Shown piece by piece: positions 1-64,000 of a stretch of 64,000 nucleotides of DNA. The notes beneath the pieces were generated by a model. That model searched no databases, was not told where the DNA came from, and was given only the letters and a program-made list of their open reading frames with translations. This stretch comes from Tribonema minus (Eukaryota; Sar; Xanthophyceae; Tribonematales; Tribonemataceae): positions 930,001 to 994,000 of the forward strand of contig JAFCMP010000101.1 in NCBI GenBank assembly GCA_017506865.1. The letters are read 5' to 3'. How positions within the stretch are numbered: the stretch's first letter is position 1; every line of letters begins with the position of its first letter. Position numbers and translations under genes: made by a program.

Positions 1-1
1 C

Positions 2-292
2 TTGCCGCTGCCCATGCTGCGGCCACAGGTGAAGACCGGCGACATGAACCTCTACGGCAATGGCGCAAACCTAGTCGTGTACTCCCAAGGCGACACCCTG
101 CCCGCAGGGCGCACATGGACCACCAGCACCGGCAGCGCGACTGCGCTGACGACGATAGTCGACGGCAATCAGATCAGCGGCACCTTTATGCTGGGGCTGC
201 TGGGTCACTGGACCGACCCGCTGCCGTTCGACGCTGCGCAGGACGAGGTCAAGGACGCGCTGGAGCTGCTGGACAATGTCGGCACCGTCAAT
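2..292 (+). CDS. Giant gene, first visible exon (E1): start of an EVQ repeat
   Basis: Open from the window edge in frame 2. Encodes the first half of an EVQ repeat (SGTFMLGLLGHWTDPLPFDA, then VKDALELLDNVGTVN). Donor is AAT/GTGAGT after 292 (phase 0). A CAG at 26-28 could be an acceptor, in which case the exon begins at 29 in the same phase. Confidence 0.8.
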
Positions 293-3200
293 GTGAGTGA
301 GCGCTGCTGCAGTGCGCTTGCGTGCTGTTATGACGCGTGCTTACAAGTGTTGGCTTTGGGCATAAGTATATTGTGGTGTTCATGTTTACAAAGGCGGGCG
401 GTGTGGTAGCGTGGCAGGTTCAAGTCCTGTGGCGCGTTCATGTTTGTTGCAGTCGATACTTGAAGTCAGCGCAAGCGCACGTAGGCTCATCATCACAGCA
501 GCCACCACCCCCTTGCACTTGCTCTGAAGTGCAAATCATCGGAAGAGTGAACCACGCATTTATACAGTGACAATGCAGCCACGACTTTCCAGACTCAATC
601 ATCACCATGCCTGCTCTGCTCTGCTGCCACCTCTGCCGCTGATCCTGCCGCCAGGTCGTCCGCGGCTCACGCGATGGCCAGTACGGCTACCACTGGACCG
701 TGACCTTTGTCTCCAACCCCGGCTCCTTCCCCGCCGACGCGGGCAACCTCCCTCTCCTGCTCACCGACTACTCCGGCCTCACCGGCAGTGGCGCCGCCGC
801 CACGGTGTCTCCCAAGAAAGACGGCTCCGACGTGCTCGGCGGCACATTCCAGTTGAAGTTCCTGCCGACACCGACTTCAACGCCGCAGGTGACGTGCGCG
901 CTCGCCGCGAACGCGTCGCGCAACGAGGTGCGCGCCGCGCTGCAGGCGCTGCCCGGCGTCGGCGCCGTCGCGGTGAGCCGCGACGTGCTGAGCGATGCCG
1001 TGCACTGGAGCGTCACCTTCGACGCGTGCCGCCGCGTCGCCGGCGCCGATGTCTGCAACGACGGCGACGTCCCGACGCTCGGCTGGGACGACACCGGCCT
1101 CACGGGGTGCCGCAGCAACGCCCCCGACCTGAGCGTCGGCACGCAGCTGCAGGGCTCCGGCGCCGCCGCCGTGACGCCCGTGACGGACCTCACCGCCGGC
1201 GCGCCCTACGCAGTCGATCTCACGGGGCTGACGACGGGGGTGCCGGTGTACGTGAGGGTGAGCGCGCACACGGCGCTGGGGTTCGGGCGGCGCGGTCTGC
1301 CGGCGCCGCCGTCGCAGGTGCCGACGAGCGTGGCGCCGGGGCAGATGGAGCCGGTGCGGCTGCTGGCGAGCACGGCGACCTCCATCAGTGAGAGCGCGCC
1401 GCCCGCCGCGTAGGGTTAGGGCTTTGCGTGTGTAGGGTACTGCTGCAGTGTGCTGCCGAGTGCGGTGGATGGACGTGAGCTCTGTCGGTGACAGCACGCG
1501 TGCAGTGTACTGGTGTGTGTGGGGTTCATCGAGGCTCACTCTCACAGTGTACATGAATGGTTTCTGGTCAAAGGCCGCCCGTGCTGTGTGGTAGCTTTCA
1601 TGCAAGACAAACAGAAGCGCTTGTACTTCTAGTCCATGCATTCGCTTGTTTTGTAGCAAGGCTGGCTGTGGGCCTCTGCGGGCCAGGGCTTTGGTCAACC
1701 CAGCATGTAGCCACGCTCTCGCATGTGTGCCCACTGTTGGCACGGGAATCAGGACATCTTGTTCAAGGCATGCTCAATGTTGCAGCATAACCTCACACCA
1801 CCACGCCCGTGCTGCCTTACACAATCGCAATACGCATTGACTCAACCACCACCCCCCTGCACCCGCCGTCGCCCCCCCCCCGCAGCCCTGCAGTGGCGCG
1901 CCCCCACGCTCAACGGCGGCGCGCCCATCGCCGGCTACGAGCTCCACCTGGGCGAGTTCGCGGGCGACGCGCTCACCCTCGTCTACGACGGCAGCGGCGC
2001 CCCCGCCGTCACGCAGTTCACCGTCGACGCGGCCGCCTACGGCAACCTCGAGAGCGGCGTGCCGTACCGCTTTGCGGCGCGCGCCATCACGTACTGCCGC
2101 GCGCCCGCGCAGCCCGACTACGCGTGCGCCGGCGCGCTGAGCGAGGAGGCGGTGTACGCCGTGCGCGCCGCGCGCGCGCCGCAGGCGCCCGCGCAGCCGC
2201 GCCGCTCCGCGGCGACGACGCTCGTGAGCGCGGCGAATTCCGTCGATGCGCGTGTGGTGATTGATTGGGATGCGCCGCTGGACAACAGCGGCGCCGCCGT
2301 GAGCGCGTACAAGGTGTTTGCCAAGGCGCAGGGCGCGAGCAGCATGGCGCTGCTGACGACGCTGCCGGTGGCGGCGGGCGCGACGGCGTTCGACCCCGCT
2401 GTGTACGCGGCGGGCGGGCTGACGGACGGCGCTCTGTACACTTTCTTTGTGCAGGTGAGTGCTCGAGACCCGAAGGTTGCAGTAGTTTGTTGATGCTGAA
2501 GTGCTGGCTGCTACACCGCGGCTGTCACTGCAAGTACTGCCAACGTGCCTTGTGAGCAAGTCTTGATGAGCAGTATGGGCTGAAGCGGCTGACGCTGTGG
2601 CTTTTGAGTTGCTCACACTTTGAATAAGATGCTTGCGAATGCATCAGCCACTGGGCCACGGCACATTACACACGTGCCCCAGCATGTTCACGTTACTGTA
2701 AATGACTAGACACACACTCCTTTTCTCTATGAAGCATACCAGAGTGCACACATCTAATTATGTCTGCCTCTCATCCACTACATGTTCAACACGCCCTCTC
2801 ATCCACAACACTCACTTGTGCACTTTCATCTGGCAGGCTGTCAATGCCGTGGGCACATCAGCGCTCAGCCCTGCAGTGACGGTGGTGGCGGGCGTGCTGC
2901 CGGGCCAGGACGAGTCGTTTACTCGGACTTACAGCAACATGCGTCCCACCATCACCGATGTCAGCGGCTCAACCATCAGCTTCTCGTGGCCCGCGCCTGT
3001 GGACACCGGTGAGCGGCTATCAGCTCGCTTTCTTTGGTCTTGGCGCAGTGACAGGACTGTCAGGATGGCGTGGTCAGATAGTGCCGAATGTTGTAACTGC
3101 CATTTGCGTTGAAGAAAATTGCTGACTGGACGATCGTTGATCACTGACATTGGCGCATGCATTACCATACTTCAGGAACTCTACAATGAGTGCCTGATTT

Positions 3201-6200
3201 CCACTGCATCACTTGAAAATAATGGCAAAGCATGTGCAGAAGCTGTTGTGTATTTGTGTATGCTTTGGGAGGTAGAGTGCTCAGCCCCTCAAGCGCGAGC
3301 ACGCGCGGCACCATGTGCACAGGCATCTGTGCTCACACTCTGCACTCTTGCGCTTGCGCTGCACAGGCAAGACCCCCATTACCGGCTACGACCTCTACGT
3401 GTTCCCGGGCGTGGCGCTCAACACTCAGGCCGTGCCGGAGCCTGTGGTGCGCGAGGTTCAGACAGTCACAACCATGACCATGGCCACCGCCCCCGTCCCG
3501 GAGGTGCAGCTGGTCACCATCAGCGACGTGGCGTCCGGCACGTACACGCTGCGCATGCAGTCGGTGGTCACGAGGTACGAGCGCGCTTGCCGCCACTGCG
3601 CGCGATGCAGTCACGATGAGCGTCAGTTCTGTCTGTTGCTGAGAGAGCTGCCCGTTGCTGTTGAGTCACCTGGTGTGGAGTGTCACGTGTTGAGGTTGCT
3701 GGGGCTGCGCAGGGCCACGTGCCTTGCTGATCGCCTTACGGCAGTAATGATGAAGTTGTTGATGAAGTTTATCAGATGGCTGCCATGCCCAAACAGCAGC
3801 GTCAAGCGTTACAGGCACGTAGCTCGCGATCGCATCCTGACAATGTGCGTCTAAGTATAATCTCACGTGTCGGTGATGTGTTTGCAAAAGCCAGTCTGTG
3901 AGCCGAAACGACACGTACTGAATGGGCACTACAGCATGCAGCAGCCACTGACACTTGTTTTGCCTGTTATCTTGGTGTGTGCAGCTCTCCATTCTCCGTC
4001 ACCACAGCTGCGCTGAACATCGGAGACAACAGTGCTACGGTCACTGCGGCGATCACCACCGCGTTCACAACCGCTGGCATCGCTAGCTTTGCGCCGACAG
4101 CGGTGGTGACTGCGCTGGGGGGCAGTGTGTACACTATTAAGCTCAGCTTTACCGGCTACACACAGGACGTGCTTCCCACTGTTGTGGACAAGACCCTGCT
4201 CGTTGCGGCGGTGACAGCGGTGGCGGTGACGGTCGACACCACCACGGACATGGCCGGCTCCTTCAGACTGGTGAGGGCATGAACTGCTCTGCATGTTGCA
4301 CATGTGGTGATGCGCGACACGACATGCCATTGCATTGAAGTTGAAGTGCAGTGCATGTGCAGCTGCTCATTGAGCCTCGATGCTAGCAGTACAGCACGTG
4401 CCAGACTCAAGGAATGCGATGCAGTGCACTCATAGTGGCCGCCTCAGCACTTGTGCATGAGTCGAACCTCCGCTTACAGTTGCAGGCAGTATATTGATTA
4501 ATAAGCTCAACCTGTCAATTAGCATTTGTACACACAAGTTCAATGCTGCGTACAAGTGACTGCCTCCAACAATGCACCCAGCGATTGCGCGACACTCTAT
4601 GCCAGACTCTTGATCACTGTCTGATGTTCATCGCGCGCAGGCCTACAACGGCGCGGAAACCGTGGACATCCCCGCCGCCGCCACCGCCGCAGACGTCAAG
4701 CTCGCGCTCGAGGACCTCAACACCATAGGCATCGTCGTCGTCACAGCGACCCCCAACCTGCTCAACGGCGCCAAGCAGTGGGCGGTTACGTTTGTAACTG
4801 AAATCGGCAACCTGCCGCTCATGGTCGCTTCGGGGGGACGCCTGGTGGGTGTGGAGGTGGGGGCTGTGCCGGAGGTCAGGGTGACGGAGACGCTGGCGGG
4901 CACTGCTGCCACGCTGTTGAGCACTGTGGCACCTGGCGTGCGCGACTTCACGGCGACGGGGCTCACCGAGGACGCGCGCTACGCGTTCGCCGTGGCTCCT
5001 GTTAATGCAGGTGAGGCGTGCAGCACACGTGAACGTAGCCGTGCAGTGCGCGAGTACTTTGGTGACGGGGGCACATGCGTTTTTATGATGTATGAGCACA
5101 CAGGCATGCAGGCATTGGTGTGCAGTACCTGTTTGAGGCACCTGTTCAGGGTGTTTGTAGCAATGCTGACAACTTGCTCGGAAAATTCTCCGGTTGGGCA
5201 TGCTTATTCAAACGTGCACACGCCAGCAAAAACACTTTTTATGCACGTGCATACATCGCAGGCACACCCGGTTGTGGCAAGTACGCGCTGCCATTTGTAC
5301 ACAGTGCTGAAGTTTTTACGCCCTGCACAACATACACGTACATCGAGGTATCCATAATTTGTTCTTTGCACAACGACATTCCCGGCTACTCATGCACTGA
5401 CACGCACCCCACCCCCCCGTGCAGTCGGCGCCGGCGTACCCAGCCTCGCGACGCCCACCGTGGTGGCGCGCGAGGGCGCAGACGCGCGCCGCAGCACCGC
5501 CTTCGGGCCCGCCCTCCTGCGCGGCATGGCAGGCTCCATCCCCGAGCAGCAGACCATAACAGTGATCGCCGGCACCACCGGCACGGTGCAGCTGAACTTC
5601 GGCGCCGTGCCCGTGGCGCCGTTCACCATCGCGGCAGCAGCGCTCGACTCCAGCGTCATCGCGGCCGCGCTGACGGCGGCGGCGCGCGGCGCGGCGGTGG
5701 AGGTCACGCGCGACGCGACGGCGGCGGACTACGTGTGGACGGCGACGTTCGTGGGGTACTCTGGCGACGCTCCCGCTCTCGTCAGCGCGCCGGCCAGCGC
5801 AGTTACCGTCGCCGTCGCCGAGTTCATCAAGGGGCACAACAACCACTTCAGCGTCGCGCCGCGCAAGGCGAGCGGCGCGCCGGTGACGGACGTGACCAGC
5901 GCGGCGGCGTTCGCGTCAGACGCCATTTCGGCGAGCAGCGGCGCGCTGACCGCGCCGTACGACTTCAAGGGCGCTGACGTGTTCTTCACGGAGCTGTACA
6001 GGGGGCAGGGCGCGGCCGCGCGCTGGGAGTCGGACGCGGGCGTCGCCGCATACCTACCCCCCCAGCTCGCCGTCTGGGACGTCGTGCTCAGCGGCGCGCC
6101 GACCGGCGGCAGCCTGTGCCTCGCGTACACGCCGCCGGAGGGCGCGGCGAGCGCTGTCAGTGCGTGCGTCGCGTTCGACGCCACCGCCGCGCAACTCAAG

Positions 6201-9200
6201 ACGGCGCTGGAGACCGCCGCAGCGCACCTCAACCCGCCGCTCGCCGTGGACGTTGCGCTGCTGGCGGGCCCCGCGTACCGCGTGTGGCTCACAAACGTGT
6301 ACGGCAACCTCGCGACGCTGAGCGTTGACACGGCGGCGACGACGCTGGCCGGCGCCGCGGCCACGGCGCAGCGCGCGCAGGCGGGCGCCACGGAGGTGCA
6401 GTCCGTGACGGTCAAGGGCGACACGGCGCTCGTGCGTGAGGTGCAGAGCATCGCCATCACCGGCGGCCCGTCGGCGTTCACGGTGACGCTGCTCGGCGAC
6501 ACGGTGACGGTGCCGTCGGGCGCGACCAAGGCGGTCATGGCGGCCAAGCTCGAGTCCCTGGTGAACGTCACCTCCGTCATCGTCGACACGGACGACGACG
6601 CGCACCCCGCGCTGTACACTGTTACGTTCGTGGACCCCGTGGGCGACGTGCCGCCAATGGCGGTTACGGGACTGAGCGGCGGCGCGACGGCGCTGGTGAC
6701 GCAGGAGACGCGAGGCGAGTTCCCCGTGAGCGGGACGTTCACGCTGAGCTTCCGCGGCGCGTACACGGACGACATTGCGGTGGACGCGACGGCGGCGCAG
6801 GTCAAGGCCGCGCTGGAGGACCTGAGCACTGTCACGAGCGTGCACGTCGTGAGGGCGGCGGCGACCGTGGGCTACACATGGTGAGCTGCTGCGGTTCTTT
6901 GGAGTGCTGCTTTGGGATAAGAAGTATGTGTGTTTGAGGTGCTGCGCAAGACTCAGAGCATGAGGCTTGCTGCCGCTGTGCTCTCATCGTAGCATGCATG
7001 CGCAGTTCAGAACTTGAGCATGGAAATTCCCTTCACAAAACCAATGCACCATGAAGTGACATGAGATGCCTTCATCATGTCGCAAGCACTCTTCTCATGC
7101 ATAAGTCGTATGTATGCATATGAGACAACGGCTGCACACTTGCAATGACCACACCAATGTCATCAATTGCACGACACCAGTGCGCGCTTGCATGCCCTGC
7201 TTGACTGACCGCTGGCATGCACAGAGTAATATGTGCAGTAACGGTTACTTTTGCCCATTTTGGCATAGCGTCGCCATGCACTTTTGGCTTCTCACACCAC
7301 TGAGGTACATGGCAGCACCTGCAAGCGCGTCACCTGCCTGCTGCGCTTGCAGCTCAATCAATGAACTTCAACATCAATGAAAAACTCAAAACATCAACAA
7401 CAAACTTCAACTTCAATGACAAACTTCAACAAAAACGCATTCACTGCCGCAGGTGGGTGACGTTCACGGGCGACCAGGGCGACCTGGAGAACATGGTGGT
7501 CTACAACAATCGCTGGGAGGTGCAGCAGGTGGCCATCACCGGCGGCACCCCTACGCCGCTGCGCGGCTCGTTCACGCTGTCGTACGGTGCCAGCGAAACC
7601 GCCGCGATCGCCTACGACGCGACCGCGGCGGAGATAGCCGCGGCGCTCCAGGCGCTGCAGTCTGTTGGCCGCGTGGATGTAACTGCCACCGGCGCGGGCC
7701 TGTTTGAAGTTACCTTCAGGTGAGCTCACATTTGATCTGACTTCCTATGATGTTGTGCATCACTGACAGCACGCTCAACTGAAGTACACCTAGGAAATCA
7801 TCAGGAGTGCGTGCCATTGAAGTACATGTAATAACTTCAACAGGACACACGACGCTTCCTTGAAGTTCAAGCTCAGCAGTTGAAGTGCAGTGCCTTGAGC
7901 AAATGTCAAGCACACATTGTTAAGTAAAGGGACTGTGTGGGCATTGCCGCTTGTATCGCACCTGTGCATTCTGTTACTTTCAATCAATCGATGAAACATG
8001 TAAGCTTTACACTGCTTCTAAACGAGAGTCTCAGATACTTCAAAGTCTGCTTCTGGTCTTGCTGATGCATGCACAGTGGAGCAAGAACTGTTGGTGTGTA
8101 CACGCCACGCAGCCGTTCAAGCGAAAATTGGTGGAACAGTGCTTCAGAGTCCTTCTTGTGTACTTTCAAAATACCTGGCACAGTCGAACTTCTGGTGGCG
8201 CACTGTACTCCACCTCTTCTCTCATCGTGTGGCACGTCACCGCAGCTCAACGTGCCCTGATCGCCCTGCGCGTTAACAGGGACCTCGGCGGCGACGTCCA
8301 GCCCCTGGGCACCAACGCCGACAACCTCACTGGCTCCTCACCAGCCGTCACCGTCACGCAAGTCGTACAGGGCCTGCAGCCATCCGTCACCACGCCCGCC
8401 CCCGAGAGCCTGGCGCAGCTCTCCGTGGCCGAGCAGGAGGAGGGGTTCCCCCGCTACCAGGGGGCATACGCCCCCCTCCACACGGGCCCCTACCAGGTGG
8501 CCGTCTCGCAGCTGCTGCAGGGCGGCCTCATCGCTCAGTACTTTGACAACCAGTGGCTGCTGGGCCCCCCTGCGGAGGAGATGGTCGCCGCGACGATAGA
8601 CTTCGACTGGGGCGCCGGCGCCATCACGGCGTTCGGGCGCGACTACGTGTCGGCGCGCTACGCGGGCAAGCTGCGCGCGCCGGCGAGCGAGGCGTACGCG
8701 CTGCGGCTGCGCGCGGACGACGGCGCGCGCCTGTTTATTAACCACGTTCTGGTGATAGATGCGTGGGACGGGGCGCTCGCGGGGGACGAGGCGCGTGCTA
8801 CGGTGGACCTGGTGGGGGGGGAGTATGTGGACGTGGTGCTGGAGTACAAGGAGGAGACGGGCGCGGCGAGCGTGCAGCTGCGCTGGTCCAGCTACTCGAC
8901 GCCGCCGCAGGTACGTAGGCAGATCAGCAAGGGGGTAGGTAGGTGTTAGAGTCAGTGTGCATGTGTACAGACTTGATTGTCCTGAGGACACGCGCGCTCA
9001 GGGCCCAGTGGTTCAAGCAACGGGCACGTATGCATTGCTGCTTGTTGAAGGGAGCACATCGGGTGCGGCGAACAACTTCAGAGTTGTTGATTTGTGTTGG
9101 TGGTGCTTGAGATTGTCAAGCAGCCAAGGTGGTTTGGCAGTGTGGGCTGCAAGCAGTGAGGCTCTCTGGCCACCTGGCTGTTGTTTGCTCTCATGTTGAA

Positions 9201-12200
9201 GTTGCCTGTATGCTGCCATTGGGGCTGCTGCATGTGTTGTTAGACTGCAACTTTTGCTCATGCCTAGTGTTGAAGTTTGTATTTGGGGTGTATCGCAGTG
9301 CGCACAACAGGCACACCTGCCACACACTCAATCCAAGCAGCAACTGCTAATCAAACGACTTTATCGGCAAGAGTAGACATCACCATGCTGACATGCAATG
9401 CCCATCAGAAGTAGGTGCAGCGTAGTTACATGTAGCATTGGTATTCAGAGTGCCCCGCCCGCCCCATGCACTCACTGCCCCCCCCCCCCCCCTATCCCCC
9501 CTCCACCAACCCCCCCCAGGTCATCCCCTCCAGCGCGCTGTTCTACGCGCTCCCCGTGGTGGGCTCCCCCTGGGCGGTAGACGTCGTGCCGGGGGCGCTC
9601 ACCTACCCCTGGACGGACGCCACCGGCAACGGCCTCACGCACGCCACCGCAGGAGAGCCCGCAGAATTCATCATCCAGGCAAAAGACGCGTTGGGCAACG
9701 ATCTTCTGGGCGCCTTGGAAGGCGGTGACGGCGCCGACTTTCTGGTGACGCTGGATGGGCCGGGGACTGTGGAGCTGGGGGCGGGGAGCGTGGGGGCCCC
9801 TGAGGATTTGGGGGGGGGGCAGTACAGGGTGGTGTACACGGCGACCAAGGCGGGGGCGTACGCGCTGTCGGTGCGCACGCCGGCGGGAATGGACATCTAC
9901 TGCGGCAGGGGGCAGGTGCGCCGCTGAGCGAGGTTGAGGTGGTGAATATGTGTGTATTCATGTAGTCAGACTCTATGTTCTTGTGTACTTCTATGAAACT
10001 TTTGACGACGGGAAGCAGCGGTAGCCTCTCAGTTCTCTGTCGCACAGCAGCGAGTGCTGTGCAGTCTATGGAGTTTCATACTCTTCTACCAATGCATGCA
10101 GTTCTTGCGGGATATTGCAGTCTGGCGTGCTGCTTGGTGATGCTATTTTAGGCATATATGCACTGGTGTTCATTTACACAATCATGCCCTCGCAGCATCT
10201 GCATGCTATCTGGCGTGTGACTGTCAGCCTCCTGAAAGTTAAGTGTGTACATATGTGTTGATTTGTTACTGGTTTACTTCAAGATTGCCCTGGTGTTAAC
10301 TTCAAGTGTATGAATGTGCTTATACCCAATGCTTTTTCTGAGTAACTTATCTATTCTAGCAAACAACCATCAGGTATTCTTAGGTATATGCTTGCAGGCT
10401 CTGTATCATTACATGGCTAAATACGCGCCTCGCTTGCTGTTGCAGCATTTCTGTCAGTACAAGCGACGAGGTTTTGTGCCACAGGTGCTCAGCTGCGTAC
10501 ATGCGAAACCTGACGCACAGTACAGCATGAGATCATCGCAAGCTCTCATGCTTACTGCATTTTTTACGTCTCCCGCGCTGTCTATGCGAGCGCAGGCGGA
10601 CAAGTGCTCGCCTTTCGCGGTCACAGTCTCCCCGGGCCCCGCCGTGGGCGCCGTCAGCGAGGCTCAGGCCGACCTCTCTGCGCCTCTCGACTGGCTCACC
10701 TACGCGGTCGCCGGCCGCAGCGGCTACTTCCGCGTGCAGGCCAAGGATGCGCACGGCAACAACCGCGGCGTCGGCGGCGACGCCGTCGCAGCGAGCCTCG
10801 TCTCCACCGCCGGCGCCGGCAAGACGTACCACGCCGCCGTGCAGGACGCGGGCACGGGCGTGTACACGGTCATCTACACGGTGCCGCGCGCCGGCAGCTA
10901 CGCCGTGACCGTCACGGTGGGGGGCGAGCCGGTGCTGCTGTGCACGCCGCGCCCCGCGTCGGAGGTGACGGACGCGCTGGCGCGCGAGTACAACGGCGTC
11001 GTCGCGCACGCGGACAAGATCCCGACGGAGTGCCTGCTCGCGGCCGACCAGGCGCCGCCGCACGACGCGCTGCTGGTGGTGCACGGCGACCTGTTCGAGC
11101 CGGCGTGCACGGCGACCGGCGTGGGGCTGAGCGCTGCCGCGGTCGGCGTGCCCGCGCAGCTTGCCGTGCAGGCGCGCGACGCCTTCGGCAACCTGCGCGA
11201 CGGCACGGACTTCCCCGCCGGCGGCACGACCGACGGCAAATCTGATGTGTTTCTGGTGCGGCTGTCGGGCCCGGGCGGCTATGAGGTGGTGACTTCCACG
11301 GCCGTGGTGACGGCCACGGTGCCGGCTGCCAGCCCACACAAGTCGTTTCAGCTGAGCTTCGCGGGCGCCACCACGCTGGCGCTGAATTACACGTCGAGTG
11401 CTGAGGTGGTGCAGGCGGCGCTGGCCATCATGCTGGGAGACGGCGAGACTGTCAGCACACGCGTCACGCAGGCCGGCTCCGTGCTCACCATCACTTTCCT
11501 GTCGCACCTGGTGGAGTTCGGTTCGACGTCCACGCCGCTCACTGCCACGCAGACCGACGTTCACATTAATAAGGTGGCTGCGGGGGGTGAGTACCCCGTC
11601 ACGTACACCGTGTGGTACAAGGGCCTCTACACGCTCGAGATCACAGGCGCCAAGGGGGGGCAGCTCATCGAGGGCAGCCCCCTGGTGGTAACCGTCGCCG
11701 GCGGCGCCGCGTCTGCCTTGACTTCAACTGTTGAACACATGGCCGGCAGTGGCATGGCGGCGGGCGAGGGCGCCTCCATCACAGTGCAAGTGCGCGACGT
11801 TGCTGAGACTGAGGTGCAGGCGATCGTGCTCTCGACGGACGTGCCGGTGCCGGTGCCTGAGGTGCAGACCTTGACCATCAGTTCATTCGCAGGCACTGTG
11901 GACCTGATGTTTGCGGGAGAGACCATTGCCACTGCGCTGTCATCCGGGGACGATCTTCAGGCCGCCTTTGACGCCATACCCTGGCTGAACGGTGCTGTGA
12001 CGGTGAGCCCGGCAGCAGTCGCTGTGAGTACGTTGGTGACGATCACGTTTGATGGCGCAGCGGTGGCGGGCGACGTCCCCATGATCAGCAGCAGTTCTGC
12101 AGCAGTTTCGGTGCAGGAGTTGACCATGGGCGTGGCGCCCTTCCGGCCCGAGGTCCAGGCCTACACGTGCGGTGCGACGACGGGCACCAACATCGTGTTC

Positions 12201-15200
12201 ACGTACCGCAACACAGTCGTCGCCACCATCGACGCCGCGGCCTCGCTCACCGCTCTCAAAAACAGCTTTGCCAGCTCGTTGCTGGCACTGGCTGTCACCA
12301 TCACCTCCGCGCAGACGACCGTGTGCGGCGCGAGCACAGTGTACATCAGCTTTGACACGGAGAAGGGCGACGTTCCAGCGCTAACGTTCTCCGCCGGTGC
12401 CAGCCTCGTCACCACCAAAGGCCTGGCGGGCCAGGCGCCGTACTGGGGCACGTTCACGCTGTCGTTTGAAGGCGCGGAGACAGCACCGCTCAACGCGTAC
12501 GCCAGCGCCGCCGACGTGGAGGCGGCGCTGGAGGCGCTGCCGACCATCGGTGGCGTCACCGTAACAGCCGACTTCATCGGCACCAGCAAGTCTGCCGTGG
12601 CCCCCGACCTCCTGCCCGTGTACACCGTCGCGTTCAACGGCAAGTGCAGCGGCGCTGATGCTTGGGCGGCCTGCCCCGCGCACCGCGGCGACCAGGAGCT
12701 TCTACAGCTCGATGCCAGCCATATCGCGTGGCCGGAGCTGGCGGCGGCGCGCCCCGCCGCGCCGGTGGCGCACGTGCTGGAGCTCGTGCAGGGCACCGCG
12801 GGCAACGACTACGTGGAGGCCGCGAGCGCCAGCGCGCACGTCATCAACACCATCGCGGCCACGCTCAAGCTTGACAGCAACGCGAGCGTCGGGGTCGGCA
12901 TGACGGAGGTGCTGCAGGTGGTGTGCGATGCCGCGACCGGTGCGGACGCTTCCGCCGCCGTCATCGACTTTGTGTTTGGGCTCTCGGACCCTGTGAGCGT
13001 GAGCGGCGCGGCACCGAGTGCGGCGTTCGAGGCTGCTCTGAGGGCGCCGGCGCTGACAGGCGACGCCGGCCTGACTGTCACCTACCCAACGGGCCAGACC
13101 ACCCTCTGCGCCATGCACGCCAAGGCAGTTACCATCAGGTTCTCTGCGCAGCTCACGCAGCCGCCTCTGCAGGCCACCGTGTCGAGCGCCGCCGCGGCCG
13201 TCGCCGTCGCCGTGACGGAGCTCGTGACGGGCGTCGACGGCATGACGGACCTCGGCGACGGCCTGTTCAGGGTGGACTTCACGCCCGTCGTGGCGGGCCA
13301 CTACGCGCTCACCGTGAGCGCAGTGACCCCCACGGAGCAGGTCGCCACGGACCTGTCTGCCGGGTGGGACGTGGTGCCCGCCGCCGCGAGCGCCGTGCAG
13401 TCCACCTTCGCCACCGCGCGGCTCGCGACGCAGGGCGTGCCGCACACGCTGTCGCTTCAGGCCAAGGATCAGTTCGGGAACCCCCTCGACGGCGCCGCGG
13501 CGGACGCCTTCGCCGTGGAATTCGCGGGGCCCGGCGGTGTGCGCGTGCGCGCGGACGTCGCCAGTGCGGCGCTGCCCAACACGGACGGCACGTACACGGC
13601 GACGGCGACGCTGCAGCGCGCGGGCATGTACCGGCTCGCCGCCGCGTACCGCGCATCCGGCGGCCTGCTGGCGACGTTCTACCGCGACACCGGTCTCGCC
13701 GCCTCCGGCGACGCCGTGCTCGTCAACAACGACCACCTCGCGGACGCGCCCTACCACGCCGGCGCCTTCTGCCCCGCGGGCTACGGGTGCGACGCGACGC
13801 GCGTCGCGCACTCCATCGCGTACGCCTGGGGCGCGTCCGCACCGCTGGACGCCGCGTACGGCTGCCCCGCCGACTACTTCAGCGTCGCGTGGGAGGGCGA
13901 GGTGCTGGGGCCCGTGACGTCGGACGTGACGTTCGTCGTGCGCGCGAGCGACGCGGTGCGCCTCACCGTCGGCGGCGCCGTCGTCATTGACACCACGCGC
14001 AGCGGCGCCGCCGCGCCGGCGGGCGCCGTCGCCACGCAGCGCGCCGCCGTCGCCATGGTGCAGGGCGAGCTGCAGCCGATCCTGCTCGAGTTTGTCGCGG
14101 GTGCGGACGCGGCGGCGGTGTCGCTGCAGTGGAGCCACGCGCTGCAGCCTACGCCCATCAACGTGCCGGCGTCGGCGCTGTACTACACGCGCGCGCTGTC
14201 CGGCAGCCCGGTGTCGCTCGTCGTCGTGCCGGGGGCGCTGAGCGCTGAGACGAGCTCCGCGGACGGCGCCGCGCTCGCCGCCTGCGTGGCCAACGCGCCG
14301 TGCGCATTCACCATCACGGCGCGCGACGCCGCTGGCAATGTGCAGCTCAACGCCGGCGCAGACCCCGGCTTCAGCGTCCAGATTGTTGGTACTGGTGGTT
14401 GGGCGGCGACGGGGCGCGTTGGGGAGTACGAGGGTACGGTGCCCGCGGCAGTTACGCCTACTGTAACTCCCGTGGAGGGCACGTGGGCGTCACTGGGAAT
14501 GGCGTCGTGCGCGACGGGCGACTACTCGTGCGGCACCGTGACAGACATGCGGAAGAGCACGGCGACCGGTGCCGGTCTGCAGCGTGGGGACACCGTGGTG
14601 ATCGGCGGACAGGTTCTGAGCGTTGACACAGACCCTTCCGCGACATTCTCGGGCACCAAGCTGCCGCTGGCTGAGCCGTACCTGGGTGTCACCAGCGGGG
14701 CGCTGCCGGTGTACCCCGCAGGGGCTGGCACGGGCAAGTTCAACGTTGTGTACAAGCCAACGGTGAGCACATGCAGTGAGGCTTTGTTGCTGACTCTGAA
14801 GCGTTTGGAGTACTTGAAGAGTAAGGCTTTTGGTTGGTACTTCTTGAAGTAGTACGAGTAGTCATGACACAGGATGCACTGCTTGGTCGATGCACTGCTT
14901 GGTCGCTGATGTTTTGAGCACTTGTTAAGACTTGCAGTAGTGTTTCTTTGACGGATAATCAGGTGCGCTGTGCTTCAGTGACTTTGTCTGTCCAGCACTG
15001 CCCGCAGCAGTGATGCTCCTGTTCAGGGGTCAATTGCCACAAATCTGCAGCTTTTTTGCGTTGGCTGGACATGTGAAAATATTGTGTACCTGCGAGCATC
15101 TCAACAAGCATACATCATACGCAAAGGTTGGGCTGATCCGCTTGTGTATCAAGTGCAAGTCTACAGCATCTTCAGTCCAGGGCAGCAGCAATGCGCTGAC

Positions 15201-18200
15201 AGGGGCTGCTCTAACAGCCTAAAGCCTGTGCAAGCGAGTCCGATCTGAACAGCCAGTGTCCTCACTCGCACCCTCTCCCCTCATCTGTTGCCTACACCGC
15301 AGAGCCGCGGCACCTACGCAATCACCGTCAAGACGCCTGCCATCAGCGCGGTGCAGACCGTCACAACGACCGGCACCAATCTGTCCGGCACCTTCACTCT
15401 ATGCTCCGCGCCCGCCACGTGCACCGCCGCCATCAGCTACTCTGCCACCAACACCGCCATGACCAGCGCGCTCGTGGGACTCTACGGCGCTAGCAGCATC
15501 GCAGCTGTGACGCCCGCCGCCTGCACAACCCCCGCGACGGGGTGCACGTGGACAGTTACATTCGCGGCTGCACGCGGCACCGTGGCGGCGATGCTGCCTG
15601 GCGATCTGTCCGCACTTGCGGGCAACGGCGCCGATGTACTGGTGCAGGTGGTGGTGCCGGGCCAGGGGCTGCTGGATGTGAAGAACTCGCCCTCTCTGCT
15701 GACAACGGTGCCAGGGGATGCGAGCCCTGCTGCGACGACGGCGCGCGGGGTGGGGCTGTACCTGGGGGTTGCTGGTGATGAGGCGCGGTTTGTGGTGCAG
15801 TCCAAGGATGCCGTGGGCAACGACAGGTGCGTCACAGGATTCTTGCTTTGTTGTGTGTGCGATACGCGCGGGCCGAGTTTGCGGGCGAGTTCGACTGCAC
15901 TCAATGCGAGTGTGATGTTCAGATCTGCTGTTGCTGAGCTGCACAAGACTGTTACAGTGCACTGGACCGGGCATCAGGGAGTATGCGTGCGCAGGCCCGC
16001 ATCACTTGGCGTGCAGTGCCCCTTGATGAGCGTACACCATGACCTGCAGTGCGTTGTCAGTCACATTTGTTTTTACGGTACTTCTGCAAGCATCACACTC
16101 ACCTGCGAGGCATCTGCTTTTAGTGTGCCCAGCAGCATGTGTGCAGACTCGGACCCTGACTCACTCTCGTGCCTGCCGTCTCATCCTTCATCAACAGGCT
16201 CGAATCACAGGACCTGCCCCGCCTGGCAGTGCTCGCCTTCGCAGCAGGGGAGAACGCCGACGACGCGCCAGCCGTTACAGGCAGCGTAACCCCCGCTGGC
16301 GACGGCGCCTACGACGTCGCCTACGTGCCCACCGTCGCCGCGCCGCACACTGTCGTGGTGCTCATGAGCACTGCTGCGGAGGTGCAGTCCTTCAAGATGT
16401 CGTTTGCCAGCCTGTCTTTGGCCGGCGGGTCGTACACGGTGACCGTGGGCGCCGCCACGACGGTGCGTCTGGCGTGGGACGCTCCCGCTAGCGCACTCGC
16501 AGCAGCGCTCAGCCAGCTGCCCACGGGCGCGGTGGAGGCGACGCGCAAGGCAACCACCGCGAGCGCCAGCGCGTTCGACTTCACAGTTGGGTTTGTGGAC
16601 GCGGTGGGTGACGTGCCGACGCTGAGCGTGGACGCGACGCTTCTGAGCGCTGTCGCCGTTTCTCCGACGACTGTGGACACCCCCGGCGCCGCGGCGCACA
16701 TCAAGACGCAGCTGTCGCCCGTTGTGGAGGAGGTGCAGGTTGTGTCCATGCAGTGCACGGGAACGGTGCCACCGCAGCTTTCTGCCTCGGCCACGTTCAC
16801 GCTCTCGTTCCGAGGCTACGTCACCGCGCCGATACAGCTGGGCGCTTCTGACACAGTGGTTCAGGCAAAGCTCAACGCGCTCGGCATCTTGAACGTCCAA
16901 GTTGTCGAGAGCACCGGCGCCATACCCTCCTCCACTTACGACATTGAGTACATTGTGACATTCAAGCCGCGCGCCGGCGACACGCTCGCGCACTGGCTGA
17001 GCTACGGCGACCAACCCAAGATCCAGATCGACGCCAGCGGCATCACTGCCAACTACCCTATGGCCACCTACCCTATGGTCAACCAAGTGTTTGGCGGCGG
17101 TGTGACGTCGGCCAGCAACCGGGCGACGGCGGATGGGTCGTCTCCTTTCACCGCGGACATATCGCCCGCGGCGCTGTCCGCAGCGCACTCCACCGCTGTC
17201 GATCAGTTTGGCATTCAGGACCACGAGGGGCTGAGCACTGGGCAGGAGGGCTTCCCGGCCGCATTCACAATCGAGGCGCGCGACAGATTTGGTAACCCCA
17301 TCACCGCTGGTCCTGTCAAGGAGACTCAGATCGTTGAGCTTGGCGCTGCTGGTGGCCCCGCGCTGACTGGTTCGTTCAGCGTGGCGCTGGGCACGAATGC
17401 GGTGGAGATCCTCGCGGGCGCTGGCATCGTGGAGTTTGAAGGTGCACTCGAGTCCATCACTGGTGTCGGCGCGATCACTGTGTCGACGGATCTTGTGACG
17501 ACTGCAGTCACTGGGAGTTACACTGCCGCCGTCGTTTACGGTTCTGCCACCGCCGCCACATCCCATGACCTGAGCAGCCAATTTGCGGTGGGTGACTGGG
17601 TACGGCTGTGCAACGCTGCAACTGGCCCCGTGTTCACCGTGAGGGACATCACCACGGCCGCCATCACGCTCAGCAGCCCTTACGGCGGACTGAACGCTGC
17701 CGCGTGCGCTGTGTTCAGGGGCGACAGCGGCCACTTCCGATACATTGTCACGTTTAACTCGGTGCTGGGCGACCTGCCGGCTCTGGTTGTTGATGCCAGC
17801 AACCTCAACACTGGCGCCATCACTTCAACTGTTTTGGCCTGCGACCGCTACGCTCAGCAAGTGGTCACGGTTGCGACCACCCCACTGTTGACGCCGCCCT
17901 ACGGCGGCCACTTCCTGCTCGGCCACAACAACACCTACACTGCGCAGATCCCGTACGACGACAACGGGGCAACGCTCAGCCACGAGCTCACAGCGCTCAA
18001 CGGCGCGCCCGTCACCGCCACCGTGCTCTCCTCCGCGGGCGGCGATCACCAGTGGTCCGTGACCATGACTGGCGCGCAGTCGCTGCTGCTGCCGGAGGGC
18101 TACCTTCTGGTCGGCTCGGGGGCGCTGCTGAGCGTCGAGGAAGATTGCCCCGCCGGCACCGCTGCGGGGCGCGTCGGCGCAGCGTGGCTCGTGGAACTGC

Positions 18201-21200
18201 TTGACGCCAAGGGCAAGCGCGTCGTCGCGGGCGACGCGTCGCACCTGTCGGCCGAGAGGTACTCTGCGTCGTACGTCACGCCGCGCGTGGCGGCGGCGGC
18301 GGCGGCGCCGTACAGCCTGCACGTGGACCGGGCGATCGGCTCCGGCCTCCTCGGCGAGCTCTGGAACAACCGCTGGATCTACGGGGACAGCGTCAAGCAG
18401 GGCGTCGCGCAACGCATCGACTTTGCGTGGTCTGCCGCCGCCACCATCACCGACACGGGCATGGACTACATCTCCGCGCGCTGGTCGGGGTGGGTGCAGC
18501 CCGCGTTCAGCGAGGACTACACGTTTGCGGTGCGCGTGAACGACGGCGCGCGCCTGTGGGTCGACGGCGCCCTCCTCTTTGACAAGTTCGAGAACCTCGT
18601 CGAGGATGGCCAGACGTCGACGTTCAGCGGCGTCGCGCGCGGCCTCGTGGCGGGCCGCCTGTACGCCATCGTGCTGGAGTTCCGCGAGAACTACGGCACC
18701 GCCGCCGTGCGCCTGTCATGGTCGAGCGCGTCGCAGCCGCTCGAGGTCGTCCCCTCGCAGCGCCTGTTCTACGGGCGGGACCCCATCAGCGGGTCGCCGT
18801 TTGCCGTCACGCCCGTCGCGCGCAAGCCCTCGGCGCCGCTCTCGCTCGCGCTGGAGATAGCCGCGTGGGACCGCCTCAACGCCACGTGGGCGCCGCCAGC
18901 GGACGACGGCGGCGACGACATCGACAGCTACCTGGTGGAGTGGTGGCCGGCGACCGCGGGCGGTTACGGCACGCCCGAAGTTCAGCAGGTTGTGATGCCG
19001 CTGGCCGTGGACGGTGGCACGTGGCGGTTGGCTGGTCCTTACACACCAGGCCATTACTACCCGCGCGCGCTGCGCCACGACGCGTCGCCAGAGGAGGTGG
19101 CGGCAGCGCTGGAGGCGGCGGAGGGCGTCCGCGCCGTCAGCGTCACGTATGCTAAGGTGGGCTCGGATGGCGTGTACACGGTGAGCTTCACCGCCGTGGA
19201 CGTACAGCAGTCGGCCGACCTGCAGCGGATGACCTTTGACAAGCAGCAGCTGACTTCGAGCACGGGCCTGGTCGACAGCATTGCGACGCCATTCCTGACG
19301 GTCGTGGATGTCACACCAGGGGCCTTTGGCGCGGGCTTCCACTACCAGACAGCGGTCACGCACCTCGACTTGCTCATCCAAAGCCTCGTGCAGTCTTCTG
19401 GCATTTCGAATGGTTTCAGCGTTCGCATCTCCGCTGAGAACTCTGCGGGTCTCGGCCGCCCCTCGGATGTGGCGACGCTCAAGCCGTGGGCGGTGCCGGC
19501 GGCGCCCGACACCGCAGAGCTGCTGCTCGTACCGGGCTCCGCTGCCAGCCTGCGCGTGTACTGGACCGCGCCGCTCAAGGACTACAGCGCCACCGTCGCG
19601 TCCTACGTGGTGGAGTGGGCGGACAACGCGGACTTTGCAGCAGCGCTCAGCTACAACGACACCGCCACCGCGCTGGCGTGCGCCGAACGCGCCACCGAGC
19701 TGCCGCCGCCGCTCACGTACCTCATCTCGGACCTCACGCCCGGCGCATCGATTTATGTGCGCGTCTCGGCCATCAGCGCCGCCGGCACCGGCCCCGCACA
19801 GGCCACGACCCCAGCGTACCTGGCCGTCATCGCGGCGCCCGATCAGCTGGCGGCGGGCGCCGGCGTGACGCTCGCCGTGATACCCGCCTCGGACACGGTG
19901 TCGGTGGCGGACTCCAGCTCGAGCCTGCTGGTGCGCTTCGCGGCGCCGCGCGCCGCCAACGGCGCCGCCGTCACCGACTACCTGGTGGAGTGGTGGGTGG
20001 CGGAGGAGCTCATGCGCCCCGCCGTGCAGGTCGTGGCCAACAGCGACGGGGTCAACGGCGGCGCCAACAAGGGCGTCTTCCGGCTGCAGTACCAGGGCGC
20101 GGCGACCGCGTACCTGACGTTCGACGCGGAGGAGGCGGAGGTGGAGGCGGCGCTGCAGGCGCTGCCCGCGCTGCGCGACGTTAGCGTCGTGCGCACGTAC
20201 GACGCCACCACGCGCCTGTACCAGTGGGCGGTGACGTTCCTGTCCGACGCGCCCTCGGAGAAGCTCGGCGTGTACTCCAGTGAACTGCTGGACAGTACAA
20301 ACAGTCCAGTGGACCCGCTCATCGCCGACGTGCTGGTCGCTGGCCAACCCGGCCACGTGGGCCAAGTGGCAGTCGCAACGCTCACTGCCGGCGATGTCGA
20401 TCTGGTGGTCACTGGTGCTGGCGCAGCGAAGATTGCTGCAGGCCACTGGCTGGCCCTGCCTGGCGACACCTACCTGGTAGAGCTTGTGAAGACGAACGCT
20501 GGAGTCACAAAGGTGACGCTGGAGACAGAGTACTCTGGCGCCGACTTCACCAGCTCCACGAACGCCGACTTCGGCACGGTGGTGGCCGCCAAGGTGCCGC
20601 CGTCGCTGCAGAGCGCGGAGGTAGACGCCATCACTGTGAGCGCCGGTCTCACGCTAACGGGGCTCACCGTCGGCAGGCAGTACACGGCGCGCGTCAGCGC
20701 TCGCAACTCGGCGGGCCTGTCGCTGCCGCAGGTCTCCACACCCGCCTTCCTGGCGCCGCCTGTGCAGGCCCCCGCTGCGCCGCGCAGCGCGCTGGTCTCG
20801 CCTGCGGGGGCCACGTCGCTACGCGTGCTGTGGTTCGCGCCGGAGTCTGATGGGGGCTCATCAGTGACCAAGTGAGTGTTGTGTGCCACGCTTGTGCTGT
20901 TGGGGTTGAGCAGACTGGGTTGTTGTGTATGCATGCACTGTTGCTGGCTTGGGAATCTAGTTGCAAGTATGGCAGTGGCTTGAAGGCATTGTGTAGTGGT
21001 GCAGCCTAGAGGAAGGTTGTCAGTGCGATGAGAAAGTGTATCCGCACAGCCTTGCTGCAAGGCAGCAACTTCTGCTGTCTTGATTGCAAGCAGTACTTCA
21101 GAACTGTGATCTATGCAAGTATAGCAATGGCAGCATCAAGGGCTGTGTTATGTAACACTTTGCATGAATATGACAACAGTGCATCTGTTTGCAAGTGGTT

Positions 21201-24200
21201 TAATCAATTGCAATTCCTGCGCACTGCACTCACACAAGCCCACATTGCTGCCCTCGCCGCTGCTGACTGCGTGCCATCAGGTACAAGATAGAGTGGGACA
21301 CGACGCCCGACTTCAACTCTGGCCTCGACGGCGGCGTGCTTGGCTCCCACCAGTCCGTCTCCACCGCCACCATGTGCATCAACTCTCCGTGCGAGTACGT
21401 CATCTCGTCCCTCACCAAGGGCACGCCCTACCACGTGCGCATATTCGCGTACAACGCCTACGGCTTCAGCGCGAGCGCCGTGCTCACGGACCCCGCCGCA
21501 GAGTCGCCCTGCACGCAGCCGCAGCCGCCGCCGGCCATCTCCGTCGCGCCGCTCTCCGACACCGCTGTTCAGGCCACCTTCGGGCCATCCACGGACGACG
21601 GCGGGCGGCAGGTGACGAGCTACCGCGTGGAGTGGGACGCGCTCGGCATGGAGCTGCTGAACGCGGGGGGTTCCTCCGTGGACGCGCTCTTCGGCGACGA
21701 CGACGTGCAGAGCGTAACCGTCAGCTCTGCCGCCGCCAACGGCCTTGTGGGCGGCACGTTCTACATCGCCAACGGCGGCTTTGCGACGGGCGCGATCGCG
21801 ACGACCGCGAGCGCGGACGACGTGGCTGCAGCGCTCAACGCGCTGCCCACGCTCGCGGCGGTGCGCGTCGCGCGCAAGCCCGTCGCGGCGCCGAGCTACG
21901 GCTACGAGTGGGTCATCTCGCGCCCCGGCGCCACGTGCGCGCAGGGCGGCGTGCTCGGCAGGTGCGAGGACCTCGTCGTCTCCGCGCTGAGCACTGACCT
22001 GCCCTCCCACTACGCCGCCTCCTCGACGTCCGCCTCCGCGGCGTACGCCGTGCGCGCGACGCGCCGCATCACCGCGCTCGCAGGCTTCGACCAGCAGGTC
22101 GTGACGCTGGCGGCGTCCGGCGGCGCGCTGAGCGGCACCTTCAGGCTCACGTACCGCGGCCGCTCCTCGGCGCCGCTGCCCGTCGACGCGTCCGCGGCGG
22201 CGGTGGAGGACGCCGTGCGCGCGCTGGCGGCGCGCGCCGCGCTTGTTGTGCGCCACGTCCCCGCCCGCACCGCCGCCGGCGCCGTGACGGCGGTCAACTG
22301 GACCGTCGCGTTCGTGGGCAGCGCGGGGAGCGTGACGGAGCTGGGCGTCGACGCGTCGCGCGTCGCCGTGGAGTCGGCGCAGTCGCTCGACACGGCGCGC
22401 GTGACGGCGCACGCCTCCGGCTACGCGCCGTCCATGGGCTCCAAGGTCCACGGCAGCCAGGACCTGAGCGCGCCCGGCGCCTTTGTCATCCGCGGCCTCG
22501 CGGCAGGCGCGCGCTACCACGTGCGCGTCTCCGCGTACAACGGCGTCGGCTTCATCTACGGCCCGACGCGCGCGGCGCTGCCGCTGTCGGTGGCGCCATC
22601 GCGGCTCACGGGCGCGCCCGCGACGGTGGAGGCGGCGGCGGCGTCGCCGACCGCGCTGCGCGTCGCGTGGGCGCCGCCGAGCGACAGCGGCGGCGCGCCG
22701 GTGCTGCGGTACCGCGTGGAGTGGGACGGGGCGCCGGGCGCGGCCGAGGTGCAGATGGTGACGCAGACGGGCGCCGCGCAGGGCACGTTCAAGCTGCACC
22801 TGGCGGGCGCGACGACGGTGGCGCTGCCCTACAATGTGGATGCCGCAAGGTCAGTTTGTGTCTGTTGCTTGCGTTGATTGTGTGCTGATTTTTGGGGTGC
22901 GGTCCTGTTGTGGTTTTGGGAATATGTGGTGTTGATAACCTGTTGGAGTCTCACCCAGTGTCTGCAAGTTTTTACTGGCATGCTGTGAGAGAAACACACT
23001 TTTAAAGTCAAAACAACAGCATGGTCATCAGGGCGCACTTTGCGATGTGCTTCCTCTTGTGTCGCCCTCTTGCACAACGGCAAACTGTCGTTTAGTTCCC
23101 TGTTCATCGTCACAGGCATCACTTGCAGGCTGTCTCATTGGCAGCCTGAGCCACTTCACAGTACCTGCTTCAGGGCTAATGCTGTTATGAATGAAGTCAT
23201 TGGCTCATGGTGTCTTGTCTTCTTGCTGCCACTGCTGTGTAGGATGGCCACTGCGCTCAACGCGCTGTCCACCATCGGCACCGTCAGCGTCTCGCGCCAG
23301 GAGCTGCCCTCCATGTCCGGCTACGCGTGGCTCGTGACCTTCCTCAACAACGCCGGCAACCAGCCCAAGCTCGAGGCGCTGTACTCGGGGCTGCGCGGGG
23401 CGGACGGCCGCAAAGTTGAAGTCCAGACCATCGTCGACGGCACGCCGCCCCCCTTCAACCAGGGCTGCGTGGGCATCAACACGCTGCCGCTGGGCAGCGC
23501 CGACGTCGGGCCGCTGTCGGAGGTCCAGACCATCACCGCCGTCGCCTCAGCGCTCGACCTGGAGGGCTACTTCTTCGTGGCCTTTGGCTCCAGCGCCGCC
23601 GCCGCAAAGGTGGCTGTAACTGCCAGCGGCGACGACGTGCGCACCGCGCTGGAGGACCTGCCGACCGTGCGCGCCGGCGGCGTCGCGGCGGTGACCGCGA
23701 TCGACGTCATGGGCGGGCGCCAGTGGCGCGTCACCTTTGCGCCGGAGCTGGGCGCCGTGCCGCTGGTCCTGGTGAGCACCGCCGTGTCGGACGCGCCCGC
23801 CGCGCTCGCCACGAGCGGCAGTCTCACGGGGACGGCGCCGCGCGTCAGCGCTCAGCGCGTGCGCGCCGGCGGCCTGCGCACGTCGTTCACGACGCCGCGC
23901 GGGCTGCTGACGCCCGGCGCTCAGTACTACACGCGCGTGTCCGCGTACACGGCGAACGGCTGGGGGCCAAGCACTGCCGCAATTGTGGGCACCAGGACCG
24001 CTGCGCAGGTGCCTGCGCCGCCAACGAACGTGATCGCGTCGGTGGCGTCTTCCACGGCAATCAAGGTGGTGTGGGCGGCGCCGGAGTCGGACGGCGGCGC
24101 GCCCGTCACGCGCTACACCGTGCAGTGGTCCACCAGCGACGCGTTCTCCGCGGCGAGCGGCGGCGAGGACACCGTGTCCGCTCCCGCGGCGGAGTACACG

Positions 24201-27200
24201 ATTGCGACAGGGCTCACAACCGGCTACACGTACTTTGTGCGCGTCTCCGCGTCCAACTCTGTGGGCTACAGCGAGCCTGCGCTGGCCATGGCGCTGGGCA
24301 TGGAGGAGACTCAGGTCATTGACATTGTGGCCGGGCCGTATACATCCGGCGCATGTACGTCGCCAGCCGACATACTTGCGGTCGAGGGCGCTGCCACGAC
24401 TGGCACGTTCACCCTCGGCGTGAAGGATCCGGTGACTGGGAACACGGCCACGACGACTGGCATCACCTTCACAGACACCCCCGAGACGGTGAGTATCTGT
24501 TATGTGCTGGCGTTCACTTCAACGCAAACACCATCAAGGGTAGTACTGCTTGCTGCGCTCTGTGTAGCCTGCCCAATCCATTACACTTCAAGCATGCTTC
24601 TCATCACTGCCTATGATGCCGAAGCCAGACTCGATATGATTGCCATGCACACGCGGCAGCCAAGCTGCTGAAGCTGCAAGTAGGGCAAGGGCATTGCTCT
24701 GCCTGCCCCTGCTCTCATTACACTGCGCTGCAACACACACATGACATAACAGTGGCGCTGCCTTCAACCCTCATGGTACTGCCCTGAGCCAGGTAGCGGC
24801 CAAGCTGCTGGCGATCGGCACCGCGGGCGCAGTCAGCGTGCAGCGCGAGGACTACTCCAACATCGACGGCTACGACACCATCGCGACCAGCGGCGCCGCG
24901 CTGCCAGAGGTCTTCGCTGCGCGCTACGTCCTGCGCTTCTCCGGCCGCAGCGGCGTCGACTTCCATCTCGTCACAACCACGCGCACGGATGCTACCGGCT
25001 GCGCCGCCACCATCACGCCTCGAGCCTACATCGATGGAGTCAGCGACCCGGCTGCGCTGACGCTGTCGGCACGGCCGCCGCTGCCCGTTGAGGAGCTGTC
25101 TGTGCTGCCCGCGAACACCGCCAGCATGAGCGTGAGCTTCAAGGCTGACGCCGCGGCGGACAAGTACCTGGTGGAGTGGGACACGGCTATCGACTTTGCT
25201 CACTGCGAGGTGAGCACTTTTTGCATGTTTGCAGTTTTAGTTCAATCTCCATTCAACTTGGCACAGTGGTAGTTGCCCATCGGCTGGTGCTTGCATTAGA
25301 GGCACAACGCTGCTGGTCGAGGTTAAGAGACGGTGCTCTTACACACTAGTTTTGGCCTCCAAGCACCTGTGTTACAGGCAGCCTTGACCTGCGAGCACCG
25401 CTGTCCTTCCAGTATTAGCGCGAGAAGCGGTTTCACTTATTGAGTATCGCTAGTAGCTGATGAGGGCTTAGTGACTATGACTATCTGACAGTGGCTGCAG
25501 CACTTGTGCGTGATGGTACATTACGCGACGTCGTGATGCTTTGAGGAGTGCATTTGTAGTGTTGTGTTCACAAAAGCACTGATGGCACATGTATCGTGAG
25601 CATGCCTGACTGGCAGATATGCCTTGGTGAAACATCTCTCGTGCCATCTCTCGTGTTCCCGTGGCTGCCTCTGAATGATTCCAAACGTGTAACCACAACT
25701 GTCTGTTGCTTCTGGTCCTTGTTGATCACAGGTCGGCAGCGCCACATACAGCGTGGCGGCGGCTCACAGTGCAGTTGTCACAGCGCCCCAGCACCTGATC
25801 GTGGGGCTCACAGCCGGCACACTGTACTACGTGCGCGTCAGGGCTCACTCCATCAGCAACGGCTACGGCATGCCTACCACATTCAGCGCCGCAGCCACCG
25901 GGCTAGCCGCATACGACGCCGCTGCTGCCTTCGACGCGAGGACGACCGCCGCCGCCGCCGCCGCTCTGGCGGTGGCGCCATCGCTGCAGCTGCCCGCGGC
26001 ACCGACCATCACGACCGTTACCAAGTCCACAGCGCCACTGGTGTCTGATAAGCTCGTCGTCTCGTGGAAGGCGCCCGCAGTCGACGCTGCGACCGGCAAC
26101 TTTGGCCTGAGCGTTGATGACCCGATCGCGCGCTACCGCATCCAGGCATCCACCAGCGCGGACTTCACGCAGGGCAACATTGCCTACTACGACTACCGCG
26201 TCATGTCTCCCGTGACGTGCGTCGGGACTGCGTGCTCGTTCCCGTTCGGCGCGACGGTGCAGGTGCTGGAGGTGTACTCCGAGGGCAGCAGCCTGAGCGC
26301 TGGCGCGTACAAGCTGGCGTTTGCGGGGGGCGGCGCGACGACCTGCCTCCTGTACAGCGCCACCGCCGTCAACGTGAACGCTGCGCTCGTGGCGCTGCTG
26401 GGCTGCAACGCGAACGACATCGACGTGCGGCAGGAGGTGATGGCGGCGCCCAACGGCGGCACGCGCACCATCATCACCTTTGCGGGCATCGAGGGCGCCG
26501 TGCCGCTGCTGGTGGCGCAGACGTCTGCCTGCACGGGCACCAGCGCCTGGCTCCCCGCTGAGCACTGGCACGTGTCCATACAGGAGGATGGCGCCGGCGG
26601 GCTTCTGACGCCCGGCACGCCGTACTACGTTCGCGTCAGCGCGCTGCGCGACATTGATGGCGATGGCGTGTACGACGCGGGCGAGCCCGCGGTTACCAGC
26701 TTCACCACAACGCCCAAGGCGCCGCCCAGCGCGCCTGCGACCGCGACCGTCGCCGCTGACCCTGCCAACGGCTCCAAGCTCATTGTCACGTGGACGCCTC
26801 CTACGGACACGAACGGCGCCACCATCACGTCGTACATGGTGCTGTACACACTGGCGACGGGCGGCAACTGGGCGACAGCGACCGCGGTCACCGCGACCGC
26901 CTCCCCGTTCTCCCTGTCGCCCGTGACGACGTGCACGCAGCCGATCATGGTGCGCGTGCGCGCGGAAGACGCATCTCAGGGCACGTCTGCCTTTTTCACC
27001 GACGCCACTGTCCTGTGCGACCCTGCCGGCTGCGTCCGTGATGCGACCCCACACGCCATCACCGCGCGCCGGCTGCCGCTGGCGCCGGCTCTGGAGGTGC
27101 CGCGCGTCCTCGCATCTGACAACTTCTTTGGCCCGAACAGCCTGCTGGTCAGCTGCAAGGCGGATCTGCTGGACGCGGCGTTGTCAGCGTGCCCCGCCGC

Positions 27201-30200
27201 GGTCATCACGCAGTGGAAGGTGCGTGTGATTGCTGCTGCTGCTGCTGCTGCTGAGCCCGGGTTTCCATACTTGCAGTGCTGCTGCTGCTGCCGCCGTCGC
27301 CGCTGTTGATGCTGCGCTGGGTTTCTTGATTCGAGCAGCTCTGTCCTGTGCGCCCTTTGCCCGCTCATATCAAGCAATTGCTCTGACGCTGTGCTGCAGC
27401 TGTACCTCATGAACTCAGTGTACTTGGATTGCTAAAACTATCCAGCGTAATTGACAACTCATTGCTAAACATTTGCCCTGTCATAACTACCTCCTGCAGG
27501 TGGAGTGGAGTGAATACTCCACCTTCTACCCCCTGTCTGGCACGACGCCAGTCACAGACACGTCCTCTGGGGCTTACGGCGAGCTGCTACTCACAGGCCT
27601 GGACATGGGCCGTGGGTACTACATACGTGTGTCAGCGCTCAACACCCTTGGCTATGGCCCTGTCAGCCTGCAGCAGCTGGCCACGCCGCTGGCCCCCAGC
27701 GACCCACCCGCGCTGGTTGAAATACGGCAGCTGGATCCCATGGAAGTCCCCGCAGATGTGCGTGGAACGTCACTTGAAGTGAGTTGGACGCCGCCTGACG
27801 ACTCAAAACTGCCAGATCTGTACGGCAGCGGCGGCGCAGACGTTCTCGGGTACATGGTGGAGTACTCTGCTCTGCCGTTTTCAATTCCTCAATACGTGGC
27901 CGAGGTGCAGGTAGTGTCAGTGTCCTGCGGCGCGGGCGTTGCGGGTACCTTCCGCTTCGGGTTTGACACTAGGAGCTTCACTGGCGCGGCGGTGCAGTCC
28001 GCAGAGCTGTCCTACTCGCTCGACATCCTCACCAGCGACGATGCTGATGTGACGGCCGCGCTGCAGTCGATGGTCAACATTGGCACCGTTGCTGTGACAA
28101 CCCCCGGCACTGGCGGCAGCTGGCATGTGACCTTCACTTCTGAAGTTGGCAACGTGCCGGCATTGACGATCACCGGCACTTGCAGTGACGCCAGCACTAT
28201 TGTGAAGAGTGTCGTCTCGACTGACGGCTCTGTTGACGCCGCTGCTGCCTACACAATGATACCAGTGACTGACGCGGCTGCCACATCCCTGGTGCTCATG
28301 GATCTGGTGCCCGGAACCGTCATCTACTATGCGCGCGTGTCTGCGCGCACGGTGCTGGGGTACGGCGGCAGGCGCGACGCGACACCCGAAGGCAACGACG
28401 CACGCGCTGACAAGGGCATTCGCGTGCCCTACCAGGTGCCCGATGCGCCGGTCAGCGCGTACTACCCGGGCGGCCTGCCGGCGCTGGCGCGCGACGCTCC
28501 CGCCTCGCTGGCAGTTTCGTTCGGCGCGCCGCGCTACGACGGCGGCGCGCGGCTGGCAAACTTCACGGTGGAGTGCGACACGAGCTCCAACTTCAACTCT
28601 AGCGCGGGCCGCACGCCGCTGCGTTCCGTGACCGTGGACGCCACCGTCACGCTGTGCACCGCCTGCGTGGCCCGTTTTGACATTGTCGCGCTCGCGCTGA
28701 CGCTCCAGGCCTCGTCGCAGAACTTCTTTGGGCAGCTCGACGCGGGCCAGCGCATACTCGTGGGCAAGGTGTACACGTTCACGGTCGACGCGCAGCGCCT
28801 CTCCGGCGCCACCATCTACGTCACGCCCGACCACAACGCGCTCGCGAGCATGACCTTCAGCCCCTCCGAGCGCCTCGAGCTGTACGGCAGCTCGACCTCG
28901 TTCCCCGGCCTGCAGCTGGGAGCGCCGCACTACGTGCGCGTCTTCGCCGCCAACGTGGAGATGGGCGCGGGGCCCCCTGCCCCCTCGCCGCCTGTCGTGA
29001 TGACCATGGTGCCCGCGGCGCCCCCCGTGGCGCCGTCGCAGGTGACGCTGTCGCTCAACGCCATCGACTCGCTGCGCGCGCGCTGGCCCAGCGTCGCCTC
29101 TGCCAGCGACGCCGACCGCATCGACTACTACCTGGTGGAGGTGTACTCGCCGTCCGCGACGGTTTCGACGTCGGGGTCGCTGTTCGGCGTGCGCGAGGTG
29201 CAGCGCATCACGCTCGGCACCGCGCCGGTGGATCTGTACGCCAAGGCTCTGTCCACGTTCACGCTCGCGCACGGCGCTGTCGACGTGCCGCTGCCCGGCA
29301 CCGTCACCGCGACTCAGGGCAGCTCCACGCTCATCACGACGGAGGACCTGACGGCGGTGCTGAGCCGCGGCGACCTGATTCAGGTCGGCGGCGGCGTGTA
29401 CGCGGTGCACGCGTACCTGCCTTTCGACGCCACGACCGTCACGCTGGCGGACCCGCTGGCGCCATCGACTGCGCAGGACATAGCCACGACGGAGAAGCAT
29501 TACACGGGCTTGACGGGCACCGACTTGACAGCGTACGGCGCAGCCACCACGGCGCCCATCAAAGCCACCGCCACGTCCGCTGAGGTTGCGGCGGCGCTGG
29601 CGGCGCTGGCCCCGGTTGGCGACGTCACAGTCGCGCCATCTGCTGGCTACGCATGGACAGCCACTTTCAGCGCTCTGGCGGAGGGCATGCCGCTGCTGCG
29701 CGCGAACGGGCGCCGCTTGGGCGCCGGCGTCGCCATCACCGTCGCCTGCATCCAACAGGGCAAAGCCCCCGACAACTACAAGCAGCTGCCGGTGTCTGCG
29801 GCCGCCTACAGCACGGACGGTCTCGTGATCCCAGAGCTTGTCGTGGGCGTGGACTACATGGTGTCTGTCACGCCGTACGGCCGCGTGTCGGGCCTCGGCG
29901 CGACGGCGACCAGCGGCGTGCAGAGCCCCAAGGGCCGCCCGGGCAAGCTGGGCGCGCTCACGCTGTCGCGCCGCGACGCGCGCACGCTGTGGGCGGAGTG
30001 GGAGCAGCGCGCCGCCGCCAACGGCGCGCCCATACTCAAGTACACGGTCGAGTGGGACACGGCGCGCAGCTTTGCGAGTGCGGACCGCAAGGCGCTCGCG
30101 GTGCTGCCGACGAACGCCATTCAGGCGGTGCGCGCCGCCACGTGGCAGGCCGGCTGGGACCCCACTTCGACTTTCACGCTGAGCCTGCTGGACTTTGGCG

Positions 30201-33200
30201 GCGGCTTCACTGCGCGCCTCGGCGCCGACGGGCCCAATCACTTTGACGCTTACGTCGTGGCGACGGAAGCGTCTAGCGTGCTGACGCGTGTGCCGCCAGT
30301 AGCTGCGGATGGCTTCGGCGACGGCAGCATCACAGCCGATGCTCCGCGTGGATCCCTGCTTCAAGTGGGAGGGCAGACCTTCCGCGTGTGCCTTGACATG
30401 ACCGCAGCGGTACTGGCTGGCGGCGACACGCTGTACCTGTGCAGCGAAACTGACGCGTACACGCGCAAGCCCTACAGAACCTCCGCCTCTGCACTCGACG
30501 ACGTTCAAACCTACCTGCCCGCCTACGTGTTGGACACCGCTGCGGGCGAGGTCACCAACCCCGGCGCCGGTGACAAAGTACTGCTCACAGACCGTGATCT
30601 ATCAGGGCGGCTTGCGCCAGGCGACTACATCCGCCTCGGACACCCCACGCAGGGCTCTGTGTTCCGCGTGTGCAGCGGGACTATCGTCACCCCCTCCCGG
30701 TTCTCTATCTGCGACAAGGACGATGTGACGCTCGCCGTGTCGCTGCTGCCGCAAGACCTTGCCGGCGCCGTCCGCACCATTGCTCAGCTGACCATCCTGG
30801 TGGACACGACCGTGACGGACTACGCGACCACAGGCTTCCGCCTCACGTTCAACGGGGTTGCATCGGAGAGGTGCCTAGTGATCGGCGCGAGCAGCATTGA
30901 AGTTGGACTGAAGGCAGGCATTGAGTCTTTTGCGGCTGTGGACAGCGTGCTCGTATCGTCCGCCGCGCCAACTGCAGGTGTCACCACCTACACATACTCC
31001 ATCACCTTCACCGGCGCTTTGGTGGCAGGGCGGCAGCCTGTCGTGGACCTCACAGACATCGGCATCAATGGCTGCAGCGGCAGCGCCGCGGCAATCACGA
31101 CGCATACGCCGGGCATTGTTCAGACCTCCGCGATCCCGCTGTACCTGGCCGAGCGCACGGCCGACATTGCCTACGACGCGAGCGCGCTCAATGTGAAGCA
31201 CGCGCTGGAGGCGCTGGAGGGGACGTGCGCGGTGGACGTCAGCCGCAGCGTGCGCGGCAACGGCTACGAGTGGCTGGTCACCTTTCTGGATGGCAGCGGC
31301 GCGCAGCAGCACGCGACGGCGCCGCTGGTGGCGCTGCGCCCCAACGGCCTGAACCTGGTCAACGTCGTGCCGTACGTCAAGCCGACCATCGACGTCGTCT
31401 CCATCGCGCGCGTCGCGCTGTCCACGCCGCTCACCGGCACCCCCTACTACGCGCGCGCCTACGCGACCAACGCCGTCGGCGACGGCGAGGTGGAGCCCTC
31501 GGGCCCCAAGTCGCTGGCGCCGTCGCCGCAGCGCCCCGGCGCGCCGCGCCTGATCGCTGCCGCGCCGCTGTCCGACGATGATCTGCTGGTGCAGTGGGAG
31601 GCGCCGCTGCGCGACGGCGGCGCGCCGGTCACGCGCTACCTGCTGGAGTGGGACACGAGCCCCGACTTCGATGGCGGCGCCGACGACAAGGCGACGGGCA
31701 GCATGCCCATTGACGCGGCGCCGGCGGACGTGCCGGACGTGCAGCTGGTGGTCCTGTCTGCGCCTGTCGGCACGGTTCTGGCGGGCACCTTCAGCCTGTC
31801 GTTCTACGGACAGCAGACCGCGGAGCTGCCGCCCGCGGCGTCGGCGGGCGAGGTGGAGGCTGCGCTGGAGGCGCTGTGCACGGTGAACGACGTGGCTGTG
31901 GAGCGCGTGCCCGGCGGCGACTTCAGCAGCGCTCAGTGGCTGGTCACCTTCCTGGACACGCACGCGGACGGCGCGCAGGCATACGCCAGCGACTCGCGCT
32001 CGCAGGCCGCCGCCGGTCAGCACGGCCACATGCTGAGCGTCGCCGGCGATCACCTCATGGCCTGCACGGACCTGACGCAGTCGTCGTGCGACTCGGCGAG
32101 CGTGGTCGCCAGCGGCCCGATGGCGGCGGTCGGGTCGCGGCCGGAGGTGCAGCTGTTTGACTGCACGGCCGGCCCCGCCGCGTCATTCACGTTCATGTTC
32201 ATGGGCATGCAGAGCGATCCCATCAGCAAGACCGCTACGCTGGCTGAACTGGAGGATGCGCTGTGGCCGATTGCGGGCGAGGTCACCGCCACCGGCAATG
32301 CGCTCAACTGCGGCGCTGGCTCCAGCCAGGTGCTGCTTACGTTTGAGAACGCACTGGGCGACGTCCCGCTGCTTGTGTCCTTGGATGCTAGCGGTCATGT
32401 CCGTACCGGCGATTTGATCAAAGAGGTGACCAAGGGGCGGAGCCAGGTGGTGGTGGGGCGGAAACAGTTCTCTCATCCGATTGCAGGGTTGCCGGCGGCG
32501 GGGGGCCCCTGGTATGTACGTGTCAGCGCCTACAATGCCATCGGCTACAGCGACAGCGCTATGCTCAGTACGACTATAACTGCGACACCGGTTGTGCCTG
32601 GAATGCCTGCAGGCGTTGCACTCAGCACGAGCTTGACATCAGCATCAGCGGTGGTGGTGGCCTGGAATGATACTGCTCAGACCGGCGGGTCGCCTGTGAC
32701 GGCATTTGAAGTAGAGCTGGACGACACCCTGTCCTTTGCGTCCACGTGTAATGATGGACCAGAGGTTCAGAGAGTCATCGCTACGGCCTCCTCGCTCCCC
32801 ACCTTGGCGACCGGGACGCCAACCTTCAAGCTTCTGCTGGGCGTCACCGACATCACAGGGGTCTGTGTGGCGTACACCAGTACTGCGACTCAGCTGGCAG
32901 CTGCCATCAACACTCATGTTTCCACTCTCTCCACTCTGCAAACTGCGGGACAGATCAGCGCCAGCCTGCCAGCAGTCAGCGTCACATGCGGTGGTGATGC
33001 CACAGCTGCATGGGAGTACGGCTACACGTGGGACATCACCTTCCTGAATGTGGCCGCTGTTGACATGCCTCAGCTGCAAGCGACCACCGTTGGCTGCAAC
33101 GCTGACACCTTGACCTACACGGTCGACACTGTCAAGCGCGGCAGCAGCGGCGCAAGCGGCGACTGCGCTGCGAGCAGGCGTGCCTCCGCGCTCTTCAAGA

Positions 33201-36200
33201 CAGTCTCAAGCTCCGCAGCGGCTGCAGAGGCTACGAAGCTCGACCTCAATGCCGACTTTGCGGCCACCATCATCGGCGCCACTCCCGGCCAGCACATTTT
33301 CGCGCGCGTTGCCGCAGTCAGCGCCATCGGCACCGGCGAGTGGGCGGTGCTCCCCGTAATGCCCGCTGGAGGCGCGCTGCGGCCCGCTCCATTCACGCCG
33401 GCGCTGCCGCCCGCTGCGCCCACCGGCGCCACCTTCGGCGCCACGGCTGCGGCGGGAGGCCTGCGGCTGTCCTGGGCGCCGCCCGAGCAGCAGCGCTCAG
33501 AGGGCAGCAATGGCGCGCCCATCACGCACCACACGGTGCAGCTCGCGGTGGGCACGGGCTCGCAGTGGCGGCTGGTGATGACGCCGGGGACTGCGACGGG
33601 TGCCATAGCGGGCGGCTTCAGCCTGCGCGTGGGCGCCAGTGCTGCGACGTGGTGCCTGGAGGCGGCGGCGCTGACGGCGGACGACGTGGCGCTGGCGCTG
33701 CGCGTGCTGGCGGGCGTGGAGGGCGTGTCGGTGACCATGACGCAGGCCGGCGGCAAGAACACCTACGTCGTCGCCTTTAATGAGGTGGTCAGCGGCTTCG
33801 CAGTGGCGGCGTATTGCGGGACAGCCTTTGCGACTGGCGGCGGCGCGGCCGTTGAACTTGTAACAGCGGGCGTTGCAGCTGCTGCGCCTCCTGTGTTCAC
33901 CATCAGCACCAGCTCCTCAGCGTCGCCGCTCAGCGGCGCCTTTGTTGTCTCTTTCTACAGCCCGAGCCGCTCATACACTTATGAAGACCCGCTCACAGTC
34001 AGGCTCGGGGAGGCTGGCGGCGGGGTGACGGTGACTACCCGCGAGGGCAGCGCCACGGTCACTAGCGCACACGATGTGAGTCGCTACTTGGCTGCTGGCG
34101 ACCGCATCATGATCAGCGGCACAGTGGCGACAGTTGCCGGCAACTTCAACTGCGCTGCTGATGCCGCAACGTGCACATTCGACCTGCACAACTACTTCCC
34201 CGTGACGGCCACATCAGTGCCAGCGTACGTGTCTGCGGCAAGCCTGGGCGTGGTGCGCGTCGTGAAGAACAGCGCCACCGTGTACACCGCGCTCGACGTG
34301 ACGTCGCGCGTCGCAGCGGGGCAGTCCATCCTGATCCGCGACCCCAGCGACAATTCCCTTCACAAGGTCACGGTCACTGTGGCTGCGGGCGGCGTCACAT
34401 CGTCGACGCTTACGCTGGCGTCGCCATACTACACTGGCGAGACGGCAGCACGCGCCGCGGCGCTGCTGCCGCACTCCACCGTTGTGCCCGCAGACGTGAT
34501 GGCGGCGGAGCTGCGCGCAGCGCTGGAGGCGCTGCCGGGCGCGGGCGCCGTTGAAGTTGCACGCGCCGGGCCCGCTGCGTACGGTGCGCACGTGTGGGCG
34601 GTCACCATGGTTGGAGCGCCTGACGCAGTCGTCGAGGTCAGCGACTCTACCATAGAGTATGTAGCCGTGGCGGACGACACCGGTGGTGCGGGGACGTGCT
34701 CGTTCGTCGGCCGCTTTGTGGCCAGCGGGTGGGCGGCGGGGCGCCGCACGTACCGCCTGCAGGACCGCCCTGTCACCATCAAGTACAGCGCAACAGCCGC
34801 CAAGTGGGGCATCTGGATCGATGGCGCAGCGACTGCTGCAATGGTCAACAGCGCAGTGCTCAGCGCGGGGGACTTCTACGTGCCTGCAGCTGGCCCATGG
34901 ACGGGTACCTCGTACGCTGATTGCGTGTCTACTGCTACAACTGCGGCAGTCGCTATATTCCCCGTGGGCTCTGTTGACATCGCTGGCACCGCTGGCGTGG
35001 CGCCCACATTCACCTCCGCCAGCACGTACGCAACGGACGTGATGACCGTGCCGGAGGTGCAGGCGATCACCGTCACTGGCTCCGGCGACAGTTTGGATGG
35101 CATGTTCGAGATTACGCTCGGCGCGGAGAGCTTCATAGCTGCCTGGAACACTTCCGCCGCAGACATGGAGGCATCGCTCGAAAGCCTCGTGGGCATCGGC
35201 GACGTCAGCGTAACGCGCGAACCCACCGCGGGCGCCGCCAGCGGCTTCCGCTGGCTGGTCACTTTCCTCTCGCAGCTGCGCGACATGCCGACGCTGGATT
35301 ACAGCGACTCGCCTTCCAATGCGCGCGGGCTGTCCGGCGGGAATGTTGAAGTTGTGCAGGTGACGCGCGGCGCGCCGCCCGCTGATGGCATACTGGTGGA
35401 GGGACTGGCGGATGGGCAGGTGTATGCTGCGCGCGTGGCAGCGGCGAGCACTGCTGGGGAGGGGGAGTATGCGGTGCTGCCGGTGACCGCTGTGGCGGTT
35501 GGGCCGAAGCTGTCTGCGCCTGTCATTGCGGACGTCAGCGCCGTGTCTAGCAGCGAGCTTGAGGTGAGCCTGATGAGCGCTGCTGTGTCGTGAGGAGCGG
35601 CGGTGCGTTTGTGCTGATTGCTGATGACATTGCACATGGTGAGTGCACCAAAGCCAGGCACGGGAGTTGAGGTGTATATAATGTGCAGGAAAGCATCTTG
35701 CCGGTGCAGTTGCAGCTTTGTGCTTCAGAGAGTATGCCACAGCCTTGAATGAGCATGTTTAACTCCTGAGCTGCGTTGACACAACGTATCAATGCCACCA
35801 TACCACTCGCTTTAGCGTTTGCTACATGACGCAAGGTATGCCACTCCAGTGCAGAAGTGGCTGGTGAATGCGTAGGGCCTTTGCTTGTTCTTTGTGGCAC
35901 TCAACAAAAAGATAATTGCCGCTCCAACGGCATCTAGAGGTTGTAGCTGTTATGCTACTTTTCTGCCCTTTTTGTCAATGGTATCAAAATGAGCTATCAA
36001 GACGAGCTATCACCAGGAGTGAGTCTACCAGTTTGTGCACTCATACCCCTGCTACGCTTGTTTGTCTGCGCCTCTGCACCAGGTCACGCTGCTGCCGACA
36101 GCAGAGCCAGTGGATGAGTACGTCATTGAGTGGACGACTGACACCAACTTTGGATTGCCAGAGGTCAAGGCCATCAAGCTGTACAACAATTTTGATGACG

Positions 36201-39200
36201 ACACTGCAGGGTCGTTCACCCTGGCCTACAACGGCGTCTCATCTTGGAGGCTTCCCTACGACGCTACATACGTAGAGGTACAGGATGCTCTGCTCGCGCT
36301 GCCCACCGTAGCAGACGCTTCCGTGGCGCGTCTCAACAGTGCACTCGGCCATGGGTACACATGGGTCGTCACCTTCAACGGCGTGGCCGGGCCTATGGCA
36401 AAATCGGGAAGCGTCTGCACAGATTGCGTGACCAGCGTGGACGCGGCTTTCAAGAGTGTGGCCATTGCAACGGGCGGTGTGGATCTGACCGATGTGCTGC
36501 AGGCAGGAGACGTGGTGACCGTGGCAGGGACGAGCGCGGCGCTGTGCCAAGTAACTGTCGCATCCGTTGTATCCACTTCTTTCCTGTATGCCTCAGAGGC
36601 GGTGGGCTCCGGCTGTGTAACCGCAAGCATCACGGCCGCTGGCTCGTCCATTACATTTGCCGGCATCAGCGGCCTCGTTGCGGATGCAGCAGAGCTCAGC
36701 TCCGTTTCCACGCTCGGAGCGGTGAAGCTGCAGGTGGTCGAGCTGCAGACGGGCACGCTGCCCGACAACTACGGCATGATGACAGTGCGCAACCACGACT
36801 GCGCGGAGGACGTGGTCGCCCTGGGCGCACCGTCCGACGTGCAGCGCATCCAGCTCTTCACGACAGACAACATTGCGGTGACTGCCGGCAGCTTCCGCCT
36901 GCAGCTGGGCTCCGAGCTCACAGCGTGCGTGAATTACGACGCTACGCCAGCGCAAGTCCAGGCTGCGCTGGAGCTGCTGCCGAGCGTGGGCGCAGGGCGC
37001 GTGCTGGTCACCGGGCGCGTCTTTGAGCAGGACGGGCACTACTATCCGGTGGCCAGCAGCAGCGACGTCGCCGCCGACGACTTTGGCCGCGAGCTGACGG
37101 TGCGCTTCCTCGGCGCGTACCAGCAGGCGCAGCGCGAGTGGCCCGCGGTACGCGTCCCCAAGGAGTACATGTCCAACGTCAGCGACGGCGCGCAGGGCTG
37201 CGCGGCTTTTGCGGGCGGCACGCCCGCCGCGCGCGTGACGTCAGTGCTCGTTGAGGGCAGCTGCGCCGCGGGGGCATCGGCGGTGCAGGCGGTGGTCGCG
37301 GAGGCCGCGCGCACCCTGGACGGCTCCGTGGAACTGTCCTTCCAGGACCACACGAGCACAATGGCACCGACACCGACTTCCAGCTTTGCAGTGTCGCTGC
37401 TGAGCAGTGCTGCGGAGATTGCAGGGCGCGCCGCAGCCGCCGGCTTGCCGGCGCTCCATGCGACGCAGGCTGTGGTCTCTGGCGCGGGCAACTCGGCGGC
37501 GTGGCTCGTCGAGTTTGACGCGCCCGGCTACAGGCACGCGCTGCGGGCGTGCGACCGCTTCAGCGACGCGTCCGTGGGCGTGTACAGCGTGGTGACGGTG
37601 ACGACCGCAGCGGACATCGAAGACATTGCCGGCAGCTTCCGCCTGCGCGTCGGGCACGAGGTGACGGACGTGCTCACGTATGATGCGTCTAGCGGTCGCG
37701 TGGCGGCGGCGCTGGAGGCGCTGACGGCGGTATCCAAGGTGTCCATGCTGCTGCCGGTGCAGGGATCGGAGCCTGCCGTGGTGTGGTCAGGCGGTGTCAA
37801 CGTTCAGCGCGGAACCAGCCCGACACCGCCAACGGCAACGGTCGCCGGCGATTACACCAAGACGCTGGCGGTTGGCGACAGCATCACTGCGGATGGCACA
37901 GAGTACAGCATCACGTCGATTTCATTCACCGGTGCCACGACAACCTTTGGCCTTTCCTCCCGGCCAACTGCAGATGCAGCTGGCAAGGACGGCAGTGCTG
38001 GCGAGGTTGCGCTGTCGCGCCGTGCGCTGCCGGGCTTTGCGTACATGCAGAGCAGCTCGTACGTCGTGTCGAGCTCTGCCTGGGCCCTCACCATCCATGC
38101 CAGTGGGCAGCTGGCCTCGCTCGCCACACCGTTTCCAATTTATGTCGGTGGCGAGTGGTACACTGTGACGGACGTAACTGGAGATGTCTACACGCTCTCT
38201 ACGCCCTACAATGGCATCGCAGTCAGCAACTCCATGCCTCTCACCAAGGTGTATTGGAATGGTGACACGACCGTCTACTTTTCTGATGCGGATGCTGTGA
38301 GCGCAATCGAGAACGCAGGCGCTGTCTGGATTGCCAACGCAGCGGGCGACGTTGACGAACTCACAGTCACCGCCGTCGCCGCTGTTGGCAAGGCGCTCAC
38401 TCTTACAGGCGCGGTGACCAGCGACTACGTCAACGCCACTGCCTATGTACCTGCCAACGGGCGGCAGTGGACAATTGCCTTCAAGGCAGCAGCCACCGAC
38501 CTTGGCGCCGCTGCTGACTTACAGGGCTTCAGCGTGATTCCAGAGCCTGATTTCACGGGCACTGGCGCCACGGTGACAGTGCGCAGGCCTGCGGGAACTG
38601 CCGCTCAGGCCGTGGTCATCGGCGCACCTCTGGAGGTGCAGACGGTGGCGCTGCGTGTGAAGGTTGGGGCACCAATGCCTGTGACGTCAGATCACTGGGC
38701 GCTGGGGTTGTACGACGAGCAGACGGCTGATCTGGCATGGGGTGCTTCTGCCGCTGAAGTGCAGGACGCTCTGGTGGCGCTCGGCGCGACGGACGATGTG
38801 CAGGTGAGATTAAGGGTCTTGCAGCTGCGATGCCTGGCTAATTCATGAACTGGCCAGCTCTGGCCAGCTGATTTGATGTGCATGCACACTGTGTTGATCT
38901 TGGCCTCTTGAACTGCCAGCTGATTTGACGTGAATGCAAACTGTGCTGAACTTGGCCTCTAGGTCTGCGTGAGTCACTGCGAGGTGTCCTTACAGAAGCA
39001 CACAAGCGCAGCTGTTTTGCATGGGTGTGATATAAGCATCAGCACTTGAACGCATGCTTTCAGTTTCACATCATTGCTTCAGCAACAAGGTGTACCTCTT
39101 GCCACACGCCGTTCTTGGGGCAAGCTGTAGCTGATGCCATCCGCTGCCTCGACGAACGCGCTCTGCATCAGGTGACGCGCTCGGGCGACCGCATGTCCGC

Positions 39201-42200
39201 CGCCTACTTCTACGGCTTCATCTACACCATCAGCTTTGCAGGCACGTACAACGACCAGGTCGGCCTGCCCGCCCTCACGTACGTCGACATCACCCTCGGC
39301 GCCGGCGTTGAAGCGTTCATAGACACGCCTCAGCAGGGCAGCGCGCGCGGCGGCGCACCCGGCTACATGGCGCTCGCGCCGGGCGTAGCGTACACGGTGC
39401 GCGCGTCCGCTCGCAACGCGCGCCGCGGCTACGGCCCGCCTTCCGCCGCGATGCGAACTTCAACTGCAGCGGTCGGCGTGGAGCCGGGTGCGCCTACGGG
39501 CGTGGCGCTCGGCGCTTGCGCTTACGGCGCCGACTTCTTGGGGCTGGAGTGGTCGCCGCCTGAGCGCGATGGTGGTCAGCGCGTGGACGGTTACTTTGTG
39601 GAGTGGGACAGGGTGGCGGCGTTCGACCCCACCAGCGCGTACTACGCATCGGACTATGTGGGCGTCACTCACGAAGTGCAGGAGGTGGGTAGGCGGCTCG
39701 TGCTCGCGGGGCTGTGCTTGCCCTGCCTGCCTGCTCTGAGTGGTGCGCCGCGATGTTACAGTGACATCATCATTACCTGTTTTACATATTCCAAAGTATG
39801 TACTTTGAAAGTGTGTTGAAGTATACGTTGTTTTGGCATCAGTGTTGCCATCGTTTCTTCTTTTAATTCAAAAACCAACAAAAGTTCAGAACACCGCAAC
39901 ACGGCTCATGCGTACAATGTTGCTCTTGCATGGTCAGGTCGCACTCAACTTCAGATCTGGCGACGAGGTCAAGGCGCGCAGCGGCACCTTCACGCTGTCA
40001 TGGGGCGGTCACACCACTGCAGACCTGCCTTGGGACATCTCTGCCTCTGACATGGGGGTGGCTGTACACGGCATCTCTGGCGAGCTTGAGGTACGTCAGT
40101 GGGTGCTGAATTGGCTGCTTGCAGCAGTGCGTGCATGCGTGCATATCAGCACGTACAGCTAGTATGTTGTAGCATATGCTGTAGCAGCAGCAGCCGTCAC
40201 CACATTTAAATCACATCTTGCATCTGAGTCTCTCTCTTTTGTAAACACAGGCAAGGCAGTCTAGCTGCCAGTCCTGCATGGCAATCCATAGAGATTGATG
40301 CGTGTTTGGTAGTCCTGCACATTTAATGACCTCTGCAGTACTTCTTCATTCTCACTGCTGTACTTGAAACATGTTACATTGTACCTCTACTTCTTTCTGA
40401 GTAGGTGTCATGCTCACAATACCTACTACTGCATGATGTAGATACTTGCAGCCGCTCGGACATCTAGAGTAACACTGAAAGCATCAGAGTAACATTGGAA
40501 GTACTACCTGCTGACTACTCACCCAAAATCAATCCCTCCTCTGCGCACCCCATCCAGGTCGGACTGAACCCGGTGGTGGTCACCCGCACCCCCTACCGCA
40601 ACGGCTACCGCTGGAGCGTCACCTTCCGTGCGTGGCGCGGCGACCTCGGCCTCATGACAGCCAGCCCCGTCCTGCTGGTCGGCGACGCGCCGTCCGTCAC
40701 CGTGACGGAGAAGCAGGCGGGCAGTGCCGACATCTACCCGGGGCACTACACGCTGGAGGTGCAGAGCGTGGCCGTGGTCACGCGCAGCGGCGCGCCCGCG
40801 GGCACCTTCCGCCTCGCCTTCGAGGGGCACGAGACGGGCGTCATATCCGTGACGGAGACCCCCGAGGGCCTCAAGTCGATCCTGCAGGCGCTGCCGACGC
40901 TCGAGTGCGTCGACGTCACGGCGGCGGCAGCGGCGCCGTACGTGTGGCGCGTCACGCTCGCGTGGCTCGGCGCGCAGCGCGTGCCCGGCGCCGGCGACCT
41001 CGGCCTCATGCTCGTAGGCGACACGACGGCGCTGCGCGGCAACGGCGCGCGCGTGGAGGTGACGCAGATGGTGCGCGGCACCAACCCCCTGCAGTACGCG
41101 GTGCGCGGACTGGCGCTCGGGCAGCGCTACTTTGCGCGCGTCGCGGCGCACAACTCGCGCGGCGCCGGCGCCTTCAGCCCCGCGGCGTCGGCGCTCACGC
41201 GCGCGCAGCCGGCGCCGCCCGCCGCCGCCACACTCGCCATCGCCAGCGGCAGCAGCCTGCACGTGGCGTGGTCGCCGCCCGCCGCTACCTACCCCGGGCA
41301 GGTGACGGCGTACGTGGTGAACTGGTACCAGGCGCCCGCTGTGCTCGACCTGGAGGTGCAGATGATCACCACCAGCGCGGAGCGCGGGTTCTCGGAGGTG
41401 CAGACGGTGACGACGCGCTCCGATGAGAACAACCTGGGAGGCGCGTACCGCCTGGCGTTCCGGGGGTACACAACGGAGCTCATCCAGTGGGACGCGCCGG
41501 CGGTGGGCAGCGGCAGCGTGAAGGAGGCGTTGGAGCGTCTCCCGTCCATCGGCGAAGTTGATGTTGTTCGCGACTACTCGTGGACCACTCTCACCGGGCT
41601 GCTCGTCGATGTGGTGAAAACCCAGACTTTTGCCACTGCCACCACCGGTTCGTTTGTGGACGCGCAGCTCGCAGTGGAGGACATTGTTTCCATCGGCGGC
41701 CTGACGGCGCGCGTTCGTACAGCGCCGTCTCCGCTCAACCTCAACCTCGACCTCGGCACCGTCGCTGATTCGTCACAGCCTGCGTCCTACGCCGAGGACG
41801 GCAATGCGATTGGCGTGCACGTCAACAAGTGGGCCAACGGCTACGCGTACACCATCACCTTTGTCTCCTACACGGGCGACGCGCCGCTGCTGGTGGCCAC
41901 CGCCGCCGACGGCTGGACCGGCACCAACCCTAGTGTGGACGTGGCTGAGATCATGGCGGGCATCGCACCCACATCTGGCACGTTCCGCCTGGGCTACGGC
42001 GCCGCCGTGCTGCCGCTGGTTGCACCTGCGTACACGGTGGAGTCAACACCGCCGCTGCCGCACGACGTGTCTGCTGCGGGTATGAAGAGCGCTCTGGAGC
42101 GGCTCACTGGTGTCGGCGAGGTGTCCGTTGACCGGGTAAGCTCTCAAGTGTTTGTGTTGAGCGTGCTGTGCTGTCAGAGTGGTGGTTTGACGCTGCCTGG

Positions 42201-45200
42201 GCTTTCTGTAGTGCATTTGCTTGAGGTAATTGCATGCCAGGTATAGCCTTGGACTACACTTCTGCTTAAACTACTTCGAAGTACATGTATGCACACATGC
42301 AAATGAGGCTGTATCACTTGAAGCATGAAAGGCTTCCTCGCAGTGCTACAAAACTCACACCTGCACACAAAGTGAATGAGTGTTTTGCAGCCTGCGTCGC
42401 TTGAACCAGTAGATCATGTTTCAATCAACTCATTGTGCGCATCACTCTTGCACCAAGTACGTATTTCTGAATTGTCTCTCTGTGCATGCCCATGCTGACG
42501 ACACTCTTGCACTGCCCCCCCCCCCCCCCCCCCCCCCTGCCCCCCCGCTGCAGGTGGCAAATGGCTACGGCTACACATGGATCGTCACGTTTGTCTCGGA
42601 CCTCGGCGACTTGAACCTGATGACAGCGGACGGCTCAGGCCTCACAGGCCCCAGCGCTCAGGTCACCGTTGCCATCGGCAACGAAGGCTCCGCCCCCGCC
42701 TTGTACGGCTCGAAGGTCGTCTCGGCCACCACGCTCAGCTACATCATCCCCAACCTCACGCTTGGGCAGACGTACTACGCGCGCGTGCGCAGCGGTGGCG
42801 ACGAGGGCCTGAGCTACGCTGCGGTGACGGCGCCGCAGTCGCTGGCGCCGCTGAGGGCGCCGTTCGCGCCTGTCGACGTGTCTCTCATTGTCATGTCGGA
42901 CACGTCTATCAAGGTGCGCTGCGAGGCAGGGTTACAACTGAGCTGTGTGCGTTTGCACAAGGTGGTGTGGTGGTGGGGTCTGTGCCTGCATTGGCAAGGG
43001 CTGTTGCTGCGTGATTGCATCTGTACATTTGATTGGTGATTGTTATAGCATTGTAGCGAAGTGAAATCACTCTTCAGCATTTCATGATCTATAGTCTGGC
43101 ACAGATTACTACACTGAGCCTCATGCTCTGCATTGTCTGAAGGAAGCACTTTTCCTGATGCAAACTGCAGCGGTTCATGCGTTTACTATGTCAACTTACA
43201 CCGATCGAAGCACGACTGACTCAAGCTGCATCTGTGCATGTCCCACTGCCAGGCGATCTGGAGCTACCCCATCACGCCTGCCGCCGACGGCGGCGCGCCC
43301 ATCACCAACTACCGCGTCGAGTGGGACATCTACCCGGACTTCCGCAGCATGCCGTCGTCGCGCCAGTACCACGTGCTCGACGCCGTGGCCGGCGCCCCCG
43401 CGCCCTTCTTCTACAACATCTATGTCACGGCGGCGTCCAGCGGCTGGGCGCGCTACGTGCGCGTGCAGGCCTACAACGGCTACGACTGGAGCCCCTACGC
43501 GCTGTCCGTCCCCGCTTCCGCGCTGCCGGCGCGCCGCCCCCCCGGCGCCCCCCAGGACGCCACGCTGACAGTTACATCCGGCGTAGGGCTGCTGGTGGAG
43601 TGGGCCGCGCCCTCGACGGAGCTGACCGTGTACGGCGGCACCGGCGGCGCGGCGATCTCCGAGTACCTGGTGGAGTGGGACACGAGCGCGCGCTTCGACT
43701 CGCCGGCGCGCCGCGCGCGCGTGCGCATGCCCGGCGCGCTGCGCTACGCCATCGGCGGCCGCGACATCATGACCGGCGAGGAGCAGGCGGAGCTCGAGCC
43801 GGGGGCCACGTACTACGTGCACGTGTCGGCGCTCAACGCCATGGGCTTCAGCGACGTCGCGGCGACGGCGCCGCCCGCCGCGACCACCGCCGACGCGGTG
43901 CCCTCGGCGCCGGTGCTCGGCGGCGCCGCGCCGTTCAGCGCCACGTCCGTGCGCGCCGCGCTGCAGGTGCCGGAGATGGACGGCGGGGACTCGCTGCGCG
44001 GCTACAGGGTCGAGTGGGACGCGCTGCCGGACTTCAGCAGCGTCAACGGCAGCACGCGCGCGGGGGGGTGGGCGGAGGTGCCGGTGGTGCGCGAGGTGTC
44101 GTCGTTCGCGCTCACGGCGGACGTCGTCAACGAGGAGCAGTGGGTCATCGCGTCGGTGGAGGTCACCAACGAGATACAGACGGTGAGCGTTGCGCTGAGC
44201 CGTGGTAGTATGTGCGGCTTGCTTTCGGGTCGAGCGGTTGCGCACGCGCTGACTGCACAGAGAGTGGCTGGCATGCTCACCCAGCGGGGGCTATGGATTT
44301 GTGAAGTTTTTACATTATGCTGTCAATCAGGGGGCACAGTAGCATGGGCGCAGGGATATACGATGGTGGCGCGTCTGGTGCACAATGCGGCAACCAATTG
44401 CAGCACTTGTATTTGGTCACATGCTAGCTGGCTTCATCATGCATGGCAGGTCATCGCACACGCAAGGTATATTTACATTCGACAACTGCTGAGTAGAAGT
44501 TGACTCACATTTTCTGCATCTATGCGCTGCTGCAGGTGACTACACATGTGACTGGCGTTGATGAAGTGCAAATGGTGGTGACCACTGCCGATGAGGTGGT
44601 GCCTGCCATCCAGACCATCACGACATACGCTGGCGACTGGGATGAGGTCCAAACGGTCAGCCTGTATGCAAAGGACGTCAACGAGGTGCAGGTCATTGCA
44701 AGCAGCTTTCCACTTCCCGTGGCTCCAAGCGTGCAGCTGAACGTGTACACAGATGTTGTGGCTCACGTATGCAGCTTCACGATCACCATCACCAAGAAGT
44801 CTGGCAATAGCAATACCTATGCCACTCCAGATGACCTGATGGATGCTGCAGGGCAGGACGCAACTCTCAGTGTAAAGGCGACCATGGACACAACCGGCAT
44901 GAACTGGGCCTCCGTGCAGAGCATTGCAGCCGGAACTGTCAGCACGACACAACTCACAGGTGTTCCAGCGCTGTACAAAGGGTTTGATGCTGCAGCAATT
45001 GACGCGTATCTGGAGGCACTCGCCAATGTGGGCGGTACTGGCGTCACGGTCACAAGAAGCCTAGCAGGCAATACCCCTGCCACTGCCGTCACCGCAACGT
45101 ACCAGGTCACGTTTGATGGCACAACAGTCATGGGCAACGTTCCAGATCACAGATTAACCTGGGCTTGCGTCGCCAGTACCAACTTCGATGTGTCCTGCAG

Positions 45201-48200
45201 TGCAACCACTGATGTGGTGGAGGGCAACGAGGTGAATGGCGGGACCTTCATGCTCACCTACACCTGCGAGAAGCGTATCACCGCAGCGTCCGTCACTGTC
45301 ACCCCAGGCCACAAAGACATCACTGTCGCCGCGGGGTTCCACGGCAGCATAGGTGACACAATGCGCATTGGGGTTGCCGCCAACACCTGGATGTATGCGC
45401 TGGTGGAGGCTGTCTCATCCGACAACATCACTGTGACCCTCGACACCGCGTATACGGGCACTGGCAGCTTGGCTGTAACCTTCAACGCGGAATATGGCGA
45501 CTTCTACTCTGACCCCACCGCTCCCTTTGGCGTATCAGCAGGGTGTTCTGTGACGGATACGGATGAGACCACTACTGCCTTTGTCCACAACGTGCCTAGT
45601 ACGACCATCTACGCGGCACTTGTGGGCTTAGACCAGGTCCCTGACTGTCTGGTGGTGGGTAACCCTGTGCCTTACACAGACACGACCTCCGCGACCCACA
45701 CGCTTGGATACAAGTGGGACATCAGCTTCCCATGTGGCAATGGAGAGGGGCCTGGGCTGGCATGCACCTCTTTTTTGCCAACGATCGCAGCTCCCACTAG
45801 CGGACTCACAGTTGCCACCAGCGGACACCAAGCCTCCTGCACCACGGCAGTCACACAGAAGGGCACCATGATGGCCACGAGTGCCGCGTGGACGGTAGCC
45901 CTGGCTCCCAAGCCCACAACGTCCACGCCCAACCCCATCGCGCTGGTGAGTGGCGCGCTGAGCTGGCGCGCTACGCCCACGGCGGTCGTGGCAGCGCTCC
46001 AGGCCCCGGGCGTGTACGCCGCGTGGAAGGATGTGCAGGTGACGCGCGCGGCGAAGGTCACGGCGGGCGGCCGCTGGAGCGGCGAGTACGTCTGGAGCGT
46101 CACCTTCATGACGCGCGAGGGCAACGTGCCGACGATGACACCGGATCATAGTGCTATGGTTTCCAGCCTCCCGGCGCCGAATTCTGCAAATGTGGTGGTC
46201 ACGACCAGCAAGGACGGCAACGACATCACCGGCTTGTTCGGGCTCACGTACTGCGTGCCGCCGGAGGATGCCCACAACTGCAGACACAGCTCAGCGACCG
46301 CATTCGGTGCGAGCATCGACGGGCCCACGTTTGCCAACATCTTCTCATCGGAGTTCTTCACCCTGGGCAATGCTCAGTCTGTCTCTGTTACATCAGGCGT
46401 AATCACAGTGCTCAATGGAGCTTACCAGCAGACAGCGCGGCCCGATGTTGACAACTTTGTGCGGATCGGCGGCGCGTACTACATTGTGAGAGGTGTAACC
46501 ACCAACGCCGGCGGTGACCAGACAATCACTACATATCCTGTTGTTGCTCTGCCCGATGGGGCGGTGCCTGGTACCGGTGCAGCTCCTGCACTCATCTTCG
46601 GCGTGCAGGCAGTGGTCGTCACCCCGAACGCGCTGCAGCTCACCGGCAACGGCATGTTCCAGTACTCGTGGGACGTGCACTTCACCAACATGACCGTGGG
46701 CGGCGACCAGGTGCAGATGACGTACGACGCGACCCACCTCACCACGACCAACGGCGATCCGGTCACCATGGGCATCATCACCAAGTCCGCGGGCAACGAG
46801 CTCACCGGCACGTTCTCTCTCTCGTACGGCGGCAGCACGACGGTGCCGCTGGCGTACGACGCGACGGCAGACGAGGTGCAGAATGCCCTCAACAAGCTGG
46901 ACTCCGTGTGGCCCTCCCAGGTGAGCGTCACGCGCTCCGCGCAGCCGCACGTCGACGCCTCGCTTCAGGTCAAGGGCTACACGTGGACGGTCACCTTTGA
47001 CTCGGCGGAATGGCACAACCCGCGCGACCACAGCGTCGGCGCCCCCGACATCCCCGGCAACTGGCAGGGCGTGCCCGCGCGCTGGACCGACACGTGGCCG
47101 ACCACCGGCAAGGTGGAGAAGGGCACGCGGTTCAGCATGGCGTGGGGGAAGAACGTGGGGGATCTGGAGCCCATGCAGTGCAACTACGAGGGCCTGGGGA
47201 CGACGTACAGCGGCGACGCCAAGCAGGACTGCATCGTCAACACCGTCAAGAAGGGCACCAACCCGATATCTGGCTCGTTTAAGCTGAAGCTGGTCCTGAC
47301 GGGTCACACCGTCCTCGCGACGCCTCAGCGCGGCGCAGCCCTTACTTGCACCACGGGCCCCATCGCGCACAACGCGTGGGCCAGCGCCGTGGAGAGCGGC
47401 GGCGACGGCACGTCACTGGAGGAGATTCTGGAGGCGACGTCGTGCGTGGGGGACGTCGCGGTGACGCGCAGCGACGTCAACGTCGGCGGCAAAAACGGCG
47501 GCTACACGTGGCTGATCACGTTCCTGCGCGACAAGGAGGGACTGTGCGAGCAGGTGGACGACTTGGGACAGTGCAACGCGCCCGGCAACGTGCCCAAGCT
47601 GGTCGCTGACAACACCAACCTGATTGGCACCAACCTGCAGAATACAGGTATGTGTGTATGTGTAGTACGTGTTGCTTGGTTGCAGCTGGTGCTGCCACCA
47701 CCGCCACCAATTGCTGATGCTGAGTGCGCGTGAATTATGCTCGTTGAGCCTTGCTGGAGCTGTTTGTGCGCTGCTTTTTAAAGCATGCTCATTGCTGTGT
47801 ACGATCCGCCTGCCAACCACCTGCACACGCTGCTGCTGACAGAGGCCTTTGTTGTTGCTCTCTGTTTGCAGTTCTCTTGGGCGCGACACTGGTCGACTCC
47901 AACCACGCCTTTGCCACTGTATTGGACAAGTCAGATACCCTCCCAGCGACGCCTGTGCGCCCAGCACCCATGGCTCAGCACCAGATTGTGCGCGTGTACG
48001 ATTTGGCGTACACGGCATCTGACCATTTCGCCAACAACCCGCAGTTCCAGCTAAAGTTCAACGGCCTCGGCAGCACAGTGTGCGTCCACTGGGATGCGAC
48101 AGATACTGCTATGTTCAATGCCATTCAAGCCCTGGACACTGCCCTGGGTACTACCTATAGCGCTGGCATGAGTGTGACTCGGTCGAGCCCAGATACATCT

Positions 48201-51200
48201 AAACCGACAGAGTGGGGCCTGCCTGGCACCGAATCGCCCAATGGCTACTCGTGGTACATTATGTTCAGGACCAATGCGCCGGCGCTAGTGGTCGACGCGG
48301 TGGGATGTCTGGGCTCTGAGTTTGTCGATTTCCAGGGCGTCACTGCAGTCATCGACCAGCAGTACGCGCCGCACCCTGATGACTGCAGTAGTAAGCACTG
48401 CAAGGACGGCGTGGTGTTGCGCGGTGCCATCAACGTCTACGCCGATGCTGCCCATGCTGCCGCTGCCACGGCGTGCGGTAGCGGTGGCAACCTGCACTGG
48501 AACATGGTGGAGGCCATCATGAAGACCGCCATTCAATCGTGCACATTGGGGCAGCAGGTACGGGATACATTACACAGACTGTCCATGCGTTTTATGCGGC
48601 AATGTGTGGGCGCCACAGCAGTTTCTGGAAGGCAAGCCTTGCGCGTGGTTACGCAGCAGATGTAGCATCAGCATATGGATCTGATAGCGCATGCGTGGTG
48701 CGGTACTACAATGGTGCTTTGCATGGTGTGCAATGTACATGCTGCAGTAGTTTAGGTAATATGGTGGTGTGGACGGCACTAGAAATAGGGTATCATTGCG
48801 CAAGTCGATTGAGATGTGTGCAATGTGCGCAGGAAGGTTAATTTGCATTCCACCATGTCTTTGTGATTCGCAATTTCTCGTAAGGCTTACGAGTGTTGTC
48901 CTGTGCCGTGCGCCGTTTGCCATTCACAGGTGGACGTGTCCATGTCTATACCGGACCAGTATGGCACTGTGCAGTGGGTTGTCACCTTCACGGATAACCC
49001 AGGCCAAACGCCATCTGGGGCTGGCGACATGCCCGCTCTTGTCATCCAACAAGACTACTTGCATCAGGCTCCATCTGCTGGCGATGCAACCTTGGTAGCG
49101 TCCAACCCCGTCATACAGGAACTGCAGAAGGGATCCACGTCAATGTCTGGCTCATTCACGGTGGACTATGGCGACCCCAATGGCGCGCGCACGTTCGCTT
49201 TTGATGAGTCGGCAGACAGGTACGCTTTTAAGCCAACCTTGACTGATTTGATGTGCTACCTGCCCGTTTGCGTCAGAATCATTTTCGGACTTGGCCAGAT
49301 TGCAAATTGCATGATCTATAATGCGGTTTCGGCTTTACTTGAACTGTGTCTGTTGCTCGCCTCATGCCCCATCTTGAGTGTAAACAGCTCTACTGCAAAG
49401 CGTACAATTGCAAGCTGTTGAAATGCAATCACACATCTTACACAATTCACCTGAAGCAAGTGTTGTTGACTTAACAGGCAACTGTTTGTACATACTTCTA
49501 CTACATCGAGCTGCCCTGCCCCCAACCCGCACAACATGCCACGGCAGCTGCCGCGGCGCCGCAACTTTCAGACACGCTCATAGTCTCTCCACTATCCCTG
49601 TGCGCAGGTTCCGGCTGAAGCTGGAGGAGATGACCACCATCAGCAGGGTGCAGGTCGTGCGCCAGCAGTACCCGCTCGCAGGCCAGGGCCACGGCGGCTG
49701 GGGCGGCGTGCACGTTGACCCGGGCTCCCTCGGCGGCTACGTGTGGCAGGTGCGCTTCCTGCGCGTCTTCGGCGACTATGCGGGCTTCACCTTCCCGCCC
49801 GGCGCCGGCAACGTGGACACGCTGGCGCTGGACTTTACAGCACTGCAGGGTACCGTCGCGACGGCCAAGGCGACCACCTACACGGACGGATCCACGGCGC
49901 TCGGAGGCAGCTTCGCGCTGGCGTTCGACGGCCAGCAGACGGGCCCCGTGCGCTACACCTCCGACTCTACGGAGCTGGAGGCCGTGCTCGAGGACCTGTC
50001 CAACGTCGGCGGCGTCAGCGTGGCGTTCGACCACTACTTACCTACGCCCGTGGCGGGGGTTCTGCTGAGCGTTGACCGCGACGGCAGCGAGGCCGCCATC
50101 GCCGCCGCGCCGGGCTTCGACCTCGGCAGCATCCTCACCGCGGGCGACGTCGTCCGCATCGGCGGCGCCGACGTTGGCACAGGCCTGACAGGTACTAACG
50201 GCGACACCATATTGGACGTGCCTGGCGGTCCCGGGCACCAGGTGTGGGTGGCGCCGACGCACCCCGTGGCGCCTACCGACAACGACCTCACGGAGCTGGT
50301 GGTGCCGGGGCAGGAGCTGCGCATCGGCGGCCGCGCGTACGGCGTGCGGCGCACGGGCATGGAGGTACAGTCGTACGTCGTGGCGGCGGATGCGAGTGTC
50401 ACCGGCGACTACTACACGCTGGCGTTCGCCCACGCGAGCACCACTAAGACCACGGGGTGCCTGCAGTTCGACGCGAGCGCGTTGAGCGTGGAGGCAGCGC
50501 TCAACGGCCTGTCAAACGTCGGCGCGGGCGGCGTGGCGGTGACGCGCAGCGGCGCAGGCACGCACGGCCTGCCCTACGTCTACAGCATCTACTTTGAGGG
50601 CGCCAGCGTGGCGGGCGACGTGGCACAGTTGCAGTTGTCGCACACCGCCGCTTGTGCTGGAGTTGTACCCACGCTTCCTGCGCTCCACATGAGAACCGTG
50701 GTGAATGGCGGGTACACGGCGCACCAGCGGCTGACGCTGTCAACGGAGACGGGCACGGTAACGGGGCCCTACTTCAAACTGTCCACTTCGACTACTTTTG
50801 CGGCAGGCCAGACGACAGCATGCCTGGACTGGGGAGCCCCTGCAGCTACGGTGCAGGCCGCGCTTGCTGGTCTCACAGATTTCAGCCCACAAGTTGTGGG
50901 TTTCACGCTGGACACCCGAACGCTCAGCGGCAGCACCATTCAGCTGAGCGCAGGGGCGTATGTAAATGGCCTGGTGCAGGGTGGCGACGCGGTGCAGGTT
51001 GCTGGCTGCACGGGCACGCTCACAGTGGCCTCTGTGTCGGACGCCGGCGATGCCATCACCTTCAAGTCTGCACCTTCGTGTCCGGGCAGTGCTGCTGGCA
51101 CTGGCAAGGCGGTTTCGCTCGTGCTCAGCGACGCGGTGCAGGTGACACGACGCGGCACTGGCGACAGCATCATGGAGGTGCAGCGCATCACCATCAGTGC

Positions 51201-54200
51201 AACAGCGCCCATCGTGCCTTCCTCCTCTCTAGCGCAAGGCTTCTTCCAGATCGTCTGGCAGCACGACGGCGCGACAGCGGTGACGCGGTGCATTGAGTAC
51301 GGCGCCAGCGCCGCGGACGTGCAGGCGGCCATCGATGCTGCAGTGCTCCGCGCTGTTGCCGACGCCACAGGCGCTGTCTCTGGCATGGATCTGAACCAGA
51401 ACAACGGCGTCACCGCTGCCAGCGACGCAGGCCACATACAGGTCACCATGGAGGGGGATGGCAGCGCGGCATGGGGCTACGGCTACGTCTACACGCTCAC
51501 CTTCCGCGGTCAGCCCGGCGTGTCCACAGTGCTCGGCAACGTGGGCCAGGTGCGCGTCGCCGCCTTGGGTGCCGCCGGCGCCTGCGAGGACGTTGGGTCG
51601 CAGGAGACAGTGCTCACAGGGGCGACGGCAAGCACTACAAACGGCTCGGCGGTACTGACTGTAAACGCTGCTGCCGTGGCGGCGCTGCGGCCCGGGGACC
51701 GCATCCGCCTCAGTGGATCCACCCCTGCCTCGCGCATCTACACGGTCACGAGCGTGGGAGCTGTGCCGCTGCAAGCGCAGCTTAAGGAGGCGTTCCGCGG
51801 CGTAGGGGGGGGCGCGGCAATCATTACGCGCGTGGCGGATGGCGTGCCCGCAGTGAGCGCAATGACGGTCGCCGACGGCAGCTCCGCGTTCACCTACGAC
51901 ATCTACTTCCCGCACCCGAGCTTGAGCGGCATATCTCAGCTGTCAGTGGGGGAGGCGTGCGGCGCTGCTGCTGCTGTGACGCAGACAGGGGGGATGCGGC
52001 GCGACGCCAGGGTGTCGGTGCTGCGCGATGGCGGCAGTGCTCAGGTGACGGAGCTGGTGCTGCGCGCTTCCATGGATGGCGGCCTCCCCACGAGCAGCGA
52101 CACGTTCCAGCTGTTTGTTCAGGTCGACCGCACGTGGCATGCAGTGTCGCCGCTGGCATGGACAGCCACGCCTGCAGACATTGAAGCGGCACTCAACACC
52201 GCGAGTGGTGGCGTGAGTGTTGGCGCAGAGGTCACTGTCACCGGCGCAGGAGCCATCACCGCAGGCACCACAGTTGACGTGGAGGCAGGGCTGGCAGGCA
52301 CACCGTACGCGCACAAGTACACCATCACCAGCACTGCCCCCGGCACTGTGCCCATGAGGGTATTGTACCAGAGCGTCGATGCTGCTGCTACCTCATTCTG
52401 GTATGCGGAATATGACATGCTGTCGGCATCGGTGACAGCTGACCCGATGCAGTGGACAGTGCCGACGTCACTGCCTACAGCGGTTATCGTGGTCCGGTAT
52501 GATGGTGTTGCAGGTTCAGGCAACATCCTTGTTAGCGTCACTGTGGACGGTGTCGCTGACACCTACTCGCTTGCCGGCTCTGTTGTGACCACAATTACCG
52601 CAGGCACCGCTGTCACTATCACCACCGTTCCCGCCTCGTTCAAGCTGACGTCTTTCAGCCACCTAACAGTCGGCGACACGTGGACGCTGCTGGTCACTGC
52701 GGAGGGCACAGCGCCAAAGGGCGCCTCCATCGTGCTCTCTAGCTCTGCCCCTGATTCCAGCCCGATCAAGCAGCTGACGCTGGCAGCGCCCTACAGTGGC
52801 AGCGGCGATCCGGCCGTGTTTGAAGCGGAGGATGCTTACATGGTCGCGCAGCACTTCACAGTACGCGACCCTGCCATCGAGGTCCAGACCATCACCGTTA
52901 AAGTCACAAACACCGCGACGGATCCTTGGGCCACGGTGTCGCCGCAGCAGTATGAGGTGCGCTGGAAGACCGTGCACCTCGGCTGTGTGGCGTGGAATGC
53001 TGATGACTTCACGCTGGAGGCGGTGCTGCACACTGCGGCTTCTGGCGCTCTGAGTGGCGTGACTGTGTCGCGCAGCACGGATGCGACGAACGCGCCCAAC
53101 GGCTACGTCTACTCCATCTACTTCCCTGCGACGGGCGCGCCGGGCGGCATCGGCGGAAGTGATGCTCCCAACCCCGATGCTTTATTGGGGCTCGATGTCA
53201 ATGGCGCCGGCTGCGCGATAGACTTCGCTGGCACCCAGTCGGTGGCGGCGGACGTAGCCATTGAGGGCAGTCCCACCGGCGGCGTGTTCACCACATTCAA
53301 CCTGCCTCTGGGCGCAGCGGATGACAGCAGCGCCGTCGGCCGCTACCTGCGCGGCACGGGGACGGAGCAGCTGGCTCTGTACACGGTCTCGGGGCACCTG
53401 TTCACGGTCGAGTTTGACACCAACCTGGGCGACGTGCCGCCGCTGGCAGGCATTACTACCGGCCTCAAGGGCACCAACAGGGCCATCACGGCGTTCGACG
53501 CCATCGTGAGCGGCGAGCTGCCGGATGCCTACGTCGCGGGGGACATGTGGACGGGCGTGCCGTACAGCGTGCGCGCCGCCGCGTACACGGACCTCGGCTA
53601 CGGGCAGCACTCCGCCGCGACGGCGGTGGCCAAGCCGGCGGCGGCGCCGCCGCAGCTCGCGGGCGTGAGGGTGGAGGTCGCGCTGCACGTGGACGAGGTG
53701 CAGACGCTCACGCTGGGCGCGACGCACCGCGACGAGGTGCAGGCCGTCGTGTCGTCGGCGCCGCACTTTGTGGAGGTGCAGCTGCTGACGGTGGCGCGCG
53801 CGCCGCTGTCGCTGGTCCCCGTGAGCGGCGACTTCGCGCTGTACTTTGCGGAGCACCAGACGATTACGCTCACGGCCAGCGGGCCGATGGCGCCCAACGC
53901 CGCCTTCGTCCTCAAGTACACCACGTACGCGCCTGCTGGTGACGATGTTCACGCGACGGTTGTGTCCACGTCCACGGCGGCCTGCATCCCGTTTGATGCG
54001 ACGGCGGCGGAGGTCAAGTCGGCGCTAGAGGCGCTGTCTAACGTGGACACGGTGGATGTGGTGAGGTCATGCGACGGCAGCAACGCGTGCGCGTACGGCT
54101 ACACGTGGGACGTGGCGTTTGTCGGCTCCAAGGTGCGCGGCAACGTCGCTCAGCTCACCTGGGCTAACTGCGCGGCAGCCCCCATGGTCACTGCCAACGG

Positions 54201-57200
54201 CGCAGTCGCCGCGCTCGTGACCATCGCCACGGCCAACGAAGGCGAGGCGTACGGCACCACCACGCACCAGTGGTCCGTGAAGCTTGACTCCAAGCGCGAG
54301 CTGGCGACGGGCGTGGGGCAGATACAGCTGTCGGTCACGTACGGCGGTACCGCTGCCCTTCCTGCCGAGTGCTTGCCCTGGGACGCGACTGCTGAGGAGG
54401 TGGAGACAGCCCTGGAGCTGCTCCCAAATGTGGACTCGGTGCGCGTGGAGGTGGGCGGCGACAGTTTCGTGCGCACGTGGACCGTGCTGTTTGACGGCAA
54501 CGCCATGCACGACGTGCACGCCGCGCCGGCAGCAGCACCGGTTATGGATGCGCGGGCGGGCATGGTCCTGGGCCCCTGCACGCCGCTCACCACAGTTGTC
54601 GATCACGTCTCCTACGTGCTGAACCCCGTTGTCCATGACTATACGCTGAAGGCTGAGGAGATTGGCAGCAAAGGCCTGCCCATCCCATCTACTGCAGACC
54701 GTGATGAAATGGCGGAGCAGCTGTCGTACCTCCCGGCGGTGGTGCCTGAAGTGCTGGTGTACACGAGCGACGCGGACGAGCACGATGGCCTCACGTGGTA
54801 CCTCAGGTCAGTTTTCTAGCGCCGATGCTGAGTGCGCAAGGCGTTGTGCGTTTGCTGGCGGCAGTGGAGCGCGTTGCGAGATTCAAGCAGCTCTCAGCTG
54901 GCGATTTTTGTTGCCGAGAAGAAGGTTTGATGCAATCACTGTTGATCAGTCAGGGTCAAAACAGGAGCAAGACAGCTGCTGCTTCAATGCCTCATCAAAT
55001 GGCGCAGAAGCTTGCGTGAGGCAGCAGGGCTGCGCTGCTGTTGACATTTTTGCGTATGCTGCAATGCCACTGTTCAAATGACATTGCAGCTCACATTTAT
55101 GGCAGCAACTCAACTGGAAAAAACTCACAAGCACATATGCCGCGCCTCAGAAAGCGCGTGTTGTTTGCTACTGCATGCCTCACTGACAGCATCATGCCAC
55201 CTCAGCTTGCTAACATTGCAAACTCACACAAGTCGCCGTGCCCACTCCCCTGCATGCGTGCAACTGCAGCTTCAGCAACAACGATGGCGACGTCCCGCCC
55301 CTCATCTGCTTGCCGGAGGCAACCTTTGTGGGCGACTGCTCCGTCACAACGCTCATAAACGGCAACACCATCGGCGGCCACTTCTACCTGGGCGACAGCG
55401 CCGAGATACCCTGGAACGCCACGTCGGACCAGATGGCCGCGGCGGTGCAGGGCGCGGGCATGGGCGCCGTTACGGTCACGCGCAGCGACGCGGACGCGCG
55501 CGGCGGTTACACGTGGAGCGTCACCTTCACGGAGCTCCCCGGCGACGTGCCGCCCATGACGGCGTACAACAAGCTCACGGGCTACAACGCCGACGTGCGC
55601 GTGGAGCAGGTGGTGCAGGGCAACGCGCTCGGCGGCACGTACACGCTGGCGCTGCACATGGAGGAGACGGAGCCCATCGCGTTTGACGCCGACGCGGCGG
55701 ACGTGGAGGCCGCGCTGGAGGCGCTGGACGCGGTGGGCGACATTGTCGTCACGCGCGGCGCCGCCTCGCCCGAGGGAGGCTCCGTCTACACCATCACCTT
55801 CATCAACGCGGACGTGAACGTGGGCGACGTGGAGGCGCTGGTCGCAGACGTGACAGCGCTCACCGGCGCCGGGCGCGCGCTGCTGGTGAGCGAGGCCGTC
55901 AAGGGGTCGGAGGGCGTGGGCAGCGCCGTCAAGCTGAGCTTCCAGGCGCCGCTCAACTGCGCGCAGAGCCAGGTCGCGGACGGGCGCTGCGGCGACGCGG
56001 TGGACCGCTACAGGGTGGAGTGGGACACGGCGGCGGCGTTCAGCAGCGTTCCGCGCAGGTCGACGGAGCTCGCGCCGGCGGCGCTGCTGACGCAGGTGCA
56101 GCGCGTGCGCACCTCGTACGCGACGTCCGGCACCTTCCAGCTGGCGTACGGCGACGCAACGACGGCGCCGCTCAACGCCGCCGCGTCCGCGTTCGAGGTA
56201 CGCGTGGCGCTGGAGGGCCTGGACGGTATCAGCACCGTCAGCGTCGCGCGCGACTACAGCTACGAGGAGCGCGGCGCCGTGCTGCTGGTGACCAAGGGGC
56301 ACGACCACGCGACGTGCGTGACGGTCGGCACGTGCGACTACCTCGCCGCCTGCGACCTCGTGCGTCTGGACGGCGTCGCCTACCGCGTCAGCGCGGGCCA
56401 CGTGAGCGCCGTGGGCGTCACCACCGTGCTGCTGTCCAGCATCGCTGACTGCGCCGTTGGCGTCGTGTACGGCGGCGACATTGCGCAGCCGACGGCGTAC
56501 GCGGCGCAGACGTGGGCGCGCGGCTACGAGTGGAGCGTCACCTTCCTTGCGATTGACAGCGGCGCCGCGCCGCTGGCGCTCACGAGCCCGCCACACAAGT
56601 TCGCCGGCAGCGCCGCTGCCGTCTCCATCTCTGGTCTGGACTGTGTCGGCTGCTACTACGTAGGCGCGCCTCCCGACCTGCCTCTCACGCTGGGCCGCAC
56701 GTACTACCTGCACGTGATGGCGCACAACGCCATCGGCTACAGCGACGCTGCCGGCGCGCCGGTCGTCAGCATTGTGCCCAACCAGGTGCCCATGAAGCCG
56801 AGCATCGACGCGGAGGTCATGTCCGGCACCAAGGTGGCAGTGCACTTCTCGCCGCCCGCGCAGTCGGCCGGCGACATCTGGGGCTACAGGGTGCAGTGGG
56901 ACACGGCGGTCACGTTCGCCAACGCCGTCGCGCCGGGCGACGACGACTGCACCATGGCGCCGGGCACGGACGCGGGCAGCTGCGTCGCCACCGCCGGCCT
57001 CATCGTCGGCGACAAGCCCTTCACGCAGGTGGTCAAGGGCCTCAGCCACAAGCAGTACTACTTCCGCGTGAGCGCGCTGGGCGCCGTCGCGGCGCAGGCG
57101 GTGGACCCCGACCACGACCCGCCGGACAACACCAACTGGAGCGACACGGTGAGCGCGACGCCCACCAACAAGCCGCCCACGAGCCCCGGCGACGTGGTCG

Positions 57201-60200
57201 TGTACGTGCTGGACGGCGCAACGCTGCAGGTGCACGTGGAGGTGCCCACGGAGACAGGCGGCGCCACCATCACCAACTTCGTCTTTGAGACGGACACGTC
57301 CAGCACGTTCTCGGCGCCGGTTCCGGTAACGGTCCCCGTCGCAAACCTTCCCGAGCTGTACGAGGGCGGCCCGCTCGTGTACCACATCGGCGGCCTGCAG
57401 GCGGGCGTGCCGTACTACGTGCGCGCGTACGCGCAGTCGAGCATTGGCAACAGCGCCACGTCCGTCGCCGTCAACAACCCCGCGGTCCCCTCGCAGCTGG
57501 CGCCCGCGCCGGCGGATGCGGTGGCGGCGTACGTCGACGTGCCTACGACGCAGCTGCACACGGCGGCCACGGTGGTGTGGTCGCCGCCGCCAGACACGGG
57601 CGGCGCCGCCGTGTCGGGGTACAGGGTGGAGTGGTGGCAGGCGACGGCGGTGACGCACGAGGTGCAGGTGGTGAGCGTCAAGTGGCCGCCGACGTACAAC
57701 GTCGCCGGTTCGGCGGACACCCTCATGCTGCAGTTCGACGGCGCGGCGGTGTACCAGCAGTTCGGCGTCGGCCTCTCCGAGGTCGACTTCAGGGACGGGC
57801 TCATGAACATGGGCATCAAGGGCGACATCTCGTCCGGCGGCGTAGACTTCCTGCCAGTCGGTCACATCGTCGTGAACCGCACCAACATCAACATCGACGA
57901 GGGCTACGCCTACAGGGTCATGTTCATGGATGAGCAGCTCAACCCTGGGGATCAGCCGGAGATTGTGGCCACGAGCAGTACCAGTTTCATTGCCCACGGC
58001 AGCGAGGCGGTGGTCAAGCAGGTGGTCAGCGGCGTGCGCGCGGGGGGCAACCCGGAGGTGCAGCTGATCGCTGTGGACGGCACCAGTGCTCCGCAGGGGT
58101 TCTGGCGCGCGCAGTTTGGCAACTCCACTTTTTCGACTTACCTCTGGGCGGATGCGACGGGTGTGCAGGTAAGCTCCCTTTCCACACACTTTAGTGTCTG
58201 CGTGTAGTGTAATAGTGGCATGCGCATGCAATCAAGTTGTGACCGTTGATCAGTGCTGTGCAGACATGTGACTTGATACGGGTACTTCAGCTGCAGAGCC
58301 CGTACAACGGGTTGTTGTAAAAACTTCTTCGGCTCTTGCTTTGTCCTGCCAACAAGACCTGTGTGGCTGAAGGCATTCCATGCAGCCGACAAATGATAGC
58401 CTGCCATTGGGCGCTTCCTTGGTGCACTGCACTGCACGTGCCAGGTGCGCAATGGGGCACAGTACGAGAAGGTTTAAAAGTTTGCCAACTACGGCTGTCA
58501 GCCAACTGCAGTGTTGACAGCTCAAACTGATGACAGCATGTCTCTTCTACCGCCATGCCGCATGTAAGCAGCATCTGCTCACTGTCCCCAATGGCCGTGT
58601 GTGAATTACCGACAGGTGGAGGCAGCACTGCAGGGCCTCTACACCCTGGGCGACCTGTCAGTAACGCGTGTCAACCCTGATCCGCTTGAAGTGGGTTACA
58701 AGTGGCTGGTCACCTTCATTACGCCAGTCGGCGATCGCGGCGCACTGGTGGTGGACGGTGCCTTCCTGTGGAACGCAGAGGGTGACGCCACCATCACCGT
58801 GTCCGATGGCAACAACGCTGTGTATCCCAGTGACTACAAGCCGGCGTCCAGCGTGTCCAAGCTGCTCTGCCCTCAGTGCGTCATCGGCGAGACGCCCGTC
58901 GGCTACAGGAGCGTCGACTTGACAGCTGACAAGCTCAGCTACACAGGTGATTTATCGGGGGTGATGCACTGGGGGGTTGGTTGCGCTGCCTGTTTGTGGC
59001 TGCTGAGGTGGTGCTGCTTTGAAGCTGAAGAACTGATTGCTGCATCACTTGTACGCCCTTAAAACACGCATCGCCTGCCGCTGAAAGCTACTCTGTGCTC
59101 ACACATTCTTTGTGCCTGCTGTGTGCCCGCTTGTTGCCGTGCAGTCACTGGGCTCACACCAGGCGCCGAGTACACCATTGCCATCTCTGCGATCAACGCG
59201 CATGGGCAGGGCATCCGTGCCATCGCCGCCACCAACGCACCGCTCAACTACCTCACGCCCCCCGTCACCGTACCGGGCCCGCCCACCAGCGTGAGCGTCG
59301 CGACGAAGGGGTGGGCTGTGAACGAAGGCGACGGCCTAGGGGATGGCCAGCGGCTCATAGTCACTTACAGCCCGCCGCTGGCGGATGGCGGCACCGCTGT
59401 GACGGCGTACAAGGTGGAGCTGGACCCCACGCCCACGTTCGACAACCCCATCGCCGAGGAGTTCCGCTGCCCCAGCTGGCCCGACTACTCGACGTGGGTG
59501 GTGGAGGTGAAGCCGACGGGGGGCAGCACGGGGGGGTACTTTTACCTCAAGCTCGTGCACGGCGGCACTGCGCTGACAACGGACCCGATTCCGTACAACG
59601 CCGTCGCGCAGGCGGAAGATGAGGTGGTTCGCAGGCTAGACCTCAAGACTGCGCTGCTGACCTGCACGCTGAACGGGAACACATGCCCTGCAGGGGTTCG
59701 CTTCGAGCAGTCGGGGTCGATGCAGATGAAGCTCAACATGCTGGCATCGCTCGACGATGGCGTCCTCGTCAGCCGCCAGGACGTCAACGGCGGTTACCGC
59801 TGGACGGTGACGTTCCTCGACCCTGGCGACGACTTTGTGCTCTCGGTCGCTGACGCCACACACATGTCGGGCTACTTGGTCACGGCGACAAAGGTCCTGG
59901 ATGGTCACGTCTACAACAAGTGTGTAGGCGCCATGGTGGTGCCGACCACCGGGGGGCTGGTGGCGGGCGAGGCGTACTACGCGCGCGTCACTGCGTACAA
60001 CCGCATCGGTTACGGCAGCGTGTGGACGGCGCCTGGCACGGCGCGCCCCATGACGGTGCCGGGGCTCCCGACGACCGTCACCTTGGATAAGAACGACGCC
60101 ACCAGTCTCAAGGTGAGAGGCGCTTGTGCATCTGATCATGTCATCAATTCAATGGTTTGAAAAATGTAGCGCATGGGGTACGCGAAGGTCAACGTCATAG

Positions 60201-61437
60201 CCGCGCACGTGCCTGCAGTCAGTGTACCGCCTGCTGGCGCCATGGTCTTGCATACACTTTCAATGCCGTAAGTTACGGAGCTGCAATGCATACGTTCCCT
60301 GCCAGCGGATCGCTATTCTTGCGCTGCAGCTGTTGTTTGCTCATTGTCGCTTCTGTCATTAGCAAGCATCTAACTTTGTTGCTCATTGTCGCTTCACTCA
60401 CCACCAGGCATCTAACGTCACTCATGATATCTGTTCTTTGTCAACCGCAGGTGGTGTTCAGCCCGCCCTCCAACGATGGGGGCGGCGTCATCATCAGATA
60501 CGTCATAGAGCTGGCGACCAACGCCGGCTTCACCACCAACTGGCAGGAGGTCCCCTACATCCCCCCTGCCACAGGCGCGCCATTCCACAAGGTCCTCACA
60601 GGCCTCGAGAACGGCACCGCCTACTACGTGCGCGTGCGCGCGTGCAACTCCCTGGGTTGCGGCCCACCGCAGACCTCGAGTCCGTCGTTCCAGCACCCCT
60701 ACATGGCGCCCTCCGCGCCCACCGGCGTGCGCCTCGCCGTCACCTCGGACAGCATGCTGACGGTGTCGTTCGCGCCGCCGACGACCGACGGCGGCGACGC
60801 CGTCACCAGCTACATCATCACCTGGGACGTGTCCGCCTACTTCAACTCGCTGACGGGCACGCCGCACCAGGGTTCCACCACGGTGCAGGGGGCTGGCGCG
60901 GGCTCCGTCACGCTCACCTACCTGTCGTCAGGCTCGCGCTACTACGCCAAGGTGGCCGCGGTGAACGGCGCCAGCGCGGGCGTCGCGCGCATATCATCGC
61001 CCGACAGCGCATACCCGAGCAAGCAGCGGCCGGGCAAGCCCGTGGGCGTGGCCCTCGCCAGCACCAGCGCACAGACCATCAACGTCGCGTGGCAGTTCCC
61101 GCTCATACCGTGGCACGGCATACCGTGCTCGGGGACGGCCGCCGCGCCGGTGCAGTGCCCCACGGCGCCCGGCGGCACGGTGGCGTCAGACGGCGGTGAC
61201 GCCATCACGCACTACGAGGTGCAGTGGAGCCTGTTGAGCTCGTTCAACGTGCTGTACGCGAGCGGCCCGCTGGACGCCACCAGCCGCTCGTACACCATCA
61301 CGCAGCTCACATCCGGGCTCAAATACTACGTGCGCGTGGTCGCCGCCAATACGGTGGGGTACGGCGCGTTCTGCGAGTTTGGCGGCAACACGTGCGACAC
61401 GGCAGCGGGCACGCGCCTGTCCAAGACCGTCACGTGA
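2..61437 (+). CDS. Giant multi-exon FN3/EVQ-repeat/filamin/PA14 protein (5'-partial, 33 exons)
   Basis: Thirty-three exons join in a single frame from the left edge to TGA at 61435-61437, giving 16,084 residues; the N-terminus is outside the window. All 32 introns are GT-AG, 198-680 bp long (19 phase 0, 5 phase 1, 8 phase 2), and nearly every junction falls inside a recognisable repeat that is completed by the next exon, which is strong evidence for one transcript. Domains: about 36 FN3, about 60 EVQ repeats (unassigned, ~90-110 residues), several filamin-type Ig repeats, three PA14 domains and about 20 small GD modules. No kinase, protease, transmembrane segment or signal peptide is visible in this part. 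FN3, filamin and PA14 are known adhesion, scaffold or carbohydrate-binding folds, so an extracellular adhesive or structural role is inferred. Splice sites were set by eye and individual boundaries could be a few bases off. Confidence 0.85.
655..1387 (+). CDS. Giant gene exon E2: EVQ repeats and end of an FN3 domain
   Basis: Acceptor CCAG/GTC at 654. Completes the E1 repeat (GYHWTVTF), holds a second repeat (GGTFQLKF; ALQALPGVGAVAVSR; HWSVTF) and the closing strands of an FN3 (YVRVSAHTALGFG). The next FN3 is opened and cut by the intron at its B strand (STATSI/TLQW). Donor GTGAGA at 1388, phase 1. Confidence 0.85.
1886..2454 (+). CDS. Giant gene exon E3: FN3 domains
   Basis: The acceptor follows a C-rich tract (CCGCAG/CCCTG). 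Encodes an FN3 (LQWRAPTLNGGAPIAGYELH) whose closing strand contains a Cys pair (TYCRAPAQPDYACAG), then a second FN3 (VVIDWDAPLDNSGAAVSAYK) cut after YTFFVQ. Donor CAG/GTGAGT, phase 0. Confidence 0.85.
2837..3008 (+). CDS. Giant gene exon E4: FN3 junction
   Basis: Acceptor GGCAG/GCTG. AVNAVGTSALSPAV completes the FN3 of E3, and TITDVSGSTISFSWPAPVDT opens the next. Donor ACCG/GTGAGC, phase 1. Confidence 0.85.
3367..3574 (+). CDS. Giant gene exon E5: FN3 C strand and a doubled EVQ unit
   Basis: KTPITGYDLYVFPG continues the FN3 of E4, then two EVQ strands 16 residues apart (EVQTVTTMTMA and EVQLVTISD) lead into GTYTLRMQ of an EVQ repeat. So an EVQ repeat begins inside the FN3 domain. Donor AG/GTACGA, phase 2. 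Confidence 0.8.
3985..4270 (+). CDS. Giant gene exon E6: EVQ repeat
   Basis: Acceptor GTGCAG/CTC restores frame as Ser. Encodes the body of a divergent EVQ repeat (SVYTIKLSFTGYTQDVLP) and the start of the next (DMAGSFRL). Third-position GC looks lower than in neighbouring exons. Donor CTG/GTGAGG, phase 0. Confidence 0.75.
4641..5010 (+). CDS. Giant gene exon E7: EVQ repeat and FN3 close
   Basis: AYNGAETVDIPAAATAADV then ALEDLNTIGIVVVTA and KQWAVTFVTEIGNLPLM complete the repeat begun in E6. It returns to FN3 closing strands (DARYAFAVAPVNA). Donor GCAG/GTGAGG, phase 1. Confidence 0.85.
5425..6880 (+). CDS. Giant gene exon E8: four EVQ repeats
   Basis: Starts with the FN3 G strand (VGAGVPSLATPTVV), then an EVQ repeat (5540-5810), an unassigned linker (5820-6070), a divergent repeat with a Cys pair (6080-6340), a repeat introduced by two EVQ strands 15 residues apart (EVQSVTVKG, EVQSIAITG) with a DTDDD acidic stretch (6400-6670), and a fourth that stops at GYT/W. 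Donor TG/GTGAGC, phase 2, cuts the W-x-V-T-F strand. Confidence 0.85.
7361..7436. repeat. Degenerate tandem ACTTCAA array in intron 8
   Basis: Repeated AACTTCAA, CTTCAATGA and ATCAACA blocks lie just upstream of the exon E9 acceptor. The same heptamer and its complement TTGAAGT are scattered through introns and exons. Confidence 0.6.
7453..7719 (+). CDS. Giant gene exon E9: EVQ repeat
   Basis: Acceptor CGCAG/GTGG restores Trp and WVTFTGDQGDLENM of the E8 repeat. A new repeat follows (EVQQVAITGGTP, GSFTLSYG, ALQALQSVGRVDVT) and is cut at FEVTF. Donor CAG/GTGAGC, phase 2. Confidence 0.8.
8280..8910 (+). CDS. Giant gene exon E10: EVQ end, filamin half and PA14 domain 1
   Basis: The acceptor at AACAG/GGAC was chosen because it restores R-DLGGDV, the expected end of the E9 repeat. 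Then GAYAPLHTGPYQVAVSQ resembles the last strands of a filamin repeat, followed by PA14 (see separate entry). Donor CAG/GTACGT, phase 0, inside PA14. Confidence 0.8.
8521..9546 (+). other. PA14 domain 1 (across intron 10)
   Basis: GGLIAQYFDNQWLLGPP, IDFDWGAGAITAFGRDYVSA, LRLRADDGARLFINH, VVLEYKEETGAASVQLRWSS and, after the intron, IPSSALFY follow the order of PA14 domains (Y-F/W-x-N-x-W start; D-D-G-x-R-L-F/W-I/V centre; A-x-V-x-L-x-W-S end). PA14 is a beta-barrel often involved in carbohydrate binding or adhesion. Confidence 0.8.
9520..9915 (+). CDS. Giant gene exon E11: PA14 end and filamin repeat
   Basis: The acceptor follows a long C tract. VIPSSALFY ends PA14 1; GSPWAVDVVPGALT, FIIQAKDALGNDL and GGGQYRVVYTATKAGAYALS form an almost complete filamin/ABP280 repeat with the typical A-K-D-x-x-G-N strand. 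Donor GGCAG/GTGCGC, phase 0. Confidence 0.8.
10596..14762 (+). CDS. Giant gene exon E12: filamin repeats with nested EVQ repeats, and PA14 domain 2
   Basis: Long 4.2-kb exon. A filamin repeat (CSPFAVTVSPGP, VQAKDAHGNN, GVYTVIYTVPRAGSYAVTV; 10596-10935); a filamin first half (VQARDAFGNL, 11155-11330) interrupted by an EVQ-like repeat and closed by GGEYPVTYTVWYKGLYTLEI (11580-11650); another first half (ITVQVRDVAE, about 11775) followed by several EVQ repeats and closed only at GDGLFRVDFTPVVAGHYALTV (13255-13320); a further filamin repeat (LQAKDQFGNP); PA14 2; a filamin first half (FTITARDAAGN); and a GD module (LQRGDTVVIGG). Donor ACG/GTGAGC, phase 0. Confidence 0.88.
13655..14190 (+). other. 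PA14 domain 2 (divergent, Cys-containing)
   Basis: GGLLATFYRDTG, DYFSVAWEGEVLGPVTSDVT, VRASDAVRLTVGGAVVID, ILLEFVAGADAAAVSLQWSH and VPASALYYTRALSGSP. The middle has an added Cys-bearing stretch (FCPAGYGCDATR; AYGCPADY), and the usual D-D-G centre is replaced by S-D-A. Confidence 0.75.
14873..14904. repeat. Exact 16-bp tandem duplication in intron 12
   Basis: GATGCACTGCTTGGTC occurs twice head to tail. Confidence 0.8.
15303..15826 (+). CDS. Giant gene exon E13: filamin close, EVQ repeat, filamin open
   Basis: SRGTYAITVKTPA finishes the filamin repeat whose YKPT strand ends E12. An EVQ repeat with several Cys follows (GTFTLCSAPATC, CTWTVTFAAARG), then VPGDASPAATTARGVG and FVVQSKDAVGND open the next filamin repeat. 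Donor ACAG/GTGCGT, phase 2. Confidence 0.82.
16198..20871 (+). CDS. Giant gene exon E14: filamin, PA14 domain 3, then FN3 domains
   Basis: Filamin close (GDGAYDVAYVPTVAAP); two EVQ repeats (16375-17090); filamin open (FTIEARDRFGNP, 17265-17320) split by EVQ repeats and a GD module up to about 18140; filamin close (RYSASYVTPRV); PA14 3; then the switch to FN3: NATWAPPADDGGDDIDSYLV with a nested EVQ repeat (18970-19290) closed by FSVRISAENSAGLG, an uninterrupted FN3 (19495-19830), and an FN3 with nested EVQ repeat and GD module (19835-20740). The last FN3 is cut at SSVT/K. Donor AA/GTGAGT, phase 2. Confidence 0.88.
18336..18800 (+). other. PA14 domain 3
   Basis: GSGLLGELWNNRWIYGDS, RIDFAWSAAATITDTGMDYI, VRVNDGARLWVDGALLFDKF, IVLEFRENYGTAAVRLSWSS and VPSQRLFYGRDPISGSPFAV. 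It is the closest of the three to domain 1 and is again followed by a G-S-P-F-A-V filamin-type opening strand. Confidence 0.82.
21281..22849 (+). CDS. Giant gene exon E15: FN3 domains with nested EVQ repeats
   Basis: YKIEWDTTPDF continues the E14 FN3 (closed by YHVRIFAYNAYGF). The next FN3 (GGRQVTSYRVEWD) is split by two EVQ repeats (DDVQSVTVSSAA; QQVVTLAASG) and closed by YHVRVSAYNGVGF at about 22515. A third opens and carries AEVQMVTQTG; the exon ends within that repeat (NVDAA/R). Donor AAG/GTCAGT, phase 2. Confidence 0.88.
23243..24488 (+). CDS. Giant gene exon E16: EVQ repeats and FN3 domains
   Basis: MATALNALSTIGTVSVSR and GYAWLVTFLNNAGNQPKL complete the E15 repeat; a second EVQ repeat (SEVQTITAVAS) follows; FN3 close YYTRVSAYTANGWG; a whole FN3 (IKVVWAAPESDGG to YFVRVSASNSVGYS); then a new repeat (ETQVIDIVAG) cut after TDTPET. 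Donor ACG/GTGAGT, phase 0. Confidence 0.87.
24793..25209 (+). CDS. Giant gene exon E17: EVQ repeat end and FN3 start
   Basis: VAAKLLAIGTAGAVSVQR supplies the helix and V-S-V-x-R strand expected after E16. The repeat ends in a divergent region with a Cys, and an FN3 opens (ASMSVSFKADAAADKYLVEW). Phase 0 at both ends. Confidence 0.82.
25732..27219 (+). CDS. Giant gene exon E18: FN3 domains, one with a Ca-binding-like loop
   Basis: FN3 close (YYVRVRAHSISNGYG); an FN3 (KLVVSWKAPAVD) with a nested Cys-containing EVQ repeat (26200-26560), closed by YYVRVSALRDIDGDGVYDAG, which carries an EF-hand-like acidic loop; a further FN3 (LIVTWTPPTDTNGATITSYM to MVRVRAEDAS); and the opening of the next, cut at TQWK. 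Phase 0 at both ends. Confidence 0.87.
26650..26685 (+). other. EF-hand-like acidic loop inside an FN3 domain
   Basis: Twelve residues DIDGDGVYDAGE have Asp at 1, 3, 5 and 9, Gly at 6 and Glu at 12, as in a canonical EF-hand or dockerin calcium loop. They directly follow the Y-x-V-R-V-S-A strand, where the FN3 F-G loop should be. No flanking EF-hand helices are visible. Confidence 0.5.
27231..27253. repeat. GCT/TGC microsatellite in intron 18
   Basis: An uninterrupted TGC/GCT run lies right after the E18 donor, with a second shorter TGC run about 25 bp further on. Read through, it would add an Ala tract, but frame then meets a stop. Confidence 0.75.
27500..35563 (+). CDS. Giant gene exon E19: 8.06-kb exon of FN3, EVQ repeats and GD modules
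   Basis: Encodes 2,688 residues without interruption. Seven or eight FN3 closing strands can be read (YYIRVSALNTLGYG, YYARVSARTVLGYG, HYVRVFAANVEMG, YYARAYATNAVGDG, WYVRVSAYNAIGYS, IFARVAAVSAIGTG, YAARVAAASTAGEG). Most of the FN3 domains are split after the V-E-W-D strand by one or more EVQ repeats. GD modules lie near 29290-29490, 30280-30480, 30540-30745, 34010-34230 and 34245-34450. The exon ends in an FN3 A-B strand (SSSELE). Phase 0 at both ends. Antisense open frames here are shadows of the GC-rich code. Confidence 0.92.
36083..38803 (+). CDS. Giant gene exon E20: EVQ repeats and GD modules
   Basis: VTLLPTAEPVDEYVIEWTTD continues the FN3 opened in E19. The rest is EVQ repeats (GSFTLAYNG with GYTWVVTF; GSFRLQLGSEL; SVELSFQDH with AWLVEF; GSFRLRVGHEV) and GD modules at about 36440-36610, 37835-37990, 38055-38260 and 38265-38440. 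No FN3 closing strand occurs in this exon. Ends GATDDVQ. Phase 0 at both ends. Confidence 0.88.
38863..38966. repeat. 52-bp imperfect tandem duplication in intron 20
   Basis: Two 52-bp units, both starting GCCAGCTGATTTGA, differ at 8 positions by my count (about 85% identical). Confidence 0.75.
39172..39684 (+). CDS. Giant gene exon E21: EVQ end, FN3 close and FN3 open
   Basis: VTRSGDRMSAAYFYGFIYTI continues directly from DDVQ of E20 (V-x-V-T-R strand). An FN3 close follows (YTVRASARNARRGYG), then an FN3 opening (LEWSPPERDGGQRVDGYFVE) that runs into THEVQE. Phase 0 at both ends. Confidence 0.85.
39938..40090 (+). CDS. Giant gene exon E22: EVQ repeat core (smallest exon)
   Basis: 51 codons: VALNFRSGDEVKARSGTFTL, TADLPWDISASDMGVAVHGI, GELE. 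This is exactly the first two thirds of an EVQ repeat, placed inside the FN3 opened in E21. Phase 0 at both ends. Confidence 0.82.
40558..42135 (+). CDS. Giant gene exon E23: EVQ repeats, FN3 and a GD module
   Basis: VGLNPVVVTR and GYRWSVTFRAWRGDLGLM complete E22; a second repeat begins LEVQSVAVVTRSG; FN3 close YFARVAAHNSRGAG; FN3 open LHVAWSPPAATYPGQVTAYV, then two EVQ strands 14 residues apart and a repeat; a GD module at about 41590-41790; and a further repeat cut at EVSVDR. Donor GG/GTAAGC, phase 0. Confidence 0.87.
42515..42537. repeat. Poly-C tract before the E24 acceptor
   Basis: 23 consecutive C followed by TG and seven more C, then GCTGCAG. It forms the polypyrimidine tract of intron 23. 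Shorter C runs end introns 2, 7 and 10. Confidence 0.85.
42554..42913 (+). CDS. Giant gene exon E24: EVQ end and FN3
   Basis: The acceptor follows a 23-bp poly-C tract. VANGYGYTWIVTFVSDLGDL completes the E23 repeat; the FN3 closes with YYARVRSGGDEG; the next opens at SDTSIK. Phase 0 at both ends. Confidence 0.85.
43253..44182 (+). CDS. Giant gene exon E25: FN3 domains
   Basis: An FN3 without insert (AIWSYPITPAADGGAPITNY to RYVRVQAYNGYDWS), a second (LLVEWAAPSTE to YYVHVSALNAMGFS) and the opening of a third (VPEMDGGDSLRGYRVEWDAL), which then runs into non-FN3 sequence ending TNEIQT. Phase 0 at both ends. Confidence 0.88.
44536..47647 (+). CDS. Giant gene exon E26: EVQ stutter, EVQ repeats and GD modules
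   Basis: Begins with four tandem 13-14 residue EVQ units (see repeat entry). EVQ repeats follow (YQVTFDG; YKWDISFPCG; YVWSVTFMTREG; FQYSWDVHFT; GYTWTVTFDS; GYTWLITFLRDKEG) with GD modules near 45285-45490 and 46371-46600. No FN3 motif is seen. The first part has lower third-position GC than the rest. Donor ACAG/GTATGT, phase 1. Confidence 0.87.
44560..44691 (+). repeat. 13-14 residue EVQ stutter (four units)
   Basis: The Gln codons of DEVQ, PAIQ, DEVQ and NEVQ begin at 44569, 44611, 44650 and 44689, so spacing is 42, 39 and 39 nt. Each unit is a single beta-strand-like E-V-Q-x-V/I followed by a short polar turn. Confidence 0.7.
47872..48557 (+). CDS. Giant gene exon E27: EVQ repeats, relatively Cys-rich
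   Basis: VLLGATLVDSNHAF finishes the E26 repeat; the next repeat has FQLKFNGLGSTVCVHWDATD, MSVTRSSPDTS and GYSWYIMF; the next starts DDCSSKHCKDG. The internal Cys residues could pair. Splits at TLGQQ, phase 0. Confidence 0.82.
48930..49219 (+). CDS. Giant gene exon E28: EVQ repeat
   Basis: VDVSMSIPDQYGTVQWVVTF completes the E27 repeat; a new one starts IQELQKGSTSMSGSFTVDYG and is cut in its helix (DESAD/R). Donor CAG/GTACGC, phase 2. Confidence 0.82.
49608..54806 (+). CDS. Giant gene exon E29: 5.2-kb exon of EVQ repeats and GD modules, one FN3 close
   Basis: FRLKLEEMTTISRVQVVRQQ completes the E28 helix and R strand. About eight to ten EVQ repeats follow (for example GGSFALAFDGQQTGPVRY; GYVYTLTFRGQPG; GYTWDVAFVGSKV) with GD modules near 50060-50240, 50905-51110 and 51610-51810. 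The only FN3-type closing strand is YSVRAAAYTDLGYG at about 53565. Three 13-residue EVQ units follow at 53692. The exon ends in the W-x-V-T-F strand (LTWYL). Donor AG/GTCAGT, phase 2. Confidence 0.88.
53692..53808 (+). repeat. 13-residue EVQ stutter (three units)
   Basis: DEVQTLTLGATHR, DEVQAVVSSAPHF and VEVQLLTVARAPL start at 53692, 53731 and 53770, exactly 39 nt apart. The first two units share the same 12 bases GACGAGGTGCAG. Confidence 0.8.
55270..58168 (+). CDS. Giant gene exon E30: EVQ repeats and four FN3 domains
   Basis: SFSNNDGDVPPL completes the E29 strand; EVQ repeats with GYTWSVTFTELPGDVPPM and VYTITF; an FN3 (CGDAVDRYRVEWDTAAAF) with a nested EVQ repeat and a GD module (56275-56480), closed by YYLHVMAHNAIGYS; two uninterrupted FN3 (GYRVQWDTAVTF; ITNFVFETDTSSTF to YYVRAYAQSSIGNS); then FN3 VVWSPPPDTGGAAVSGYRVE with a further nested repeat. 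Donor GCAG/GTAAGC, phase 0. Confidence 0.88.
58616..58946 (+). CDS. Giant gene exon E31: EVQ repeat end
   Basis: VEAALQGLYTLGDLSVTR and GYKWLVTFITPVGDRGAL complete the repeat opened in E30, followed by a C-x-x-C pair (LLCPQCVIGE) and a strand leading back into FN3. Donor ACAG/GTGATT, phase 1. Confidence 0.82.
59145..60112 (+). CDS. Giant gene exon E32: FN3 domains with nested EVQ repeat
   Basis: VTGLTPGAEYTIAISAINAH closes an FN3; the next (LIVTYSPPLADGGTAVTAYK) holds a nested EVQ repeat (GGYFYLKLVHGG; GYRWTVTFLDPGDDFVL) and closes with YYARVTAYNRIGYG; a further FN3 opens at NDATSLK. Donor AAG/GTGAGA, phase 0. Confidence 0.87.
60337..60420. repeat. 42-bp imperfect tandem duplication in intron 32
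   Basis: TTGCTCATTGTCGCTTC and GCATCTAAC recur with a 42-bp period just upstream of the last exon. The second copy also contains a CACCAG that looks like an acceptor but leads to no coding frame. Confidence 0.7.
60451..61437 (+). CDS. Giant gene terminal exon E33: three uninterrupted FN3 domains
   Basis: VVFSPPSNDGGGVIIRYVIE to YYVRVRACNSLGCG; LTVSFAPPTTDGGDAVTSYI to YYAKVAAVNGASAG; INVAWQFPLIPWHGIPCSG to YYVRVVAANTVGYG. Ends LSKTVT then TGA at 61435. No membrane anchor is visible. The stop overlaps a possible donor (CAC/GTGAGC at 61434), so a further exon cannot be excluded. Confidence 0.82.
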   Translation: MVFSPPSNDGGGVIIRYVIELATNAGFTTNWQEVPYIPPATGAPFHKVLTGLENGTAYYVRVRACNSLGCGPPQTSSPSFQHPYMAPSAPTGVRLAVTSDSMLTVSFAPPTTDGGDAVTSYIITWDVSAYFNSLTGTPHQGSTTVQGAGAGSVTLTYLSSGSRYYAKVAAVNGASAGVARISSPDSAYPSKQRPGKPVGVALASTSAQTINVAWQFPLIPWHGIPCSGTAAAPVQCPTAPGGTVASDGGDAITHYEVQWSLLSSFNVLYASGPLDATSRSYTITQLTSGLKYYVRVVAANTVGYGAFCEFGGNTCDTAAGTRLSKTVT

Positions 61438-62734
61438 GCGCACGCACGCTCTGCTTCTCACTTAGTGTAGCAACTCTCTCAGACAACACACATGCGCAGG
61501 TGCCGCTGCATGAGCATCGCGCACCACCATCACGACATGCAACACTGCTAGCAGCGGCACGCGCATCGATGACCCCTCTTCCCCTCCGACCACCCAGATG
61601 CCATTTAGCCGTGGTGTCCGGAGACATTACGTGTTTGCATGTGAGTGTGTACCCACCGTTACACGTGCCATGTTGCCGCCCCTTCCATGGGTGAGTACCA
61701 GCCTGCTGCGCGCTACAGCGCCGCCGCAAGGGCACGCATGCTAAGCGGCTGCACCCGCTTTCCTGTGTGCTCTGTGCGAGCCACCATGGCTGTGGCCTGC
61801 TGTGGACCCGAACAAGGCATGCTGCAGCACTAGCTGCAGCGATTTTGCTGGCGAGGGGGCGCTGGCGCCGGCTACACTGCCGCTGCCGCCCTCCTGCCAA
61901 TGTACCATAGCAATTGGGTGGCTAGATCCGTGCGTGCGACAGCGTAGCATTGGTTGAGAGGGTCCCCGGCTGGGTTGACCCCTTGTGTTCAGCTAATACA
62001 CACGTCTGGCTGTACATGAAGTTGTGCCTTCGGTGTTGTGTTGCTGGGGTTTGCAGGCTGTAATGCCATGATGCAGTGCTTCACTCTGCCTATGACATCA
62101 TGTGCTGCACTCATCCATTTGCATGCAGTTGCCATTTAGCATGCATGTACGCTTGAAATGCGTGCAATGACTTGAGCAGCACACCACGGCTGTTCCATGC
62201 ACCCACAGCATTCCTACTCCACGCATGCATGCACCATGTGCTGTGCTCTGCAAGTTCGTGTGCCACGGACGTCCTCGTGACTTCAAATAAGCAGGAAGCA
62301 TCTGACACATGGCAAATGTGACCTTCCTTGGTGCACACATCCACCTTTCCCCCCACGAGCCCAGTACGCAGTGCACCGCCAGCTCCATCACACTGAGTTC
62401 CTTCAGCGTCATCTAGCTAGCACGCCACTCATATATGCAGCGGAAGCCCCGCAAGCTAATGTTGTCTTCAATTGCTTCTTGTATTCAAACCCCCACCAAG
62501 GTGCTGATTGCAAGAATGCCAGAGTCCAGTGCGAAATGGCCATCAAAAAAATACCAGTACATGCATCACAGGCGATCAAGAGATCCGTACTGTACTGCAC
62601 GCATGCATGCCAGTACCATGAGCAAGCAGCACAACACCACAGTGATCAGCAACAAGGCCGCAACCATCATCCAGTCACAGCAGCGGGACGCAGCAATGAA
62701 AACGCCAACGCAGCATATTGTCTCTTGTTGCTTC
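61438..62734. other. Convergent intergenic region (both 3' UTRs expected here)
   Basis: About 1.3 kb between the stop of the giant gene and the stop of the minus-strand gene. Only short open frames without domain signature or phase support. No tRNA, transposon or clear AATAAA signal was seen; polyadenylation sites cannot be placed by eye. Confidence 0.6.
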
Positions 62735-63869
62735 TCATGGCATGTATCGAGTCCGGAACGCCTCTTTGACTGTCCGCACAACGTAGTCTACCAACAGGAC
62801 CTTGACCTTGCGCCCAAATGCCTTCAGCCCCGGGTATTGATTCAACCAGATGGCACTCAGTCGGACAACGCGAAACCCGATACCACTGCTTTTTCTAATG
62901 GTGCCTGTTGACAGTAGCGCCGCCAGTGGTGCAGGCAGCATCTGTACTTGACTGGAGAAGTTGTACCACGGTGATTTGAGGATGTAGAGAGCTAGAAATT
63001 CCCTTATACAGTGCACTAGCACTGCGATGCAACAGCAGACTGCCAAGTTTCGCAGCAGCGGGTGCGCACGTCGCCACTGTACTGCTGATGTAATACCCCA
63101 TGTTGCTCCTGCCATCAAGAGGTAGAGGAACGCAACAACAATGCCTTCCCACCACCATTGGTCCCTGCACAATGGCATTGTCAAGTCCGGTCAGAGTTCA
63201 AAGTCAGCAGATAACACAGGAGGGTGGGGAAATGTGTGTTGGTCGCAGCAGGCAAGCTGAACAGACCGATGTGCTGGGCAGGCAGTTGAGCCTGGTTGCT
63301 CCAAGGTGCATCAAGACCCGGTCGATCAGCTTGAAAGCCAAATTCACTACTGAGCGCAGTAACTGTCCAGGGCACTGTGAGGCATCGTTTCTGTGCTGCA
63401 AGCAATGGCAAGCAAGTACTTGACACCGCAGCTGCTACGCACGAGCACAATGACCAACGAGCAGAACCACAACTTCTTGTTCTTGGTGCGCAGCTCAAAG
63501 TGCCTTGTGATTGGTATTGGACAGATCGGGCAGTCTCACGCTGCCAGACTTTCGATTGAGGCTACAAGCCACCATGACCAGCAATGCATCAGGCTGCTGC
63601 ATCCTCTGTCCTCATCTTTCAATCATAGCTCTGTGCAGCAGGTACCAAGCACTTGATTAGCATTTGCAAGTACAAGGCGACACACCTACAACATGGCATT
63701 TCCACAGCCACAAGTGGAATATAATAAAAGTACATACCATAACATTGTGCATGTGGGGTGTAACTTTTCACCTGGCATTTGTACTGAAGAGCACAACTTT
63801 GTGGCCTGTGCTGTTGATACCCGTTGGCTTTGTACCATACTCCTGCGGGTTGCGGATGATGCAGTATAT
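62735..63869 (-). CDS. C-terminal part of an unrecognised multi-pass membrane protein (three exons visible)
   Basis: Minus-strand exons proposed at 63869-63772, 63503-63420 and 63164-62735, joined in phase (98, 84 and 430 nt; 203 residues plus TGA). The first gives IYCIIRNPQEYGTKPTGINS and HKVVLFSTNAR (GTGCAG acceptor, CCAG/GTGAAA donor); the second HFELRTKNKKLWFCSLVIVL; the third DQWWWEGIVVAFLYLLMAGA, then a hydrophobic stretch around CCCIAVLVHCIREFLALYI and a basic tail ending FRTRYMP. Three hydrophobic segments suggest membrane spans. The GTACTT donor at 63419 and the acceptor at 63504 are weak guesses; the last exon is the safest part. The 5' end lies beyond the window. I do not recognise the family. 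Confidence 0.45.
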
Positions 63870-64000
63870 CTGCACGTACACACACGCAAGGCAACAACAA
63901 ATGTAGCAACATCGTGAGCACTCTCTGTTTGATGTTCAGCTTTAGATGGCAGATTGGCGCAAAACTTCAGTTGCCTCGTCCCCCGCACACACAAAAATCA
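63870..64000 (-). other. Probable intron of the minus-strand gene at the right edge
   Basis: Reading on the minus strand, this stretch ends in a T/G-rich tract and GTGCAG just before the first proposed exon. No convincing coding frame is seen. Confidence 0.35.

Follow-up and report, generated by a model that had tools for sequence, protein, structure and literature searches.

A gene model of at least 16,116 residues for a probably secreted, giant modular protein in which a phage-related repeat appears to be nested within FN3 domains

Does the DNA between positions 2 and 61437 of the 64,000-nucleotide stretch analysed here (the window) form one gene encoding more than 16,000 residues, and what kind of protein would such a gene make? 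Our computation supports the gene model itself, its continuity as a single gene, its domain content, and a recurring order of FN3 half, EVQ repeat and FN3 half along the protein. Among the models that computation alone can offer, one gene of at least 16,116 residues is the best supported. We consider it probable that this gene, which begins beyond the left edge of the window and extends to 61437, codes for a giant modular protein of at least 16,116 residues and 1.65 MDa that is secreted and forms a surface fibre, presumably in a protist or an alga. Should the model be right, an exon-rich gene of a microbial eukaryote would be transcribed and spliced, and its product, larger than 1.65 MDa, secreted.

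The locus was modelled with a Viterbi gene finder, using a coding model trained on the long open reading frames of the window, GT-AG introns of at least 120 nt, and splice tables that were seeded with the canonical donor and then retrained. Intron penalties of -14 and -20 gave 33 exons and a penalty of -28 gave 32, and at all three the model ended at the TGA at 61435-61437. An early run that combined a weak penalty with 45-nt introns cut the region into 225 pieces and continued through the stop to 63943; it was dropped as over-splitting. The earlier note on this DNA had placed 33 exons by hand, ending in TGA, and the independent gene finder returned the same exon count and the same stop. From base 2, the 33-exon model comprises 48,351 nt of coding sequence, i.e. 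16,117 codons including the stop, or 16,116 residues; the coding total of the hand-placed exons, 48,255 nt, lies 96 nt below this figure, so that a few borders differ. The suggestion that the gene starts beyond the window was borne out, exon 1 (1-292) being a fragment at the left edge of a gene that begins upstream.

From its introns and domain content, the window is taken to be nuclear DNA of a eukaryote. All exons lie on the plus strand. The introns measure 198-680 nt (median 393 for the 32 introns of the model), and GC content is 0.678 in exons versus 0.510 in introns. Stop-free exons are forced by the gene-finding method; single open frames, the longest of 2,712 codons, occur in the window independently of the model, and the codon signal keeps to one frame over most exons. 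When splice sites were scored leave-one-out against alternatives within 200 nt, the donor came out on top for 29 of the 32 introns and the acceptor for 21, a ranking in which site strength is partly built in, since it uses sites picked by a model with a seeded donor. The weak borders are the donor of intron 2, at the end of exon 2 (655-1387; rank 13 of 40), and the acceptors of introns 12 and 15, which leave uncertain starts to exon 13 (15303-15826; rank 21 of 25) and exon 16 (23243-24488; rank 17 of 18). Exon 22 (39938-40090) is absent at the highest intron penalty. The shorter exons toward the left edge are exons 4 (2837-3008), 5 (3367-3574), 6 (3985-4270), 7 (4641-5010) and 9 (7453-7719), with exon 8 (5425-6880) among them; farther along come exons 17 (24793-25209), 20 (36083-38803), 24 (42554-42913), 27 (47872-48557), 28 (48930-49219) and 31 (58616-58946). 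A run of C at 42515-42546 (32 nt, 90% match) directly precedes the acceptor of exon 24. Tandem arrays in the window are short (80 nt at most), and searches of the window for tRNA genes and for Rfam matches found none.

Pfam was searched over 28 of the 33 exons (exons 2, 3, 7-21 and 23-33), and three families stood above their gathering scores: fn3 in 12 of the 28 exons, PA14 in three (10, 12 and 14) and Filamin in three (11, 12 and 14). PA14 lies at about 8524-8895 in exon 10 (8184-8910; E 2.9e-20), followed by Filamin at about 9619-9876 in exon 11 (9520-9915; E 4.4e-10), while exon 12 (10596-14762) carries Filamin repeats (E 4.9e-30) as well as PA14 at about 13854-14135 (E 7.9e-8). Exon 14 (16198-20871) combines PA14 at about 18341-18751 (E 2.4e-18) with fn3 (E 2e-21) and Filamin (E 3.5e-6). 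Matches to fn3 begin with a partial one in exon 3 (1886-2454; E 2.1e-5) and continue in exon 15 (21281-22849; E 4.3e-19, the best stretch ending at profile position 42 of 84), exon 16 (E 8.2e-18), exon 18 (25732-27219; E 5.5e-10), exon 19 (27500-35563; E 1.1e-19), which at 8,064 nt is the longest, exon 21 (39172-39684; half a domain, E 1.3e-5), exon 23 (40558-42135; E 8.7e-8), exon 25 (43253-44182; E 1.4e-9), exon 30 (55270-58168; E 3.5e-12) and exon 32 (59145-60112; E 3e-9), ending with three C-terminal stretches (E 6.2e-27) in exon 33 (60451-61437), which holds the stop codon. Exon 29 (49608-54806) carries an array of EVQ repeats, and exon 26 (44536-47647) also lies in the EVQ array. Internal models at an iE of 0.01 gave 62 matches for EVQ, 35 for the N-terminal half of FN3 and 30 for its C-terminal half. 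The backbone of the protein would be an FN3 chain; a stretch of filamin-type Ig repeats, together with PA14 domains, lies closer to the N-terminus.

For the 16,116-residue fragment, the calculated mass is 1,651 kDa and the pI 4.6. With an average of only 1.9 for the most hydrophobic 19-mer, no clear membrane helix is seen. No actin-binding domain was matched in the 28 of 33 exons scanned with Pfam, and the likeness to filamin is one of the repeat only. Type I polyketide synthase giants carry ketosynthase and acyltransferase domains, neither of which was found in the same 28 of 33 exons, and the protein does not qualify as one of them.

A hint of where the protein acts comes from its asparagines. 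The coding sequence from 2 to 61437 encodes 27 N-x-S/T sequons, compared with a mean of 67 in shuffled sequences and a minimum of 42 among 300 shuffles. Serine or threonine stands at position +2 after asparagine 28 times, versus 51-85 times at the other 11 offsets tested, so only +2 is strongly low. The simplest cause of such a position-specific depletion would be selection against N-glycosylation in the endoplasmic reticulum (ER), and on this ground we infer secretion, although something else may underlie the depletion. PA14 domains occur in adhesins. In a secreted protein, the FN3/filamin chain would supply length and extensibility, PA14 and EVQ domains would bind glycans or neighbouring surfaces, and the whole would most likely serve as a cell-surface, cell-wall or flagellar-coat fibre.

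Among the alternatives, the one that survives best, though we still think it rather unlikely, is that the protein is not a secreted fibre but an intracellular, titin-like scaffold, such as one in the cytoskeleton or flagellum. With the N-terminus missing from the window, neither a signal peptide nor a membrane anchor is visible, and FN3 and filamin repeats do occur in intracellular giants. Titin, an intracellular sarcomeric protein built of I-set Ig domains and a kinase, and the other FN3/Ig muscle giants resemble the giant protein in their long chains of FN3/Ig-type beads and their megadalton size. They also differ: titin is about twice as long, its kinase and I-set domains have no counterpart in the 28 of 33 exons scanned with Pfam, and PA14, EVQ and the sequon depletion all point outside the cell, PA14 and the scarcity of S/T at +2 fitting passage through the ER.

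EVQ is present in about 62 copies and makes up much of the protein outside the Pfam-matched domains. Its core follows the pattern GTFxLxFxGxxTxxLxYDAxAAxVxAALxALxxVGxVxVTR...GYxWxVTF. Pfam has no model for it: at E 0.01, none of its families matched more than a single one of 38 copies, and NCBIfam gave no match for four sequences tested. In the PHROGs collection of phage families, nine of the 38 copies matched phrog_10909, a major tail protein family, and seven matched a tail sheath family, all at E 0.001 or better. A profile built from the 38 copies matched the tail tip cage protein gp23 of mycobacteriophage Bxb1 (9d93) at E 1.6e-38, the Bxb1 major capsid protein (9d9w) at E 7.5e-6 and the Bxb1 tail tube protein gp19 at E 0.0016. 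By tblastn, the EVQ consensus found nothing at E 0.01 in phage records, although profiles do find phage proteins. A representative repeat of 99 residues (55571-55867, plus strand; PHROG major tail protein E 6.9e-9) was modelled by AlphaFold2 with a mean pLDDT of 73.6, and the eleven best Foldseek matches of this model in the PDB were all chains of the mycobacteriophages Bxb1 and Patience, at weak E-values of 0.011-0.14 and in some cases with an rmsd near 10; in the viral library BFVD, the best match was a phage major tail protein, again weak (E 4e-4). We regard EVQ as related by sequence similarity, and less surely by predicted fold, to the Ig-like domains of mycobacteriophage tails and capsids. 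The Ig-like domains of Bxb1 gp23, gp19 and capsid are part of virion proteins, whereas EVQ occurs here in about 62 copies in a eukaryotic giant. In phage Douge, Ig-like domains of the capsid and tail tube bound mycobacterial cell-wall glycans (PMC13033339); EVQ may bind glycans as well, if the Douge domains are of EVQ type.

Outside this locus, the EVQ family was found in phage tail and capsid proteins and in long open frames of bacteria, mostly planctomycetes, so that a major constituent of the giant protein that lacks a shared Pfam family recurs in phage virion proteins and planctomycete long frames. EVQ-type repeats were seen in at least four bacterial loci (two of Pirellulaceae, one of another planctomycete and one of Pararhodobacter) and in ten viral contigs. 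In the planctomycetes, i.e. the two Pirellulaceae contigs and the third planctomycete, the repeats belong to frames that measure 2,147, 2,137 and at least 967 codons from stop to stop, and this group is described as known for giant genes (PMC5352709). The FN3-half models matched none of the 14 sequences (four bacterial loci and ten viral contigs) with EVQ-type repeats, and the planctomycete loci, among the four bacterial loci examined, differ from the giant protein in being without FN3 halves of its kind. The Pararhodobacter frame (L003, 1243-13578) runs stop to stop for at least 4,112 codons and contains five EVQ-type repeats.

Profile searches with EVQ also raised the idea of a stramenopile-like host in which the protein helps to build tubular flagellar hairs (mastigonemes) or some related filament outside the cell. 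A profile of 20 copies matched OCM5 and the tubular mastigoneme protein of structure 9ufe at E 2.7e-4 and 1.5e-3, respectively; with the 38-copy profile, however, these matches weakened to E 9.6e-4 and 0.018. The similarity is weak and extends over about 90 residues, and the two 9ufe chains are only 368 and 366 residues long, against the 16,116 residues of the giant protein. In addition, 9ufe was absent among the 50 fold matches listed, from a library that may not include it, and no paper on the structure was among the matches listed from the open-access literature. We give this identification little chance and retain the more general reading of a secreted surface fibre.

Along the sequence, 16 of 29 intervals leading from an FN3 N-half to the next C-half contain EVQ, compared with two of 29 linkers leading from a C-half to the next N-half (P 1.3e-4). 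Intact FN3 domains mostly show N-to-C gaps of 17-45 residues (11 of 13), the interrupted ones gaps of 146-2726 residues, and the linkers free of EVQ (27 of 29) measure 4-41 residues. Of the 62 EVQ copies, 38 fall in paired FN3 intervals, six in linkers and 18 in neither, most of these last in the PA14/filamin region, where the FN3 halves lack partners. An opened FN3 would hold one to four EVQ copies, and one doubtful interval holds 13 over 2,726 residues. The Pfam fn3 model, which is independent of our internal FN3-half models, points the same way: of its 15 best stretches, nine are confined to one half of the domain and six run through, and the half stretches end at profile positions 37-42 or begin at 41-54 of 84, with one of the nine cut by an exon edge. 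An example is found at 27764-28366 on the plus strand, where internal HMM matches place an N-half at 27764-27868, EVQ at 27941-28135 and a C-half at 28325-28366.

The order of these matches suggests a single point of insertion for EVQ, midway through FN3. A structure prediction of a whole nested FN3-EVQ unit gave a mean pLDDT of 46.3 and was unusable, so the nesting rests on sequence order, and the two FN3 halves would then be expected to fold around their insert. A single nested unit had no relative in the viral contigs and matched no PDB chain better than E 0.04. Among the open-access titles and abstracts listed, none described an FN3-with-EVQ design, an absence that is weak evidence. With moderate confidence, we propose a nested-domain giant in which an EVQ-type domain has repeatedly been inserted mid-FN3 within one secreted eukaryotic protein, giving it phage-type Ig-like arms; the FN3 chain would carry its EVQ arrays as side arms, whose geometry is conjectural. 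A fixed insertion site would explain why standard annotation often finds half an FN3 domain, and it would offer a testable route by which a linear bead chain gains side arms. A further small beta-type domain with the pattern GDxIxIGG is seen in places, e.g. at 29294-29473. Its internal model gave 11 matches at an iE of 0.02, of which the six strong ones are its training set; two copies lie cleanly between EVQ halves, and three sequences tested had no Pfam match above cut-off. Some EVQ repeats may hold this third domain in a loop.

All of this presupposes that the exons belong together. The earlier note had offered phase compatibility at every junction and divisibility of the total by three in support, but both are built into any hand-made model and the argument is circular. 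We therefore removed the frame constraint and ran a frame-blind Viterbi search, in which the frame could change freely at each intron and splice preferences were generic and untrained on the model, the chance level for keeping the frame being one third. The search found 32 introns, of which 28 preserved the frame at a splice weight of 1 (binomial P against one third, 3e-10) and 23 of 32 did so at a weight of 0.5 (P 9e-6). At a weight of 0, with only GT and AG required, the number was 18 of 32 (P 0.006) or, under the highest penalty, 17 of 31.

A separate line of evidence comes from repeats that are split by introns. Repeat models were built from copies touching no junction (48 EVQ, 28 FN3 N-half and 26 FN3 C-half), the junction-spanning copies (13, 5 and 2, respectively) being excluded, and a junction was counted as bridged when the joined exons scored at least 5 bits more than either side alone. 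By this held-out measure, 20 of 32 true junctions were bridged versus 51 of 418 same-phase decoy joins (Fisher P 4e-10), and 10,000 random sets of partners averaged 3.3 passes and never exceeded 10. Pfam domains span three further junctions, namely 12 (Filamin, below cut-off), 13 (Filamin) and 17 (fn3), and one also spans junction 31, where the held-out gain was 4.7 bits, just below the threshold; at junction 7, a weak fn3 match (E 0.029) runs across. Eight of the 32 junctions (5, 7, 9, 10, 11, 21, 25 and 26) are without a discriminating bridge. The earlier statement that nearly every intron interrupts a repeat was accordingly too strong. Two other measures were set aside. When partners were ranked by raw bridging score, only 11 of 32 junctions had the true exon on top and scoring above zero; interchangeable repeats make such scores uninformative, and the ranking was replaced by the gain test; a looser self-similarity criterion was passed by 31 of 32 true junctions, but also by 355 of 418 decoys, and was rejected as evidence.

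These decoys are also an argument that our model has fused at least two neighbouring genes encoding similar repeat proteins, since repeat arrays make false joins plausible: 51 of 418 decoys gained 5 bits, similar stretches span 355 of the 418, and the eight junctions named above offer nothing that discriminates. Several observations nevertheless make such a fusion improbable. All 32 gaps fall within 198-680 nt, with none larger, and as many as 28 of 32 introns preserve the frame when nothing constrains it. DNA self-matches, moreover, are few and weak (nine at E 1e-5, with identity of at most 84%, the longest being 158 nt at 72%), which rules out recent amplification or gene duplication. A single gene of more than 16,000 codons, as first proposed, remains the best model in view of frame continuity, bridging measured against decoys, uniformly short introns and a convergent neighbour. 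That the locus is instead decayed or misassembled and makes no protein is very hard to credit, for although only one sequence is at hand and its stop-free exons were forced by the gene finder, the open frames as long as 2,712 codons, the codon signal in one frame along most exons, the position-specific sequon depletion and the lack of long or near-identical repeats that could mislead assembly all speak against it.

In size, the protein belongs with known giants. Titin has about 35,000 residues and PKZILLA about 45,000. The claim that the new protein already rivals the largest known was overstated, as green-algal proteins of 22,244, 21,004 and 18,533 residues appear in a published list (PMC6681478). 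In the same list, Chromochloris Cz02g22160.t1 (18,533 residues) and Bathycoccus XP_007509537.1 (16,310 residues) are given as unknown proteins, and most of the other algal giants are polyketide synthases (PMC6681478). In size alone, these two unknown proteins can be likened to the giant protein. Some bacterial proteins exceed the eukaryotic giants, according to another source (PMC11573180). Size alone is no record, and the known kind to which the protein belongs is that of giant modular repeat proteins.

As to where the gene ends, the stop codon sits in a donor-like context, CAC/GTGAGC, with a score of 4.5, and five of the 32 donors in the model score lower. Continuation of the gene beyond 61437 through this donor was held unlikely, as no exon was added at any of the three intron penalties, 680 nt is the upper limit of the modelled introns, and the next gene is convergent. 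The last exon of this neighbour, at 62735-63164 on the minus strand, matches Pfam OST3_OST6 at E 6.7e-6 by itself (26.2 bits, against a cut-off of 27), and joining it to an upstream exon at about 63869-63772, also on the minus strand, improves the match to E 4.5e-8 (33.3 bits); two exons were seen, separated by an intron of about 607 nt across which the frame fits. The OST3/OST6 family is that of an oligosaccharyltransferase subunit. Given the convergent gene and the absence of any modelled intron above 680 nt, 61437 is the most probable end of the giant gene, although the OST3/OST6 gene could conceivably be nested in a longer intron of it. About 1.3 kb separate the stop codon from the end of the OST3/OST6 gene at 62735, leaving room for a 3' UTR. 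TGTAA, which as the usual poly(A) signal of green algae would be no more than a hint at the host, occurs just once on the plus strand of this interval, at 62059-62063.
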